From Pseudomonas abietaniphila (GTDB lineage: Bacteria; Pseudomonadota; Gammaproteobacteria; Pseudomonadales; Pseudomonadaceae): 64,000 nucleotides of DNA. Shown here in pieces: positions 1 to 64,000 of this stretch (position 1 is the stretch's first letter; every line of letters begins with the position of its first letter). Position numbers and translations under genes: made by a program. Below the pieces are notes generated by a model. That model made no database searches. It was not told where the DNA came from and was given only the letters and a program-made list of their open reading frames with translations. The stretch covers positions 62,001-126,000 of the forward strand of contig NZ_FNCO01000002.1 in assembly GCF_900100795.1 (NCBI RefSeq), written 5' to 3'.

Positions 1-6
1 AAACAG

Positions 7-2781
7 GTGAACGAGAAATGCCAGCACTCCCTGAACGTCACCAGCTTCGCCATGAACGCCGGCCAGGCACTTTCATTTGACGGTAAATCATTGCAGATCC
101 CCGCTGGCACTTGTGTCCAGTTGCTCGCGAGACCACAAGTCGAATCCGGACTGTTCAGCGCGAAGTTGGGAGTGCTCGACAGCCGCCTGGAGACATTGGC
201 CATAGGCAGGAATGGCAACCTCGTGGTATTCGATGGCGCAAGAGTACTGATCGAAAGCATGCAGGCGTTGTCGGCGCCCCTTGAAGAATGGAAAAAACTG
301 GCCCGCTCCGATATCCACTATGAGGCAGCCGGTACCGCACGCAGCTATGTGCTCAAGGCCGATCCCTCCTACGCCAGGGCATGGCAATGGCGGCAACTGG
401 GCGCGATCACCATTCTGACCCAACGCTGGCGCTTCGACGGTCGGCCGATCTACGCCTGGATCAATCCCAAGGAGAACGACTTCAGGGTCGAAAAGCCCGG
501 GCGTGCTTCGCGTTTGCTCACCGGCAACAGTCAGTTGGCCAATTTCGAGATACAAGCCTTCGCCGGGCGCGACAGGGATGGTCAGTCGTCCACGATCAAC
601 CTGCTGCCCGCGCCGGCCAGCACCATTTTGCACACTGTTCATTGGGATAAGCCCTCGGCTACCGTGTTCCGCCATCGTATTACCTTGCATTCTCGCTACA
701 CCGCCGCGTTGCTGCGCGAGACCGACGGGCAGTGCCAGGCGTGGTCCGACGACTTCGAAGGAGCCTGGCTGCGTGTGGCGATGCTTGCCGAATCGACTCG
801 CATCGAGCTGACCCGGCCGCAGTTGCGCGCCATGATTCCACTGACGCAGTCGCCAGAAGAGGGCGAGGGACGAACGCCGCCGCTGATGGCCATTCTGCAA
901 GAGAGGCCCTTCACCCATGGCGGACTGGCGGATCGCGTGGTCGCGGAGGTTCGCTCAGGTGTCGGGTATGCCATGTCCGCCGGAGCCAACGGGGTTGTCC
1001 ACGCTGCTGACGTACGAAAGGAAATCGGCCGCGATCCACGCCTTGCTTACGAAGCCTACGACGAAGCCATGGGGAAGAGCGCGATGCTCTCCGTCGAGGG
1101 GCCGATCGGCCTTACCTTTGAGTCCGATGCGGTCTCGGCGCCGGCATTCCCGAATACCGCACTGGTGCTCGACCCGGTGAGCCTCGAGGTCAACACCCAC
1201 GGCGTACCGACCATGCAGTCACTGGAACTGGAGGAACATTTCCTCAGCGTCGGCTTGCGGCGCTACCTGCACCCGCACTGGCTGGTCAATGGCATCGACT
1301 GGCTGAACCCGCCGGACCTGACCCGCAACTGCTGGATTCAACTGCCGGGCATGCAAGGCACACTCTTTCTTGACGTAGAGGGAGGCGCCATGGACCTTGT
1401 AGAAGTTGGCCTGTCCGCAACACCATGGGAGGTGACCATGGATTGGCGGATATTGGACATAACGGCGAACGGTGACCAGCGCATGTCATTGCTCCGCGTG
1501 CCCACGACCAACGGCATCACCGACTGGCAATGCGCTCTGCTGCATGCGCCAATGAACGAACGGCGAGCATTGCTTTCCGTCTTCCTGGTGCCACCGACGG
1601 CCGAGAAACGGGGCGCCGGCAATGCCCCGAAGTTGCTGGCAAGTATCGAATGGACATTGCCATCCGGTCATGGCTTTGCCGACGTGAAGGTCGTTGCGCA
1701 GGACGAACTCAAGTGGACGTGCGAAATCAGCCTCAGCCAGAGCACGTCGATGCACTGGGCAAGAACCAACCGCAACTTCGCCACCGTTTTCGTTGCAGAT
1801 GGCAGCCCACTGGAAATGGGCAAGGCCTGGCAGGTCAAGGATTTGCGGGCGCGCCTGGAGAATGGCGAACTGAAGTTCACCGCCAGAGATTCTGTCGGTG
1901 AGCGCTTCTGGCTCAGGCCCGCACAAGGGATGCAGCCGTTCCCGACCCACACCCAGCGTCATCTTGCCTTGTTATTCAGTGAGGTGCGTTCAGGCCTAGG
2001 TCGGCCGCTGGAGCGGCCGACGGCACTGTACATGCTTGGCTCGAACAGCCTCCAAGGGATTTCTGGCGTCGTGCCTGACGTCAAAAACGGGCGGGTGCGG
2101 GTGGTCGAATTCGAGACCCCGGCCATCATTATTGGCCGTGGTGCCGTGAGCATACCGGATCAATACAAGTTCGGTTATCTGGACCTGGTCGCACCGGGTA
2201 TCGCAGTACCGCCGGCGTCCGGGGCACGAACGCTGCTGTCCCTGAATATGCGGCTGGTCGCAAATCTGGAGGCGCGCTCCAGAGTGGTGGAGCTTCGCCT
2301 GGGCCTGCGTCCCGAGAGCACGAAGACCAGCGAGGTCGGTGTTTTGGAGTTGAAGAGCACCTCCGTCAGCGAGTGGGCTACGTTCGGCGTGGATCTCAGT
2401 GTCGATGGTACCGGAAAGGTCAAGGTCTTGGCAGCGTGGGCCGTCGACCGCGACGGTATGCGGCAGGCGGTGGACGCTCAGTGGCTCGGAATCCCATGGA
2501 ACACCGACGCGATGCAGGGGCTGGTCATGACCGTCGAGCCGGCGAAATTCAAGGACGGGCTGGACCGTGAGCTCTGGCTAGAGGTCGCGATGCTCGCCAC
2601 CTCGCTGACCGAAGGCAACAGCGCTCGCCACGGTTTCAATAGCACCCTGGATCTGGACTGGTTCTTCGGGGCCGACCCGCTGTCGCCCGACACCGCCGCA
2701 AGCGAAGACGCGCTGCGTGGATTGCATGAGGTTCAAGCAAGGATCATCTCGGTATCACCACTGATTTCCATGAACGGTTGA
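7..2781 (+). CDS. Hypothetical protein, 924 aa, possibly 5'-truncated by the window edge
   Basis: I do not recognise this protein. It is large and soluble-looking, with no obvious signal peptide, membrane segment, Walker motif or nuclease motif. The sequence is rich in beta-type stretches with scattered aromatic residues. The reading frame starts at a GTG six bases into the window, so the true start may lie upstream. The next gene begins 71 bases downstream on the same strand and encodes a signal-peptide and membrane protein, so the two are probably co-transcribed. Both lie left of the first mexT-end repeat (core at 4390), which makes them the outermost visible module of the island. A structural or surface role paired with the membrane protein is only a guess. 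Confidence 0.7.
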   Translation: MNEKCQHSLNVTSFAMNAGQALSFDGKSLQIPAGTCVQLLARPQVESGLFSAKLGVLDSRLETLAIGRNGNLVVFDGARVLIESMQALSAPLEEWKKLARSDIHYEAAGTARSYVLKADPSYARAWQWRQLGAITILTQRWRFDGRPIYAWINPKENDFRVEKPGRASRLLTGNSQLANFEIQAFAGRDRDGQSSTINLLPAPASTILHTVHWDKPSATVFRHRITLHSRYTAALLRETDGQCQAWSDDFEGAWLRVAMLAESTRIELTRPQLRAMIPLTQSPEEGEGRTPPLMAILQERPFTHGGLADRVVAEVRSGVGYAMSAGANGVVHAADVRKEIGRDPRLAYEAYDEAMGKSAMLSVEGPIGLTFESDAVSAPAFPNTALVLDPVSLEVNTHGVPTMQSLELEEHFLSVGLRRYLHPHWLVNGIDWLNPPDLTRNCWIQLPGMQGTLFLDVEGGAMDLVEVGLSATPWEVTMDWRILDITANGDQRMSLLRVPTTNGITDWQCALLHAPMNERRALLSVFLVPPTAEKRGAGNAPKLLASIEWTLPSGHGFADVKVVAQDELKWTCEISLSQSTSMHWARTNRNFATVFVADGSPLEMGKAWQVKDLRARLENGELKFTARDSVGERFWLRPAQGMQPFPTHTQRHLALLFSEVRSGLGRPLERPTALYMLGSNSLQGISGVVPDVKNGRVRVVEFETPAIIIGRGAVSIPDQYKFGYLDLVAPGIAVPPASGARTLLSLNMRLVANLEARSRVVELRLGLRPESTKTSEVGVLELKSTSVSEWATFGVDLSVDGTGKVKVLAAWAVDRDGMRQAVDAQWLGIPWNTDAMQGLVMTVEPAKFKDGLDRELWLEVAMLATSLTEGNSARHGFNSTLDLDWFFGADPLSPDTAASEDALRGLHEVQARIISVSPLISMNG

Positions 2782-2852
2782 GGTGGGGCAAAGGGACATG
2801 CAGGTCGCGGGCGCATTGACCTGCGGCTCATCGAAAGAGGAGGGCGATTGCG

Positions 2853-4184
2853 ATGATGAAAAAGCTGTGGGGACTCATGGGCGCACTGCTAGCGCTGAAT
2901 CTGTTTGCCGCCGGCGCGGCGGCCACGGAAACGCCGCAACTGGCGACAAAATGCATAGTGGTAAGAGATTCAGGGCTTTTTGAAAGCAGATTGGCCGACA
3001 AAAAGAACGCGACACTCAAGACAGGCGAGAGCAACCGCGACCCGGCTTGTGCCACCCTGGGTAGCGACGCTCGTCCGTTGGTCGGCACCGGCGACTTGGT
3101 CATTGCCGTGGACAAGGCGGCGTTCACTGCCTTGCAGACGTCGCAGGAAGCCTTGAACGGGGCATTCGTGCTGTATCTCAATGGCGTGCCCTTGCCCGAC
3201 GATGCCGTGCTGATCGCCTCAGAAACGGTGGATCAATATGTCCAGCTCAGGTTCCGGATCCGCCAGGGGCCGGAAACCCAACGCCTGTGGTCCATGCTGT
3301 ATGCCGACGGGGCCCTGTTTGCCCCGACGGACCTGTATGCGGCACTCGGATGGCAGTCCAGCAACGATGCCGCGCTGGCGATGATTCCATCACGTGGCCA
3401 GGCCACATCAGTGAGCATCACCACCGGAGCCAGGCTGGCGCTTGCGCTTTTGCTGGTCGTGCTGGCCATCGCCGCCATCGTATATGTCGGAAGGGCGACG
3501 GACACCCTGCGTGACGAGCCGGACTCGACGATCCCACCGTGGTGGAAGGAAGCACGCAAGCTCCGGACCAGGCTGGCGCAGTTTCCGGACGATACGACTC
3601 GGAACCAGTACCTCAAGGAATACCCCGGCTACGACGGAACCGATGTCCTGCGCTACGACGACCTGGCCAGCAAGGCACTTGCTGGGGAGCCGGTCGAGGC
3701 GGCGGACGTCGATGCCACATGCTTTGGCCTGGCGCTGCGCAAGCCCGACTGGAAACCCGTGCGCGCGTCCTTCAGCCTTAGCCGCACTCAGATGGCACTG
3801 TGGTTCACTTTCGCCGTTGCCACCGGGCTGTTCCTGTGGCTGTTGTATGGGGACCTGCGTCGGATAGATGGATCGCTGCTGGTCCTGCTCGGCATCAGTA
3901 TCGGCACGGCGGGCCTGTCCTGGATCACTGACCGCAATGCCCCGAGCGGCCGCAGCTACGTGCCAAGTCGTGGGTTCTGGTACGACCTTCTAACCGGCTT
4001 CGACGAGCGCAAGCAACTGCATCGCTACCAGGCGGTGGTGGTGAATATCCTGCTGCTGGTGGTGGGAATCTTCCATGTACAGCAGCAGTTGAGCTATCCG
4101 GTGTTCGATCCGACCTGGTTGATTTTTCTGGGGATCAGCGGGACGGCTTATGGGGTGGGCAAGCAGGTGCTGGAGAGCAGGTGA
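2853..4184 (+). CDS. Membrane protein with N-terminal signal peptide, unknown function
   Basis: This 443-aa protein starts with a signal-like segment (residues 1-25, positive MMKK then a hydrophobic stretch ending near AAA). A roughly 165-residue extracytoplasmic region follows. Predicted transmembrane segments lie near residues 194-213, 313-333, 341-358, 393-410 and 420-437. The segment FSLSRTQMALWF (307-318) just before the second membrane helix is a striking block; I recall similar blocks in uncharacterised bacterial membrane proteins but cannot name the family. Two adjacent ATG codons (2853 and 2856) follow a GAGGAG-type ribosome site, which supports the start. It probably forms an operon with the upstream 924-aa gene. 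Function is unknown. Confidence 0.8.
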   Translation: MMKKLWGLMGALLALNLFAAGAAATETPQLATKCIVVRDSGLFESRLADKKNATLKTGESNRDPACATLGSDARPLVGTGDLVIAVDKAAFTALQTSQEALNGAFVLYLNGVPLPDDAVLIASETVDQYVQLRFRIRQGPETQRLWSMLYADGALFAPTDLYAALGWQSSNDAALAMIPSRGQATSVSITTGARLALALLLVVLAIAAIVYVGRATDTLRDEPDSTIPPWWKEARKLRTRLAQFPDDTTRNQYLKEYPGYDGTDVLRYDDLASKALAGEPVEAADVDATCFGLALRKPDWKPVRASFSLSRTQMALWFTFAVATGLFLWLLYGDLRRIDGSLLVLLGISIGTAGLSWITDRNAPSGRSYVPSRGFWYDLLTGFDERKQLHRYQAVVVNILLLVVGIFHVQQQLSYPVFDPTWLIFLGISGTAYGVGKQVLESR

Positions 4185-4893
4185 GGGGTTTAGGTGCTTC
4201 CCTGAGATGTATCCGCGAAGCAGTATCATTCCATCACCACCAGCATTTCTGGTAGGGGCATCCTTCTCAAATCATCCAAAGCATGCCTTCAGATATGCCC
4301 CGAGTGTGGGAATCCTCTGGAGGTGGGTAGATCTCCATGGTCTATGAAAAGGCATAAATGATCGCCTAAACAGCCTGCCCGACGAAAGCTAAAGACTCTC
4401 AGGGTAGCCGAAAAACATTTTGACTGGGCTCTAAGACGGTTATTTCAGGCCGATAAAAAAGAGTTGTGCCCCAAGCTGTGCTCCACTTGCACCGGCTGTG
4501 CTAGCGATCGTGAATGGCGATTCCTGACAGCTGTCGTGGTGGTGCACTCTGGACGTCAGAGTAGCTCCATGGCGGGATAGTCAGAAGCAGGGCGAGGCCG
4601 TGTCTTAAGGGGGCCGCTTGTCTCAGCGGTAGCTATATCCACCCTGACTGTGTGGTAACTACCCCGAGTACTTCGAATAGGAGGAGAGATGGACTTAGTC
4701 CTACGGATCCAGCAGCTGAAGCGCGGATCATTGATAAACATTCGTCGATGGCTGGCTTGAACTTGCCGTTCCAGCGACGACGGCGCCGCCCTTGACAGTG
4801 ATAGTGGCGAAATGCAATTTTTCGGGTCGGGTTGGATCCAGCCAGCTTCAAGGGCGGATACAAAGGAATTGTCCGTTTTAGAGGTGTCCGGGT
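4185..4893. other. 709-base intergenic stretch with att-like repeat copy 1
   Basis: There is no convincing gene here. Bases 4240-4545 are repeat copy 1, described separately. The rest (4546-4893) looks like decayed sequence. One 23-codon reading frame (4689-4760) follows a good GGAGGAG ribosome site but has no recognisable product. It could be a leader peptide for the downstream cassette or a remnant. No clear terminator or promoter was picked out. Confidence 0.5.
4240..4545. repeat. att-like repeat copy 1 (mexT-3'-end core at 4390-4418)
   Basis: The 29-base core at 4390-4418 matches the last codons of mexT at 24961-24989 apart from a few substitutions. Read on the minus strand it encodes MFFGYPESL followed by TAG. 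To its left is the arm segment with GGGGCAT and ATGCCCC motifs. To its right is a segment shared with copies 2 and 3 (…TTTTGACTGGGCTC…) that includes TGCCCC-type motifs and GCGATCG. This is the pattern of a tyrosine-recombinase attachment site with arm-binding repeats. The outer edges are approximate because similarity decays gradually. Confidence 0.75.
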
Positions 4894-6264
4894 GTGTTGC
4901 TAAATGCTTTTCTGACCGAGTACGACGAAAGCCTCGGTAATGAACTGAATATCGATCCCTTGGGGTTGCAGGTGATCTGGTCTGGATTCGGCCAGCAGAT
5001 TTTCCAGAACCGAATCAGCTCCATTTCCAACGATATCCGTAATTTCACCCTGAACCTGTTCAATCACTTCTTGATCAAGAGCCTAGTCGAGGACGACTCA
5101 ATTGCGCTAGGCAGCGGATTGAAGAGGGTCTACGATGGCAAACACGATCTCAGGTTCAAACATGCCTGTTTGGTGTACCTGGAAAATCTCTACGTCTACA
5201 GCGTCATCGCCCATGAAAATACCGCGGGTCTGGAAAGCACCGGCGTGCTGGGGATCAGCAAGGCGCGAAGAGGGTGGTTCGACAGTACAGGGAACCCTTC
5301 GCTCACCTTCAGCCATGTCCCGGAAGCGCAGGTACTGGCTCGGCAAACCCTGCTAGGCGTAAGCGGCCGCTACAAGACGCCGTTGGTAGAAATGGGCTTC
5401 TTCGACCGTCACTATCGCTACAACCTGCCCACGGCGACGGTACTGTGGAAAGACGCAGACGCGTTGATCAGCATCACCCCGACGCTTTCCCGCCTCTACA
5501 ACCTCCTGCGTCCTCACCTGCAAGACCTGCTGGCAAACAGTCGCAGCCAGCCGAAGATAAACTTCCAGGACATACCGGCAACGCTTCCCGAGGCTCTGGT
5601 CGAGGCCTTTCCGTCATCGGCGGCGGTAGGTGCCAGAACATGCGGTTTCTGGTTGTCCACCACGGACCTGGATCGGGGTGCCCCGGGAGCCTTGTATAAC
5701 GTGTTGTCTTCGCCCAAGCACGGCGACGGGGCGGTTGCGAATGTCTTTGAGGAGGCGATGAAGCAGCCGCTGCCGAAAGACGCACAGCGAAAACTCGTGC
5801 ACGTGCGCTTGCTGGAACCGCTCCTCAGCGAGCTGGACCTGTTGTTCCACCTGATGCTGGCCGAGAAATCCCAGCCCGTCAAAACGGTCTGGCAGCGCTG
5901 GAAAGCCCTGGGGCGTAATGCCTCGACCCTGGCCGCCTGTGCGGCTGCCATCAAAGCCGACAGCTCCATGACGACGGTGCTTTCCACTACTGGGCAAGCA
6001 CGCCTCCAGGGTTTGTTGAACGTGGCAGGCCAAGGCGACGCCGATGCACAGATGGACGCATTGTTGAGCTATCACGCGTTTATCATGGAAAACCGCGGCC
6101 AGTCGCCGTGGGTGACCCGAGCCGATAGCAAGCAGCTAAAGATCCATGTGCGGCCCCGCAGTGAGCCGACCCTTGCCGAGCGTCCGTTGGGTGGCTGGGT
6201 GCACCAGTACTACATTCCCCAGTTTCGGCACTTTCTTGCGGGCTTGCATGGGGTGGCCGCATGA
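4894..6264 (+). CDS. Conserved unknown protein of a PLD/SNF2 cassette, 456 aa
   Basis: First gene of a tightly overlapping three-gene cassette. An in-frame TAG at 4879 limits the start to GTG 4894 or later. The N-terminal block (residues about 15-65) describes a compact helical domain beginning LNIDPLGLQVIWSGFGQQIF and followed by charged helices. The protein has no membrane segments or classical catalytic motif. The overall layout (short N-terminal motif, then a sensor-like helical region) is loosely reminiscent of DUF6361 proteins found beside helicases and PLD nucleases, but I cannot confirm homology. The stop overlaps the ATG of the PLD gene by four bases (ATGA), so translation is coupled. 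It is likely a structural or sensing partner in a defence system. Confidence 0.8.
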   Translation: MLLNAFLTEYDESLGNELNIDPLGLQVIWSGFGQQIFQNRISSISNDIRNFTLNLFNHFLIKSLVEDDSIALGSGLKRVYDGKHDLRFKHACLVYLENLYVYSVIAHENTAGLESTGVLGISKARRGWFDSTGNPSLTFSHVPEAQVLARQTLLGVSGRYKTPLVEMGFFDRHYRYNLPTATVLWKDADALISITPTLSRLYNLLRPHLQDLLANSRSQPKINFQDIPATLPEALVEAFPSSAAVGARTCGFWLSTTDLDRGAPGALYNVLSSPKHGDGAVANVFEEAMKQPLPKDAQRKLVHVRLLEPLLSELDLLFHLMLAEKSQPVKTVWQRWKALGRNASTLAACAAAIKADSSMTTVLSTTGQARLQGLLNVAGQGDADAQMDALLSYHAFIMENRGQSPWVTRADSKQLKIHVRPRSEPTLAERPLGGWVHQYYIPQFRHFLAGLHGVAA

Positions 6265-8162
6265 AGCTGATCGGAGCCTTCAAGCAGCAACTGAAGGAAA
6301 TGGGCGAGCTCAAACGGGTCTGGCTGACCACGTTCAACCTCAACCTCGGTTTTGTCGAATCCCACCTGCTTCCGGCAGTGCTGAACATGGACCCGCCGCG
6401 CAACCGCATGGACTTCGAAGGCTTTCAGGCACACCTAGTGGAGAAAGATATCGACTTCCGGGTGTTCTGCGACAAGCGGATGCTGGGCGCCGACCAGTAC
6501 AAGCGCACGGCCATCAACGTTCATTGTGTGTCTGCTCGCGCTCTGAATTCTTACCATGGTTTTACCGATCAGACGTTGTTTCACCCCAAGCTCATCTTTC
6601 TGGAGAGCAAGAATGGGGAGATGGTGTTGGGGGCGGGCAGCGCGAACCTGACTGTCGGCGGCTGGGGACGCAATCAGGAGGTGTTCACCTTCCAGCGCGT
6701 CTGCAGTAACGACCAATATAGGCAGATTCAGAAGTTCTTCGATGCCTTGGCCGAGCCTCTGGAACTGGAGCTCCGCTGGCGCACCCGGCCTCGCCTGGCC
6801 GAAGGGCCTGATTGGCAATTTGTGCACAGTTTCGACAAACGCACCTTCCTTGAGCATCTCATGGCACAGGACCGCATCACCTCACTGCAGATTTGGTCCC
6901 CCTACCTGGCGGCCGACGTGCCCAACTTGCTAGAGCGGCTCCAGGAGCAATCAGGTAATCCTGATTTGAAGGTGGCTCTGGTCGCGGACCGCTTAGAGGG
7001 GCGGTACTTCCGGACGCCTTGGAGTGAGGCGTTGGCGGCCTGCATAGAGACGGAAACGCTGGCGTTCCACAAAAACCCGTCTCCGCCTGATCTGCTCACC
7101 GAAATCACCCATGCCAAGGCCTGGCTGTGTCGCGCCCCCCAGGGGAGCTGCCTGGCAATCGGCTCATGGAATTTCACCCATGCCGGTACCAGCAGTTTCG
7201 AGCAGCGCAATATCGAAGCCGGTATCGTGCTGAACTTCAAGCGTGATGCAGACATGCTGGGAGCGCGCATTGACGTCACCGAAGCCGATTTTGCCAGCGA
7301 GCAGTTGTTGTCCGACGATCGTCTGGATGTGCCGGAAGAGCTGCCTTTCGACCTGCAGGTGCTCTATGACTGGAAGCGTGCCTGTTTTTCAGTATCAGGC
7401 AACTGGTGGGTAGGCAAACCCCGTGATGGTTATTGGCTGAAGTTACCGGGTGTGAGCGAACCGATTCCGCTGCAGTGGCGCACACGGCGCCATGAGGGTA
7501 TGTGGTTGCTGATACCGATCAAGCAGGTGACACCCGATAACGAAGCCATGCTCGCCGACCATAGCTACGGCATTCTTCTGCGCAAGAACAGCCCTGCGGT
7601 GTTCAGGGGCATCATTGTTGAGAGCGGTCAGTCTTTCCGACGCGCACAAAGTTTCGAGTTACTGAAGGACCTGCTCGACAGTCTGTTGGCCGGAGTCGAT
7701 CCGAACAGCGACACCAACACGGTGTTGCGCTCTTGCCTGCGCAATGGTGCCGGGCCGGATGAGGACCTGACAGCGCCCTCAACCGTTATCGAACAGGACG
7801 CGTTGTCTTACTTCCGGTTGTTCCACGCAGTCGAACAGTATCGCGAGCGTTTGCGTGCAGCTTCCGATACGGTCCAGCTCGAGTTGTGGGTATTCGGTCA
7901 TCCGGGCTGTCTCCAGGAACTGGCGGCCAAGGCACGACAGCAGATTAACGGCAGCCCGCCCAGCGTGTTCAACTGGTTCCTCGCCCAGGAGGTCAATTCT
8001 CTTCACCAACTGGCAGCCGGGCTGTACCGCAAGGCCGGCCACCGTACGGCGGGAGACGAGTTGTGGTCGACACTACAGGTGCCGACGCCACGCTTGCCGA
8101 AGGAACTGCAAAGGAAGCTGGCTTATGTTCGCCGTGTTCAGAAGGAATGTGGTTATGCGTGA
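6261..8162 (+). CDS. Phospholipase D-like (HKD-type) nuclease protein, 633 aa
   Basis: Two PLD-type half-sites are visible. The first is H108-P-K110, followed about 17 residues on by GAGSANLT. The second is H284-A-K286, followed by IGSWNFTHAG. Two HxK…GSxN motifs in one chain are what PLD-family nucleases use to build one active site. A C-terminal region of about 330 residues has no recognised motif and may bind the partner proteins. The gene overlaps the upstream gene by 4 bases and the downstream SNF2-like helicase by 8 bases, so the three products are very likely made together. PLD plus helicase pairs are known in several anti-phage systems (for example DISARM and Mokosh), but the remaining partners here do not match those. 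Confidence 0.88.
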   Translation: MKLIGAFKQQLKEMGELKRVWLTTFNLNLGFVESHLLPAVLNMDPPRNRMDFEGFQAHLVEKDIDFRVFCDKRMLGADQYKRTAINVHCVSARALNSYHGFTDQTLFHPKLIFLESKNGEMVLGAGSANLTVGGWGRNQEVFTFQRVCSNDQYRQIQKFFDALAEPLELELRWRTRPRLAEGPDWQFVHSFDKRTFLEHLMAQDRITSLQIWSPYLAADVPNLLERLQEQSGNPDLKVALVADRLEGRYFRTPWSEALAACIETETLAFHKNPSPPDLLTEITHAKAWLCRAPQGSCLAIGSWNFTHAGTSSFEQRNIEAGIVLNFKRDADMLGARIDVTEADFASEQLLSDDRLDVPEELPFDLQVLYDWKRACFSVSGNWWVGKPRDGYWLKLPGVSEPIPLQWRTRRHEGMWLLIPIKQVTPDNEAMLADHSYGILLRKNSPAVFRGIIVESGQSFRRAQSFELLKDLLDSLLAGVDPNSDTNTVLRSCLRNGAGPDEDLTAPSTVIEQDALSYFRLFHAVEQYRERLRAASDTVQLELWVFGHPGCLQELAAKARQQINGSPPSVFNWFLAQEVNSLHQLAAGLYRKAGHRTAGDELWSTLQVPTPRLPKELQRKLAYVRRVQKECGYA

Positions 8163-10878
8163 CACTGGTTGGGGTGGGTTGAAGCCGGAACAGGTCGCGA
8201 ACTGGATCAACTTCGACGCTGGCAATGAGGCGTGGCAATACTCGCCTAACGACATCTCCATGCCCACCCGGCAAATCGAGGGTGTTGCTGGCTTGTGGAA
8301 CAAGTTGTCCATGCACAATGTGGCATTGCTGGCCGACGAGGTCGGCATGGGCAAGACGTTCCAGGCATTGGGCGTCATCGCGTTGCTGTGGAAGCTGAAG
8401 CCCGACGCCAAGGTGCTGGTCATGGCACCCCGGGAAGACATATGCCACCAGTGGGCGCGTGAGTATGCCGCGTTCCTGCGCGACCACTACAAGGGCGGTA
8501 CGCACCTTACCTGCGACGGGCCTGAAAAAAGCCCGCTGCACGAGGCGCAGATTCACAAGCGGCTCCATGATCTGAGTGATGCAGTGGCGCAGGGTAGCGG
8601 GCAGTTTTACTTCACCACTATCCATTCGCTCAGCAACTTGGTTGAGCGGGAGGATAAGCAATCGGGTGATGTGTCCGTCAAAGCCCAAGAAGAGGCTGGC
8701 AGGATTCACCGTGCGCTCAAGTCATCGTTGGGGAACAAGGGCTTTGACCTGGTCGTGGTGGATGAAGCTCATTATTTCCGTAACGCCGATGGCAGCTCTC
8801 AACGCGCCAAGGCCGCACGGAAGTTCTTCGGGGAAGTAGGCGGCCGGCTCGGGCAGAAAGTCTTGTTGCTTACCGCCACGCCTAGCCATTCTTCGCTCCG
8901 GGATATAGCCTCCATTCTCGGGTATTTCATCGACCCGTCTGCTGACGGGCCACAACCTGCTCCGGATGAGTTGCTCGCCAAGTATGCATTGCGCCGTTTG
9001 CGCCTTATGCAGGGCGCTGAGGGTTACCGCAACAAATACAACTACCGCCATGAAAAGACGCTGCCGGCCAGTTTTCTGGACAATCCTGAGGCCGAGATGT
9101 TTTTTGCGTTGTACCAGAAGAAGCTGGTGCAGCAACTAGGCCAGAGGGGTAGCGGCCGCAGATTCCTGTACGGCTACCTCGAAGGGTTCGAATCCGTTGG
9201 CACGCAGCCGGGTACCGCAGCCAGCGCGACCGCATCACTGGAACAGGAACACTCTGCACAGGCATTTTCCGGTGCCCCGGATACCGGGATTCTGACTCAG
9301 CTCACTCAATTGCACCGTGAGTATTTCAAGAGCCATCCCGATCATCCCAAGTACGACACGCTGATGATCGAGTGCCAGCCTGAGGATGTCTTCGACACTC
9401 GTATGCCGTTGCATGAGCACAAGCACCTGGTATTTGTGAGGCGGATTGCTTCGGTGCGGGAGATAACCCAGCGCATGAACGCAGCCAGTGACCTGATGTT
9501 GGCGCGGCGTATCGTCCAGGCCTGGCACCCGGGAGATCCGAAGAAGTTGGTGGAGGGGTGGCGGAAGAAGAATTGGTCGCGAGCCTTCTTCATTCGATAT
9601 GTCTCCCAGCAGGTGGCTGAAGAATCGGGCTACCATGATTTTCTTCAAGATGAAGATCTGACTGAGGTCCGTGATGGCTTGGGTGGCGATGAAAAGCTGG
9701 CCTCGCACATTGCTGACTTGTTCGTGGTCAAGAAACAGAGCAAAGACCGGACCACGGACTGCTCGAATTTCAGCTTGCGCTTGCGAAAGCCGGAGAGCCT
9801 GTTTTCGTTGTTGCTGGAGCCTGCAAGTGACTACCGCTGCGGCGGATATACCGGATATGACCGCAAGCGCGTGGGCGAGCGGGATCGGGACGATTACGGG
9901 GGCGCAGCGCTGCGGGCTCGTCTTGCGCTTCACGAGGAGCGCACGCGGGGAGCGGGTGAACAGTACGAAAAAACGATGCCGACTTTGTGGGGCTTGATGT
10001 ATGAAGGATTGCCCGAAACTACACGCCAGCGGCTGGAAACGTGGCTGGGTCTTGGGCCGCAGGGCCGAGCTATCGCCGAGAATTTTGGCAATTATGTGAA
10101 GGTCGGTTTCCTGTTTGCCAGCCCGGTCATCATTGAACTCTACAGTTGGTTCACCGAGTTTCGTCGTAAGGATAAGGGGGGCGATGTTCAAAGTCGTTAC
10201 CTGGAATTCATCAAGTCGCTGAGACCACGCCTGCACGATTCGCTGCTTCGGCAGTACTTCATTGCAGCGCTGGATTCCTTCGAGCAGATCTGTGGAAAGA
10301 TCACCGCCCACGGGCTATCTGACTGGAAGAAGGACTGGCGCATCCTGACCAGCCTGCAAAGCCCTGCGTGGTACGCCAGTAGTCATTCCGGCGATCGCCG
10401 ACGGTTGATTCTCGGTTTCAACAGCCCGTTTTACCCCAACGTGCTGGTGGCAACTTCGGTCTTCCAGGAGGGGGTGAACCTGCACCTTCAATGCAGCAAG
10501 GTGCACCATTACGGAATTGCCTGGACACCCGGTGATAACGAACAGCGTGTAGGGCGTGTGGACAGGCTGTTCGGTCGGGTGAACCGGCAATTGCAAGAGA
10601 AGGGCGAGGCTGAGCTCGCGATCCACTATCCCTATCTCGCCCGGTCGTTCGATCAGGAGCAATTGGCTTCATTTGTACTTCTCAAACATGCGGTTGAGGC
10701 GCGCATGGATGCCTGTCGACATACGTCGTTCAATGATGAAATCGACCTGCGCCATGTCGCGGATGACTGGGAGCGATACCTGCGAAAGCCAGTGAAGGGG
10801 ATGAATTCGACGGACCCGTTTCCTGCGCGTTTCGGAACTGGGTCAGTTCCATTGGAGGCCTATGATCCGAGTGTGTGA
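8155..10878 (+). CDS. SNF2/superfamily 2 helicase-like ATPase, 907 aa
   Basis: An SF2 translocase of the SNF2/RapA-like type. Walker A is EVGMGKTFQA (K67-T68), the DEAH box is VVVDEAHYF (D203-H206), motif III is LLTATPSHSS, and the C-terminal motif VI region is NEQRVGRVDRLFGR (about residue 797). These give a complete ATPase core, with a long insertion between the two lobes. The reading frame extends further upstream, but the ATG at 8155 overlaps the PLD gene stop (ATGCGTGA) and immediately precedes the conserved part, so this start is preferred. It probably remodels or translocates DNA for the PLD nuclease in the same operon. Confidence 0.9.
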   Translation: MRDTGWGGLKPEQVANWINFDAGNEAWQYSPNDISMPTRQIEGVAGLWNKLSMHNVALLADEVGMGKTFQALGVIALLWKLKPDAKVLVMAPREDICHQWAREYAAFLRDHYKGGTHLTCDGPEKSPLHEAQIHKRLHDLSDAVAQGSGQFYFTTIHSLSNLVEREDKQSGDVSVKAQEEAGRIHRALKSSLGNKGFDLVVVDEAHYFRNADGSSQRAKAARKFFGEVGGRLGQKVLLLTATPSHSSLRDIASILGYFIDPSADGPQPAPDELLAKYALRRLRLMQGAEGYRNKYNYRHEKTLPASFLDNPEAEMFFALYQKKLVQQLGQRGSGRRFLYGYLEGFESVGTQPGTAASATASLEQEHSAQAFSGAPDTGILTQLTQLHREYFKSHPDHPKYDTLMIECQPEDVFDTRMPLHEHKHLVFVRRIASVREITQRMNAASDLMLARRIVQAWHPGDPKKLVEGWRKKNWSRAFFIRYVSQQVAEESGYHDFLQDEDLTEVRDGLGGDEKLASHIADLFVVKKQSKDRTTDCSNFSLRLRKPESLFSLLLEPASDYRCGGYTGYDRKRVGERDRDDYGGAALRARLALHEERTRGAGEQYEKTMPTLWGLMYEGLPETTRQRLETWLGLGPQGRAIAENFGNYVKVGFLFASPVIIELYSWFTEFRRKDKGGDVQSRYLEFIKSLRPRLHDSLLRQYFIAALDSFEQICGKITAHGLSDWKKDWRILTSLQSPAWYASSHSGDRRRLILGFNSPFYPNVLVATSVFQEGVNLHLQCSKVHHYGIAWTPGDNEQRVGRVDRLFGRVNRQLQEKGEAELAIHYPYLARSFDQEQLASFVLLKHAVEARMDACRHTSFNDEIDLRHVADDWERYLRKPVKGMNSTDPFPARFGTGSVPLEAYDPSV

Positions 10879-11066
10879 GATTCTGCAAAGTAAATGCTGC
10901 CCCAGGCCCTGACTGGCGACTTCTGGGGGGGGCTGGCTTGCCCGCGACCACAGGGTCTTGCTGAACATCGGGTCAGGTTTGGTTTTCTGTTGGAATCTAC
11001 CAGGCCACCTTGATCATTTCGAATTCGTTCGTGGCATAGTGTCGTTTTGAAATCAAGGTCGAGTCA

Positions 11067-11768
11067 GTGAGTTTCAAACAGAAGCGAGACGCCTATGCAT
11101 ATCCAATGGTCGGCCTCTGTGGCACGTTAGCGTTGCATCGTGAGGTGGCGTTCAATACGTCTTCGAAACTCGAAGCGCATCACGCCGGGTTGATGTGCTC
11201 GACTGTGGATGACGAGGTGTTGCTTGGGTATCTGAGTACCCTTTACTGGGGGCATTACGCAGGTGCTGCTGGGCGCACGACCGCCAATCGTGCGTTATCC
11301 AGGGTACAGTTGGCGTTGGTAGGGTCCAGCTTCGTGCGCAATGAAAAAGTCTGTCAGAGACCCGGTATCAATCACTTTGGTCGTGGCAAGGCTGTTGCCT
11401 TGATCAGAGATGCCAAGCGCCTTCTCGACGACCATCAGTATGGTGAAGCAGTGAAGCTACTTTGTGCTTTGCCACAATTGGGCTTTGCGTTTGCATCCAA
11501 AGTCGCCGCTTTCCTTGCCCCCGATACTTGTGGGGTCATTGATTCTGTTATCGCAGAAAAACATCCGAACTTCGGATTCAAATTGCGCGGAGGATATGTG
11601 AGCGATGTAAAAGAAAACGTTGCACGCTACCAAGCCTATTGCCAGGCACTTTGCATCGAGGCAGAAAAGCAGAACCAACTGGGCGAAAGCGCTTACTGGA
11701 AGGAGCGTAACGGCGAGTTGCGCGCTTGGCGTGCTGTCGATATCGAGCGTGCGTTGTATAGCCTGTGA
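11067..11768 (+). CDS. Helix-hairpin-helix (OGG/DNA-glycosylase-like) protein, 233 aa
   Basis: The segment from residue 135 to 162 reads LPQLGFAFASKVAAFL then APDTCGVIDS. This resembles the helix-hairpin-helix plus GPD-type loop of DNA glycosylases, with K145 and D159 at the places expected for the catalytic lysine and aspartate of OGG-like enzymes. The N-terminal half is unrecognised. The start is a GTG with only a weak ribosome site. It lies 188 bases after the helicase gene in the same orientation and within the same att-bounded module. A base-sensing or base-removing accessory of the cassette is plausible. It could equally be an independent DNA-binding protein. Confidence 0.7.
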   Translation: MSFKQKRDAYAYPMVGLCGTLALHREVAFNTSSKLEAHHAGLMCSTVDDEVLLGYLSTLYWGHYAGAAGRTTANRALSRVQLALVGSSFVRNEKVCQRPGINHFGRGKAVALIRDAKRLLDDHQYGEAVKLLCALPQLGFAFASKVAAFLAPDTCGVIDSVIAEKHPNFGFKLRGGYVSDVKENVARYQAYCQALCIEAEKQNQLGESAYWKERNGELRAWRAVDIERALYSL

Positions 11769-12588
11769 AAAGTGGTGAGTGACCACAGCCCTTGTGGGAA
11801 CAGCCAACCCCTGCAAGCCTGCAGTCACAGGCAACCCTGGCTACTTTGCCTGCCCGCGGTGGTTGAATCAATTGCACTAGACCTCTCTGCGCCCGGCATG
11901 ACCCCTGTGCTTGCGATCGAGCATGCTCTCGAAGCACATCTGCATGAGCGATTCGCAGGAGCTTTCTCGGACATCCTGGTTAAGCCGTTTTGGGTCAAAT
12001 TCCACAGGATGTACTTCAAGCGACGGTACGCTTCGCTGTCAGTCTTTGAACTGAGGTGATCTGGTAGCATTCAACGGCGGTAGGGAACTGTCGCGGGTGA
12101 TTTTTCGAGAAGAAGATTGTTGAGCCTCAGGCTGGGGGCATCCTTTTCAAACCATCCCAAGATGTGCCCCCAATTTAGCAAACCACTGGAAGTGAGTGGA
12201 GCTCTATGGTTTGTGGAAAGGCAGAAATGATCAGCCGAACAGCCTGCCAGACGAAACCTAAAGACTCTCAGGGTCGCCGAAGAACATTTTGACTAGGCTC
12301 TAGGGCGGTAGTTGCAGCCTGAAAAAATCGAAGTGTGCCCCCAGTTTTGCCCCCATTTGTACCGGATGTGGGAGCGATCGCGATTGGCGATTTTTGGTAC
12401 GGACCAGGGTGGTCGTCGATGGTTCTTAGTGTATGGCAGTCTCGGCGTGTATGGGTGAGAGCTGGATGATTGGTTACTCAAGGCGGGGGATGGCGGCTGG
12501 CAGGGCTACACCGCGCCAGAGCTTCGCTGGTAGCATGTGGCCAGTAGCTAGGCAAGGCTAATCCTCATCCACCACTCGGGTATCCGTA
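11769..12588. other. 820-base intergenic stretch with att-like repeat copy 2
   Basis: Bases 11769-12059 hold no supported gene; the reading frames there lack ribosome sites and recognisable sequence. Bases 12060-12435 are repeat copy 2. Bases 12436-12588 lead into the DEAH helicase gene and show only a weak ribosome-binding region before its ATG. Confidence 0.5.
12060..12435. repeat. att-like repeat copy 2 (mexT-3'-end core at 12259-12287)
   Basis: The core at 12259-12287 on the minus strand encodes MFFGDPESL plus TAG. This is the same peptide as the end of MexT but with different synonymous codons and a different stop. The left arm (12125-12258) contains CTGGGGGCATCC and GTGCCCCCAATTTAG. 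The right arm contains GTGCCCCCAGTTTTGCCCCC and GGGAGCGATCGCGATTGGCG. The left side shares extra sequence with copy 3 back to about 12060. Direct and inverted GCCCCC motifs are typical arm sites of phage-type integrases. It separates module 1 from module 2. Confidence 0.8.
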
Positions 12589-15120
12589 ATGGCCGTTGAA
12601 GCAGGGAAGTACGCAGACGTCTATCGCAGTTGGCAGCAGCATCTGTTCAATTTCAATCTAGCCGTTCGGGATACCCAGACGCCGGGTTTGCGCAAGCCGC
12701 AACTGGCCGCGCTGTACGCCGCCCTGGGGCATCTGGTGATGGCACCCGCCACGACCGCCACGATCGTCATGCCGACCGGTACCGGGAAAACCGACACCAT
12801 GCTCGGGCTGCTGGTCGCCGGGCGGTTGCCCAGGACCCTGGTTCTGGTGCCTTCCGACCCGTTGCGTTCGCAGCTGGTTGAGAAATGCCTTGAGCTGAAG
12901 AAGCTACGGGAGATTGGTGCCGTTTCGGTCACCGCACTCAACCCAGTGGTGCAGGCGATCGGTTCAGGCCTTTCGGCTGACGGGGTCCAACAGCTAGCCG
13001 AGGCCAACGTCATCGTTGCCACGCCGCAAGCGCTGCAACGCTTCGACCAGCCGGCCTTGGAGGCCTTGGCCGCGTCGTGCAGCCACCTGATCATTGATGA
13101 GGCGCACCACGTGGCCGCCCTGACCTGGGACCGGGTGAAAACCGCGTTCAAGGATAAGCCCTGTCTCCAGTTCACGGCCACGCCGTTCCGTGAGGACAAC
13201 CAGCCGCTGGATGGCAAGATCATCTACAACTACCCGCTGAAGGATGCCCAGATCGATGGCTACTTCAAGGCGATCGAGTTCCATCCGGTGCGCGAGTACA
13301 ACTTGGAACTGGCTGACCAGGTGGTGGCTGACAAGGCAGTCGAGCTGTTGCGAAACGACCGCGCGCAAGGATTCAACCACCTGCTGATGGTGCGCGCACG
13401 GTCACAGAAACGTGCCGCCGCACTGTTTGAATTGTACAAACAGCATGAGGATCTTTCGCCCATTCTCATCCACAGCAAGGTACCGAATCGGGCCAAACTA
13501 CTGGGTGAAATCGTCGAAAAGAAATACAAGATCATTGTCTGTGTGGACATGCTGGGGGAAGGCTTCGACTTGCCGGAGCTGAAGATTGCGGCGATCCACG
13601 ACCAGCACCGCAGTCCCGCCGTCACCCTGCAGTTTATCGGTCGCCTGACACGAGTCGATGATACGCTCGGTGACGCCAAGTTCGTCTCGAACATCGCCAA
13701 CCAGAAAGTCGACTACCAGATGGCGGTGCTGTACAAGGAAAGTGCCGACTGGAGTGCGGTGATCCGCGATGTCAGCCAGGACAAGATCGCCCGCGAGATC
13801 GAAAAAGAAACGTTCACCGAACAGTTTCCTGAGGATGCCGATGCCGAGGACATTTTCGGCTTGAACCCTAACCCCAAGATCAGTGCGATCGCCTACCACT
13901 TGGAGCGTGACGACTGGCGACCCGAGAAGGCCAAGCACTTCTCGCAAAAGAAAGAGCCGCTGCAGCTCCTGTCCATCAACGACGAGGCCGACACCATCGT
14001 CATGGTAACGCGGCGCGAAACGCCTGTCGGCTGGGCGCAAACGTCGACAATTGTGGACACCAACTGGATCCTCTACCTGGCCTACTACCATGCGCCCGAC
14101 AAGACGCTGTTCGTCCACTCTTCCGGGGATGAATCGCAAACCAACCGGTTCCTGAGCCTGATCGCCAAGGATGCCCGACGCATCAGCGGCGAGCCGACCT
14201 TCCGCACCTTGCACGGCATCAAACTTATGAAGCTGCAGAACGTGGGCCTGTCGCGCATGCGCAAGGATCTGCGCTTCACCATGCATGTCGGGCGCGACAT
14301 CAATACCGTCATCAGTGAAATCGAGAACGGCACGGCGAGGAAGTCCAACATTTTCGCAACCGGCTACGAGGATGGCCAGCGCACCACCGTTGGCTGTTCG
14401 CACAAGGGCAAGATCTGGGAGATGAACGCGTCAAGCATCAACGACTGGATCGAGTGGTGCAAGCGTGCCTCGCAGAAGCTCAACGACGCGACGATCAACC
14501 ACTCTGACGTTTTAAAGGATGTGATTCGCTCGGAAAAGATCGAGCGGGCGTGGCCCGAGGGCCTGTTCTATTCCGATTGGCCTGCGTCGATCCTGATCGA
14601 AAATGAGCAGAAGATCTCGCTGGCGTACCTGGCGGAGGTGTTCAACTTGCTGGATGTCGAACTGGGCAAGCCTCGGCGAATCGATGCACTGACGCTGGAG
14701 GTGCCCATCAGCGCAACGGCAGTCGATGGCACGGAGCGCCAACTGCCTGATATCACGATCCGGCTGTTGGATGACGGCTACAAATTTTCCTGCCCGGGGG
14801 TCAAGATCGTCTTCGCTGAAGAGGGCTCGTTCGAGCAGTATCTGGATACTAACCCGTTGGTGTTGCTGGCCGTCGACGGTTCGATGGTCGAAGGCAATTA
14901 CCGCTACTTCTCCCCCAACAGTTTGGACCTGAAGCTGCCGGTCGCCCTGATTGAAGCCTGGGATTGGGGCACGACTCAGATCCACAGCGAGTCGATGCGG
15001 GCGGACCGCAGCCCGGATACCGTTCAAGGATTCACCTATAGCCGAATCGAGGACGATTACACGTTCATTTTCAACGATGATGGCGCCGGTGAGATCGCCG
15101 ATCTGGTGGCGATCAAGTAA
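12589..15120 (+). CDS. DEAD/DEAH-box SF2 helicase, interrupted by in-frame stop
   Basis: A type-III-restriction-like SF2 helicase. Walker A is PTGTGKT (62-68), the DEAH box is IIDEAHHV (D170-H173), motif III is FTATPF, and motif VI is QFIGRLTR (from residue 348). The remaining ~480 residues are an accessory region. The frame stops at TAA 15118-15120 after residue 843 and then continues open in the same frame to 15528 with sequence that reads like the natural C-terminus of this family. The visible product therefore lacks about 135 residues. It may be inactive, or the helicase core may still function. It lies in module 2 with a DUF4365-type nuclease gene downstream. Confidence 0.88.
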   Translation: MAVEAGKYADVYRSWQQHLFNFNLAVRDTQTPGLRKPQLAALYAALGHLVMAPATTATIVMPTGTGKTDTMLGLLVAGRLPRTLVLVPSDPLRSQLVEKCLELKKLREIGAVSVTALNPVVQAIGSGLSADGVQQLAEANVIVATPQALQRFDQPALEALAASCSHLIIDEAHHVAALTWDRVKTAFKDKPCLQFTATPFREDNQPLDGKIIYNYPLKDAQIDGYFKAIEFHPVREYNLELADQVVADKAVELLRNDRAQGFNHLLMVRARSQKRAAALFELYKQHEDLSPILIHSKVPNRAKLLGEIVEKKYKIIVCVDMLGEGFDLPELKIAAIHDQHRSPAVTLQFIGRLTRVDDTLGDAKFVSNIANQKVDYQMAVLYKESADWSAVIRDVSQDKIAREIEKETFTEQFPEDADAEDIFGLNPNPKISAIAYHLERDDWRPEKAKHFSQKKEPLQLLSINDEADTIVMVTRRETPVGWAQTSTIVDTNWILYLAYYHAPDKTLFVHSSGDESQTNRFLSLIAKDARRISGEPTFRTLHGIKLMKLQNVGLSRMRKDLRFTMHVGRDINTVISEIENGTARKSNIFATGYEDGQRTTVGCSHKGKIWEMNASSINDWIEWCKRASQKLNDATINHSDVLKDVIRSEKIERAWPEGLFYSDWPASILIENEQKISLAYLAEVFNLLDVELGKPRRIDALTLEVPISATAVDGTERQLPDITIRLLDDGYKFSCPGVKIVFAEEGSFEQYLDTNPLVLLAVDGSMVEGNYRYFSPNSLDLKLPVALIEAWDWGTTQIHSESMRADRSPDTVQGFTYSRIEDDYTFIFNDDGAGEIADLVAIK

Positions 15121-15528
15121 AGCAAGGACGCCATCTTTGTCGACCTGTATCACTGCAAGTATTGCCCTCAGCAAGATGGCGAGGCGCGGCCGGGCGCGCG
15201 CGTTTCCGACGTCTACGAGGTCTGCGGCCAGGCATCACGCTCGGTGAAGTGGTTGCACACGGAAGAAAAGTTCTTCAATCGATTGTTGCACCGCTACCAG
15301 CAGTCGTTGCCCAAAGGCTTCGACAGGATCCTCAAGGGGGAACCCATGGATCTGGAGCTACTGCGCAACAAGTGCCATGACCATGAAGTGGTGTTCCGGT
15401 TTGTGATTGTTCAACCGGCCATTTCGGCAGCTAAAATATCGTCTGATCAGCTTGCAGTGCTCGGTACTAGTTACTCGTACATAAAAAGTGTGTCTGGCTC
15501 GGATGTGAAAGTGATTACGAGTGCTTAA
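15121..15528 (+). pseudogene. C-terminal remainder of the DEAH helicase after the in-frame TAA
   Basis: Directly after the TAA the same frame stays open for 135 codons. It begins SKDAIFVDLYHCKYC and continues with VSDVYEVCGQASRSVKW. This LYHCKY … DvYEVCGQAxxSVxW pattern is, as I recall, the usual C-terminal block of large DEAD/DEAH helicases of this type. No frameshift is needed to join it to the upstream part, so a single base change (for example AAA, GAA or CAA to TAA) would explain the break. A sequencing error or stop readthrough are the alternatives. Composition becomes AT-rich near 15410. Confidence 0.8.
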
Positions 15529-15599
15529 ATTGACTGGCTAAATTAGTGCGCTGTCTTTTTTTTGCGGTGGATATTTATTAAGGAAGGGCTTAGATTAAT

Positions 15600-16883
15600 A
15601 TGGAATCCCAGCCATGGTTGAAAGCAATGCAAAATGGCGAGTTGGGCGAGGCTAGGGCGAGGGCGTTTTTACTAGATCGCTTTTGGGTGCTTGAGCGGTC
15701 CGTCGATATTGAAGGGGCAGATTTAATAATCCAGCGCCGTCTTATGGGTCGAAGTTTGTTTGACAGGAGGGCGCCGGCGCTTGGGGTTGTTCAAGTTAAA
15801 TTTTTTGCGCATTCCAGTACCACCCATTACGTCAGTCAGGCTTACGTAGTAGGGGAGGATAATAAACCGCGATTAGAATTTTTCCTCCTCTGTATGTCAG
15901 GTGATGAAGATTCACCGGCCGTTCATCTTGTGACAGGGGTGGAGATCTTTGAGTCATTCGATTTGGTAGATGTCAATGGTGCTCTTAAGTATCGAGTATC
16001 ATACAGGTATCTAAAGTCCAGAAAGGACTTGTTGGTTGCTAACAAAAGATTGGCTTTGAATCGAATGGAATCTATCTTGCAGCAAGTCGACTTTGACAGG
16101 AATCGCCAATTTGTTTCTTGGGCGCTCCCGCCAGTTGTTGAGGTTTCAAATGCAATAGTGCCTGTTTTTTTAGAGCCAATTGACAGTTGGTGGGGTGATA
16201 TACCTTCAGGGTTCAGAGAGTTAAAAGGCAAGGCTTGTTCTGCGCTGGGTATTATCGAGGAAGTGCATGGGAAGTTTGTCCAAATTATGGTCGAAGGTGA
16301 TCCTCTAATCGCTGAAAAGATTGTAAGGGACATAGAATTTGAGTGTGGTGGCTATGGACGAGGCTGGGCCATTCCACTTCCGGACGATTTGTGTTCGGAT
16401 GATTTCTTCCAGGCGTGTAGAATTCATCGGGTCATGGTGGATGCACTTCGCCGTGATGGGCTGCTCGACTCGTTTGTTGGATTTCGGGCAAGGCTGAAAA
16501 GGATATTTGTTGAGTTTCTTGAAGGGAAGATTCCTTTGGGGCCTAATGTGGTTTGTGTTATAGATATCAACTATTCGCTGGTTAACTTTGGGGTCAACTC
16601 GTGCAGAGAGAGATTGGAAGACGTTTGTGAATATTTTGGTCTTGCTTTAGAGTTGAATAAATATGGACATGTGCCGATATCAGGGAATAGGTACTCTGGC
16701 ATCGATAAATTAACAGATAGTCGTGTGCAAATGTACATAGTGGCGGGACGATACAGTCTTTCTGATGTCGAGGGCCAGGATCTTTATGAGAAGTATAGCA
16801 ATGCGGAGTTTAGTATCTATACTGAGTGTATGGATGGCTTGTTTGCTTTAAAGTATGGCGATCCGTACTCTCTTGCGTGTTGA
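15600..16883 (+). CDS. DUF4365-like PD-(D/E)XK nuclease-type protein, 427 aa
   Basis: The N-terminus matches the DUF4365 pattern: GELGEARARAFL (E14/E17 region), VDIEGADLII (D41) and GVVQVKFF (Q65-x-K67). This corresponds to the E…D…QxK signature of PD-(D/E)XK-like nucleases. The ~350 residues after this have no recognised domain. The gene is clearly more AT-rich than its surroundings, with many TTT, AAT and ATA codons, which marks recent transfer. It lies 71 bases after the end of the helicase frame in the same orientation. The pair could act as a nuclease-helicase defence unit. A weak ribosome region (GGAAGGGCT) lies before the ATG. Confidence 0.8.
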   Translation: MESQPWLKAMQNGELGEARARAFLLDRFWVLERSVDIEGADLIIQRRLMGRSLFDRRAPALGVVQVKFFAHSSTTHYVSQAYVVGEDNKPRLEFFLLCMSGDEDSPAVHLVTGVEIFESFDLVDVNGALKYRVSYRYLKSRKDLLVANKRLALNRMESILQQVDFDRNRQFVSWALPPVVEVSNAIVPVFLEPIDSWWGDIPSGFRELKGKACSALGIIEEVHGKFVQIMVEGDPLIAEKIVRDIEFECGGYGRGWAIPLPDDLCSDDFFQACRIHRVMVDALRRDGLLDSFVGFRARLKRIFVEFLEGKIPLGPNVVCVIDINYSLVNFGVNSCRERLEDVCEYFGLALELNKYGHVPISGNRYSGIDKLTDSRVQMYIVAGRYSLSDVEGQDLYEKYSNAEFSIYTECMDGLFALKYGDPYSLAC

Positions 16884-16989
16884 TGATTCTAGTTTTTAAC
16901 GAAAATTCAATAAGTCATTGAGCCCGATTTATCGTGCTGGCGATGTAGTACTAGGTTTTGTACGAAAAGTATGGTCATCGAAAATTGTG

Positions 16990-17116
16990 GGGGCGTGCTT
17001 GCCCCGCGATCTGCCGCAGCGCGGCAGCAAAGCCTGAATTTGCGGCATGTTTGACACTGTTTGATATCGGGTAAAGGAGCGCTTCGCACCCCATCGCGGG
17101 GCAAGCTGCTCCCACA
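16990..17116. repeat. REP-type inverted repeat pair
   Basis: The arms GCTTGCCCCGCGAT (left) and ATCGCGGGGCAAGC (right) are inverted copies flanking a region with a smaller stem, TGCCGCAGCGCGGCA. The right arm ends in GCTCCCACA, the usual edge of Pseudomonas REP elements. It lies between two convergent genes, a common place for REPs. Confidence 0.8.
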
Positions 17117-17134
17117 AAACTTTTCTAACAGAGC

Positions 17135-17500
17135 TTAGGTCAATTGCACAGCGTTCGACGGCGAGCAGCGAGTGATTGTTCAAAAAGAGGATTGTTGATC
17201 GTTAGGCTGGTGGCATCTTTCTCAGAACATCCAATACATGCCCTTGGATATGACCCCGAATGTGCAATCCTCTGGAATTAAATGGATCTCCATGGTCTAT
17301 GAGAAGACAGAAATAATCAGATGAACAGCCTGCCCGACGATGCCCAAAGACTCTCAGGGGCGCCGAAGAACATTTTGACATGGCCCTAGGACGGTGGTTT
17401 AAGACCATAAAAACTAATAATGCCCTCAGTTTTGCTCCCAGATACACAGGGTACGAGAGCCCTCGCAACCGGCGACTTCTCACGGACTCCAGTATGGCAG
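17135..17500. repeat. att-like repeat copy 3 (mexT-3'-end core at 17345-17373)
   Basis: The core CAAAGACTCTCAGGGGCGCC…AACAT matches the mexT end. On the minus strand it encodes MFFGAPESL, but the stop codon position now reads TTG. The left arm (17200-17344) aligns with copy 2 (TGGTGGCATC…) and the right arm (17374-17500) aligns with copies 1 and 2, including GCCCTCAGTTTTGCTCCC and GTATGGCAGT. This is the most diverged copy. It divides module 2 from module 3. Confidence 0.72.
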
Positions 17501-17744
17501 TTGATGGCTTTCGGTATAATCCCTCATTGGATCTGGAGGTAGGGTGCAGGGCTCATCAAGGACAAGCTAATCCGCTCTCGTAGCAATCGCCCAATGCAGC
17601 TGTTCAGGGTATATGTTGGCCTTGGGCAAACGATGCCGGTACGGGGAGAGACAGGGTGGCTGCTCACCACCGAAACGTCAGTGGCGGCGAAAGTAGGAAC
17701 ATGCCGTTTAGATTTCCAGGCTTGGCTGTTTGATCAATAAGGGC

Positions 17745-18506
17745 TTAAACCTCTGCTTCCCAGGGGCGACGCACGAATCGGACATAGACGCCCAGGGCGT
17801 CAACTGGTGATGAGTATTTCCTTACCCCGACGTCGGAGCTGATTAGAAGGATCGGTGCACTCGGTTTCGCGGGGACCTCAGTGACCAACCAAGGGGCGAG
17901 GCTTTGCACAGGCCGGTGTAGGAATGCTGTTTCGCGCCGTAGCCCCAGTGCCTCACGTACGTTCTCCTTCGAGGAACTGCGCACGTCTTTGCAACTGATC
18001 CCCGCAAAGACCTGCAAGTGAGACGGACGCTCTCCCGCGCCAGGTTCAAGTACACAGACGTCAAGCTCGTGTCGGGCCTGGCGGGGGGCGTTTCCCGGAT
18101 ATCCGCCGTTATGCGCCCAGCTCAGCGACTCAAACTCGACCGATGTCCAAGCTTCCCCTACTGGTCGGCCAGCGGCATCGAGCAGATCAAAGTGTGAGAA
18201 TCTCTGGCGATCAGCTAGAGCTGGTTTACTCGCCACAATCACCTCAGACGCTTTACCTCCTTTGGAAGGTGGCCGATGAATGATTGACCCTTTAGGGTGT
18301 GCACGCCGAAATACCCTCAGCAAGCGAGCTAGAACCAGCATTTCGTACAGCTTATCGCGGGTCATCGCTTGTAGTTGCAGAGGGGGAGGCGCTTTCGCGG
18401 CAATATCGAAGAGCGCGCCCACAGCTTTGACCAAGTCAGGTGCTGCCGGTTGGTTCTTCTTATTTTTCTTGGTGCTTGCCGCCAGGGGTGATGGAGTCGT
18501 ACTCAT
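17745..18506 (-). CDS. Hypothetical protein with possible PD-(D/E)XK-like nuclease core, 253 aa
   Basis: Not recognised with certainty. After a lysine-rich, low-complexity N-terminus (to about residue 25) comes a helical part. A stretch then reads SVEFESLSW, HELDVCVL (D149) and FAGISCKDV (S171-C-K173). The order E…D…(S)xK resembles a restriction-endonuclease-like core in which the usual acidic residue of ExK is replaced by serine. The ATG overlaps the stop of the upstream gene by four bases (ATGA), so the two form an operon. It lies near the outer edge of module 3. The nuclease assignment is inference. Confidence 0.72.
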   Translation of the reverse strand: MSTTPSPLAASTKKNKKNQPAAPDLVKAVGALFDIAAKAPPPLQLQAMTRDKLYEMLVLARLLRVFRRAHPKGSIIHRPPSKGGKASEVIVASKPALADRQRFSHFDLLDAAGRPVGEAWTSVEFESLSWAHNGGYPGNAPRQARHELDVCVLEPGAGERPSHLQVFAGISCKDVRSSSKENVREALGLRRETAFLHRPVQSLAPWLVTEVPAKPSAPILLISSDVGVRKYSSPVDALGVYVRFVRRPWEAEV

Positions 18507-18973
18507 AAATCCTCGTTGGTCTCTCGTGGGAGAAATTTGAGCAACGCTTCCCGTAACGCAATTTGCTGCTTCGTCGGGCGCCGTCCAAGGTTATGTCGTA
18601 GGTTGGTTTTTCGGTTGCCGACGCGCATATGCATTGACTCGACCTGCTGGTCGCGTGCGAGCAACTCGTTGAGTTCGCGGCGAACTGCCTGTTCGGTTCC
18701 GCTGTTCACCGGAAAAGCGAGCACCATCAGTAACGACAGGGCCTCTTCAAATCGCTCTTTGGTCTCGCTGCGCCTTGCGGCTTCCGCGTAGCCGCTGCTT
18801 GACCTATTACGCTGTGGCTCCTCTCCAAGGGGCTCATCAGGCTCGACTGGCGCGCTGAGCCTCGCCAGCTCCATGAACTGGTGCACCAATGGTCCCTCAT
18901 ACGTGCAAGCTCGTCGATGTATCTCGCGAAGTGCCTGTTCCAGGTCGTCCTCACCTCGTAATGTGATCTGCAT
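18503..18973 (-). CDS. Hypothetical protein, 156 aa, operon partner of the 253-aa protein
   Basis: Unrecognised small, charged, helical protein. The N-terminal QITLRGEDDLEQALREIH looks like a folded ferredoxin-like or swapped-hairpin element, and the middle is rich in Glu and Arg. The C-terminal part is basic (RVGNRKTNLRHNLGRRPTKQ), which could contact nucleic acid. A strong GGAGG ribosome site precedes the ATG at 18973. The stop overlaps the downstream 253-aa gene start by four bases. A regulator or partner of that protein is plausible but not shown. Confidence 0.7.
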   Translation of the reverse strand: MQITLRGEDDLEQALREIHRRACTYEGPLVHQFMELARLSAPVEPDEPLGEEPQRNRSSSGYAEAARRSETKERFEEALSLLMVLAFPVNSGTEQAVRRELNELLARDQQVESMHMRVGNRKTNLRHNLGRRPTKQQIALREALLKFLPRETNEDL

Positions 18974-19101
18974 GTTTCCTCCATGATTGTTTCAGTGTCG
19001 TGGGTCAGACAGCTATGCCGTATTTTTTCAGAGACGACTGTGCGACCTTGACTCATCCACTGATGTCTCGAACTTCTGTCCTGCTGGCTCGGCAACCAGG
19101 T

Positions 19102-20046
19102 TTAACGCAGTATCGAGTCAGACTTAGTCTCTGAAGCAGCGCTGCTGAGCAGCCAAATCAGCGCAGGGGATTGCTTGACGTGTTCTGCCATGGTTGTCAT
19201 TGCAACCTTGAGAGGCGGAATAGTCGACACCACGACATCGTAATTCTCGGCAGGCTGTAAACGAACGCCAATGATGACACTTTTGTCTTCTTGTTCGCGG
19301 GCGTAAGCAATAAAGCCATTCTCCAACGGATGCACATATTCTCCAGTCCGCACGTCGGGATAGTTTGGGGCCTTGTGGAAATCACTTCGTAGTGCAATGA
19401 CTTTGGTCACGGCCTTGAAGGCCGGGCTGAAGTTGTCGGTAAGGTAGTCGTAGCTCATGGTAAATAGCACGCTAATGATAAGAGCCCCTGCACCATGGAA
19501 CATGATCATACTGCGCGATTGCTTGAATTTAGCCTGAAAGCCGAGGAGCGCGGCCAAGCGGGTCATATGTTGCCAGGCTGCTTCGAATGGCAGGCTAATC
19601 ATCGCGATGACCATGATCAGCATTGCTGTCAGACCAAGGAGTATTGCCACCACAAGCAGCCACGATGGAATGTAAAACAGCAACGCGAGAAAGCCGACTG
19701 TCAGATCAAAACTTTGAGGGGGCAGCCCTAACGTCTCGGCAACCGCGAAACGCGCGCATGCTGTGGATATCAGCAGTGCAAGCAGATGCATAATGATGAT
19801 GGGCGTTTTGGCGAATGGCTTATCCCATGCTGTATGGAGCCAGCGGGCGAAAGGGATGCACCAGGCAATGAATCCGCAGATTATCAATGCAGCCGCGACC
19901 GTCGTCCCGATGGTAAGCGCGGATATGCCCGTATATTGGGAAGCTGCAATCGTGATGAGGTACGTAACTACCGAGGCGAGATAGAACCGTTGGGATACGG
20001 AATATTGCTGGAATTTGGCGAGCAGTTTTGCTTTCAGAGCTATCAT
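19102..20046 (-). CDS. Membrane protein of the Hxs module, 314 aa, unknown function
   Basis: Five or so hydrophobic segments are visible, near residues 20-37, 43-63, 85-103, 115-153 (probably two helices) and 183-202. A soluble C-terminal region of about 110 residues follows. An AAGGA ribosome site precedes the ATG. It is the last gene of the same-strand run that starts with hxsD, 140 bases after the 101-aa gene. It does not resemble a known transporter. Being downstream of a secreted modified peptide, it could help export or anchor it, or act in immunity. This is inference from position only. Confidence 0.75.
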   Translation of the reverse strand: MIALKAKLLAKFQQYSVSQRFYLASVVTYLITIAASQYTGISALTIGTTVAAALIICGFIAWCIPFARWLHTAWDKPFAKTPIIIMHLLALLISTACARFAVAETLGLPPQSFDLTVGFLALLFYIPSWLLVVAILLGLTAMLIMVIAMISLPFEAAWQHMTRLAALLGFQAKFKQSRSMIMFHGAGALIISVLFTMSYDYLTDNFSPAFKAVTKVIALRSDFHKAPNYPDVRTGEYVHPLENGFIAYAREQEDKSVIIGVRLQPAENYDVVVSTIPPLKVAMTTMAEHVKQSPALIWLLSSAASETKSDSILR

Positions 20047-20186
20047 TTTTCATCCTTGAACTTCTTTTCAGTGCTTCTAAATCCATGCGGATAGCAATGC
20101 TTGGCCGCCTTGATGTACGTCTTGTTCTGCCAGTTGAGGTGGATGACCTCGTGGCGGCCCATCAAACCCCCACGAGTTCAGCTTAT

Positions 20187-20492
20187 TTATGTGGGCACGA
20201 ATGACGAATCAATCGGCTGGCAGACAATTCGCCACATCCCGCGCACGCCGTCTTCGACCCAAGTGCCTTCCAGCACATTCGAGCCTTCGAAGCGGTGCAG
20301 CGTTGCTCTGCCGTCGAAGCCTTCTGCTTGCAGTTCGTAATGCCCCAGGCCTTTTGCCTGGCCTCGGTATTGCCAGGTCTGCCCCGCGTCGTCATAGGAG
20401 ACGGTGATAAACTCGATGTCGATCGTAACCTTGCAGGGTTGATCAAACGACGCGGCACTGCTGGGGCGGAAGGTGTCCATTTTGGCGTACAT
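20187..20492 (-). CDS. Hypothetical small protein, 101 aa, Hxs module
   Basis: Unrecognised. The sequence alternates beta-type residues (VTIDIEFITVSYDDAG, WQYRGQAKGLGHYEL, LEGTWVEDGVRGMWRI), which suggests a small beta-barrel or lipocalin-like fold of the kind that measures or binds a ligand. No signal peptide is visible. It has a good AAGGA ribosome site and follows the 137-aa gene by 32 bases on the same strand, so it belongs to the hxs transcription unit. Confidence 0.68.
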   Translation of the reverse strand: MYAKMDTFRPSSAASFDQPCKVTIDIEFITVSYDDAGQTWQYRGQAKGLGHYELQAEGFDGRATLHRFEGSNVLEGTWVEDGVRGMWRIVCQPIDSSFVPT

Positions 20493-20524
20493 GTTGGCGT
20501 CCTTGTAAAGATATCAGGAGCTGT

Positions 20525-20938
20525 TCAGGGCAGCAGCCAAGTGCTGTTTGGGGTGGTGGACCGGATGCCGACTGCCTGGCACTGCTCCAGAATCGGCAGA
20601 ATGTAAGTGATATTGGTACGGCCCGGCTTGCCTTCTGCTCTGTAACGAGCCGCCTGGCAAAGTGGGCCGGCTTTTTCGTACGTATGGTTGGAGTTGATTT
20701 CCACCGCTTGTGCTTGGCCGAAATGACTGTTATCGGCGAGGTAGTCCAACGTTTGCTGGAAAGCTGCTCGAGTCAGCGCCAACTGCGAGTCTTCCGATCC
20801 GGTCTCAATCACAACGCGATTTGCATCAACGGTCGTGATTCGGAAACGGGCGCTACGCGACGGTGTTTGCAGTTCCTTGCCTTGCAGGCGGCTGATCAAT
20901 GCCCAGAGAGTGTTGTCGACTTGAATGATGTGCTGCAT
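20525..20938 (-). CDS. Hypothetical protein, 137 aa, Hxs module
   Basis: Unrecognised. It begins MQHIIQVDNTLWALISRL, has a compact alpha/beta middle (RFRITTVDANRVVIETG) and a C-terminal half with YILPILEQC. There is no signal peptide or membrane segment. A GAAGGAAA ribosome site precedes the ATG. It lies 51 bases downstream of hxsA in the same direction. It could be a cytosolic accessory of the peptide-modifying system or a cargo gene. I found no motif that decides. Confidence 0.68.
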   Translation of the reverse strand: MQHIIQVDNTLWALISRLQGKELQTPSRSARFRITTVDANRVVIETGSEDSQLALTRAAFQQTLDYLADNSHFGQAQAVEINSNHTYEKAGPLCQAARYRAEGKPGRTNITYILPILEQCQAVGIRSTTPNSTWLLP

Positions 20939-20989
20939 GGGATAATTTCCTTCGTTACTGAACGGACGCTAGCTTTAACCTGAAGCGAT

Positions 20990-21598
20990 TTATGGAATCT
21001 TGATACTCAACGCATTCAGCGATGGCGTATCCATCCGGCCATTCACAGTCAGCCCACTGTCCATTTGAAAGGCCATCAACGCACCACGTGTTGCTTTGCC
21101 CATCACCCCATCAATGGAGCCTTGGTAATACTGGCGCACCATCAGCGCGGTCTGCACACGGGTGACCAGGTTGCTTTTCTGCTCATTGGTCGCGCGGCTC
21201 TTAGAAGTGCTCGAACTTGTCCCGCTGGTAGTGCCAGACGACTGATAAAGGCTGTTGCTGCTTGGAGGGCTGCTCGAAGGACTCGGCGCGCTGTAGCCTC
21301 GGGTACTAGTAGCGGGTGGGCTGTAGTAGCGAGGTGCGCTATAGCCACCCGAGCCGCTGTAGTGAGAACTGTGCGAGCTGTGGGACCGGTGAGAACTGTG
21401 CGAGCGATGCGCCGCATAGATGTTGACGGTGTTTGGCGCATTGAGCGTATCGGCAAATACCGGGGGCTGTAGCTTGTCGTTGGGTTGCCAGTTCGCATCG
21501 GCGAGTGGCAGATGGCCCGCCTGTGCCAGGGTGGTACCTGCTATTGGCAGCAGGCTGATCCCACTGATCAGGACTTTCCAGCGGTCGAGCAATTTCAC
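20990..21598 (-). CDS. hxsA: HxsA, His-Xaa-Ser repeat protein with peptidoglycan-binding domain
   Basis: This 202-aa protein is the substrate of the His-Xaa-Ser system. It has a signal-peptide-like start (residues 1-25, ending LAQA). Six perfect HxS triplets at residues 64-81 follow (HRS HSS HRS HSS HSS HYS), then a Ser/Tyr/Pro-rich linker. The C-terminal peptidoglycan_binding_1-like domain (about 143-200) contains YYQGSIDGVMGKATRGAL. The triplets are the expected site of modification by the two radical-SAM maturases encoded upstream. The GTG start overlaps the hxsC stop by one base (TAGTG), and AAGGAG is well spaced before it. The peptidoglycan domain suggests a periplasmic or cell-wall destination. 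Confidence 0.87.
   Translation of the reverse strand: MKLLDRWKVLISGISLLPIAGTTLAQAGHLPLADANWQPNDKLQPPVFADTLNAPNTVNIYAAHRSHSSHRSHSSHSSHYSGSGGYSAPRYYSPPATSTRGYSAPSPSSSPPSSNSLYQSSGTTSGTSSSTSKSRATNEQKSNLVTRVQTALMVRQYYQGSIDGVMGKATRGALMAFQMDSGLTVNGRMDTPSLNALSIKIP
21356..21409 (-). repeat. Six tandem His-Xaa-Ser codon triplets in hxsA
   Basis: Eighteen codons encode H-R-S, H-S-S, H-R-S, H-S-S, H-S-S, H-Y-S without interruption (residues 64-81). The 9-base units are near-identical at DNA level (GAGCTGTG / GAGCGATG patterns on the plus strand), so the array can expand or contract by slippage. Confidence 0.88.
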
Positions 21599-22830
21599 TA
21601 CGCACTCCTTGCATAGGCGCTAAAGGCCTCGGTCGATAGTAGTTGTACGCCGCGGCTCTGCCAGCGGTCGGTGTGGGATCTGAAGAAGCCAGAGCAATGT
21701 TTGACGGCAGCGCATTGCTGGCAGGTATCGATGAACAGGTTCTTCCAGTCCGAGATGCTCTGGCGGGCGAAACGCGAGAGGTGGGCCGGGATCAGGCACA
21801 GGGGCAAGTTGTAGATCGAAACCGGCATTCCGCGGTTGAACAGGAAATACACGGCCTGGCTCAACGACTCCTGATAGTCCAGCGGGTCAATCCACAGTTC
21901 TTCGTAGTTCTTCCTGGCCAGGCCCGTACTTTCGATACCCATCAGCGCAACATGCCGCACGAAGGGCAAGTTCCTGAACACGTAGTAGGCGAGCTCGGGC
22001 AAGCGTGGCGTGGTCAGGCGATTGAGCACCACGCGTATCTCGATGATCTGGTTGGCCCGCGCCAGGTTGTAAAGACCTTGCAGGGTTTCGCTGAACGCGC
22101 CTGGAGCCTGCACCACATGGTCATGGTCTTCGGCATTGTCGGCATACAGCGGGATGCCCCAGCTCAACTGAGGGTGGCCGATGGCAGAGAGTGCTGCGAT
22201 CCAGCTCGGGTCTTGGAACAGACGCCCGTTGCTGAGCACATGAATGGATTTCTGCGGCAAAACGGCTTTGCACTTGGCCAGGATTTCGAGCAGGCCGCCG
22301 CGATAAAGCGTTGGTTCTCCGCCGCTGATTCCCAGATTTTCCTCGCCCGGGTCCATCAGGTCGATCAGCCGTAGGTTCTCCTCGATGTGCCAACGGTCAT
22401 CGATATCTTTGGGCGGCTGCGAGCACATCAGGCAGAGGCTGTTGCAACGATCGGTCATGAACAGCAGGTTGCTGTCTGAGCCTCGTCGATAGAGCACTCG
22501 CACCAACGCGTTGCCTGGTGTGATGGCAATGACATCGCCGGGCTGCACGACATTCGCATCTTTGGGGGTGTGCAGGTGTGGCCGCGCGCTGTCGAAGTCG
22601 CCGATCAATGGCTCTGGGATCAGGAATCCACCCACTGGTAATGAGAGCAGATGCGGGCTCCGTAGGCGTTCATCGTTTGGCAGCCAAAGCAGCAGGTCAC
22701 CGAACTCAGCGCTTCCGGCACAAACAGCCAGGCCTTGTCCGATGAACTCATCCAGAGTGATGACCTTGAGCAGTTTCGGCTCATTCAGGTGATGGATTTC
22801 GAAGTGGGTATCTTTGCGCAGCATCGCCAT
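21598..22830 (-). CDS. hxsC: HxsC, His-Xaa-Ser system radical SAM maturase
   Basis: A radical-SAM protein with the cluster motif CNSLCLMC (C129, C133, C136 counted from the ATG at 22830), a GEEN…SGGEPTLYR block that fits the usual GGEP motif, and a C-terminal cysteine pair (CQQC…HC) that could bind an auxiliary cluster. The frame is open further upstream, but the ATG at 22830 overlaps the hxsB stop as TGATG with AGGGG just before it, so this start is favoured. It is the third gene of hxsD-B-C-A. The family modifies HxS repeats in HxsA. The chemistry is, to my knowledge, not settled. Confidence 0.87.
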   Translation of the reverse strand: MAMLRKDTHFEIHHLNEPKLLKVITLDEFIGQGLAVCAGSAEFGDLLLWLPNDERLRSPHLLSLPVGGFLIPEPLIGDFDSARPHLHTPKDANVVQPGDVIAITPGNALVRVLYRRGSDSNLLFMTDRCNSLCLMCSQPPKDIDDRWHIEENLRLIDLMDPGEENLGISGGEPTLYRGGLLEILAKCKAVLPQKSIHVLSNGRLFQDPSWIAALSAIGHPQLSWGIPLYADNAEDHDHVVQAPGAFSETLQGLYNLARANQIIEIRVVLNRLTTPRLPELAYYVFRNLPFVRHVALMGIESTGLARKNYEELWIDPLDYQESLSQAVYFLFNRGMPVSIYNLPLCLIPAHLSRFARQSISDWKNLFIDTCQQCAAVKHCSGFFRSHTDRWQSRGVQLLSTEAFSAYARSA

Positions 22831-24332
22831 CAGCCCCTGTAACCCGGAAACCGGACATCGTTGTAAGAGCGCCTGTTCAACCAAGACAGCAGTACCCTCT
22901 GTACGTTGTCGTCGCCATCGCAAAGCAGGCCGAAAAGATGCTTCAGCAGCCCCATGTTCTTCTTGCAGAAGCTGCTGAACACTCGGTGTCCGATCGGGTC
23001 AGCTTGGCGGGCATAGTGTTCGACGGGGTCAGCACCACAGTACGGGACAAGTGCGCAATCGGAGCAGCCCGGCAGCGCCTCTGCTACACCACTGGCGAGC
23101 AACGCATTCATAACGGGCGATGTGAGTAATTCAGACAAGGGTTGCCGCACGGTGCCAAGTTTCAAGCCGTCTTCACCCATCTCCAACAACATTCGGGCTT
23201 CGTCCGAGGGATAGACGTAACCGTCATAGTTATAAACCAGCGCCGCAGTGCCTGCGCCAGCAGGGGAACGCAGGTCTACATAGCCGGAGGAGAAGGGTGT
23301 CAGGATATTCTTCAGCAACAGGCTCGTATAACTCTCTGAGAGGTATACGCCCTGCTGGTTGATATGCAGCAAATAGGCCAGTGCCTTCTTGTAGAAGGCC
23401 AGGTATCGCTCAATAGGGTAATCAAGTCGATGGGCACTCTTGGTGGCAAACCCATAAGGGCTCAGAGGCCGAAGCGAGATGCTGGAGAAGCCCTGACTTA
23501 CATACTCATCGATGATCGCTTCAGGCTGTTCGAGGCTTCTTGAAGTCAGCGTGGTCAACGCGGAAACTGCATCATGGCCAAGGCGCTCACGGACCCATTG
23601 GATGCCTTTTACTGTGCGTTCGTAGGAGTCTCGTGACGGTGTAGGGCGGTTGGCATTGTGCAAGGGCGCTGGCCCATCGAGCGAGGTCGAAAACTGGATG
23701 CGATTTTGTTCTGCAAAGTCGAGTATTTCCTCCGTCAGGTGGTGCAGCGTGGTGGTGATGACGAACTGGATATCCCGTTGTTCGACCACGTTCCGTTCAG
23801 CGACCCATTCGACAATCTGGCGGACGCGCTCGAAAGCCAGAAGCGGCTCGCCACCCTGAAACTCCACAGTGAGGGCGGGAGCGTTCGATTCGAACAGGCG
23901 ATCGACCGCCGCCAGTGCATCCGCTTCCGAAAGGTCGTGGTCGGATCCTCCCAGAGGGGCCCGCGACACCTGGCAGTACTGGCAGGTGTGGTTGCAACGC
24001 AATGTCACTACGAACAAGTGCAGTGCAGGGCCCTGGAAGAGGAAGTCCTTGCGACTGCGATACTGCGCGGCCATTTCCGGGAACGGGTCGTGGCGGCCTG
24101 GTTCGTAGATGAAGTGGCGGGCCAGCAGGTCCTTGTAAAAAGGTGTGCTTGCTTGAACGTCGAAGTAACTGAGGGCTCGTAATTGCGCGTCGTTCACGTA
24201 CATGTACTCACCGGTATCGGAGGTGAGCAGGATGTCACGGTCACGTCCCGTGTTCATGCGCATGAATCGAAAAGGCAGCAAGTGGTAGTGCTTGGCGTCT
24301 GTCGCTATCAGTGTCACTGCGAAACCCCACAT
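22830..24332 (-). CDS. hxsB: HxsB, His-Xaa-Ser system radical SAM/SPASM maturase
   Basis: A radical-SAM enzyme with CNHTCQYC (C113, C117, C120), a GGEPLLAFERV motif, and a C-terminal SPASM-type cysteine set (CSDCALVPYC and a later SSFCKK). This matches peptide-modifying maturases that use auxiliary iron-sulfur clusters. The early segment LLPFRFMRMN is typical of HxsB-like starts. The longest frame begins at ATG 24332. A GTG at 24317 overlaps the hxsD stop by four bases (GTGA) and may be the true start. Translation is coupled to both neighbours. It probably works with HxsC on the six HxS triplets of HxsA. Confidence 0.87.
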   Translation of the reverse strand: MWGFAVTLIATDAKHYHLLPFRFMRMNTGRDRDILLTSDTGEYMYVNDAQLRALSYFDVQASTPFYKDLLARHFIYEPGRHDPFPEMAAQYRSRKDFLFQGPALHLFVVTLRCNHTCQYCQVSRAPLGGSDHDLSEADALAAVDRLFESNAPALTVEFQGGEPLLAFERVRQIVEWVAERNVVEQRDIQFVITTTLHHLTEEILDFAEQNRIQFSTSLDGPAPLHNANRPTPSRDSYERTVKGIQWVRERLGHDAVSALTTLTSRSLEQPEAIIDEYVSQGFSSISLRPLSPYGFATKSAHRLDYPIERYLAFYKKALAYLLHINQQGVYLSESYTSLLLKNILTPFSSGYVDLRSPAGAGTAALVYNYDGYVYPSDEARMLLEMGEDGLKLGTVRQPLSELLTSPVMNALLASGVAEALPGCSDCALVPYCGADPVEHYARQADPIGHRVFSSFCKKNMGLLKHLFGLLCDGDDNVQRVLLSWLNRRSYNDVRFPGYRG

Positions 24333-24613
24333 CCAGCGAGCGCAGCTCGGGCCAGGATTTCACGTAACCCTGCTGTTTCGCGGTTGATATGGTCGCGTAG
24401 GGCGAAGTCGTTCAGATGCTGAAGGATCAGCGAGTGAGCCTGTTCCAGGGAAAGCGTAGGCCTCGCTTCAGCGGGGTGGGCCGTGAGGCTTATCTGATTG
24501 GTTTCAATACCGACCTGGATCGCGACAGTGTCGGCCAGGGAATAAGCGGCGCGTTGCACCACGCTCAGCGGGTAGGCTGAGCTGTCGAGTTTCAGCGTGA
24601 CTGGCCATGTCAT
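24314..24613 (-). CDS. hxsD: HxsD, His-Xaa-Ser system small protein
   Basis: A 99-aa protein at the head of the hxs operon. The sequence pattern LDSSAYPLSVVQRAAYSLAD followed by a beta segment and ending in a helical RETAGLREILA fits the small HxsD family, which always accompanies HxsB and HxsC. Its role is unknown; a peptide-recognition or chaperone function is a reasonable guess. The operon promoter must lie in the 346 bases between this gene and mexT, which also hold repeat copy 4. Confidence 0.82.
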   Translation of the reverse strand: MTWPVTLKLDSSAYPLSVVQRAAYSLADTVAIQVGIETNQISLTAHPAEARPTLSLEQAHSLILQHLNDFALRDHINRETAGLREILARAALAGCGVSQ

Positions 24614-24960
24614 CGGAACCGCGCCTTCAAATCCGTTGGAAACGTGTGGATTTTGCAGGTTGCCGAGGCATTATGCCATCATAATTTTTTAAATTTGCAC
24701 GCATTTGTCCAGCGTGGTGGGTGGCGCGCTCACTACGGCTCGGCCATTAATACGGGGTAGGGCCGAGGGTTCATATCTCCCTCAATCCACCCATCCTCAT
24801 CAGTAGCCTGCTTGGCCTCAGGCTGGGGGCATCCTTTTCAAACCATCCAAAGCATGCCCTCAGATGTGCCCCCAATTTAGCAATCCATTGGAAGTGAATG
24901 GAGCTCCATGGTTTGTTGAGAGGCAAAAGGGATCAGATAAACAGGCTGTCCGGCGACGCT
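24614..24960. other. Intergenic stretch between hxsD and mexT
   Basis: It holds an AT-rich segment (about 24670-24700, ATCATAATTTTTTAAATTTGC) that is a plausible promoter region for the hxs operon on the minus strand. The arm part of repeat copy 4 runs from 24818. There is no gene. The mexT and hxs genes are both on the minus strand, so any mexT terminator must also lie here. Confidence 0.5.
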
Positions 24961-24989
24961 TAAAGACTCTCAGGATCGCCAAAGAACAT
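24818..24989. repeat. att-like repeat copy 4, including the mexT 3' end (core 24961-24989)
   Basis: The core is the authentic 3' end of mexT. The minus strand reads ATG TTC TTT GGC GAT CCT GAG AGT CTT, then TAA. To its left, 24818-24960 is nearly identical in pattern to copy 2 (CCTCAGGCTGGGGGCATCC, GTGCCCCCAATTTAGC, GGAGCTCCATGGTTTG). To its right the sequence is mexT coding and not the right arm of copies 1-3. This is what a chromosomal att half-site next to an integrated element looks like. Confidence 0.82.
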
Positions 24990-25874
24990 CTGAATACGCG
25001 AACGCAACCAGCGCTCGCCGGGGTCGTTGTCCTGGGAGCCGCGCCAGGCCATATGCAGCTCAAACGTGCGCGTTTCAACGGGGACTGTCTCGGCCCTGAC
25101 GCCGCCAGCAGCCGCGAGCACGTCGGCCGCGTAATCAGGCACGGTGGCGACGATGTCGGTCCCGGCAATCAGCGTTGCCAGGCCGTTGAACTGTGGAACC
25201 GCGAGCACGACATGACGCTTGCGGCCGATCTTTTCCAAGTGCTCGTCGATGAAGCCACCCAGGTCGCCGGCAAAGGACACCAGCGCATGAGGCCGTGCAC
25301 AAAAGTCATCCAGCGTAATTGCACCGGGCATGGTGTCCGCGCGCAGCAATTTAGGCGTGCTGCGACGCAAGACCTTGCGCTTGGCGTTGGCCGGCAGGTC
25401 GTCGGTGTAGCTGACGCCGATGGAGATTTCGCCGGACGACAGCAGCGAGGGCATCAGGATGTAATTGGTGCGACGCACCACCAGCACAATGCCGGGTGCT
25501 TCCGAACGCAGGCGTTTGAGCAGCGACGGCAGCAGGGCGAACTCGACGTCGTCGGACAGGCCGATGCGGAACACGGCGGTGCTGGTGGCCGGATCGAAAT
25601 CGGCCGCGCGGCTCACGGCGGTGGAAATGGAATCCAGCGCAGGGGAAAGCAGGCCGAAGATCTCAACGGCACGCGCCGTCGGCTCCATGCTGCGGCCGGT
25701 GCGCACGAACAAAGGGTCATCGAACAGGCCGCGAAGACGGGAGAGGGCCGCACTGATCGCCGGCTGGCCGAGGAACAGCTTCTCGGCCGCACGCGTGACG
25801 CTGCGTTCATGCATAAGGGTTTCGAACACGATGAGCAGGTTGAGGTCGACGCGACGCAGGTCGTTGCGATTCAT
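24960..25874 (-). CDS. mexT: MexT, LysR-family activator of MexEF-OprN-type efflux
   Basis: A full-length 304-aa LysR regulator. The N-terminal winged helix reads VDLNLLIVFETLMHERSVTR and AEKLFLGQPAISAALSRLR, followed by an effector-binding domain. The protein matches P. aeruginosa MexT as I remember it, including MNRNDLRRVDLN at the start and MFFGDPxSL at the end. The ATG at 25874 is chosen because it gives this conserved start; the frame is open 14 codons further. Its divergent neighbour is the mexS-like oxidoreductase, as in P. aeruginosa. No mexEF-oprN genes are in the window. The 3' end doubles as the attachment core of the adjacent island, so each integration must preserve the last codons. 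Confidence 0.93.
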   Translation of the reverse strand: MNRNDLRRVDLNLLIVFETLMHERSVTRAAEKLFLGQPAISAALSRLRGLFDDPLFVRTGRSMEPTARAVEIFGLLSPALDSISTAVSRAADFDPATSTAVFRIGLSDDVEFALLPSLLKRLRSEAPGIVLVVRRTNYILMPSLLSSGEISIGVSYTDDLPANAKRKVLRRSTPKLLRADTMPGAITLDDFCARPHALVSFAGDLGGFIDEHLEKIGRKRHVVLAVPQFNGLATLIAGTDIVATVPDYAADVLAAAGGVRAETVPVETRTFELHMAWRGSQDNDPGERWLRSRIQMFFGDPESL

Positions 25875-26346
25875 GACGGGGGTCTCAGGGACATTGGTCA
25901 ATACGTTGGCCGCCAAGGCGGCAGGCCAGTGTTCAGCTCAGGTGCGAATATTACGGGGAAAAATTGATTCTCCGCACTGTTAAATTCATCCGCAAGCATA
26001 CAAACGTGTTACCCATCACGCCCGTCGATGATTTGTGCTGAACCTTTTTGTCGGGCGTCTGCCCCAACCATAGGTCTGGCTGACGGCGCAAACGTCCACG
26101 CCTGCGGCAGTTTTCGCGCCAGTCGGGGGCACGTTCATCCGGAAATTGCCCATCGGGTTGCAATGTCAGGAGGAGAAAAGAACAATGGCCGCGCTTGAAT
26201 ACGTGAGCATTCGATGGTTATCTAATGACCGCCTTTCAGCAACAGAATCGATGACAGGCATGTCGACTATTAATAGCCACTGATAGTGTTACCGGCAGAG
26301 CCCGGATAGAGTTCATGGCATCAAGGTTCATAAGGCGAGGTTCGAA
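25875..26346. promoter_or_regulatory. mexT-mexS divergent control region
   Basis: A 472-base region between divergent mexT and mexS. It contains a MexT-box-like half motif (separate entry) and a second candidate, GAATCGATGACAGGCATGTC near 26245-26264, followed by GACTATTAATAG. The last 20 bases before mexS have a GGCGAGG ribosome site. There is no gene; a short frame from 26185 has no support. Confidence 0.5.
26015..26038 (+). promoter_or_regulatory. Candidate MexT-binding nod-box
   Basis: ATCA at 26015-26018, five bases, then GTCGAT at 26024-26029. This exactly fits the first two blocks of the MexT consensus as I recall it (ATCA-N5-GTCGAT-N4-ACYAT). The third block here reads TGTGC and does not fit. 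It lies between mexT and mexS, where a MexT site is expected. Confidence 0.5.
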
Positions 26347-27369
26347 ATGTCCCGCACGATCCGTTTTCATCAGTTTGGCCCGGCCGAGGTGCTCAAGGTA
26401 GAAGAGCAGCAAGCCGCGTTGCCAGCACCCGGAGAGGTGCAGATACGCGTCCAGGCGATCGGTGTGACCTGGTACGACGTGCTGTGGCGACAAAATCTGG
26501 CTTCATCCCAAGCTCGGCTGCCTGCCGGTCTGGGTTCTGAAATGGCCGGCGTGGTGACTGCCGTCGGTGACGGTGTGGCCGATCTGAAAGTGGGCGACAA
26601 GGTGGCCAGCTTTCCGTCCGCTGACCCTAACGTACACCCGGTGTATGGCGAGCTGATCACGTTGCCGCACACCTCTGTTACCCGTTATCCGGATGTACTG
26701 ACGCCTAATGAAGCGGCCGTTCACTACACCCCGATGCTGGTGGCGTACTTCGCATTCGTGGAACTGGCCCGTGCCAAGCCTGGCCAGACCGCGTTGGTCA
26801 CTGACGCCAGCCATTGCGCAGGTCCTGCGTTTCTGCAACTGGGCAAGGCGCTGGGCATCAAGGTCATTGCGGCGACCAAGACCGAGTCGTGCCGTGAATA
26901 CCTGTTGAAAATGGGCGCGGACAAAGTGGTGGTCACCGAGGAGCAGGACCTGCTCATGGCGATCAACAAATACACTGACAACCGTGGCGTGGACATCGTC
27001 CTTGACGGCCTGGGTGGCCCGCAGATGTCGATGTTGGGCGACGTATTGGCGCCTCGTGGCAGTCTGATCCTTTATGGTCTGCAAGGCGGGAATCAGACTC
27101 CGTTCCCGGCGTGCGCGGCGTTCCAGAAAAACATTCAGTTCTTCGTTCACTGTGTCGGCAATTTCACCGGCAAGCCTGAACTGGGCATCAAGCAGGACGA
27201 AGAAGCGGTTAAACGTGCACTGCGTGACATCAACCAGATGACCGCTGATCGGGTTCTGGTGCCGCAGATTACCAAGGTGTTTTCGTTCGATCAGATCGTT
27301 GACGCGCATCGCATGATGGATGGCTGCCCGGTGGGTGGTCGTGTGGTGGTGGAAGTCGAGCCTGCCTGA
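26347..27369 (+). CDS. mexS: MexS-like zinc-free quinone/alcohol oxidoreductase (MDR family)
   Basis: A 340-aa medium-chain dehydrogenase/reductase. The N-terminal catalytic fold (MSRTIRFHQFGPAEVLKVEE…) includes AIGVTWYDVLWRQN and GLGSEMAGVV. The central nucleotide fold reads ALVTDASHCAG, and the C-terminus is SFDQIVDAHRMMDG…GGRVVVEV, typical of quinone-oxidoreductase-like members. The cysteines of the structural zinc lobe are absent. By position opposite mexT and by sequence it corresponds to P. aeruginosa MexS (PA2491), whose loss activates MexT. It is probably controlled by MexT from the shared intergenic region. It ends 122 bases before a clear terminator. Confidence 0.88.
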   Translation: MSRTIRFHQFGPAEVLKVEEQQAALPAPGEVQIRVQAIGVTWYDVLWRQNLASSQARLPAGLGSEMAGVVTAVGDGVADLKVGDKVASFPSADPNVHPVYGELITLPHTSVTRYPDVLTPNEAAVHYTPMLVAYFAFVELARAKPGQTALVTDASHCAGPAFLQLGKALGIKVIAATKTESCREYLLKMGADKVVVTEEQDLLMAINKYTDNRGVDIVLDGLGGPQMSMLGDVLAPRGSLILYGLQGGNQTPFPACAAFQKNIQFFVHCVGNFTGKPELGIKQDEEAVKRALRDINQMTADRVLVPQITKVFSFDQIVDAHRMMDGCPVGGRVVVEVEPA

Positions 27370-27490
27370 GCGCTATTCACCGCGCTCAGCTGACTGTTCG
27401 ACGCCTTTTGCCGGGCGTCGAGTGGGAGATCCGGTCACCGTTCAGAGGTGTCTGCCTTCGCTGTCATTTACCGGCCACGCAATACCCGAC

Positions 27491-27525
27491 AAAGCCTTCC
27501 TGAAACTTCAGGAAGGCTTTTTTGT
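27491..27525 (+). terminator. Rho-independent terminator after mexS
   Basis: A 13-bp perfect stem AAAGCCTTCCTGA / TCAGGAAGGCTTT with a four-base loop, followed on the plus strand by TTTGTTT. The stem is symmetrical enough to act in both directions. Confidence 0.9.
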
Positions 27526-27740
27526 TTATGCAATGGTTATTAATAAACGCGGTCGGCGGTGAGCAGTCTGTTGTGATGTCTGGCGTTTGAACGCGTCAGC
27601 GCCGATACGTTAAACCGTTCTGTTTAAAAGACAGCAAAGTTTATTCTTTGACTGACAGGCAATACGTCATTGATCTGTACCTTGTAATTGTTTTTCAGAT
27701 ACCGATAATGAGGCGATCATTGATACTCAAGGAACGAGTC

Positions 27741-27914
27741 ATGCCTCATGCATTACCGTGGCCGGTTGTTTTGCCGTGCCGAACACCCGTCCTCGCGGAC
27801 GCATACTCCCTGTCCGGCCCCATTCCAATCCCCATCTGCAGGTGCGAAAGGGCTGCAGCATCAATCTTTCGTGGACAAGGTCCCAGTATGACTTTGCTCC
27901 CAAGCCGTTGTTGA
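27741..27914 (+). CDS. Possible small protein, 57 aa
   Basis: A short frame with AAGGA seven bases before the ATG. The predicted product is proline- and cysteine-containing (PIPIPICRCERAA … LLPSRC). It lies about 125 bases upstream of the PP-loop ATPase gene. It could be a small peptide substrate or leader for that unit, but composition alone does not distinguish it from chance. Confidence 0.25.
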   Translation: MPHALPWPVVLPCRTPVLADAYSLSGPIPIPICRCERAAASIFRGQGPSMTLLPSRC

Positions 27915-27933
27915 CGGTCACTGCACGGGAGGC

Positions 27934-27951
27934 TGTTGTTACATAACAACA
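27934..27951. promoter_or_regulatory. Perfect palindrome TGTTGTTA-CA-TAACAACA (candidate operator)
   Basis: An 8-bp perfect inverted repeat with a 2-base spacer, 86 bases before the PP-loop gene. Together with the second palindrome 25 bases downstream it forms a likely binding region for the MocR-type regulator encoded just after that gene. Confidence 0.5.
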
Positions 27952-27975
27952 ATGACAAAGTATCGACTCTGATAG

Positions 27976-27991
27976 TACGACGCGTGTCGTA
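27976..27991. promoter_or_regulatory. Perfect palindrome TACGAC-GCGT-GTCGTA (candidate operator)
   Basis: A 6-bp inverted repeat with a 4-base spacer; the spacer GCGT prevents full symmetry. It lies 46 bases upstream of the PP-loop gene start, near where a core promoter would be, so binding here could block or position RNA polymerase. Confidence 0.45.
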
Positions 27992-28037
27992 GCCGAATCG
28001 ATGTGTTCGCTGTACTGGGTTATTCAGGTGTTGAAGT

Positions 28038-29543
28038 ATGGGTTCTATTCACGAGCAGGCCATGAACTATGTCTATCAACAAGTGCTGCAACGCTTGTTG
28101 AGTTATTTCAATCGCGCAGAGCGCACCGCGCTGCAATTACTGATTCAACGCTTGATCGTCGCCGCCGGCGGTATCGAGAACATCGGCACCTATAAAGTAT
28201 TGGTGGCGTTCAGTGGCGGTAAAGACAGCGCCTACACCGTGGCGCTGATGCGTGCCGCGCAGTTGAGCATCGCCGGCCGGGCACCCGCGACGTTCAATCT
28301 GCGGGTCGCCAATATGCGCCACGCGGGGATGACGTCGGCGGTCATGGCCAACATTCATCGCTGCTACTCCGCGCTGTTTCTGCACGACGATCCACGGGTC
28401 GAGTTGCTGGTCGTCGATCATCAGTATGTACAGGCGTTTGAGCCTGACCTGCCATTTTCCAGTGCGGGGCGGGAGCAGAACCGCTCTGACATGCTGCTCG
28501 GTGGACACCTGACCGCAGGCGATGCGAGAACGACGTTCTGCAACAGTTGTTATCTGGGAATGGCCGAGTTCCTTGGCCGTGCCGCCTGCTGGGGCGACGG
28601 CGTGGATGCTGTGCTCAGTGGTGACTCGCTCAAGGAGCAGAAGCAGTACGCGACCTGGATCATGCGCCTGGCACGCCATGAAGGGCAGGCGGTCGAGAAT
28701 TGGCACACGCTGGGGTTCATGACCGCGTTGAACACCATCGACAGTGTGGGGCGCGCGTACTACCGGGAACTTTACGGCGAAGAAACGCAACCCGCCGGGT
28801 TCATGCTGCGACCGCTCGGGTATCCGAACAAGCCCGTTGCGCCTGCGTTTCTGACGGTGGCCGACCTGATCGGGTTCCGGCTTGAGGAACACTGGGCGTT
28901 GCTCACGGATTTCCTGGGGTTTCGTTTCGACGATCTGGCCTTCAGTTTCAGTGAGTCGGACTGCGCCAACCCGTTGCTGATGGCCCACATGCGAGGCCTC
29001 AAGGCGCAATTTGTGCAGGGTCGCGCGTACGCCGATGGCATTGCCGAGTACCTGGAACTGGCGGCCGAGATGATGCGCCGTAAGCGCATGCCCAGGCGCC
29101 TGATCGACCAGGCGCTGGCAGCTTACGATCATCCCGACAAGCTCGAGGAGCGCCGTGCGCTGGCGGCGGGCTACGCGCAGGAGGCCTTTGGCCTGAGCGA
29201 GGCGCAACTGGTGTGCCTGATGTTCGCACCCTTCGTCGACGCGGGAGCACAACTGGAAGCGTTCTTACGGGTGTGTCACCCCGGGATGCTGGTGGCACTC
29301 GCGGACCTGCACAGGGCGCTGTCGGGGCATTCGGCGCCGGATCAGGTCATTCAATGGCTGGTGGATGTCAGCGGGTTGAGTCTCAAAGGGCTGCAAAACC
29401 TGTACGAAAAACGTCGTGTGGACTTCAGCGACGACAGCTCGATCATCGCGCGGGTACGAGCCAGTGACCCGGACAAGGGCCACGTGATGACGGTCGATCT
29501 GCACACCGGCGAAGCGGTCTCGGAGCTGATCTCGGGGCGTTGA
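28038..29543 (+). CDS. PP-loop (N-type) ATP pyrophosphatase superfamily protein, 501 aa
   Basis: The PP-loop motif SGGKDS lies at residues 59-64, preceded by YKVLVAF. These are hallmarks of adenylating enzymes such as TilS/TtcA, asparagine synthetase and PAPS reductases. A CNSC pair follows (in RTTFCNSCYLG) and could bind metal or carry sulfur. The protein is longer than the tRNA-modifying members and has a helical C-terminal region of about 250 residues. It is followed by a MocR-type regulator and preceded by two palindromes, so it may activate a small metabolite or amino acid under that regulator's control. The substrate cannot be read from sequence. Confidence 0.8.
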   Translation: MGSIHEQAMNYVYQQVLQRLLSYFNRAERTALQLLIQRLIVAAGGIENIGTYKVLVAFSGGKDSAYTVALMRAAQLSIAGRAPATFNLRVANMRHAGMTSAVMANIHRCYSALFLHDDPRVELLVVDHQYVQAFEPDLPFSSAGREQNRSDMLLGGHLTAGDARTTFCNSCYLGMAEFLGRAACWGDGVDAVLSGDSLKEQKQYATWIMRLARHEGQAVENWHTLGFMTALNTIDSVGRAYYRELYGEETQPAGFMLRPLGYPNKPVAPAFLTVADLIGFRLEEHWALLTDFLGFRFDDLAFSFSESDCANPLLMAHMRGLKAQFVQGRAYADGIAEYLELAAEMMRRKRMPRRLIDQALAAYDHPDKLEERRALAAGYAQEAFGLSEAQLVCLMFAPFVDAGAQLEAFLRVCHPGMLVALADLHRALSGHSAPDQVIQWLVDVSGLSLKGLQNLYEKRRVDFSDDSSIIARVRASDPDKGHVMTVDLHTGEAVSELISGR

Positions 29544-29645
29544 GCATGTCCTTTCACACGCCGGGCGCGCGAGCCTGCATTCAACCGCTGCCCGGTGCTT
29601 TTCTGTCATTGACCCTGCGCCTTGCGCATGGATGGGGTGTGTCCA

Positions 29646-31043
29646 ATGAATAACAACAAGACCGATTTTGCCTACCAGATGGTGTACCGCTACCTGTCGA
29701 GGCTGACCAATGAGCTGCCCGAAGGCCCGGCAGTCAAGTTGCCGTCGCTGCGGTTGCTGGCCCGCCGACTGCGGGTGTCCATTTCCACCGTACAGAACGC
29801 TTACTCATTACTGGAAAAAGAGGGCCGCATCTGCTCGGTGCCCAAGTCCGGCTATTACGCCTTGCCCCAGCCGTGCAACGACATCCATTGCGAAGGAGAC
29901 GATGTGCTCGAACGCTATCAGGCGAGCGCCCGCCGCTCGGACATGTTTGTTTTCGGCGCCGATGAGCCGACGCTGCTTCAGTCTCTGGACGGCGCCTTGT
30001 TGAACCTTGAGCGCGACCTTATGCGCCATTACCCTTGTCAGCCCGATCCGCGCTTTCAACCGTTCGGCGACATCGAACTGCGTACCGCACTGGCGGCGTC
30101 CTACACCTCATCCACCGAACGCTGCTGGCACCCGGACAACGTGTTTATCGGCCCGGACAAGACCGGTGTGTTGAAGACCGTTCTGAAAGCCCTTCAACTC
30201 CGTGACAGCGCGGTGCTGGTCGAATCACCGTGCGGCTGGAGCGTCCTGCGTACGCTGCAATCCTTTGGCATTCGGGTGATCGAGTGGTGCGCGAATCCCG
30301 AGGGTGTGGTCGACACCGATGAGCTGAGCGGATTGTTGCGCCACGGCGAGATCAAAATGGCGATTCTGTCGTCGCGCATGGACCCTGTTCGCGGGCGCGT
30401 CATGGCACTGGATCAGCGTCAGCGGCTGGCGCAGGTGCTGAACCGGCATGGGCTCTGGGTGCTGGAAAACGACAGCCAGGGCGGGCTGTGTTTTGACGGG
30501 CAGGTCGAGCCGCTGCACAACTTCATCGACCCTGAGCGGCTGATGATTCTCGGGGCGTTCGACAAGACGATCGGTCTTGAAGCGCCTTTCGGTTACCTGT
30601 TGAGCCGCCATTCGCGGCCCCTCTGGCATCAGCAGATGCTGCTGCGCTCGTTTCGTCTGCCGCCGATCAGACAGAAAGCCATCGCACGTTTATACAGCTC
30701 CGGCCAGTTGGACCGTCATCTGCAGGGCTTGCGCATCAGCCTTCAGGATCGGACCACCCAATTAGGCATGATGATCGAACATTACCTGGGTGACGACGTA
30801 CGTTTCGAGCGCCCCGGTGGCGGCGCGACGCTCTGGCTGGACAGCGCGCACCGCGTCGACATGACGCGGGTGTTCGAGCGCTTGCTGGATCAACGTATCG
30901 TCATCGCGCCCGGGGAGCTGTTCAGCGTGCGCGGTCTGCATCAGCAAAGCCTGTGCCTGAGTGGCGCGGCGGACTGGAGCCAGAACATCGAATCGATGCT
31001 GGTGATCATCAGGAATGCGCTGATGCAGGAACGTTTGGTGTAG
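29646..31043 (+). CDS. MocR/PdxR-type regulator: GntR winged helix fused to aminotransferase-like domain
   Basis: The N-terminal GntR-type DNA-binding domain includes LPSLRLLARRLRVSISTVQN and AYSLLEKEGRI. A class-I aminotransferase-like domain fills the remainder, with FIGPDKTG, a LENDSQGGLCF region, and GAFDKTIGLEAPFGYLL, where the lysine would hold pyridoxal phosphate. This architecture defines MocR regulators. The ATG at 29646 is preferred because it begins just before the HTH; two earlier ATGs are in frame. The gene follows the PP-loop gene by about 100 bases and most likely controls it. Confidence 0.87.
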   Translation: MNNNKTDFAYQMVYRYLSRLTNELPEGPAVKLPSLRLLARRLRVSISTVQNAYSLLEKEGRICSVPKSGYYALPQPCNDIHCEGDDVLERYQASARRSDMFVFGADEPTLLQSLDGALLNLERDLMRHYPCQPDPRFQPFGDIELRTALAASYTSSTERCWHPDNVFIGPDKTGVLKTVLKALQLRDSAVLVESPCGWSVLRTLQSFGIRVIEWCANPEGVVDTDELSGLLRHGEIKMAILSSRMDPVRGRVMALDQRQRLAQVLNRHGLWVLENDSQGGLCFDGQVEPLHNFIDPERLMILGAFDKTIGLEAPFGYLLSRHSRPLWHQQMLLRSFRLPPIRQKAIARLYSSGQLDRHLQGLRISLQDRTTQLGMMIEHYLGDDVRFERPGGGATLWLDSAHRVDMTRVFERLLDQRIVIAPGELFSVRGLHQQSLCLSGAADWSQNIESMLVIIRNALMQERLV

Positions 31044-31134
31044 CGCTCCGCCGATCCGTTTTGTTTGCCAGAGACGGCATACAGCTGTTATCTGTATGCC
31101 TGTCCAGTATTCAACCTTCGGCCAGCTTTAGTTC

Positions 31135-33474
31135 GTGACCTCTATTCTCCCGTTCGACCCCGGTTCCGGCCCTCAGGCGAGTGCACTGCCCACCGCTGCG
31201 CCGAGCCCTGTTGTCGACCCGCAAGCCGGGTATACCGTCGCCGTGCGGGCGCTGTGCGAGTTCACTGCCAAGGCCGGGGATCTTGATCTGCGCTTCACAC
31301 CATCACCCACCGCGCTGGAAGGCATCGCCGGGCATCGCACGGTCGCCGCGCGCCGGGGCCCGCAGTATCAGCCCGAAGTGGCCGTCAGCGGTGTCTACCA
31401 TGAATTGACCGTGCGGGGCAGGGCAGACGGCTATGACGCCGCGCTCAATCAGCTGGAAGAAATCAAGACCTACCGTGGCGACCTTGAGGCAATGCCCGAC
31501 AACCATCGGCAGCTGCACTGGGCGCAGGCCAAGGTCTACGGCTGGCTGATCTGTCAGCAATTACAGTTGCCTGAGGTGAACGTTGCGCTGGTCTATTTCA
31601 ATATCGTCAGCGAGCAGGAGACGGTGATTCGCGAGCGGTATTCAGCGGCGCAACTCCAGACGTTTTACGAGGCGCAATGCGAGATTTTCCTGCGGTGGGC
31701 GCGGCAGGAAATGGCTCACCTTCAGGAGCGCAATCAGGCGCTGACGGAACTCAGGTTTCCGCATTCCGAGTTTCGCAGCGGGCAACGGGTATTGGCCGAG
31801 TCGGTCTATAAGGCTGTCAGCACCGGGCGCTGTCTCATGGCGCAGGCACCGACCGGCATCGGCAAGACCATCGGTACCGTGTTTCCGATGCTCAAGGCCG
31901 CGCCAAGTCAGAAGCTGGACAAGGTGTTTTTTCTGACCGCCAAAACCCCGGGCCGCAAGCTGGCGCTCGACGCGTTGAGCGTGATCGGTCGAAGCGCGCC
32001 GCAGCTCACGCTGCGCGTGCTGGAAATGGTCGCGCGGGAAAAGGCCTGCGAGTACCCGAACAATGCCTGCAACGGTGACGCCTGCCCGCTGGCCAAAGGG
32101 TTTTATGATCGGCTCCCGGCCGCGCGCAGCGAAGCGTTGATCTCGCCCTGGCTGGATCAGGCAGGTCTTCGTGATGTCGCCTTGCGGCATCAGGTCTGTC
32201 CGTATTACCTGAGCCAGGAGCTGGCGCGATGGGCGGACGTGGTCATCGCCGATTACAACTATTACTTCGACCTCAACGCCTTGTTGTTCGGGCTTTGCCA
32301 GTTCAACCAGTGGCGCGTTGCGGTGCTGGTGGACGAGGCCCACAACATGGTCGAGCGCGCCCGTCAGATGTACAGCGCCGGTCTCGATCAGCACGCGATG
32401 AACCTGGTGCGACAGGTGGCGCCGGAGCCATTGAAGAAATCCCTGCAACGGGTCAATCGCGAATGGAACGCGCTGCACAAGGATCAGGTCGCGCCGTACC
32501 AGGCGTACTCCGGTATGCCCGAGAAGTTTCTCGCCAGCCTCGCGCTGTGCGTCGCGGCGTTCGGCGATTACTTCAATGACTATCCGCAGGCGGCGAATGG
32601 CGAGCTGCAGCGTTTCTATTTTGACGCCATTCAGTTCGGGCGCATTGCCGAGCTGTTCGACACGCATTACCTGTTCGATATCAGTAAACGTGAATCCGGC
32701 AAAAAAGCCCTGTCGCGGTTGACCCTGCGCAACGTAGTGCCAGCGGGATTCCTGCGCCCGCGCCTGACCGCAGCACGCAGCACGGTGATGTTTTCTGCCA
32801 CGCTTAACCCTCGTCACTACTACCGTGACTTGCTGGGTTTGCCGGATAACACGGTGTGGGTTGACGTCGAGTCGCCGTTCCAGCGCTCGCAGCTGGACGT
32901 GCACATCGTCAGTCGCATTTCCACGCGTTATACCCATCGCCAGGCCTCGCTTGGGCCGATCGTCGCGTTGATGGCCGAGCAGTTTCAGGCGCGGCCGGGC
33001 AACTACCTGGCGTTTTTCAGCAGTTTCGATTATTTGCAGCAAGTGGCCGACTTGATGGCGGCAACCCATCCGCACGTTCCGATGTGGGAGCAGTCACGCG
33101 GGATGGCCGAGGCCGATCGGCAGGCCTTCCTCGACCGATTCACGCCGGACAGCCAAGGCATCGGTTTTGCGGTCCTGGGCGGTGCCTTCGGTGAAGGGAT
33201 CGACCTTCCAGGCGCCCGCTTGATCGGCGCGTTCATCGCGACGCTGGGGCTGGCGCAGATCAACCCCGTCAACGAGCAACTTAAACACCGCATGAGCCTG
33301 TTGTTCGGCGCCGGTTACGACTACACCTATCTTTACCCCGGCATGCAGAAAGTGGTGCAGGCAGCAGGGAGGGTGATTCGTGGGCAGGACGATCGCGGTG
33401 TGGTGATGCTGATCGACGACCGTTTTGCCGAGCGCAAGATTCAGCAATTGTTGCCCGCCTGGTGGCAACTTTGA
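31135..33474 (+). CDS. Rad3/DinG-type DNA helicase with N-terminal Cas4-like nuclease domain
   Basis: A 779-aa two-domain protein. Residues about 80-190 form a PD-(D/E)XK nuclease of the Cas4/RecB type, with R-A-D98 and E109-I-K111 followed by HWAQAKVYGWLI. From about 205 there is a Rad3-family SF2 helicase with Walker A APTGIGKT (238-245), a four-cysteine iron-sulfur region (KACEY…NACNGDACPLAKG), DEAHNM, and C-terminal motif AAGRVIRGQDDRG. The start is GTG 31135. Such proteins are widespread in Pseudomonas and are thought to act in DNA repair. No mobile element is next to it. Confidence 0.88.
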   Translation: MTSILPFDPGSGPQASALPTAAPSPVVDPQAGYTVAVRALCEFTAKAGDLDLRFTPSPTALEGIAGHRTVAARRGPQYQPEVAVSGVYHELTVRGRADGYDAALNQLEEIKTYRGDLEAMPDNHRQLHWAQAKVYGWLICQQLQLPEVNVALVYFNIVSEQETVIRERYSAAQLQTFYEAQCEIFLRWARQEMAHLQERNQALTELRFPHSEFRSGQRVLAESVYKAVSTGRCLMAQAPTGIGKTIGTVFPMLKAAPSQKLDKVFFLTAKTPGRKLALDALSVIGRSAPQLTLRVLEMVAREKACEYPNNACNGDACPLAKGFYDRLPAARSEALISPWLDQAGLRDVALRHQVCPYYLSQELARWADVVIADYNYYFDLNALLFGLCQFNQWRVAVLVDEAHNMVERARQMYSAGLDQHAMNLVRQVAPEPLKKSLQRVNREWNALHKDQVAPYQAYSGMPEKFLASLALCVAAFGDYFNDYPQAANGELQRFYFDAIQFGRIAELFDTHYLFDISKRESGKKALSRLTLRNVVPAGFLRPRLTAARSTVMFSATLNPRHYYRDLLGLPDNTVWVDVESPFQRSQLDVHIVSRISTRYTHRQASLGPIVALMAEQFQARPGNYLAFFSSFDYLQQVADLMAATHPHVPMWEQSRGMAEADRQAFLDRFTPDSQGIGFAVLGGAFGEGIDLPGARLIGAFIATLGLAQINPVNEQLKHRMSLLFGAGYDYTYLYPGMQKVVQAAGRVIRGQDDRGVVMLIDDRFAERKIQQLLPAWWQL

Positions 33475-33647
33475 GTGCGCTCTGCTAATTGTCTCAAGCG
33501 TTTACGGATCGATAGCCGAGCAGGGCGGTCCAACTGCCAGTAAACTGCCGCGCTACAGCTGTTTTCAGGCTTTTTTCGCTTGGCCGAGCATCTTTTATTT
33601 TTCGTCAGTCATGACTAATCACGGTTTTCCATCCACGGAGGTTTCGC

Positions 33648-35294
33648 ATGAGTATCAGTCCATTCGCAGGCAAACTGGCGCCTGCAGAATTGCTGGTCGA
33701 TCTTCCTCGTCTGGTGACGGCGTATTACACCGGTCAGCCGGACGCGTCGGTTGCCACCCAGAAGGTTTCGTTTGGTACGTCAGGCCACCGTGGCAGCTCG
33801 TTTGACCTGAGTTTCAACGAGTGGCATGTGCTGGCAATCAGTCAGGCCATCTGCCTGTATCGCCAGGCGAACGGTATCGACGGCCCACTGTTTCTCGGTG
33901 CCGACACCCACGCGTTGTCAACGCCTGCCGCTGCATCGGCACTGGAGGTGCTGGCCGCCAACGGTGTCAACGTGATGATTTCCGAGGGTGACGAGTACAC
34001 GCCGACGCCCGCCGTGTCCCACGCCATCATTTGTTATAACCGTGGTCGCACAACGGGCCTTGCGGACGGCATCGTCATCACGCCGTCGCACAACCCGCCG
34101 GAAAGTGGCGGCTTTAAATACAACCCTACCAATGGCGGTCCGGCCGATTCCCACATCACCAAGTGGATCGAAAACAAGGCCAACGAGCTGCTCGCTGAGA
34201 ACATCGCCGGCGTGAATCGCGTGACCCTGGAAAAGGCGCTGCGCGCCAACACCACCCACCGCCATGACTACCTCAATACGTACGTCGCCGACCTGAAAAA
34301 CGTCATTGACATGGACGCGATCCGTGGCGCCAACCTGCGTCTGGGCGTCGATCCGCTGGGCGGCGCGGGTGTGCGCTACTGGTCGGCAATCGGTGAGCAC
34401 TACGGCCTGAACCTGGAGGTGGTGAACAAGTTCGTCGACCCGACTTTCCGCTTCATGAGCGTCGACTGGGACGGCAAGATCCGCATGGACCCGTCGTCGA
34501 ATTTCGCCATGCAGGGCCTGATCGGTCTCAAGGACCGTTTTCAGGTGGCGTTCGCCTGCGACCCGGACCACGACCGCCATGGCATCGTGACCCCCACCGG
34601 TGGCTTGCTAGCGCCGAACAACTACCTGGCGGTGTCCATCGACTACCTGTTCCAGAACCGCCCCGACTGGCGCGCCGACGCGGCAGTGGGCAAGACCGTG
34701 GTCAGCAGCGGCATGATCGACCGCGTGACCCAGCGTCTGGGTCGTCGCTTGTACGAAGTGCCGGTGGGCTTCAAGTTCTTCGCTGAAGGCTTGTACGACG
34801 GCTCGCTGGGCTTTGGCGGCGAGGAAAGCGCGGGTGCATCGTTCCTGCGCCGTGACGGTACGGTCTGGACCACGGACAAGGATGGCTTGATCCCGGCATT
34901 GCTGGCGGCGGAAATCCGCGCTCGCAAGGGGCGTGATCCGAGCGAAATGTACAAGGCGCTGACCGATGAGTTGGGCGAGCCGGTGTCGACCCGCGTCGAG
35001 GCCAAGGCCAACTTTGAGCAGAAGGCGTTGCTGAGCAAGCTGTCGCCGGAGCAGGTGACCTCGACGGAACTGGCGGGCGAGAAGATCACCGCCATCCTGA
35101 GCAAGGCGCCGGGCAACGATCAGGCGATTGGTGGTTTGAAGGTCATGACCGAGAACGGCTGGTTCGCGGCGCGTCCTTCGGGCACTGAAGACATCTACAA
35201 GATCTATGCCGAGAGCTTCAAGGGCGAGGAACACCTCAAGCGCCTTGTGGCCGAGGCGCAGGTCCTTGTCGACGGTGCGATAGCGCCAAAATAA
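33648..35294 (+). CDS. pgm: Phosphoglucomutase (alpha-D-glucose phosphate-specific)
   Basis: A 548-aa enzyme converting glucose 1-phosphate and glucose 6-phosphate. The active-site phosphoserine loop [11 protein letters not shown] places S147 as the phosphorylated residue. The metal loop is DPDHDRHG, the sugar-binding loop GFGGEESAG, and the phosphate-binding loop near the C-terminus [15 protein letters not shown]. Length and motifs match Pgm of gamma-proteobacteria. ACGGAGGT is well placed before the ATG. It is a stand-alone gene feeding glycogen, trehalose and exopolysaccharide precursors. Confidence 0.96.
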
Positions 35295-35495
35295 GTCCGT
35301 CTCCGGCACCGGTTTCCCGGTGTCTGGCGCAGGTCGGGGGTGGCGTTTATCGTGCGCCATCGTCGACTTGCGTAACCTTGCGTCACTGCTCGCAGCGGCA
35401 TTTACCACCGCTCGTCCATCTCCCGGCACTCCTGATTTCCTCACGCATCCCAACTCTACGTGTGATTACCGCGCGCATTGACGAGGAGAGTCGAG

Positions 35496-35759
35496 ATGGA
35501 GATGAATCACAACGCACCCGGCAATATTTCCCAGAAGGGCGTCAACAGCGAAGCCGACAACGAAACCGGCTTTGACTCGAGGGCCCAGGGCGTGGCCGGT
35601 CGACCCGACGACGGGGATGAAGAACTGGGTTTCGATCCTGAGTCGCCCGATGTCTCGGATCCCGCTGTTGACCCTTTGCATCCTGCCCGAACCAGCAATG
35701 ACCCCGATCCGTCTGCGGACGATCACGAGAAAACCACCTCCGGTCCTGGCGCTCGTTAA
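35496..35759 (+). CDS. Small acidic conserved hypothetical protein, 87 aa
   Basis: A highly acidic, low-complexity protein rich in Asp, Pro and Ser with repeated D-P-x and DDG/DEE clusters. No domain is recognised and it is probably disordered. Start chosen at ATG 35496 behind GAGGAG; a second in-frame ATG is at 35502. It precedes the DUF883-like and DUF2934-like genes, and small proteins of this kind often group together in pseudomonads, possibly under envelope- or osmotic-stress control. Confidence 0.72.
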   Translation: MEMNHNAPGNISQKGVNSEADNETGFDSRAQGVAGRPDDGDEELGFDPESPDVSDPAVDPLHPARTSNDPDPSADDHEKTTSGPGAR

Positions 35760-35870
35760 TCCGGACTGTCGTCTGCGAGCCCGGCATGGTGTCGGGTTTG
35801 CGGACAGAGTGTCTGACGGCGCTCGCGGCGGCCGGTTTTGCCGCGATCAATTCGTTTGTCTGTTTCGTTC

Positions 35871-35899
35871 GGAACGAATTGAATCGAGCTTCGGTCAAC
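35871..35899 (+). promoter_or_regulatory. Weak candidate AlgU/RpoE-type promoter
   Basis: GGAACGA, then 17 bases, then TCAAC. The -35 element is close to GGAACTT and the spacing is right, but the -10 only partly fits TCnnA. It lies about 32 bases before the DUF883-like gene. Confidence 0.25.
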
Positions 35900-35931
35900 C
35901 CATTTCGATACCCTGAATTCGGAAAGCCTAT

Positions 35932-36267
35932 ATGAACCAGACGATCAACAAACTGACCGACACCTTGAGCGAAGATTTGTATGAGAAGACCCGCGCTCAG
36001 TTGAATACGTTTCTCGACGAAACCAACGCGTTGCTGGCTGCAGGCGATGCGTTGCAAGAAGATCGCACGGCACTGGCACACGAGCGTCTGGCCGAGTTTC
36101 TCAAAGGCTCTGCGGCGGCTGTGATCGATACGGAAGGGCTGCCGCCGGTCACTCGGGTGTTGAACGATGCCAAGCAATATGTAAAAGCCAATCCGTGGAT
36201 GGCGATTGGCGCAGCGGCGGGGGTTGGTCTGCTCGTCAGCGTCTTGCTGAAACGTAACCATCGTTGA
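35932..36267 (+). CDS. ElaB/YqjD/DUF883-family membrane-anchored protein, 111 aa
   Basis: Long amphipathic helices at residues 1-85 are followed by a single C-terminal membrane anchor, WMAIGAAAGVGLLVSVLL, and a short basic end KRNHR. This layout defines the DUF883 family, whose E. coli members YqjD and ElaB tether ribosomes to the inner membrane in stationary phase. The ribosome site is GGAAAG before the ATG. A stem-loop lies 47 bases downstream. Confidence 0.88.
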   Translation: MNQTINKLTDTLSEDLYEKTRAQLNTFLDETNALLAAGDALQEDRTALAHERLAEFLKGSAAAVIDTEGLPPVTRVLNDAKQYVKANPWMAIGAAAGVGLLVSVLLKRNHR

Positions 36268-36313
36268 GGAGGACTCTTCGTGAAGCGCCATCGCGGAATC
36301 TCAACGATGCGCA

Positions 36314-36335
36314 GAGAACCTGGGGGTAGGTTCTC
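36314..36335. terminator. Stem-loop after the DUF883 gene (possible terminator)
   Basis: An 8-bp perfect stem GAGAACCT / AGGTTCTC with a six-base loop GGGGGT. There is no clear T-run, so it may be a weak terminator or an mRNA 3'-end stabiliser. Confidence 0.4.
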
Positions 36336-36492
36336 GCTTGCCAGTGCTTATAAACGCTCTGAGAGCCTGTCCGTGCTCTCCGCTCATTACCGACTGGTCT
36401 GCGGTTCATCATCGGGACATCGGGTCGATACGGATCTTGAGGTGTATCCGGGGCTGGGGAGTGGTCGGCAGCGATACGAAAGGGGGACCTGC

Positions 36493-36693
36493 ATGAATGT
36501 CGACGAAGAGACTGTTCGTCAACTGGCTCAATTGATATGGGAAACCGAAGGCCAGCCAGAGGGGCAGGACGCGCGACACTGGGAGATGGCGACCAAACTT
36601 GCCGAATCGGCTGCCATGGCCCCAGTGCGTACGTCTCATCGGGCCACGGTCAATACGCTGTTTCCGGCGCCGGATGAGGAGCCGGAGGGTTAG
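36493..36693 (+). CDS. DUF2934-like small protein, 66 aa
   Basis: Starts MNVDEETVRQLAQLIWETEG followed by HWEMATKLAESA, the pattern of short DUF2934-type helical proteins (R-x-x-A-x-x-I-W-E…G…HW-x-x-A). The AGGGGG ribosome site fixes the ATG at 36493; a longer open frame upstream is not supported. Function is unknown. Such genes are often stress-induced in pseudomonads. Confidence 0.78.
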   Translation: MNVDEETVRQLAQLIWETEGQPEGQDARHWEMATKLAESAAMAPVRTSHRATVNTLFPAPDEEPEG

Positions 36694-36761
36694 TCGGTAG
36701 GTATCGCCACCAAGCGGGGCATCTGACCTGATGACCTGACGACCGGCTTGCACCAGGCCGG

Positions 36762-37274
36762 TCAGGTTTCGCTCGACTGCAGTTCGTCAAGCAGCGACCG
36801 GGCGAACTCTTCAGAGGCGATGAAGTCCAGCGCTTCACGCAGCTTGACGGTTTCCTCCACGCCAAACGTCTTGTCGAATACCTGAGACACGCGTTCGGAA
36901 ATCTTGCGGGCTTCGGCGTATTTCTGCTGACCCGCTTCTGTCAGCAAGACGCGACGGCTGCGACGATCGGATTCGTCGACTTGCAGCGCTATCAGGCCAT
37001 CGCGGACCAGCGGTTTAAGGGTGTGGCCCAAGGCAGAAAGGTCCATGACCAATACTTGAGCCAGATCACGCATCTTCGGCTGTTCGCTGCGCGCGATTTG
37101 CGACAGCAACGAATACTGGGTGGCCTTCAAACCACAGGCCAGGAAGGCCTCATCGTAGATTTGACCCAAGCGGCGAGAGGCCCGGCGCACTGAGCCATTG
37201 GCGCAGCTGCTGGCCATGGCGGGATCTGAACAGGTCGTCGCGTGTTTCAAAGCCTTGTTACTCACTGCGGACAA
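36762..37274 (-). CDS. MarR-family transcriptional regulator, 170 aa
   Basis: A winged-helix regulator. The recognition region reads LKATQYSLLSQIARSEQPKM then DLAQVLVMDLSALGHTLKPL, and the wing is DESDRRSRRVLLTEAG, which is the MarR signature. A cysteine in LACGL could sense oxidants. Start at 37274 by length; an internal ATG is possible. It lies 100 bases downstream of the MFS transporter gene on the same strand, so it probably controls that transporter in response to its substrate. Confidence 0.88.
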   Translation of the reverse strand: MSAVSNKALKHATTCSDPAMASSCANGSVRRASRRLGQIYDEAFLACGLKATQYSLLSQIARSEQPKMRDLAQVLVMDLSALGHTLKPLVRDGLIALQVDESDRRSRRVLLTEAGQQKYAEARKISERVSQVFDKTFGVEETVKLREALDFIASEEFARSLLDELQSSET

Positions 37275-37374
37275 AGACAGGCGGAATTATGCCTGCCCAG
37301 CCAATCGGGACAAGGTTTTTTCGGCCAGCCGGTTGATGACAGGGTGTCGCAGCCGTGTCAGGCGGCACCTTTAA

Positions 37375-38589
37375 TCAAGCCTGGTTTGCCGCGTCGGACG
37401 TAAAGCGCAACGCTGCTCGCCGGGCATCGGTAACCGCCCAATACCACATTCCCAGTCCGCCCAGTGTCAGCGCTGCAGCGGCGTAGCCGGTGGCCGGCAA
37501 GCCAAAACCGGCGGCGATGACGATTCCGCCGACCCAAGGCCCGATGGCATTGGCGAGGTTGAATGCACTCTGCACCAACGCACCGGCCAGTGATTGAGCG
37601 TGGGGGGCGACGTCCATCAGGCGGGTCTGCAGGATCGCCGCCAGCCCCACGCCGCAACCGATGAAGAATACCAGTGGGATCAGGAGCCACAGGTTGTCCG
37701 TGGACGAGGGGTAAAGGGCGAGCACCAGTGCCGTGAAGCCCAGCGAAATACCGGCGGCGCGCATAGTGGCGCGATCCGCCGCCCAGCCGCACACCAGGTT
37801 ACCGACCGTCGTGCCCAGGCCGAACACGGCCATGACCACGGGAATCATCAAGTCTGACGCGTGGGTGACTTCGATCAGCGTCGCGGCCAGGTAGGTGTAA
37901 ACGCAAAAAATGCCACCGAAACCGATACCCGCGATGCCCAGCGTCAGCCACACCTGCCGGGAGCGCAGCGCATTGAGTTCGCGCAACGGGCTGGCATCGG
38001 CTTGCGCAGGTGAGGCCGGCGCCAGGCTGCGAATCAGCAACGCGGTGATTGCCGCCAGCACTGCGACGATGGCCATGCCCCAGCGCCAACCGACTGTCTG
38101 GCCGATCCACGTGGCGAATGGCACGCCGATGATGGTCGCGATGGTCAGCCCCATGAATACGCGCGACACCGCCTGTGCTCGCTGGTTTTTAGGGACCAGC
38201 GAGGCGGCGAGAAGCATGGCGACACCGAAGTAAGCCCCATGTGGGAAGCCACTGAGAAACCGGAAGAACACCAGCCATGGCAGGCTCGGTGCGACCGCGC
38301 TCAGGGCATTGGCGACGCCGATGAACGCCGCGAGCCCCACCAGCAATGCCCGGCGTGGCAGCCTCACGCCCAGCACCATGATCACCGGAGAGCCAACGAC
38401 CACCCCCAGTGCGTAGGCGCTGATGGCATGTCCGGTCAGCGGTTGAGTGGTCTGGAAGTCGTTCGCAATGAACGGCAGCAGCGTCATGGACGCGAATTCG
38501 GTGGTGCCAATCGCGAACGCGCCCATGGCCAGCGCGAACAGCAGCCAGCCCATATGAAATTCATCGGAGGTGTTGGAAGGGGTATTCAT
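37375..38589 (-). CDS. Major facilitator superfamily transporter (DHA1/AraJ-like), 404 aa
   Basis: Twelve hydrophobic segments are visible across the protein. It begins with the AFAIGTTEFASMTLLPFIA motif of the AraJ/DHA1 arabinose-efflux type and has RFLSGFPHGAYFGVA in the second-loop region and PFATWIGQTVGWRWGM later. These proteins export small solutes with proton antiport. The marR gene follows immediately on the same strand, which suggests a drug- or metabolite-responsive efflux unit. The substrate is unknown. Confidence 0.9.
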   Translation of the reverse strand: MNTPSNTSDEFHMGWLLFALAMGAFAIGTTEFASMTLLPFIANDFQTTQPLTGHAISAYALGVVVGSPVIMVLGVRLPRRALLVGLAAFIGVANALSAVAPSLPWLVFFRFLSGFPHGAYFGVAMLLAASLVPKNQRAQAVSRVFMGLTIATIIGVPFATWIGQTVGWRWGMAIVAVLAAITALLIRSLAPASPAQADASPLRELNALRSRQVWLTLGIAGIGFGGIFCVYTYLAATLIEVTHASDLMIPVVMAVFGLGTTVGNLVCGWAADRATMRAAGISLGFTALVLALYPSSTDNLWLLIPLVFFIGCGVGLAAILQTRLMDVAPHAQSLAGALVQSAFNLANAIGPWVGGIVIAAGFGLPATGYAAAALTLGGLGMWYWAVTDARRAALRFTSDAANQA

Positions 38590-38697
38590 CTGAAAACTGA
38601 CGTAAGAATGAAGGAAGGCGAGCGTCCTGTTATACCTGAAACCGGTTTCAGATCAACCCGGAACCTGGATTGCAAACGGAACGCTGCCCGGAACCGA

Positions 38698-39858
38698 TCA
38701 TTGCTTGGGTTTCGCGTTAGGCAACGCTACGCCCTTGGGCCACAACATCCAGATCTGTCCCTGTTGCTTCATGTTGCCCGCCAGTTCGCCTGCGGCATCG
38801 CCGGTGCCCCAGAACATGTCGGCGCGGACTTCGCCGGCGATGGCGCCGCCGGTGTCTTGCGCGGCAACGGGCCGAACCAGCGGCGTGCCATCAGGGCGGG
38901 TGGAAGACAACCACAACAGGCTGCCCAGTGGAATCACCTTGCGGTCGATGGCCACGCTGTAACCGGCGGTCAGAGGAACGTTGAGCGACCCGCGAGGGCC
39001 TTCGTTGCTGTCAGGGCGCAGGGTGAAGAACACGTAGCTCGGGTTGCTGCCCAACAGTTCATGGACGCGCTCGGGGTGGGCAATGGCCCAGTCACGAATC
39101 CTGCCCATCGACACTTCGTCCTTGGTCAGCTGGCCTTGTTCCACCAGCCAGCGACCGACGGGTTTGTACGGATGGCCGTTCTGGTCGGCGTAGGCGATGC
39201 GCAGTTGCCGACCGCTGTCGAGTTGCACCCGGCCCGACCCCTGAATCTGAAGGAATTGCAGGTCAATGGGGTTTTCCAGCCAAGCGAGTACAGGGGCGTT
39301 GACGCCTTTCTCGCCAATGGTCGCGGCGTCGTCGTAAGGGCGCAGGACCCGGCCGTCCAGACGACCTCGCAGGCGCTTGCCTTTGAGTTCCGGGTAGATG
39401 CTGTCGAGATTGACGATAATCAGGTCATCAGGCACGCCATAGATCGCGACGGGATGCTGATCGTTTTGTTGCTCGCTGCCTTTATAAATGGGCTCGTAAT
39501 ACCCGGTGATCAGGCCGTTGGCGCCATGCTCCGACGACCGCAGGCTATAGACTTGCAGCTGGTTCTTGAGAAACTCGCGGACGGCGGCAGGATTGGGTTG
39601 CACCTGCGCGGCCGTGGCACAGGTGGGGCCCCAGACCGGGTCTTTGGCCAGACGCTTGCACGCTGAAAACCAGCTGTTGTAGCCCGCCATCAAGTCCTGG
39701 TCGCTGACAACAGGCAGCTTGTCCCATTCCACGCTGACGTACGTCGTGGCCTCGGACGGTTTGGTTTTGGGCGCGCCACCGTCGCAGGCAGCGAGCAGGG
39801 CGATCAGCGGAGCGAGGCAGAACAAAAAGCGGCGCCAGTGCAGGCTTGTGGTCATCAC
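38698..39858 (-). CDS. mltA: MltA, membrane-bound lytic murein transglycosylase A
   Basis: A lipoprotein (signal peptide with lipobox LLAAC near residue 25) that cleaves the glycan strands of peptidoglycan to give anhydromuropeptides. The MltA domain shows GYYEPIYKGS and IQGSGRVQL. The 3D domain has AAQDTGGAI and RADMFWGTGDAAG, with the catalytic aspartate. GTG 39858 and ATG 39855 are both usable; AGGAA lies 9-12 bases before. Divergent from the lipoprotein gene at 40077. Confidence 0.95.
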   Translation of the reverse strand: MMTTSLHWRRFLFCLAPLIALLAACDGGAPKTKPSEATTYVSVEWDKLPVVSDQDLMAGYNSWFSACKRLAKDPVWGPTCATAAQVQPNPAAVREFLKNQLQVYSLRSSEHGANGLITGYYEPIYKGSEQQNDQHPVAIYGVPDDLIIVNLDSIYPELKGKRLRGRLDGRVLRPYDDAATIGEKGVNAPVLAWLENPIDLQFLQIQGSGRVQLDSGRQLRIAYADQNGHPYKPVGRWLVEQGQLTKDEVSMGRIRDWAIAHPERVHELLGSNPSYVFFTLRPDSNEGPRGSLNVPLTAGYSVAIDRKVIPLGSLLWLSSTRPDGTPLVRPVAAQDTGGAIAGEVRADMFWGTGDAAGELAGNMKQQGQIWMLWPKGVALPNAKPKQ

Positions 39859-40076
39859 GCGGGGTGTTTCCTGAAAACAGAGTGAAGGCGGCTAGCTTGG
39901 TGAAAGGCGAGGGCGGCGTCAAATCTTCAAGCCGTCACGTGGCTGAATGTAATGAGTATTTATGGGTCTTTGAGCGGCATATCGTCCCCTTGTCGCACTT
40001 TTTGCCGATTTACGGCTCTATCCATGGCCAGGACGTGGCGATCCGCGCAACGTCCAGATGCTGAAGCTCGTGATAG

Positions 40077-40826
40077 ATGGTCTGTGTTTCTTACGTTTCT
40101 TGTGTACTCCGCAACGCGCTCGCAGCGCTGGCGGTGGCCATGCTGATGCTCGGCGTCGCCGGTTGCACCCGTCAGGACGGGCGCGACGTGGCGACGCAGT
40201 TCAGCGAAACCCGCCCTCAAGAGTTTTTCCAGACCAGCGTGGATCGCATGGCAACGCTGGCCATGCATGACAACCTGGAAAGTTTGTATCTTTTGATGAA
40301 CAAGCTGTACCTGCGCAACCCGGCAGAGTGGCGCAAGTCAGGGTTCGTCGACGCCCGGTCCGCCGAGCGCAATGTGCGCAACGCCATCGAGCAGAGAACA
40401 CCCTTGGCGCAGTTAGGCAATCGCCGTGACCTCGCGGCCTTGAGCTACGCCCTGAGCCCCGAATTCCTCGGAGACCGCGTCGGTGCCTTCATCTACGCCA
40501 TCGGCAGTATGTTGGTCACTGCGCACGGCGGACGGCTAGAGTTTTTCATGACCGATCAAATCGACCCTAAATTCGTCAGTAACGCCGCCCGCAATATCGA
40601 GAAGGCCACCTGGTTGCTGAGCCAGCGGCAGAATGCCAACGGCGAGTTGATGCTGTTTTCCAACGAGATTTCCGAGGAGGGCAGCAACCTGAGTTTCGCC
40701 ACCGAGTTCGGCAAGATCGTCGCACGCCTGGATTTACTGACTCAGATGCTCGACGAGCGCTACCGACGGATCGGTCTGAATTATGCCCAGAGCCTGCTGT
40801 TCCTGAATTTTCTGCCGGTGCAGTGA
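40077..40826 (+). CDS. Putative lipoprotein, 249 aa, unknown function
   Basis: The N-terminus is hydrophobic (ALAALAVAMLMLGVAGC), with LGVAGC as a lipobox, so the product is probably acylated at that cysteine. The mature part is helical with no recognised domain. Several ATGs precede the lipobox (40077, 40140, 40146) and the true start is uncertain. It is divergent from mltA, a conserved arrangement I cannot verify here. Confidence 0.75.
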   Translation: MVCVSYVSCVLRNALAALAVAMLMLGVAGCTRQDGRDVATQFSETRPQEFFQTSVDRMATLAMHDNLESLYLLMNKLYLRNPAEWRKSGFVDARSAERNVRNAIEQRTPLAQLGNRRDLAALSYALSPEFLGDRVGAFIYAIGSMLVTAHGGRLEFFMTDQIDPKFVSNAARNIEKATWLLSQRQNANGELMLFSNEISEEGSNLSFATEFGKIVARLDLLTQMLDERYRRIGLNYAQSLLFLNFLPVQ

Positions 40827-40956
40827 TTGGCTGAATGACCTTTCCAGCGGCAGTGAAACCTTTCATCGCCGAGGCTCATCCTTCCTTTTTTTCAGTCGAT
40901 AACCCCTTTGGCGTTGTGCAAAAACAACAACAAATTTTCAAGCCAAGGGGTCGACG

Positions 40957-42951
40957 ATGTTTAAAACAGTGCAGGCGCGCTATACGGTCATATTTGTGGC
41001 GCTGATCGTCGTGATCGCGGTCATTACCGAACAGGGCATCGAATACCTCGTTACGCCCAAGGTTCGTGCCTCGCAAGAGCAATTGGTGCTCAATCAGGTC
41101 GATCAGATCGGCACGCGGATCCTTTCTGACCTGGCCAGGGTCGAAGCCCAGTCCCGGGCCATTACTCAGGCTGTGCCGCTGCTGGACAGTGATGCCATCG
41201 ACAAGGTGCTCCCCGGTCTAGTCGACCAATACGGTGACGCCAAGGTCTTCGGCGGCGGCGTCTGGCCGATGCCAGACAAGCGCACGCCGGGCCTTAATAA
41301 ACACAGCACGTTCTATCATCGCGATGGCAGCGGTCAGTTGGTGGTGAGCACCTACTGGAACTCCGATCCGGCGCCCAACTACTGGGAACAGCCGTGGCAC
41401 CGCGCCGGACAGAACGCGCCCAAAGGCAGGTGCGCCTGGGCAGCGGCCTATCAGGACGAAGCCAGTCCGCAGCCGCGCACCAACTGCGCCATGGGCATCT
41501 ACAAGGACGGCGCGTTGTATGGCGTATCGACCATCGACGTCACGCTGGGCTTCTTCAACGGCCTGATTCAGGAGAAGGAAAAGGACATTCAGGGGCAGGT
41601 GATGATCGTCGAGCGTGACGGCAAGGTGCTGACCAACCAGAGCCGCATCCCCGGCGAAATCATCCTCAAGAACATTTCGGCGTTCAGCGGTCAGTCGATG
41701 TTCGCCAAATCCATTCAGGACGGCCTGACCCAGGTTTCCGGCGACGCCGTGTATTCCCGCGAATACCAGGATCCGCAACTGGGCGACCTGACGTTCTTCC
41801 TGCGCCCGGTCGTCGGCACGCCCTGGTTGATTGCCACGTCGCTGCCGACGTCGATGCTCACCGCCAGCAGCACCGATGTGATGAAAACCCTCGGCTGGCT
41901 GCAGATCCCGCTGGTGATTGTGCTGCTGGCGGTGCTGGGTTTCGCCTTCAGTCGCCTGCTGGGCCGGCTGACCGTGCTGCGCAACAACATTGATGCGCTG
42001 TCCTCGGGTGAGGCCGATCTGACCCGGCGTATCCCGATCAAGGGCCAGGACGAGCTGGATGCCGTGGGGCAGTCGGTGAACAAGTTCATCGCTTTCCAGC
42101 AGGCCATGATCGTCGAGGTGCGCAGCGGCACCGAACAGATCTCTGCAGGCCTGGCGCAGTTGCAGGATCAGTCACGCAACATTAACCAGATCCTCAATCG
42201 CCACGCGTCGGAAACCGATCAGGCTGTTACCGCGATCAACGAAATGAGCGCCACTGCCGACAGCGTTGCCGAAAACGCCACGCAGACGGCCAGCTTTACC
42301 CAATCGGCCAACGATGCCGCGAAACGCTCGCGGGATGTGGTGGATGAAGCGTCGGTCAGTGTTCTGGCGCTGGTGGCCGAGGTTGAAGACGCGACCCAAT
42401 ACGTGCAGGAGATGCAGGTCGATGCCAAGCGCATTACCGATGTGCTCGGGGTGATCGGCGGGATCGCCCAGCAAACCAACCTGCTGGCGCTCAACGCGGC
42501 CATCGAGGCGGCGCGGGCGGGCGAGCAGGGCCGGGGCTTTGCCGTGGTGGCCGATGAAGTGCGGGCACTGGCGGGGCGTACCCAACAGAGCACGTCGGAG
42601 ATCAACGAGATGCTGGCGCGACTGGAACAGGGCGTGAGCACTGCGGTGGGCGCCATGGAAAAAACCAAGGTCAGTTGCCAGTCCACTGCCGACCGTACCT
42701 CGCGGGTCAACGAAGGGCTCGATGGCATGGCAGGTTCGGTGCTGCGCATCCACGACCTCAGCGCTCAGATCGCCACGGCCGCTGAACAGCAGAGTGCGGT
42801 GACCGAGGAGATCAACCAGAACATGGTCGCGATCCGGCACATGGTGGGGGAGCTGGTCGGTTGCGGTCAGCAGACCGATACCAGCGTCGACGCGCTGGTG
42901 GCATCCAACGAAAGGCTGGTGGCGATGATTGACCGTTTCAAGGTGCGTTGA
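40957..42951 (+). CDS. Methyl-accepting chemotaxis protein with dCache-like sensor, 664 aa
   Basis: An inner-membrane chemoreceptor. The first membrane helix is near residues 10-26. The periplasmic sensor of about 290 residues contains [27 protein letters not shown] and [17 protein letters not shown], as in dCache domains. The second membrane helix is at about 315-337, followed by HAMP ([16 protein letters not shown]), then the signalling hairpin [20 protein letters not shown] with [13 protein letters not shown]. It relays ligand occupancy to CheA. The ligand is not known; Cache domains often bind amino or organic acids. Confidence 0.94.
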
Positions 42952-42969
42952 AACGATTCAGGCGTTAAC

Positions 42970-43059
42970 CCTGCAGGCGTGAGCTTGCTCGCGATTGCGT
43001 TTATTCAGCCACCTCAACGTGTCTGATGTACCGATCGCGAGCACGCTCGCGCCTGCAGG
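42970..43059. repeat. REP-type inverted repeat pair
   Basis: CCTGCAGGCGTGAGCTTGCTCGCGAT and its near-inverse ATCGCGAGCACGCTCGCGCCTGCAGG flank a short spacer in the gap between two convergent genes. This is the GCTCGCG family of Pseudomonas REPs, different in sequence from the other pairs in the window. Confidence 0.85.
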
Positions 43060-43079
43060 GCTGGGTGCTGGCGTTAACT

Positions 43080-43523
43080 CTAATTCTCGCCGCGAATGTA
43101 CCCCTCCAAACTCTTGATCAGTTTGGTCTGTTCGGCAATCGCTGCCTTGACAAGGTCACCGATGGACAGCAATCCGATCAATTGACCGTTATCCACCACT
43201 GGTAAATGCCGCAGGCGGCGGTCGGTCATGATGTTCATGCATTGATCGACCGTGTGGTGCGAGTCCACCGTCTTCACGTCATGGGTCATGATGTCGCTGA
43301 TCGGCGTGCCCACCGAGGCTCTTCCGGCCAGTTCCATCTTGCGGGCGTAATCACGCTCGCTGACGATGCCGACCACCTTGCCGTCAATCACCACCGGAAC
43401 GGCACCGATATTCTTATCGGCCATCAGCTTGATCGCTTCGATGACCATCTGCTCAGGGCTAACGGTATGAACTTCACCGTGGTGCTTGTCTTTCAGCTTC
43501 AGTAGTTCGGCTACGGTCGTCAT
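43080..43523 (-). CDS. CBS-domain pair protein, 147 aa
   Basis: Two CBS domains in tandem: VSPEQMVIEAIKLMADKNIG with VPVVIDGKVVGIVSERDYAR, then VDSHHTVDQCMNIMTDRRLR with LPVVDNGQLIGLLSIGDLVK. Such proteins bind adenine nucleotides and sense energy or redox state. The ATG at 43523 is chosen over an open frame 29 codons upstream because MTTVAELL begins the conserved part. It is the last backbone gene before the avrF-avrE locus. Confidence 0.9.
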   Translation of the reverse strand: MTTVAELLKLKDKHHGEVHTVSPEQMVIEAIKLMADKNIGAVPVVIDGKVVGIVSERDYARKMELAGRASVGTPISDIMTHDVKTVDSHHTVDQCMNIMTDRRLRHLPVVDNGQLIGLLSIGDLVKAAIAEQTKLIKSLEGYIRGEN

Positions 43524-43686
43524 GCTGGCCTCTCCGGCGCGTATTTGTGAGCTTGGCCACCTTGTGTCGGGCGGTGCATACAGAATCGTAGAGAGATGGC
43601 ATTCCGGCAAGTTTCGAAAGCGCCGCGCAGAGGTTGAAAAGCGTCATGCCCGGCCTGGATGAACGAAGCAGCCCCGGAATCCCGGA

Positions 43687-44133
43687 TCAACTGATCATTG
43701 GGCGTGCCGAACCTACGGGAAGAGGTCGTGGGGCGGCCGGTTTCGCCGGCGCTGTGTGGGGCATCCTCAACATGGTCGGGATTTCCCGGGTTTGTTGCAC
43801 AAAACCCTGCACCCAATGAACGAACGTCAGTTCGCTCAACGCCTCTATGGGCAACTCTGCACACAAGCGGACGTGGGACTGCTGGTCCAGCGCCAGCCAG
43901 CAGCCACTCATGGCAGCGGTATCGAAGTTCAGCCGCAGCAGGCGTTCATGGAGCCGGGGATCGGCGGGCAGCGGCAGCTTGCAATGCAGGATCGCCACGT
44001 CGCCAGCGCCTGGAATTTCGACGATGACCACCTCGCGGCTGCCGTCGAAGAGGGCGCACACCCCGTTCTGCAGCTGCAAAGGGGTGCCTAGTTGCTTGCC
44101 CAGCGCGTTGATCAGTGCGGTTGCGGTGGCCAT
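43687..44133 (-). CDS. avrF: AvrF/ShcE, type III secretion chaperone for AvrE
   Basis: A 148-aa small chaperone of the class I type III (CesT-like) group. The opening is an amphipathic helix (LINALGKQLG), followed by the strand set NGVCALFDGSREVVIVEIPG, and a C-terminal helix with FVHWVQGFVQQ. It follows avrE by 53 bases on the same strand and so is co-transcribed from the hrp box. Family members bind the N-terminus of AvrE and hold it competent for secretion. Slightly longer than I expect, with a proline-rich C-terminal tail. Confidence 0.86.
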   Translation of the reverse strand: MATATALINALGKQLGTPLQLQNGVCALFDGSREVVIVEIPGAGDVAILHCKLPLPADPRLHERLLRLNFDTAAMSGCWLALDQQSHVRLCAELPIEALSELTFVHWVQGFVQQTREIPTMLRMPHTAPAKPAAPRPLPVGSARPMIS

Positions 44134-44186
44134 GTTTCACGTCCTGTCAGTCAATGTCGGTGGGGTTGAGGGTCTGAGCCGTGGCA

Positions 44187-47100
44187 TCAGCGTGGGCGGA
44201 ATGTGCCATGGGCGGCGTCAGCCATGTCCAGCGCCGGCTGGCTGTCGCCCTTGTCGGCCAGTTCGCCGTCCAGGGTGAATGTCTTCGGTTTTTCCTGATC
44301 CAGTCCGTATTCGAACGTCACTTCCCCGCGCAAACGCTCGATGCTCAGGTTGCTGCCGCTCTTGAAACTGACATACGGCAACGGCACACCCAGCGAGTCG
44401 TCCTTGGCGGCGGTGCGGAACACGGCGATGCTTTTGATCCGCAGATTGCCGCGATCCGACAGCGTGTTCTTGAGCGCCTCGTTGGTCAGCGTGCCTTTGA
44501 TCGCCGCGTCCTCAATGTGCTTCTTGACCGCGTCCTTGACCTCAAGCTTGATTTCGGCCCGCGTCGTGCCGGTGGCGCTCTTGAGGTCATCGAGCAGCGT
44601 CTTGAGCTGGGGATCTTCGCCCAGCAGCTCATGAATGCATTCGGCATTGCCCGGATGGACATCCCTGCCCAGCATCTGCTTGACGGCGTCGATGCCACGC
44701 TTGCTCAGCGCGGCCTGATCAATGCGGTTGACGTTGTTGTGCTTGACCAGCATGTCCATCAGGGACATCAGCGGCAAACCCTGTTTGCTGGCTGTTTCCT
44801 GGCGCTGGGTCTGCGCCAGGCTGGTCAGGGCCGAATGTTGTGCATCGTTTTCGACCGTCTGGCCTGCGTACTGCCGCTGCATGGCGGCCAGGCGCTCATC
44901 GACGCTCTTGCCGTCGGGTTTTTCCTGCCTGATCGCCGGAAAGGCTTTTTCCAGGCTGCTTTCCAGACTCTTCAGATCACTGCTGTGTACCGGCAGGGCA
45001 TCCTTGAAACGCACGTCGTAGGTCTTGCCGGTCTTGTTATCAAACGACAGGCTGGCCGTCACCCCGGTGGGCGCGCCGCCTGCGATGAACAGATCGTTGG
45101 GGCGGGAGGTGAACAGGGTGCTGAACAGGCGGCCGTAGCCGGCCACCGAGCCTTTTTCCAGAAAGCGCGCGCGGTTGCTGCTGTAGATATCGGTCTTCAG
45201 GCCGTCGTTGCCTCGGCCCCGGGTGCGTTCGCGCTCGGCGTTCAACAGCGCCAGGTTGGCCAGCAGGCCGACGCCGAAGCGCATGAAACCGGCCACAGGC
45301 TCAGCGTCGGTCTGGCCATAGTTGGTGCGCGATTCGACATTGGCGTTGAGCTCCAGATCGAAGTTGTGTTTGCCGGTGGTGCGCACTTCGTGCTCGACGC
45401 CACGGTTCATCAGCTCCATGGGCTTGAGGCCGTTGGCGACCGTGCGCTGGCTGCTGTGCAGGGGCTTGTTCAGCAAGTCCTCCATGAAGGCGTCCATTTC
45501 ATCCTCACGAATGAAGAAGCTCAGCGCCGTGTTCTCGGTGTATTTGTGCTTGGCGTCCAGACTACCGCCGAACCAGCCGCCGTTGGACTGAACGTTCTGA
45601 TGGCTGTCGCCGGGTGTGGTTTTGGTGTCCGACAGGCCGCCACCAAAGCCGAAGCTGGCGGTGCCACTGAGGGCGCCTTCGCGGTTCATGGAGACTTTCA
45701 GGCCGCGATCGAAGCGGGTGAAGGTCATGCCATAGGTGCGTTCCGGATCGATGGCCCCTCGAAAGCCGAGGAACGCGTCGCCAGCGGGCCCGGTGATGCC
45801 GCCCGTCACACCGCCGCCGTAGTTGCGGTTGATCTTCAGGCTCTCCCGGGGCTCCAGGTCGCGCAATGCCTTGGTCAGGTTCTCGGTCAGTTGTCCCGGA
45901 GTGGTTTGCAGCCCCTCCAGGACATTGCGCTTGACCGGATGGTTCTCCTTGCGCATGTATTTGAGCAGGCTCTTGGTCGCGTCGTAACTGGCTTCCAGCG
46001 ACGAGTAACTGCGAAAGCCTGCGTCGGTGTAGCGCTTGAGCGGGTTGTTGTCGTAGGTGTCGTTGTGCAAGGTCGCAAGTCGGCCGGCGAGAAGGTCGAT
46101 ATCGGCCTTGGGCCGGTGTGGGTTGGCAACCAGTTCGTCGAGCATGTCGCTGATGCTCCGCATCACCTGTGCGTTGGCAGCCAGCCGGGCGCAGAGCAAT
46201 GTCTGGTTGTCGCCACGTTTGCGCGAGTCGCCGATCATCGAGGTCGGATTGCGGTGCTCAAGGGTGAAATGGTTGTCCTGCAAGTCCTTGACCATTTTGC
46301 CCAGAGGGTCATCGGCGCGGATGCCGCTGCCTTTGAGCAGTTGGGACACTTCATCGAGCAGGTCGGTCTTCGGCGGCTTCCTGGCCCGATACGCCATATT
46401 GACGTCGCCATTCTTGAGCATCGCACCCTGATCCTGAGCCACTTCGCGCAGCGTTTTCTGCATGTCGTCGCTGACCGTCTTCTGGAACCATTCGAACAGC
46501 TCGGAGAGTTCGGCCACCGGTTCGGTCAGCGGCCGCTGACCCAGGGTCTGCAGGCGTTCAGCCATGGGCGCAGGATTCACGGCCGGAAGGTTTCTCACCG
46601 CTTCGCTGAGCTGACGCAACGTCTCGATTTCGCGGTCATACACCGGCCTGAGACCTTCGCGGCCACTCCAGGCATGCTGAATGCTGTCGGCGGGGACCTT
46701 GAATGCGCCGGTCGACGCCAGATGCGCAGTGACGTAGTTCTGGGTCAGAGAATGAGGCGCGTAGTGTGTGGGCGTTGCGGTCTCCACATTGTTGCGGCCC
46801 AGCACGTTGAAACTGGTCTTGATATTGCCCCGACGGGTGAATGCCGGCTCGCCGGCGGCAAGGTTGTCGAAGTGCTGGTGGGCAGGCGTGTTGGCCCTCG
46901 CCGGGGAAGGGGTGGCGGGGGACCAGTCGCCGGCATCGCCGCGCACATAGTCGTTGCTGACTGCAGCATCACCCGGATTCGCACCGGGCGTGCTCGCGGT
47001 GAGGCACAGACGGCCCTCGTTATCCGTGGTCAGATTTTCCAGCGTCGCGCCAGCCGGCAGGCCATTCACCGCAGGCTGCGTCCATTGGCGAGCGCTGGGG

Positions 47101-49058
47101 CTGGACAGGCGCTTGGGATCGGCGGCGGCTCCACTCATCTGGTGCAGGGTGCCGTCCTTCAGGGCGAACCAGTCCTTGCCGTCGCTGCCGATCCCGGCGA
47201 TGTCGCCCTCACCGGGGATCTGGGGCAATTTTGCCCGCTCGCCATTCTGATCGTGCAGGCGCAGCACGCCTTCGCTCAGGGTCATGTAGCGCTGGTCGTT
47301 CTGGATGGCCGCTTTTTCCACGGCCACGTGTTCGGCGCCACGCATGATCGTGCCTTTGGCTTCGGTCGTTCTGCCCGGCAGCGTCAGATCGACGCCGTTA
47401 CTCATGCTGTGCGCAGTGGCCTGGGGTACGACTTTGAGCTGTTTGAGCGTGTTGTCCTTGTCGATCACGTAAGCGAAGCCGTCGCGTCCTGCAATCAGGC
47501 CCTTGATGCCTTTCTCGCTGGTTTTCTTCCATTCCCCGGTCCGCGGATCTTGCGCCAGCAGGTCGTCTTCGTGCCGGGCGATACGCCCCCGAGGCAGCTG
47601 AATCTGCTCGCTCGCGGCAGGGGCCAACTGCGGCAAACCCTGTTGTCGGTCGAGCATGAGCACCTGACTCAGGTTCCAGCCCGGCACGAAGGCGTTGGCC
47701 TGGGCGTTCCAACTGGCGCTGTGTTCGTCGCCGTGCCTGTCTTTGATCTTGGCGAACAGCTGGTCGTCGTCAGTGAAGAATTCGCCATAGCGGTGTTGCC
47801 CCAATACCTTTTGCAGCGCGTTCGAGGCCGGTGCATCGGTCAGTTGCAGCGGCTCCAATGCGTGGGTTTCGCCGGTGCCGATGCTGTCGAGTCGTTCGTT
47901 GAGCAGGTCGTCGGGCAGCTCGGCGCGACGTAACGCACCGGTTGCCGTGCTGACCAGCAGTTGATTGCCCTGCAGGACGATGGCTGTCGGTTTAGCGGTT
48001 TCATCGTCGTCCAGCGGGCCGTGGTCGTCAGTCAGCGCGTGTATGGCGTGATGGCCGTTGCCCAGGCCGTCCCTGCGCTCCAGATGCAGGCGTTTGTCGC
48101 CATCGGCGGTCAATGCGATCAGGGCGCCATCGACGTGGGTCAGCGCCTTTACGTCATGCTCGAACGGCACCGCCACGCCTGGATGGCTCAGCGCCCGGAC
48201 GCCGCCGCTGCTGTCGATGGCGTACACCTCACTGCCGAGTTTTTGCAGGCTTTTCAGGTCGTCGGTGAAGGCGTGTGGCTGCCATTCGTCGCCATTGAGG
48301 GTGTACAGCTTCTTTTCATGGATGCGGAAGGCATTGCCGTCGGCGTCCAGGTGCACGCCCGTGATGTGCGCTCGGTGGGCGTCGCCCGGCATCTTCATGG
48401 TCGAAGCGTTGGCCTGGTGGTCGCTGCTTTTGAACACCGAGACGGCCAGGTCGCTGGCGTGGGCATGGACCAGTCGGCTGCGCCTATCGCTCAGCAGATA
48501 CTCGGTCTTGTCAGGGGCGTTTTTGAGCTCCGCCAGGCCTTGGTAGCGCTCGCCAGGTCTGTTCAGCACGCTATCGAGGAGGTTTTCCGTGCGATTGGTG
48601 ACGCCGAGTTCGCCGAACACCAGGCGCTGATTGTTCAGCGCCATGGTCAATCTGGGTGTCAGCGGTATGGCGACTTCGGGCGCTGCGGCCCCATGCTCTG
48701 GCCCGACAGGCGTGGGGGCTTGCGGTGGCGCATGCTCGGAGGCCAGGGAGGGTGCCCGCGATGGCAGCGACGGCCCGCCGATGGCTTGTCCCTGAGGCGC
48801 GGCGACGGTAGAGGTGGTGGCATTTGTCGGCGACGGCGCACGTGAACTGCGCGTGACCGAAGAGGCCTCTGCTGAGCGAGCCCTGAACAGCCCGCCGGTG
48901 AAGTTACGGCCCTTGCTGATCGCCGACTGGCTGGCGCTGGCCATTTTGGCGAACACGCCGTTGCGCTGTTTCGGTCCCGAGGTTTCAGACGCACCGCTGT
49001 TCAGTGAAACGTTGCTGACGTGTGAAGTCTGGCCGAGGGAAACGGGTGGTAAAGCCAT
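44187..49058 (-). CDS. avrE: AvrE-family type III effector
   Basis: A 1623-aa effector. It has a Ser/Ala/Pro-rich N-terminal secretion region (1-150), then a long repetitive beta-rich section (about 150-750) with recurring D-G/N-D blocks that fits a beta-propeller-type fold. A WxxxE motif lies at WSGRE (797-801), and the C-terminal half contains helical and beta segments. The family (AvrE, DspA/E, WtsE) is delivered by the Hrp type III system, forms water-permeable channels in the plant membrane and promotes wet lesions. Transcribed from a perfect hrp box 37 bases upstream, with the chaperone gene following. The frame is intact and somewhat shorter than the usual ~1800 aa, mostly N-terminally. 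Confidence 0.95.
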   Translation of the reverse strand: MALPPVSLGQTSHVSNVSLNSGASETSGPKQRNGVFAKMASASQSAISKGRNFTGGLFRARSAEASSVTRSSRAPSPTNATTSTVAAPQGQAIGGPSLPSRAPSLASEHAPPQAPTPVGPEHGAAAPEVAIPLTPRLTMALNNQRLVFGELGVTNRTENLLDSVLNRPGERYQGLAELKNAPDKTEYLLSDRRSRLVHAHASDLAVSVFKSSDHQANASTMKMPGDAHRAHITGVHLDADGNAFRIHEKKLYTLNGDEWQPHAFTDDLKSLQKLGSEVYAIDSSGGVRALSHPGVAVPFEHDVKALTHVDGALIALTADGDKRLHLERRDGLGNGHHAIHALTDDHGPLDDDETAKPTAIVLQGNQLLVSTATGALRRAELPDDLLNERLDSIGTGETHALEPLQLTDAPASNALQKVLGQHRYGEFFTDDDQLFAKIKDRHGDEHSASWNAQANAFVPGWNLSQVLMLDRQQGLPQLAPAASEQIQLPRGRIARHEDDLLAQDPRTGEWKKTSEKGIKGLIAGRDGFAYVIDKDNTLKQLKVVPQATAHSMSNGVDLTLPGRTTEAKGTIMRGAEHVAVEKAAIQNDQRYMTLSEGVLRLHDQNGERAKLPQIPGEGDIAGIGSDGKDWFALKDGTLHQMSGAAADPKRLSSPSARQWTQPAVNGLPAGATLENLTTDNEGRLCLTASTPGANPGDAAVSNDYVRGDAGDWSPATPSPARANTPAHQHFDNLAAGEPAFTRRGNIKTSFNVLGRNNVETATPTHYAPHSLTQNYVTAHLASTGAFKVPADSIQHAWSGREGLRPVYDREIETLRQLSEAVRNLPAVNPAPMAERLQTLGQRPLTEPVAELSELFEWFQKTVSDDMQKTLREVAQDQGAMLKNGDVNMAYRARKPPKTDLLDEVSQLLKGSGIRADDPLGKMVKDLQDNHFTLEHRNPTSMIGDSRKRGDNQTLLCARLAANAQVMRSISDMLDELVANPHRPKADIDLLAGRLATLHNDTYDNNPLKRYTDAGFRSYSSLEASYDATKSLLKYMRKENHPVKRNVLEGLQTTPGQLTENLTKALRDLEPRESLKINRNYGGGVTGGITGPAGDAFLGFRGAIDPERTYGMTFTRFDRGLKVSMNREGALSGTASFGFGGGLSDTKTTPGDSHQNVQSNGGWFGGSLDAKHKYTENTALSFFIREDEMDAFMEDLLNKPLHSSQRTVANGLKPMELMNRGVEHEVRTTGKHNFDLELNANVESRTNYGQTDAEPVAGFMRFGVGLLANLALLNAERERTRGRGNDGLKTDIYSSNRARFLEKGSVAGYGRLFSTLFTSRPNDLFIAGGAPTGVTASLSFDNKTGKTYDVRFKDALPVHSSDLKSLESSLEKAFPAIRQEKPDGKSVDERLAAMQRQYAGQTVENDAQHSALTSLAQTQRQETASKQGLPLMSLMDMLVKHNNVNRIDQAALSKRGIDAVKQMLGRDVHPGNAECIHELLGEDPQLKTLLDDLKSATGTTRAEIKLEVKDAVKKHIEDAAIKGTLTNEALKNTLSDRGNLRIKSIAVFRTAAKDDSLGVPLPYVSFKSGSNLSIERLRGEVTFEYGLDQEKPKTFTLDGELADKGDSQPALDMADAAHGTFRPR

Positions 49059-49094
49059 GCTGACGCCTTCCCTGCAAATAGATGCTTTGGGCAG

Positions 49095-49122
49095 TGAGTG
49101 GCGTCAGGGCAACGGTGGTTCC
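49095..49122 (-). promoter_or_regulatory. hrp box (HrpL-dependent promoter) of avrE
   Basis: On the minus strand, GGAACC, then 15 bases, then CCACTCA, which is an exact match to GGAACC-N15/16-CCACNNA. Spacing to the avrE ATG (37 bases) is normal. It implies the cell has the alternative sigma factor HrpL. Confidence 0.95.
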
Positions 49123-49140
49123 AATGTGTCGGGAAAATAA

Positions 49141-49734
49141 TCAGGCGGGTTTGTCCGGGGCCTTGCGCCTTGGCCGCGAGATCACTGATTCGATGTTTTT
49201 GCGCCCGATCAGCAACGGGCTCTTGGCCTTGCGCGAGGCGGGCATCTCGGCCAGCCATTTGTACATCACCAGGCAGTCGACCATTCCCAGTCTTGCGTGG
49301 CGATAGGCGCGGGGCAGACGCCCGACCGTTTCGAAACCCAGCTTGTGCCACAGGGCTACGGCGACCTCGTTGGTCGACACCACTGAATTGAACTGCATCG
49401 CAGAAAAGCCGCTGTCCACCGCCAGTTGTTGGGAGTGTTCGCACATCAGTCGGGCGACGCCGCGCCCTCTGGCTGCCGGAGTGACCATGTAGCCACAGTT
49501 GGACACGTGACTGCCCGGCCCGGCGGCGTTGGCCTTGAGGTAATAGCTGCCGAGCAATTCGCCGTCTTCCTCTGCGATCAGCGTGTGCAGTGGGTATTCC
49601 AGCCACAGGTACAAGGCCTGTTCATAGGTCAGGTCGGGGTCGTAGGCGTACGTTTCCTGTGCTCGAATCACGGCCTGGAAGGTGGGCCAGAAACGCTCGA
49701 AGTCTTCGGCGGTCATGGTGCGGAGTTGAATCAT
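49141..49734 (-). CDS. GNAT-family N-acetyltransferase, 197 aa
   Basis: The acetyl-CoA binding motif is TPAARGRGVARLMCEHSQQ, preceded by the strand GYMV and followed by FNSVVSTNEVAVALWHKLGF, as in GNAT enzymes. Start ATG 49734. The C-terminus is basic. Substrate unknown. It lies just upstream of the avrE hrp box on the same strand, so avrE expression does not depend on its promoter. Confidence 0.88.
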   Translation of the reverse strand: MIQLRTMTAEDFERFWPTFQAVIRAQETYAYDPDLTYEQALYLWLEYPLHTLIAEEDGELLGSYYLKANAAGPGSHVSNCGYMVTPAARGRGVARLMCEHSQQLAVDSGFSAMQFNSVVSTNEVAVALWHKLGFETVGRLPRAYRHARLGMVDCLVMYKWLAEMPASRKAKSPLLIGRKNIESVISRPRRKAPDKPA

Positions 49735-49764
49735 GGGGGTTCCGTCGGTGTGTGAAGATCCAAC

Positions 49765-49852
49765 TGTAGGAGCCGGCTTGCTGGCGAATGCAGTGTTTCA
49801 GCCACCCTATAGGTGACTGGGCGGACGCTTCGCCAGCAAGCCGGCTCCTACA
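49765..49852. repeat. REP-type inverted repeat pair
   Basis: Arms TGTAGGAGCCGGCTTGCTGG and CCAGCAAGCCGGCTCCTACA are perfect inverse copies. This is the GTAGGAGCCGGC REP family. It lies between the GNAT gene and ppnN. Confidence 0.92.
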
Positions 49853-49906
49853 GAGGCTGCGTTTTACATCGGACAGCGTGCAAAGCCGCCGGGGGAGAGG
49901 CCGCCG

Positions 49907-51280
49907 TTACGATACGACTCTATAACACGGCACATAGGCTGCGCCGCCCGGCAGTTTCATGCGGTGTTGCTCTACGAAGGACTGGAGTAGCTTGTCCAGC
50001 GGCTTCATGACTTCAGCATCGCCATGAATCTCATACGGGCCGTTTTCTTCGATCAGGCGGATACCCTTGTCCTTCACGTTACCGGCGACGATGCCGGAGA
50101 ACGCCCGACGCAGGTTCGCCGCCAGCTCGTGGGGTGGCAGATCGCGACGCAGTTGCAGGCTGGACATGTTGGCGTGGGTCGGGTCGAACGGGCGCTGGAA
50201 GCTTTCTTCAATCTTCAGCAGCCAGTTGAAGTGGAAGGCGTCGGCACGTTCACGGCGGAACAGGCGCACCTCTTTCAGACCCTCGGTCATCTGGCGAGCC
50301 ACTTCGGCCGGATCGTCGATGATGATCTGGTAGTGCTTGTGCGCTTCTTCACCCAGTGTGGCGCTGACGAATGCGTGCAATTGCTCCAGGTACGGCGCGG
50401 TGCTTCTCGGTCCGGTCAGGATCACCGGGAACGGCAGCCCCTGGTTGTCCGGGTGCATCAGGATGCCCAGCAGGTACAAAAATTCTTCAGCGGTGCCGGC
50501 GCCGCCCGGGAAGATGATGATGCCGTGACCCACGCGGACAAAGGCTTCCAGACGTTTTTCGATGTCCGGCAGGATCACCAGTTCGTTGACGATCGGGTTC
50601 GGCGCCTCGGCGGCGATGATGCCCGGCTCTGTCAGCCCCAGATAACGTCCACCACTGATACGCTGCTTGGCGTGGGCAATGGTTGCGCCCTTCATCGGGC
50701 CTTTCATCACGCCGGGGCCGCAACCGGTGCAGATGTCCAGTTTACGCAAGCCCAGTTCGTGGCCGACTTTCTTGGTGTATTTGTATTCTTCGGTATTGAT
50801 CGAGTGCCCACCCCAGCACACCACCATCTTCGGTTCGACGCCGGGACGCAGGGTGCGGGCGTTGCGCAGCAGGTGGAAGACGTAATCGGTGATGCCTTGC
50901 GAGGTGCTGAGGTCGATGCGCTGGCTGTCCAGTTCGCTTTCGGTGTAGACGATGTCGCGCAGGGCGCTGAACAGCATTTCACGCGTGCTGGCGATCATTT
51001 CGCCGTCGACGAAGGCATCGGCCGGAGCGTTCAGCAGCTCCAGGCGTACCCCACGGTCCTGTTGATGAATGCGGACTTCGAAATCCTTATAGGCCTCGAG
51101 AATGGTTTTGGCGTTGTCGACATGGGCGCCGGTGTTGAGGATGGCCAGGGCGCACTGGCGGAAGAGGTTATAGATACTGCCTGAGCCGGCGGCGCTGAGT
51201 TGCTGGACTTCGCGTTGCGACAGCGTCTCCAGGCTACCTTTTGGACTGACCGAAGCGTTGATTACATGTCTTGGAGCCAT
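49907..51280 (-). CDS. ppnN: PpnN-like pyrimidine/purine nucleotide 5'-monophosphate nucleosidase
   Basis: A 457-aa LOG-family enzyme that cleaves nucleoside monophosphates to base and ribose 5-phosphate. The long N-terminal region precedes the Rossmann-like core with CWGGHSIN, the LOG motif GCGPGVMKG, and PGGAGTAEEF (the PGGxGTxxE signature with the catalytic glutamate). The E. coli enzyme is ppGpp-regulated. ATG 51280 is preceded by AAGGAA; the frame runs 30 codons further with no ribosome site. Confidence 0.9.
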   Translation of the reverse strand: MAPRHVINASVSPKGSLETLSQREVQQLSAAGSGSIYNLFRQCALAILNTGAHVDNAKTILEAYKDFEVRIHQQDRGVRLELLNAPADAFVDGEMIASTREMLFSALRDIVYTESELDSQRIDLSTSQGITDYVFHLLRNARTLRPGVEPKMVVCWGGHSINTEEYKYTKKVGHELGLRKLDICTGCGPGVMKGPMKGATIAHAKQRISGGRYLGLTEPGIIAAEAPNPIVNELVILPDIEKRLEAFVRVGHGIIIFPGGAGTAEEFLYLLGILMHPDNQGLPFPVILTGPRSTAPYLEQLHAFVSATLGEEAHKHYQIIIDDPAEVARQMTEGLKEVRLFRRERADAFHFNWLLKIEESFQRPFDPTHANMSSLQLRRDLPPHELAANLRRAFSGIVAGNVKDKGIRLIEENGPYEIHGDAEVMKPLDKLLQSFVEQHRMKLPGGAAYVPCYRVVS

Positions 51281-51656
51281 TCTGAATTCCTTGAAAGCGA
51301 TGCCGGCGAGCCGTTGTCGGTCGCGGGCATTAGTACAGTGAACGAACCAACCGTTCACCCATGGGACCATTTTTTACATCGGTCGGTCAGGAAAGCAAAC
51401 GTTGTGAGTGAAATCTTCGTGTTGAGCCTGCCGAGGCAGTCCGACGCAGATCCCTGTGGGAGCGAATTCATTCGCGAGAGTCCGGTACAGGCGACACTCG
51501 CTGTCGTCTGACACATTGCATCGCGAATGAATTCGCTCCCACAGGGTATCCATCTTCCTTTTGGTCAGCGGTTTTTTGATTTTCAGCGCCGCCCCGGTAT
51601 GCTGCACGTCGACGTTCAGACACCCGCGGCATCCTCGACACCATGTGCTCAACTTC
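51281..51656. other. Intergenic stretch between ppnN and the crtZ-like gene
   Basis: Holds a strong REP-type pair (51452-51546) between divergent genes. Nothing else is recognised; a TTTTTTG run near 51573 is the only AT-rich spot before the downstream gene. Confidence 0.5.
51452..51546. repeat. REP-type inverted repeat pair
   Basis: Arms CCCTGTGGGAGCGAATTC and GAATTCGCTCCCACAGGG are perfect inverse copies around a spacer. The GTGGGAGCGAATTC REP family also occurs as a single copy at 55196. Confidence 0.92.
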
Positions 51657-52184
51657 ATGATCCTCAACGCTGCGATTTTCCTCATCACCCTGTTCCTCAT
51701 GGAGGGTGTCGGCTTTCTTGCGCACAAGTACGTCATGCATGGCTGGGGCTGGTTCCTGCACCGCTCGCACCATGAAGAGCACCTGGGCGCGTTCGAGACC
51801 AACGACGTCTATTTGCTGGCACTGGGCATGGTCGCGGTCGGTCTGATCGTGCTGGGCAACAGCGGCTTCGACCCGCTGCAATGGGTGGGCGCGGGTGTTG
51901 CCGCCTTTGGCTTGATCTACGTGCTGGTTCACGATGGCATCGTCCACCGTCACTGGCCGGTGCGCCCCCAACCCCGCAATCGCTACCTCAAGCGCCTCTA
52001 TCACGCCCACTTGATGCACCATGCGGTGAAGGGGCGCCGTAACAGTGTGTCATTCGGCTTTCTCTACGCGCCGTCGGTGCCGGCGCTGAAAAAGCAGCTG
52101 CGCGCCATGCGTGAAGCGGAGCGCGCGGCCTCTCGTGCCGATCTGTGCACGCCCTCTATCACCTCCGATCTGCAAAACGGCTGA
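51657..52184 (+). CDS. crtZ: CrtZ-like beta-carotene hydroxylase/fatty acid hydroxylase superfamily protein
   Basis: A 175-aa membrane di-iron oxygenase. The histidine clusters HKYVMH (H23, H28), HRSHH (H35-H39), HDGIVHRH (H92-H99) and HAHLMHH (H116-H122) reproduce the four motifs of CrtZ-type hydroxylases. About four hydrophobic segments separate them. It would hydroxylate a carotenoid ring or related lipid. No other carotenoid gene (crtE, crtB, crtI, crtY) is within the window, so the substrate may be different or encoded elsewhere. Start at ATG 51657 just before the first membrane helix. Confidence 0.85.
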   Translation: MILNAAIFLITLFLMEGVGFLAHKYVMHGWGWFLHRSHHEEHLGAFETNDVYLLALGMVAVGLIVLGNSGFDPLQWVGAGVAAFGLIYVLVHDGIVHRHWPVRPQPRNRYLKRLYHAHLMHHAVKGRRNSVSFGFLYAPSVPALKKQLRAMREAERAASRADLCTPSITSDLQNG

Positions 52185-52257
52185 CCGCGCTCACCCCTTC
52201 ACTTGATGCTAAGTTTGACGCCTGAGTTTTCATCATCGAATGAACAGGAGTCGTGTC

Positions 52258-53046
52258 ATGGATCTGGGAGTGTCGGGACGCTGGGCGATTGTCTGTGCCG
52301 CCAGCAAGGGCCTGGGATTGGGCTGCGCAAGAGCGCTGGCCAAAGAAGGCGTCAATCTGGTGATCAATGCCCGGGGCGATGAAGCCTTGCAGGCCGCCGC
52401 CGCGGCGTTGCGTACGCTGGCGCCCGGCATCGAAGTGCGCACGGTCGCCGGTGACATCAGCCAGGCGCCGGTGCGAGACGCGGTGCTGGCTGCCTGTCCG
52501 CAGGTCGATATTCTGGTCAACAACGCCGGAGGCCCGCCGCCCGGCGATTTTCGCGACTGGCAGCGCGAGGACTGGATCAAGGCGCTGGACGCCAACATGC
52601 TCACGCCCATCGAACTGATCAAGGCCTGCGTCGACGGCATGGCCTTACGCGGGTTTGGCCGCGTGATCAACATCACCTCGGGCGCGGTGAAGGCGCCGAT
52701 CGACACCTTGGGCCTGTCCAACGGTGCTCGCAGCGGCCTGACCGGCTTTATTGCAGGTCTTGCGCGTCAGCCGCAGCTGGCGGGCAAGAACGTCACGATC
52801 AATAACCTGTTGCCAGGGCCGTTCGACACCGAACGTTTGCAGAAAAACATCAGCCTGGCCGCCGACAAGCAGGGCGTCAGCGTTGACGCGTTGGCCGACC
52901 AGCGCCGCAAGGCTGTGCCGGCACAGCGCTTTGGCACCGCCGATGAATTCGGGGCGTTCTGCGCATTCCTGTGCAGCGCGCAGGCCGGGTTCATGACGGG
53001 CCAGAACCTGTTGCTGGACGGGGGTGGCTATCCCGGTACGTTCTGA
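52258..53046 (+). CDS. Short-chain dehydrogenase/reductase, 262 aa
   Basis: An NAD(P)-binding SDR. The cofactor loop reads CAASKGLGLGCA (a TGxxxGxG variant), NNAGGPPPGDF is the structural motif, and catalytic S is in NITSG. The active-site Tyr-x-x-x-Lys is not obvious: the usual YxxSK position reads LSNGARSGL, so the tyrosine and lysine are missing or moved, and the enzyme may be atypical. The final VSVDALADQRRKAVPAQRFG region and QNLLLDGGGYPG are usual. ATG 52258 is chosen with AGGAG eight bases before; an ATG at 52240 is in frame. Confidence 0.86.
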   Translation: MDLGVSGRWAIVCAASKGLGLGCARALAKEGVNLVINARGDEALQAAAAALRTLAPGIEVRTVAGDISQAPVRDAVLAACPQVDILVNNAGGPPPGDFRDWQREDWIKALDANMLTPIELIKACVDGMALRGFGRVINITSGAVKAPIDTLGLSNGARSGLTGFIAGLARQPQLAGKNVTINNLLPGPFDTERLQKNISLAADKQGVSVDALADQRRKAVPAQRFGTADEFGAFCAFLCSAQAGFMTGQNLLLDGGGYPGTF

Positions 53047-53179
53047 TCAAAGGTTTCATTGAGCAAACGCATTTCGTTCTTTCAAGCGACAGGCAAGTGA
53101 CGTAGAACAGAGAACCCGGGCGGCATAGTGACCCGCAAACAGCCGTCCAGACGCTTTCTTTCACCTTTGGGAGATCAAC

Positions 53180-53899
53180 GTGAATCAATCCGCGAAACAG
53201 CCAGCAGGTACAACCATCAGCTACAAACGTCCGGACGGTAAGGATGTGAACGGATACCTCGCCAGCCCGGCGAAGACCGAGGGCGCTCCCGCCATTGTGG
53301 TGATTCAGGAATGGTGGGGCCTTAACGATCAGATTCGCGGCGTCGCCGACCGCCTGGCAGCGGCCGGTTATCTGGCGTTGGTGCCTGATCTGTACCGGGG
53401 GGAGATGACGGTCGAGGAAGAGGAAGCGCATCACCTGATGAGCAAACTCGATTTCGCCGACGCGGCCTCGCAGGACATCCGCGGCGCCGTGCAATACCTC
53501 AAAGGCCACACCCGGAACGTGGGCGTCACCGGTTTCTGCATGGGTGGGGCGCTGACCTTGCTGGCATTGAACTTCATCCCTGAACTGTCAGCGGGCGTGG
53601 TCTTTTACGGCATGCCGCCGCTGGAATACCTCGATCCCAAGGCCATCAAAGTGCCGGTCCAGGCGCACTGGGCGACGCAGGACGAGTTCTTCCCGGCGGA
53701 AAACGTCGACAAACTGGAAGAAAAACTCAGCGAGGGCGGAGTGGACATCGAGTTCCATCGCTATCTGGCGCATCACGCGTTCACCAACGAAGAAGCCGTG
53801 GGTTACGGACGGATCCCGGGCACTCAATACGACCCGGTCTGGGCGCAATTGGCGTGGGACCGCACGCTGACGTTCTTTGGGCGCACGCTCTGGGGCTGA
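53180..53899 (+). CDS. Dienelactone hydrolase family protein, 239 aa
   Basis: An alpha/beta hydrolase with the cysteine nucleophile in VTGFCMGG (C120), the conserved QEWWGLN motif (E44), and a C-terminal HHAF that would supply the histidine. The motif order Glu-Cys-His with a Cys in place of the usual Ser defines dienelactone hydrolases. It is a cytosolic enzyme acting on lactones or similar esters. GGGAG ribosome site before GTG 53180. It follows the SDR gene by 133 bases. Confidence 0.92.
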   Translation: MNQSAKQPAGTTISYKRPDGKDVNGYLASPAKTEGAPAIVVIQEWWGLNDQIRGVADRLAAAGYLALVPDLYRGEMTVEEEEAHHLMSKLDFADAASQDIRGAVQYLKGHTRNVGVTGFCMGGALTLLALNFIPELSAGVVFYGMPPLEYLDPKAIKVPVQAHWATQDEFFPAENVDKLEEKLSEGGVDIEFHRYLAHHAFTNEEAVGYGRIPGTQYDPVWAQLAWDRTLTFFGRTLWG

Positions 53900-54045
53900 T
53901 GCCCGGTTAAGGGTTAAACGTTGTAACGGAGGAAGCGAAGCGCGCGACGGGGTCATTCCGGCCCCGTGCCTGGACAGGCAGCTCGCGCGTTTCGCTGGCT
54001 TCAACCGTATCGGACAGCGGGGTCAAGCACCCCGACCGCTCACGG

Positions 54046-54564
54046 TCAGATCACCCCGCACGCGACGCGGTCGCCACCACCGCCCAGCGGCATGGGCATG
54101 TCGGCGTGATTGTCACCACCTGCGTGAATCATCAACGCGTGGCCCTTGATGTCCGAGATTTTTTTCAACCGCGGCGCCAGCACCGGATAGGTGGCCATGC
54201 CGTCGGCGGTGACGTAGACCGCGGGCAAATCGCCCAAGTGGCCTTCGACATAAGGTCCGAGGTGTTTGCCGGTCTTTTTCGGGTCGAAATGTCCGCCAGC
54301 GGCCAGTGCCGCGCCTTTCTTGCCGTCTTTGGTACCAGCATCACAGCTGCCGTTTTCATGCACGTGAAAACCGTGAACGCCCGCAGGTAACGAACTCAGC
54401 TTGGGCGTGAACACCAGCCCGTAGGCGGTTTCGCTGATGGTGACTTGACCGATGGGTTGTGGCGCGCCGTCGGCGCTGACCAGGTTCATGGGGACATCGA
54501 GTGTGGCCGCCTGGGCACCGAGGGAAAGCGAGCCGAGAAGACCGAGCCATAGATAACGTTTCAT
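54046..54564 (-). CDS. sodC: Copper/zinc superoxide dismutase, periplasmic
   Basis: A 172-aa protein with a signal peptide (1-19, ending GAQA). The metal ligands are in [10 protein letters not shown], the zinc loop in [15 protein letters not shown], and the last ligand in [13 protein letters not shown]. The C-terminal [11 protein letters not shown] carries the disulfide partner cysteine. It dismutates superoxide in the periplasm, which helps bacteria facing a host oxidative burst. Start ATG 54564. Confidence 0.95.
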
Positions 54565-54681
54565 AAGCGTTCCATCGAAGGGATGAGGGTTCGACGTTCA
54601 GGTTTGCTGAACGGCCCGCAGCGTTCGGGGCTGCCTGGGTTTTGAGTGCTCGATGCTCAAGAGGTTCGCACTGAGTGTTAC

Positions 54682-55095
54682 TCAACGCAGGTGCTGCGGC
54701 GGAATGGCATAGGTGCCGACGACATGGGCGACTGCGTCCGGTATACCTTCGGAGTACAGCGACACCTCGCCAATGGCCAGCGTCTTGCCGACTTTCATCA
54801 ACTGGCATTCACCGATGATGCGCCGACCCGCTTCGGGTTTGCGCAGGAAATTGATGGTGAGGCTGGTGGTGACGGTCAACGGAACGATGCCGATGACGCC
54901 CAGCACCGCGACGTACAGCGCAACATCGGCCACGGCCATCAGCGTCGGCCCGGATACCGTCCCGCCAGGGCGCAGGTCAGCATGATCGATCACCTGGGAG
55001 ATCGTCGCCCGTTGATCACCCACCGCTTCGACGACGATCCGGGTCTGCGGAAACTCACGGGCGATGAACGCCGAAATCTCTTCCTTGCTCGCCAT
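54682..55095 (-). CDS. PaaI-like hotdog-fold thioesterase, 137 aa
   Basis: The hotdog signature HADLRPGGTVSGPTLMAVAD and the following helix are clear. These enzymes hydrolyse acyl-CoA thioesters as a housekeeping activity. Ribosome site GGAGAA before ATG 55095. It stands alone between sodC and the RidA gene. Confidence 0.87.
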   Translation of the reverse strand: MASKEEISAFIAREFPQTRIVVEAVGDQRATISQVIDHADLRPGGTVSGPTLMAVADVALYVAVLGVIGIVPLTVTTSLTINFLRKPEAGRRIIGECQLMKVGKTLAIGEVSLYSEGIPDAVAHVVGTYAIPPQHLR

Positions 55096-55195
55096 CTTGT
55101 TCTCCTGCGGTGTGGGGGAGACCAGACTCGATGAGCGAAGGCTTGCTTGTCAATGTGCTGTTTGAGCGGGTTGCTATGGCGACACCCCTGCACTC

Positions 55196-55222
55196 CTTGT
55201 GGGAGCGAATTCATTCGCGATT
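55196..55222. repeat. Single REP unit
   Basis: CCTTGTGGGAGCGAATTCATTCGCGA matches one arm of the pair at 51452. No inverse partner was found within the gap. Confidence 0.75.
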
Positions 55223-55374
55223 GGCCATCCCATCCAGCAACACTCTATATCAGCGCCGCAATGGCAAACCTTCCGCTGTTTTGCTGACGGTAAGGCTCGC
55301 CTGCGTGCGTTGATGGCGCAGATGACCGGGACTTTACCCGCGTCGATGTACTTGGCAGCGGTGTTGGACATCAT

Positions 55375-55887
55375 TCATGTCTTGAGCCTGACCACGCCTT
55401 CTACCTCGACCGCCGCCCCTCCGGGCAGTGAATGCACACCGATGGCTGAGCGGGCATGTCTGCCACGGGCGCCAAACAGTGCAGTCAGTACTTGCGATGC
55501 GGCGTTGATGACCTCCGACTGCGCCGCAAAGTCCGCATCGCCCCGCACATAACCCGTGATGCGGACGACCTGCGTTACGCGGCCCAGGTCGCCGTCACAG
55601 GCGGCTGCGACGATAGAAAGAAAATTCGCCACACACAGGCGCGCAGCCTCGCGCGCCTGTTCCATCGACACCTGCTGGCCGACGATGCCGGTGTAGCGAA
55701 TGTCCTGATTGAAGCGCGGCACCTGGCCCGAGACCCATAACAGGTCGCCATCGAGCACGCTCAGTTGAAAGTGCGCCGGAACGACGAACGTGTCCGGCAT
55801 GAGTGGATACAACGCCGCCAGTCGGCTGCCGAAGGGCTCGGCGACTTCGCGCAGCGGCAACCACTGTGGCTTCGAGTCCTCAGCCAT
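55375..55887 (-). CDS. RidA/YjgF-family protein, 170 aa
   Basis: Family sequence runs from LWVSGQVPRFNQDIRYTG through EAARLCVANFLSIVAAACDG to a C-terminal VEVEGVVRL. RidA relatives deaminate reactive enamine and imine intermediates. ATG 55887 overlaps the stop of the PhzF-like gene by eight bases, so the two are translated together, and the longer open frame upstream is not used. Confidence 0.87.
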   Translation of the reverse strand: MAEDSKPQWLPLREVAEPFGSRLAALYPLMPDTFVVPAHFQLSVLDGDLLWVSGQVPRFNQDIRYTGIVGQQVSMEQAREAARLCVANFLSIVAAACDGDLGRVTQVVRITGYVRGDADFAAQSEVINAASQVLTALFGARGRHARSAIGVHSLPGGAAVEVEGVVRLKT

Positions 55888-56782
55888 GGGCCTCTCCCGA
55901 CGGCGTCTGGTTGTCGGCAAAGGCGCTGTAACCCCCGACGAAGCAACCGCGCGGCGTGTTCGTCTGGTCCAGATCGAAACGTACGTAGATGTCTGAAGGG
56001 CGGCCCATGGCACGTCCCTGATGGATCAACACTGGCTCAGTGCTGCTCTCGATCAGGCCGTAATTCAGCAGACCGAACGCCAGTGCAGTGGCGGCGATGC
56101 CGGTTGCGGCATCTTCCGGGTAGCCCGAAGCCTTGGGGAACTGGCGGCTGTCGAACTGCCGAGGTGCCCCGGGGTGAGGGCAAAACAGGTAAAAACCGGT
56201 GGAGTCCAGGGCCTTGCACAGGGCCTCGATCCGAGCCGAGTCAGGGCGCGCTGCATCCAGCCGCTCGGGGGTTTTGACCGGAATCAGAGTTTTCACCCGA
56301 CTGGTCGCGGCATTGAGAAACGGAAGATCGAGGATGTCTTCGGCGTCCAGACCGATCGCCCGGATGATCTGCTCGCGCAGCTCAGGTTTGCTCAGCGGCT
56401 CGATGACGCCGACAGGCTGGGAGATTTCAATAAAAGGAGGTTCGCCGGCCGTGTCATGAACCTGCGCGGTGACGGTGCCGCTTATCGTATCGATCGATAA
56501 CTGATGGTTTTTCAGCTTGCCCAGGGTATGCAGCAGCCACACTGTGCCAATGGTGGCGTGGCCGCACATGCTCATCTCATGCAGCGGGACGAAGAAACGG
56601 AACTGATAATCGCTGCCGGTGCGTTCCCCTGCCGCAAACACAAAGCCGCTTTCATGGCCGTAGGCGCGGGCGATGGCTGTCATCTGCTCAGCATCAAGGC
56701 CTTCTGCGTCGATGACGATAGGTGCCGGGTTGCCGCCGCCCTGGCTGGATTTGAAGACTTCTACAACGCGCACATCCTTCAT
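55880..56782 (-). CDS. PhzF-family isomerase/epimerase, 300 aa
   Basis: PhzF/DapF-like fold with the N-terminal motif VEVFKSSQGGGNPAPIV, the catalytic glutamate in GHESGFVF (E44) and MCGHATIGT. The C-terminal domain has PEDAATGIAATAL. Family members isomerise or epimerise small metabolites; no other phenazine genes are present, so phenazine synthesis is unlikely. ATG 56782 is chosen by homology to MKDVRVVEVF; the frame is open far upstream through the AraC gene region. It overlaps the RidA gene and may act on an intermediate that RidA clears. Confidence 0.87.
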   Translation of the reverse strand: MKDVRVVEVFKSSQGGGNPAPIVIDAEGLDAEQMTAIARAYGHESGFVFAAGERTGSDYQFRFFVPLHEMSMCGHATIGTVWLLHTLGKLKNHQLSIDTISGTVTAQVHDTAGEPPFIEISQPVGVIEPLSKPELREQIIRAIGLDAEDILDLPFLNAATSRVKTLIPVKTPERLDAARPDSARIEALCKALDSTGFYLFCPHPGAPRQFDSRQFPKASGYPEDAATGIAATALAFGLLNYGLIESSTEPVLIHQGRAMGRPSDIYVRFDLDQTNTPRGCFVGGYSAFADNQTPSGEAHG

Positions 56783-56886
56783 GGTGACCTCGAAAACGGG
56801 AGACGGGGTCGATTGTGCCCAAGGGCTTTGTGACGGTCCCGCTCGATCGGGTCGCCGACCCGCACGTTTAGGCCAACGCCCCCGGA

Positions 56887-57726
56887 TCAGCGCGGCTTGC
56901 GCATCTGGCTGGGCACTACGCCCAGATAACGCTTGAACAGGCGAGCGAGGTAGGAGGGCGAATCGATGCCCACCGCCAGACTGATGTCGAGAATCGACAG
57001 CGAGGTGGTGGAAATCAGCCTTGCGGCGGTTTCCACTCGCGTGCGGTTTGTGAAGTCCAGCAGGGTTTCGCCGGTGAAGGCCTTGAACAGGCGGGTGAGG
57101 TGGCGCCGGGACAGGTGGAACTGATAGCCGATCAGGTCGACGGTCAAGTCGTCCTGCAGATTTTCCTGCACGTACCGCTGGATGTCGCGAACCAGCAGCG
57201 CGTGCTGCAGCCGCTCGGCAGGCTGCGGCTGAGATTGTTGCGTGGCGATCAGCCGCGCGCATTCTTCAAACAGCAATTGATTGAGGTGTGGCAGCTGGCG
57301 CTGGAACGCGTCGGGCGAGGTCACCTGCCGCAGTTGATCATGCAGCAGCAGGATGCTGTCCAGGGCGTCGCTGCCTTGCCAGACCTCCGCGCGATGGGCC
57401 CGCTGCGCGAACGTGCGATAGCCCTCCAGGCGACCCTGACGCTCGATGTGTTCGGAGTCTACATACAGCGCCACGTGCTTTTCCCGGCCCGGCGCTGCCC
57501 GAGTGGAATGGGCGGAGTCGGCTGGCACCAGCGAGAACGACTGCCGCGACACATGCCGCGCCTGGGGGGTGTTTTCGGTCGACAGGAACAGTCCACCCTG
57601 ACGCGGCAACAACAGCATATGGCAGTCGTGGGCATGCCAGTCCTGCGCATAGCCGCTGCTCTCGCTGATTTCAAACCGGAAGCGCTCGGACGACCGGCCG
57701 CTGAACTTGGGCGAAAGAGGGGCCAT
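56887..57726 (-). CDS. AraC-family transcriptional regulator, 279 aa
   Basis: The N-terminal cupin-type sensor contains QDWHAHDCHMLLLPRQGGLF. The C-terminal double helix-turn-helix has DLTVDLIGYQFHLSRRHLTR and LDISLAVGIDSPSYLARLFK, matching AraC. Start ATG 57726 follows GCGAGG. It lies 19 bases downstream of the GltP-like transporter gene and reads in the same direction, and the PhzF/RidA pair follows. It may control either neighbour. Confidence 0.9.
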   Translation of the reverse strand: MAPLSPKFSGRSSERFRFEISESSGYAQDWHAHDCHMLLLPRQGGLFLSTENTPQARHVSRQSFSLVPADSAHSTRAAPGREKHVALYVDSEHIERQGRLEGYRTFAQRAHRAEVWQGSDALDSILLLHDQLRQVTSPDAFQRQLPHLNQLLFEECARLIATQQSQPQPAERLQHALLVRDIQRYVQENLQDDLTVDLIGYQFHLSRRHLTRLFKAFTGETLLDFTNRTRVETAARLISTTSLSILDISLAVGIDSPSYLARLFKRYLGVVPSQMRKPR

Positions 57727-57745
57727 CGAGTCGACCTCGCTGATG

Positions 57746-59071
57746 TCAGTTAGCCGTTGCAATGAGCTGTTCGCTCCGGGGTGACGGAGCAGACAGGGAT
57801 TTCCAGTAGCGCTCACCGGCCGCATCATCGTACATCCCTTCCCAGCGGGCGACGACCAGCACGGCCAGCGCGTTGCCGACGATGTTCAGCGCCGTGCGGG
57901 CCATGTCCATGATGCGGTCGACCCCGGCGATGAATGCCAGTCCTTCCAGCGGAATGCCGACGCTGCCCAGAGTCGCCAGCAGCACCACGAAGGAAACGCC
58001 TGGCACACCGGCGATGCCTTTGGAGGTTACCATCAGCGTCAGCACCAGCGTGATCTGCTGGCCTAACGACAGGTCGATACCGTATAGCTGGGCGATGAAC
58101 ACCGCCGCAATGCTTTGATAAAGGGTCGATCCGTCGAGGTTGAACGAGTAGCCGGTGGGCACGACGAAGCGGCTGATCGCGCGAGGCGCGCCATAGGCTT
58201 CCATTTTCTCGATGATGCGCGGCAGCACGGTTTCCGAACTGGCCGTGGAATAGCCGAGGATCATCTCGGCCTTGAGGATGCGCATCAGCTTCCACACCGA
58301 AAACCCGCAGGCCCGCGCCACCAGGCCGAAGATTACGATGCCGAAGAAGGCGATGGCGGCGTAGACCAGCGTGACCAGGCGCGCCAGAGGCCACAGGGAG
58401 GCAAAGCCGAAGTTGGCGACGGTGACCGAAATCAGTGCGAAAACGCCAATCGGTGCACAGCGCATGATCATGTAGGTGATCTTGAACATGGTCTGCGACA
58501 CCCCTTCCAGCACGCTTACCAGCGGCAGGCGCAGCTCGTCCTTGAGACTGGACAGGCCCAGGCCGAACATCACCGAGAAGAAGATGATCGCCAGCATGTC
58601 GCCTCGCACGATGGCCGCAAACACGTTGGGCGGCACCAGATTGAGCAGGGTGGTAATGAAGGCGTGGTTGGCCTGGACTTCGCTGGTGGTCTTCTCGTAT
58701 TGGGAGATGTCGGTGGTGCCCAACTGGCTCATGTCGATACCGTGACCGGGCTGAAATACGTTGGCCAGCACCAGGCCGACGACGATTGCCAACGTGGTAA
58801 TGATCTCGAAGTAGAGCAAGGTCTTGACGCCGATGCGGCCGAGCTTCCTGCTGTCGCCGACGCCTGCGATGCCGACGATCAGGGAAGAAATCACGATGGG
58901 GATCACGATCATTTTGATCAGCCGGATAAACAGGTCGCCTGCCGGTTGCAGCACGTTGCCGATCCACCAGCCCTTGTCTGCGCTGAAGTGGTTGAGCAGT
59001 GCGCCGACAGCGATGCCTAGCAGCAGACCGATGAGGATCTGCCAGGCGAGACTCAGTTTTGCCTTGGTCAT
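57746..59071 (-). CDS. gltP: GltP-like proton/glutamate-aspartate symporter (DAACS family)
   Basis: A 441-aa inner-membrane carrier with eight or so hydrophobic segments and the family signature GYSTASSETVLPRIIEKM, the hairpin FNLDGSTLYQSIAAVFIAQL, and AGVDRIMDMARTALNIVGN in the substrate site. The pattern fits GltP more than DctA. It takes up glutamate and aspartate with protons. The AraC gene lies immediately downstream. Confidence 0.9.
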   Translation of the reverse strand: MTKAKLSLAWQILIGLLLGIAVGALLNHFSADKGWWIGNVLQPAGDLFIRLIKMIVIPIVISSLIVGIAGVGDSRKLGRIGVKTLLYFEIITTLAIVVGLVLANVFQPGHGIDMSQLGTTDISQYEKTTSEVQANHAFITTLLNLVPPNVFAAIVRGDMLAIIFFSVMFGLGLSSLKDELRLPLVSVLEGVSQTMFKITYMIMRCAPIGVFALISVTVANFGFASLWPLARLVTLVYAAIAFFGIVIFGLVARACGFSVWKLMRILKAEMILGYSTASSETVLPRIIEKMEAYGAPRAISRFVVPTGYSFNLDGSTLYQSIAAVFIAQLYGIDLSLGQQITLVLTLMVTSKGIAGVPGVSFVVLLATLGSVGIPLEGLAFIAGVDRIMDMARTALNIVGNALAVLVVARWEGMYDDAAGERYWKSLSAPSPRSEQLIATAN

Positions 59072-59472
59072 GTCAGGTGTTCCCTTGCTGGTGAAGTCGA
59101 GGCGAAATACCGCAACGAGTCATGGCTCGCCGATGGCAGCTCGATGTTGAGCCGGTCTTTGGGCAGGGTCGGCGTCAATCGGGCCGATTGCCGACACGAT
59201 TGGGCCACGCCCCGTGTTGACTTGCCTGCCAGCGACACAAATTCACCGTCCACGACAACCTGAGCGCAGGTGCGGGCTGACACGGCGGGTTAGCCGGTTT
59301 TGCTGCCGCTTCGCGCCAGATCGCGAGCAAGCTTGCTCCTGCAGCCCCTGGCCAGAAATAAAGTCTTCAGGGGCTGCTATCAAGCGGCGTTAAAACCAAT
59401 ACTCAACTAGTCTTGGCCTTCGGTCCTGCGGTTGTCGTGGACGTTGATGGACGGGGTTGGGGCAGGGCACGC
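59072..59472. other. Intergenic stretch between gltP and the FGGY kinase, with one REP unit
   Basis: No gene. A single REP-like unit ATCGCGAGCAAGCTTGCTCC lies near 59320-59344. The two flanking genes are divergent, so promoters for both should lie here, but no clear operator stands out. Confidence 0.5.
59320..59344. repeat. Single REP-like unit
   Basis: ATCGCGAGCAAGCTTGCTCCTGCAG is of the same family as the pair at 42970 (CGCGAGC…TGCAGG). Confidence 0.7.
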
Positions 59473-60993
59473 ATGCAGAAAATCGTCATAGGGATCGATC
59501 TGAGCACGACCACGTGCAAGGCCATTGCCTGGGATGTGCGGGGCATGCTGGTGGCGCAGGCGCGGGCGCCACTGGCGTTGTCCCGGCCGGCACCCAACGC
59601 CTACGAGCAGGACCCCGAAGACTGGTGGCGGGCCACGCAATGTGCGCTGAAGTCTCTGCTGGCAATGATCGAGGGCAAGGTCATCGCCGCCGTCTGCGTG
59701 GTCAATCAGCGCGAAACGGTGGCGGTCACTGACGCCGAGGACCGGTTGCTGCGGCCGGCGATTCTCTGGCTCGACGAGCGCCGCAAGGACGAAGTGGCCG
59801 CGCTCTGTCAGCGCGTCGGTCACGAGCGGTTGCACGCCATCACCGGCAAACCCCACGACTGGGCCCCCGCCATTTACAGCCTGGCGTGGATGGCGGATGC
59901 CGAACCCGAGCGCTTCAGGCAGATTCGACATGTCTACGAACCGCACGCCTGGCTGGTACGCAAGCTGACGGGCGAGTTCCTTACCAGTTGGGCCAGCGCC
60001 GATCCGTTTGGCGCTTTCGACATTCACACGCATGCCTGGGCCGAGGACGTGCTCCAGGCGCTGCCCATCCCGCTCAGCACCGCGTGTTTTCCCAACGCTG
60101 CTGCCCCGGGCTCCGTGCTGGGCACGGTAACCGGGCAGGCGCAGGCGCTGACCGGGCTTCCAGCGGGCACGCCGGTGGTCGCGGGCGGTGGAGACGGGCA
60201 GGCGGGCGGGCTGGGCATCGGTGTGGTCAGTGCTGGCACTGCGTACCTGAATCTGGGCACGGCGATTGTCTCGGGGGTGTATGCCGACACGCCGAGGGTG
60301 GACGAGGCTTTCCGCACGATGTGTGCCATCGACCGTCAGGGCTATGTGCTGGAAACCTCGCTCCGCTCCGGCACCTTGCTGATCAACAGCCTGTTGCGAC
60401 AGTTTTTCGAGATTGACGTGGTCGCTCAACCGGACAGCCTGATTCGTCTTGAAATCGAGGCGTCGCGGGTGGCGCCTGGCAGCGCCGGTCTGATCCTGCT
60501 GCCGTACTGGAACGGTGTGATGAATCCGTACTGGGATCAGGACGCACGCGGATGCCTGTTGGGGTTGTCGCCGGATCACGGACGCGCGGAAATTTACCGG
60601 GCGGTGCTCGAAGGCATTGCCCTTGAGCAAGCCGTTGCCACACAACGCATGGTCCAGGCCACGGGCGAGCCGGTGAACACGTTCGTCGCCATCGGCGGTG
60701 GGGCGGCCAGCCGTCTGTGGTGTCAGATCATTGCCGACATCACCGACCGGCCGGTGATCCGTGCCGCGACCCAGGAAGCCTCCAGTCTGGGCGCCGGCAT
60801 TGCGGCGGCGGTCGGTGCCGGTTGGTACGAAGACTTCGCCAGCGCGGCGCAGGTCATGACCCAGGACGGCGAGACGTTCTTGCCGAATCCGGCGTTGCGC
60901 GAATTTCACCAGGAACTGTTGGCGCTCTACAGCGAGCTGTACCCAAGGCTGCGTGACCTGTATCCGCGCCTCGCGAAGCTCAACCGGCGCTGA
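59473..60993 (+). CDS. FGGY-family carbohydrate kinase (xylulokinase-like), 506 aa
   Basis: The ATPase fold begins VIGIDLSTTTCKAIAWD. The QRET sugar-binding motif lies in CVVNQRETVAVTD, with WLDERR shortly after. The second phosphate motif is in YLNLGTAIVSG and the adenosine motif in FVAIGGGAASRLWCQIIADI. FGGY kinases phosphorylate pentuloses and polyols. ATG 59473 begins the conserved part; an upstream ATG is not supported. It converges on a reductase related to L-xylulose reductase, with a SorC regulator and an ABC transporter next to it. Confidence 0.87.
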   Translation: MQKIVIGIDLSTTTCKAIAWDVRGMLVAQARAPLALSRPAPNAYEQDPEDWWRATQCALKSLLAMIEGKVIAAVCVVNQRETVAVTDAEDRLLRPAILWLDERRKDEVAALCQRVGHERLHAITGKPHDWAPAIYSLAWMADAEPERFRQIRHVYEPHAWLVRKLTGEFLTSWASADPFGAFDIHTHAWAEDVLQALPIPLSTACFPNAAAPGSVLGTVTGQAQALTGLPAGTPVVAGGGDGQAGGLGIGVVSAGTAYLNLGTAIVSGVYADTPRVDEAFRTMCAIDRQGYVLETSLRSGTLLINSLLRQFFEIDVVAQPDSLIRLEIEASRVAPGSAGLILLPYWNGVMNPYWDQDARGCLLGLSPDHGRAEIYRAVLEGIALEQAVATQRMVQATGEPVNTFVAIGGGAASRLWCQIIADITDRPVIRAATQEASSLGAGIAAAVGAGWYEDFASAAQVMTQDGETFLPNPALREFHQELLALYSELYPRLRDLYPRLAKLNRR

Positions 60994-61699
60994 AACCGCC
61001 ATCGACCGTCAACGTCACGCCATTGATCATCCCGGCATCGTCGCTGAGCAGGAAGGCGATGGTCGAGGCGATTTCGCTCGGCTGCACAAAACGTCCCAAC
61101 GGAATGCGCGCGAGCATTGACGCGGCCTTGACCGGGTCGCTCCAGGCCTTGTCGGCCATCGGTGTCAGGGTCACCACCGGGTTCACGCTGTTGACCCGGA
61201 TGCCATACGGCCCCAACTCCACGGCCATGACCCGCGTCATTGCGTCCAGCGCGGCCTTCGAGGCGCAATACGCCAGATGATCACGAGTGCCGACGGCGGC
61301 GGCGAGGCTCGAGACGTTGACGACAGCGCCCGGCATACCGCGTTTGATCAGGTCCCGGGCCACCACCTGAGCCACCACCATGGGCGCGCGCGTGTTGACC
61401 GCCATCAAGTGATCGAAGGTCTCCACCGACGTGTCGAGAAACGACTCCAGTTCCACGACGCCCGCGCAGTTGACCAGCAGGTCGATTGGCAGCATCGAGG
61501 CGACAGCGGCCTGGGTCGCCGCGACATCCGCCAGATCCACTACCAAGGTGTGGTCGCAGTAGGTAAGGTCGGCCGCATTGCGTCCAAGGGCGATGACTTG
61601 TGCACCGCAGCGTGCCAGCCATTGCACGGTTTCACGGCCGATGCCCTTGCCGGCCCCGGTCACCAGGATACGTTTGCCCATGAAGTCGTGAGTGGCCAT
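60980..61699 (-). CDS. SDR related to L-xylulose (dicarbonyl) reductase, 239 aa
   Basis: An NADP-type SDR with VTGAGKGIGRETV, NCAGV, the catalytic Ser in VNVSSLA, and YCASKAALDAMTR as the YxxxK motif. The stretch VNPVVTLTPMADKAWSDP strongly resembles DCXR (L-xylulose reductase) in my memory of that enzyme. It would interconvert L-xylulose and xylitol or a similar polyol. The 3' end overlaps the end of the convergent FGGY kinase gene by 14 bases. It sits just after the SorC regulator gene in the same direction. Confidence 0.82.
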   Translation of the reverse strand: MATHDFMGKRILVTGAGKGIGRETVQWLARCGAQVIALGRNAADLTYCDHTLVVDLADVAATQAAVASMLPIDLLVNCAGVVELESFLDTSVETFDHLMAVNTRAPMVVAQVVARDLIKRGMPGAVVNVSSLAAAVGTRDHLAYCASKAALDAMTRVMAVELGPYGIRVNSVNPVVTLTPMADKAWSDPVKAASMLARIPLGRFVQPSEIASTIAFLLSDDAGMINGVTLTVDGGFSAG

Positions 61700-61715
61700 G
61701 GCGGTTGCTCCAGCG

Positions 61716-62696
61716 TCAGTTGTCTTGTTCGAGCAGTTGCTGCGCGGCGCTTTCGTCGATCACCAGTTCGTGAACGACGTTGCGCAGCAACACCGCGCGA
61801 ATGATCTCGGCCTTGTACGGCCCACCCGATACCAGCACCACCTTGCCGATCTTGCGCAGGTCTTCAAGATCCAGCGAAATCGCGCGTCGGTTCAACGGGT
61901 GATTGACTTCAATGCCGTCGCGATCCAGCCAGCGGCCGAGCAGATCGCCCACGGCGCCGGCGGCGCGCAGTGAGCGGGCGTCTTCGGGATTGACCAGCCC
62001 CAGTTCCAGCATCAGCGAGCGTTCGCTGAGATCGCCGACCGTCAACAGCGCCAGATCGGCCTGACGTGCCTTGCCCAGTACATCCTGCACCGAGGCTTCT
62101 GCCAGGATCATGTCCCGGTACGGCTCAGAGGGCGCGAACACCGGGGCCGCCAGGTAGTAGTAAGAGCCGCCGAACAGGCCCGCCAGACTGGAGGCGATTT
62201 CCACGGTGTTGTTTGCCGACCCGTAATGCAGGCCGCCGAGCAGCGACACCACGGTCATGTTGGGCAGCGCCCGGCCTTGCAGTTCACGCACCGCCTGACG
62301 AAGGGTGCGGCCCCAGCCCACGGCGATGATGCAGCCATCGACCAGATACTCCTCGATGCTCGGCGCAACACCCACCCCAAGCACGCGAAAGATGGTCGAC
62401 GGATCGTCCGGGGACGGCACCACGGTGACCCGCTCCAGGCCAAACCGCTCCTGAATCCGCTCCTCAAGCTCGATGCACGAGGCCAGCGGCGAATTGATGC
62501 GAATCTGCACCACACCGGTTTCACGGCACGTCGCCAGCGCCTTGTTGACCCGCACGCGCGTGATGCCGAGACGGTCGGCGATCTGCTGCTGGGTCATGTT
62601 GTTGACGTAGTAGTACCAGGCGATGCGGATGTTCAGTTGATCCTCCGCGTTCACCGTTTCGGTGTCGGCGGTCAGTTCCGAGTAGCGATTCTGCAC
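61716..62696 (-). CDS. SorC/DeoR-type sugar-binding transcriptional regulator, 326 aa
   Basis: The N-terminal helix-turn-helix has YYVNNMTQQQIADRLGITRV then VNKALATCRE. A sugar-binding domain of about 260 residues follows (GCIIAVGWGRTLRQAV, VVSLLGGLHYGSANN), as in SorC regulators. It probably senses a phosphorylated polyol or pentulose and controls the adjacent transporter and enzymes. It lies 37 bases after the permease gene on the same strand, so the genes are likely one unit. Confidence 0.88.
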   Translation of the reverse strand: MQNRYSELTADTETVNAEDQLNIRIAWYYYVNNMTQQQIADRLGITRVRVNKALATCRETGVVQIRINSPLASCIELEERIQERFGLERVTVVPSPDDPSTIFRVLGVGVAPSIEEYLVDGCIIAVGWGRTLRQAVRELQGRALPNMTVVSLLGGLHYGSANNTVEIASSLAGLFGGSYYYLAAPVFAPSEPYRDMILAEASVQDVLGKARQADLALLTVGDLSERSLMLELGLVNPEDARSLRAAGAVGDLLGRWLDRDGIEVNHPLNRRAISLDLEDLRKIGKVVLVSGGPYKAEIIRAVLLRNVVHELVIDESAAQQLLEQDN

Positions 62697-62733
62697 GGCA
62701 GTGTCCTTGGTAAAGCCTGTTTTGCGGCACGCC

Positions 62734-63609
62734 TTACTTCACCGCGCCCATGGTCAGACCTTGTACCAGATGCTTGGAAACCATCAACGCGAAAATAATC
62801 ACCGGGAACACGATCAGCGTGCCGGTGGCCATGATCTCGCCCCAGGGCAAATCGTAGCCGCTCATGAAACTGGTCGCGGTGACCGGCGCCGTGCGGGCGA
62901 CGTTGCGGGTCAACACCAATGCGTAGAGCAACTCGTTCCAGGAAAAGATGAACGAGAAGATCGCCGACACGGCAACGCCCGGCATCGCCAGCGGCAGGGC
63001 GATGCGCCAGAAAATGGTGAAGCGCGACGCACCGGACAAGCGGGCGGCTTCGTCCAGGTCCTTCGGCACGCCACGAAACTGATCCGTGCAGATCCACACC
63101 ACGATGGGCAGGTTGAAGGTCAGGTAAATCAGGATCAGCACCAGATGCGTATCGATCAGGCCCAGGTTGCGCGCCATGAGAAAGATCGGCAGCGCAACGA
63201 CGATCGGACTGAGCATGCGGTTGGTGATGAACCAGAACCACAGGTCCTCCTTGCCCTTGAACTCGAAACGCGCCAGCGCATAGGCGGCCGGCGTGCCGAG
63301 GCCCACCGCCAGCAGCGTGGTGCAGACGGCCACGATCAGCGAGTTGCCGAGGCTGTGCAGCACATCGCGCTCGAACAACACGTTGACGTAGTTATCCAGG
63401 TGCGGCGTGAACGCCCAGATCGGCGGCGAGGCGAGGGCTTCTGCTTGCGTCTTCAAACTGGTGGCGACCATCCAGTAGAAGGGGAAGACCGCGAACAGGA
63501 AGATCGCCAGCAGGCCAACGAGATGCCAGGCGTTGACCCTCATGCGAGGGCGTGCGTGTGCAGGGGTGCTGGCCATCGTCGGGTTTTTTGCAGCAGGAAC
63601 GGTGGCCAT
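62734..63609 (-). CDS. ABC sugar/polyol transporter permease (MalG-like), 291 aa
   Basis: Six or so membrane segments and the cytoplasmic EAA motif [21 protein letters not shown], which docks the ATPase. The N-terminus has a short proline-rich stretch before the first helix. It is the inner permease of a carbohydrate-uptake ABC transporter and starts immediately after its partner permease gene. Confidence 0.92.
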
Positions 63610-63610
63610 G

Positions 63611-64000
63611 TCAGATCTCCCGGTAAACGAATTTAATGTACAGGCGCGCCAGCACGATGGTCAGAATCAGCATCAGGATCGCCTGGGCCGAGGCCACCCC
63701 CTGATCGAACACCCGAAAGCCGACGCGCTGGATGTACACGCTCACCAGTTCGGTGGCAGCACCCGGCCCGCCACGGGTCATGGTGAACACGGTGTCGAAC
63801 ATCTTGAGAATGTCGGCGGTGCGCAAAATCAGAATCACCGTGGCGCTCGGCAGCAGGAAGGGCAGTTGTACATAGCGCACGATCTGCCAACGGCTGCGGG
63901 TTTCCAGTCGCGCCGCTTCTTCGATTTCATTGGGGACCATGGTCAGCCCCGCCAACAGCACCAGTGCGCAGAAAGGGGTCCATTGCCAGATGTCCATCAG
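63611..64000 (-). CDS. ABC sugar/polyol transporter permease (MalF-like), 3' part only
   Basis: Only the C-terminal 129 residues are in the window; the gene continues beyond 64,000. The EAA motif [20 protein letters not shown] is present, with two membrane helices and a terminal YIKFVYREI. It pairs with the MalG-like permease downstream. The ATPase and binding protein should lie further right. Confidence 0.9.

Follow-up and report, generated by a model that had tools for sequence, protein, structure and literature searches.

Tandem integrase-free modules between mexT and mexE at an insertion hotspot of Pseudomonas

The window, a 64,000-nucleotide stretch of Pseudomonas abietaniphila (positions 62001-126000 of contig NZ_FNCO01000002.1, hereafter C23), holds a gene for a LysR-type regulator, which we take to be mexT, and divergent from it a zinc alcohol dehydrogenase gene, presumably mexS (Table 1). 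MexT is the regulator of the mexEF-oprN efflux operon, and the genes that we take as mexE, mexF and oprN encode HlyD, ACR_tran and OEP domains and run up to C23:45523. The names mexT, mexS and mexE are our assumption, adopted from a first reading of the sequence and from the gene order in P. aeruginosa, whereas the searches assign these genes to families only. A repeat search of the window found a 170-nt family with copies at 4249, 12118, 17204 and 24820, in which identity to the reference copy is 66-76% for the other three; a second family, of 194 nt, has members at 4291, 12160 and 17246 only. A profile built from the genome's own copies, with three of the four window copies in its starting set, matched all four with E values of 3e-53 to 4e-70. 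The original prediction had placed repeat cores at 4390, 12259, 17345 and 24961, and both searches recovered them; the right arm that it assigned to the first three copies and found missing in the fourth corresponds to the 194-nt family, which lacks a fourth copy. Its total of four repeats stands for the window but not for the genome, where a search returned six matches, all on C23 and within one 41-kb stretch. Because two of the six lie upstream of the window, the island starts 16.3 kb before it, beside mexE.

The island thus bounded is 41.3 kb long, lies between mexT and mexE and is divided by the six repeats into five modules. The outermost repeat consists of core and right arm, both arms are present in the inner four, and the copy at mexT has left arm and core; this order of half-site, full sites and half-site is the pattern of tandem site-specific insertion. 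The motifs noticed at the outset on both sides of the cores are far above shuffled expectation, with 45 occurrences of TGCCCCC/GGGGGCA in 19 full repeats compared with a mean of 0.5 in base shuffles, and TGCCCC[CT]A is found in neither direction in 2 of the 19. As predicted, the last core is the 3′ end of mexT: it covers the final codons of the LysR-family gene, the stop codon of which lies inside the island's left arm.

Table 1 Features of the mexT island and its flank in P. abietaniphila.
Feature	Position in window	Position in contig or locus	Strand	Content or evidence
Distal repeat, core + right arm		C23:45662-45754		Profile positions 142-234
Full repeat		C23:49767-49996		Profile search
Module 2 (right end in window)	1..4252	Module C23:49997-66252		Proteins of 924 and 443 aa (ORFs)
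Module 2 giant proteins, in a row	Into 1-2781	L008:1280-8692, 8689-14781 (C23:51280-64781)		2470 and 2030 aa
Full repeat, modules 2/3 boundary	4253..4484	C23:66253-66484	+	Profile positions 3-234, 223 bits
Module 3	4485..12130			PDC-M27 A 4894-6264, B 6261-8162, C 7855-10878; 233- and 95-aa ORFs
Full repeat, modules 3/4 boundary	12131..12353	C23:74131-74353	+	Profile positions 1-234, 228 bits
Module 4	12354..17205			Helicase-like protein, 843 aa (12589-15120); 427-aa protein (15600-16883)
Full repeat, modules 4/5 boundary	17206..17438	C23:79206-79438	+	Profile positions 1-234, 203 bits
Module 5	17439..24821			HxsB 22830-24332; HxsC 21598-22923; peptidoglycan-binding protein 20990-21598; 99-aa ORF 24314-24613; further ORFs
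Left arm + core running into mexT (attR-like island end)	24822..24992	C23:86822-86992	+	Profile positions 1-171, 179 bits
mexT, LysR-type regulator	24960..25916		-	Pfam LysR_substrate, HTH_1; ends MFFGDPESL
mexS-like zinc alcohol dehydrogenase, divergent from mexT, island flank	26347..27369		+	Pfam ADH_zinc_N, ADH_N

Module 3 matches components A, B and C of the PADLOC candidate defence system PDC-M27 (E = 4e-189, 6e-254 and 0, respectively), and module 5 holds a His-Xaa-Ser radical-SAM cassette in which HxsB and HxsC scored over cut-off; a four-gene set of this type was found again in 8 of the first 27 genomes. Neither the giant proteins of module 2 nor the part of that module in the window matched a family over cut-off in Pfam, PADLOC or NCBIfam, and the giant pair is possibly an undescribed system. 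Pfam searches found no recombinase family among the scanned ORFs of the island and no PF00589 match in it; all 19 PF00589 matches of the genome lie elsewhere.

The comparison across Pseudomonas revealed empty sites as well as varying DNA at mexT. Two close relatives, G152 and G068, have mexT-mexE gaps of 124 and 458 bp and represent natural empty sites, to which the left flank of the P. abietaniphila island aligns up to the core and its mexT from the core on. The gap survey covered 87 genomes among the matches listed for both mexT and mexE (150 and 146 entries), 19 of which were set aside for different contigs, opposite strands or non-collinear order. In the remaining 68 the gap ranges from 124 bp to 216.8 kb, at less than 0.7 kb in 8 genomes, 0.7-3 kb in 10, 3-60 kb in 40 and larger in 10, the largest gaps having been checked as islands in some genomes only and the best match in some possibly being a mexE paralogue. 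The DNA between the cores likewise differs, and this variation bears out the suggestion that the mexT end is a general integration hotspot. With two candidates scored per genome, the repeat was matched in 97 of 298 Pseudomonas genomes, including 11 matched over fewer than 60 bases only, some by the mexT core alone. The flanks beyond the distal repeat are unrelated among G173, G239 and G286, so other DNA too lies between mexE and the repeats.

In related islands a P4-type integrase gene, for which we coin the name IntmexT, adjoins mexT. The IntmexT of genome G022 has 436 amino acids and matches PF13356, PF22022 and PF00589 over cut-off (Arm-DNA-bind_3, Phage_int_M and Phage_integrase), that is, arm-binding, central and catalytic domains, and in the G022 locus sequence its first codons, ATGCCCCCA, are themselves an arm motif. 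With four candidates scored in each genome, homologues at E = 1e-40 or better, many of them distant, were detected in 72 of 398 genomes, and 29 of the best 30 IntmexT loci also hold mexT. Of these loci, 24 contain a near full-length gene that begins 105-182 bp from mexT, three of the genes having an internal stop. Near full-length, stop-free IntmexT of at least 77% identity is found in only 13 of the 97 repeat-bearing genomes, and no IntmexT was found in the P. abietaniphila genome at E 1e-40. Viral contigs yielded only distant relatives of at most 35% identity, except one 44-residue piece at 48%, and all matches in 383 phage and 732 plasmid records were below 60%, the best among those listed being 31-33%. 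At locus L273, residues 3-34 of IntmexT lie beside mexT, other pieces 4.7-5.3 kb on and a repeat copy beyond, and the gene looks as if it were split by inserted DNA.

Left arms next to IntmexT and those of integrase-free modules have the same layout of one reverse TGGGGGCATC and two forward motifs 12 bp apart (six arms of each class compared, one deviating per class); the 10 right arms compared belong to a single type, in which two motifs are spaced by 12 bp. The number of motifs varies, and the arm motif is absent from 1 of 38 integrase-free attR copies, 1 of 16 IntmexT attR copies and 3 of 25 distal copies. With their own profile the integrase-free left arms score 112-199 bits and the IntmexT left arms only 22-81, which marks the two left-arm site types as distinct. 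IntmexT presumably binds the TGCCCCCA motifs.

A survey of 80 mexT loci, namely the best 80 matches to the P. abietaniphila MexT in named genomes, found IntmexT beside mexT at 8 (complete at one, L252), an integrase-free arm at 22, an empty site at 12, other DNA with mexE within 6 kb at 11 and other DNA at 27, with one contig counted twice (L302, L304) and a few loci (L256, L305) reaching less than 5 kb beyond mexT. The doubly counted contig, NZ_MOBM01000038.1, titled as a joined contig, carries the integrase-free arm at each of its two mexT loci, which are separated by 1.1 Mb; this may reflect a duplication or an assembly artefact.

Host and element can be told apart by markers on either side of GTCGCCAAARAACAT. 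Among integrase-free attR copies, 33 of 39 show the element form to the left and all 39 the host form to the right. The right-hand marker is of the element form in 21 of 24 distal copies, the other 3 being variants, and 16 of the 24 have a non-element left side. Of the 18 full copies, 14 show the element form to the left and 16 to the right. Empty sites have a non-element left side (12/12) and the host form on the right (11/12). Host and element switch inside the core, within about 15 bp, although unexpected left markers in 8 of 24 distal and 6 of 39 attR copies count against this simple picture. The end of MexT changes with occupancy. It follows directly after DP[DE]SL at 22 of 22 loci with the integrase-free arm, 8 of 8 with IntmexT and 26 of the 27 whose fetched stretch contains other DNA but no mexE, at 6 of the 11 with mexE less than 6 kb but more than 0.7 kb away, and at 0 of 12 empty sites, where the tail is one residue (11 sites) or five residues (1 site) longer. 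Islands that abut mexT thus provide the gene with its stop codon, from the inserted left arm (56 of 57 loci versus 0 of 12 empty sites). The original prediction had each insertion keep a rebuilt gene end; the marker switch in the core agrees with this, and the rebuilt end includes a stop codon supplied by the inserted element. The sole locus among the 27 to keep the longer natural MexT tail is L298, where a different insertion mode may be at work.

We assembled 69 repeat-bounded modules (874 kb in total), accepting modules of at least 300 bp and repeats above 24 bits. A search restricted to tyrosine recombinases found no match in 64 of the 69, and a leave-one-out control recovered 21 of 22 integrases. 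Of the five modules with a match, G022.1 contains a complete IntmexT, G139.2 a split and G121.4 a truncated version, G043.1 a 5′ remnant and G175.1 an unrelated 221-aa enzyme. Since these islands were sampled with the integrase-free repeat as query, IntmexT islands are undercounted among them, and the 80-locus survey is the fairer measure. The 221-aa tyrosine recombinase of G175 (L050:7791-8453) closely resembles one encoded outside the island in the P. abietaniphila genome (L094; E = 2e-137).

At the level of sequence, integrase-free modules are common to different species end to end. Modules 4 and 5 of P. abietaniphila match G092 over their full lengths, at 98.9% over 4852 bp and 97.6% over 7383 bp, and are neighbours there in the same order at the same mexT spot, compared with 82% identity for mexT and 73% for mexS. 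The same was found for G165.1 and G281.1 (99.8% over 15,758 bp; mexT 85%), which stands alone in G281 and in a row in G165, for G165.2 and G168.1 (99.7%; mexT 91%) and for G173.1 and G286.1 (98.8% over 16 kb; mexT 85%). Shared modules are thus 97.6-99.8% identical between species in which mexT and mexS differ by 9-27%. At the mexT end, identity between P. abietaniphila and G092 falls stepwise across three consecutive bins of 150 bp, with values of 97%, 89% (left arm and core) and 76%. We did not count G173 and G239 because their mexT genes, 96% identical, make the pair too close to show transfer.

The cargo of the modules is mixed and not purely defensive. PADLOC at E 1e-20 was applied to 100 proteins drawn at random from the 325 non-redundant ones of 200-1100 aa that integrase-free modules encode, and at least 11 distinct proteins matched (25 of 90 families listed), including GajA, GajB, HamA, mad3 (two proteins) and PDC-M27A and B of the P. 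abietaniphila island. The corresponding figure for flanking genes was 1 of 31, a DinG helicase, the control comprising 31 of 32 flank ORFs after removal of one overlapping reading frame. Pfam matches also included dehydrogenases, transporters and regulators (25 of 137 families listed).

These observations support the interpretation that related elements inserted repeatedly and site-specifically at the end of mexT, in particular through the natural empty sites and the P4-type integrase beside mexT in related islands. Neither of the outcomes that the original prediction named as refuting it applies, since the DNA separating the cores is variable and the repeats cluster near mexT. We consider it probable that the repeats are mexT 3′-end attachment sites at which five integrase-free modules were inserted successively by an IntmexT from other islands. 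This P4-type tyrosine recombinase would bind the arm motifs and cross over in the repeat core, acting on integrase-free modules either in trans or, once it has landed beside them, in cis; modules would stack at mexT one after another, the inserted left arm supplying the mexT stop codon. The position of the integrase gene next to mexT in related islands and the similar arm motifs at island ends argue for this reading, whereas the distinct left-arm types, the lack of IntmexT in the P. abietaniphila genome, the scarcity of intact IntmexT in repeat-bearing genomes, the unexpected left markers, the unrelated flanks beyond the distal repeat and the longer MexT tail at L298 argue against it. Alternatively, the modules may use an unsampled recombinase specific to them, for which the integrase-free left arm would be the site, IntmexT being only a cousin that has the same mexT target. 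The well-conserved, distinct integrase-free left arm and the 19 PF00589 matches in a genome without IntmexT would fit such an enzyme, but we consider it unlikely because, across the 69 modules, no other integrase lies beside an integrase-free left arm except the 221-aa enzyme of G175.1, about 4 kb from the repeat, and because the two classes agree in their right arms and in the spacing of the motifs.

Exchange by homologous recombination through mexT, mexE or the repeats, the latter being relics of old insertions, is considerably less plausible still. Shared modules often have neighbours in the same order, as modules 4 and 5 do in G092, and the repeats could act as short homology; however, in the species pairs profiled, identity drops from 95-100% to 76-83% where the core meets mexT with no long imported mexT tract, the marker switch sits in the core, and the 15.8 kb shared by G165.1 and G281.1 at 99.8% is single in one genome and part of a row in the other. 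That the repeats are a dispersed family, close to mexT by chance and unrelated to integration, can hardly be credited: among 80 repeat matches in genomes with a listed mexT position, 73 are on the mexT contig, and the distance to mexT is at most 60 kb for 69 of the 73, which already contradicts it, all six P. abietaniphila matches fall in one 41-kb stretch, and the phage and plasmid collections searched gave no match to the repeat. What speaks for it is that 3 of the 73 same-contig repeats, including one match of only 25 bases, are more than 250 kb away from mexT. In G282, a repeat match at C1:654656 lies 297 kb from mexT and about 16 kb from broken IntmexT pieces (670899-671782), possibly a second insertion site or a rearrangement. 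Within the preferred reading of insertion by IntmexT, we suggest only tentatively, as a joint claim that may well prove wrong, that the integrase-free modules are a standing exchangeable class across the genus rather than decayed islands, with a conserved double-armed site, defence, peptide-modification or metabolic cargo and whole transfer between Pseudomonas species, stacked by whichever cell-mate supplies IntmexT.

Integron cassette arrays are likewise rows of cargo units with degenerate recombination sites between them and an enzyme supplied elsewhere; the likeness is one of analogy, since the modules here are 1-51 kb and their sites, with core and arms, resemble phage attP. IntmexT shares the domains of P4-type integrases and adjoins an attachment site whose motif repeats would suit an arm-binding domain, but differs from others in having mexT as its target. 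Cis-mobilizable elements (CIMEs) and tandem accretion have been defined in Streptococcus, and in the sections available of the two papers CIMEs resemble the present modules in having attachment sites without integration genes, rows at a gene 3′ end and mixed cargo, and stand beside integrase-bearing elements or without them (PMC5704250, PMC7563491). The P. abietaniphila modules are flanked by the attachment sites of an integrative element, as the site order, the core marker switch and the empty site indicate; no integration genes were found in the island, nor tyrosine recombinases in the 64 modules noted above, and no conjugation or mobilization genes were found among the island's scanned ORFs (Pfam; small ORFs excluded). 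They differ from the Streptococcus CIMEs in that the target is a regulator gene in Pseudomonas, that five integrase-free units stand with no integrase-bearing element left, and that their left arm is a distinct type and no obvious deletion product of known IntmexT islands; broken IntmexT genes and one 5′ remnant are signs of decay in some islands. The ssrA islands of Dehalococcoides, according to the part of the report available, likewise stand in tandem, with copies of a gene's 3′ end at their boundaries; 16 of them have an integration module and 15 do not, and the authors suggest CIMEs for the latter (PMC3146451). Those islands have a CcrB-like serine recombinase and a tmRNA target (PMC3146451), as opposed to a P4-type tyrosine recombinase and a protein gene with a replaced stop codon here.

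The insertion hotspot at mexT is real and large. Mechanistically it belongs to a known kind, CIMEs in tandem accretion, and no precedent closer than these and the ssrA islands came to light. What looks new is the site, its integrase and the pool of integrase-free modules that have a site type of their own; titles and the beginnings of abstracts in the literature yielded no description of integration at mexT, an absence that counts as weak evidence only. Having an integrase of its own and boundaries that can be read, the mexT 3′ end is a place in Pseudomonas to seek new defence and peptide-modification systems as ready-cut modules, and it makes testable whether integrase-free islands are decay products only or a class maintained by helpers. 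Insertion also separates mexT from the mexEF-oprN operon and alters the end of MexT, so that the final MexT residues reveal at a glance whether the site has been used.
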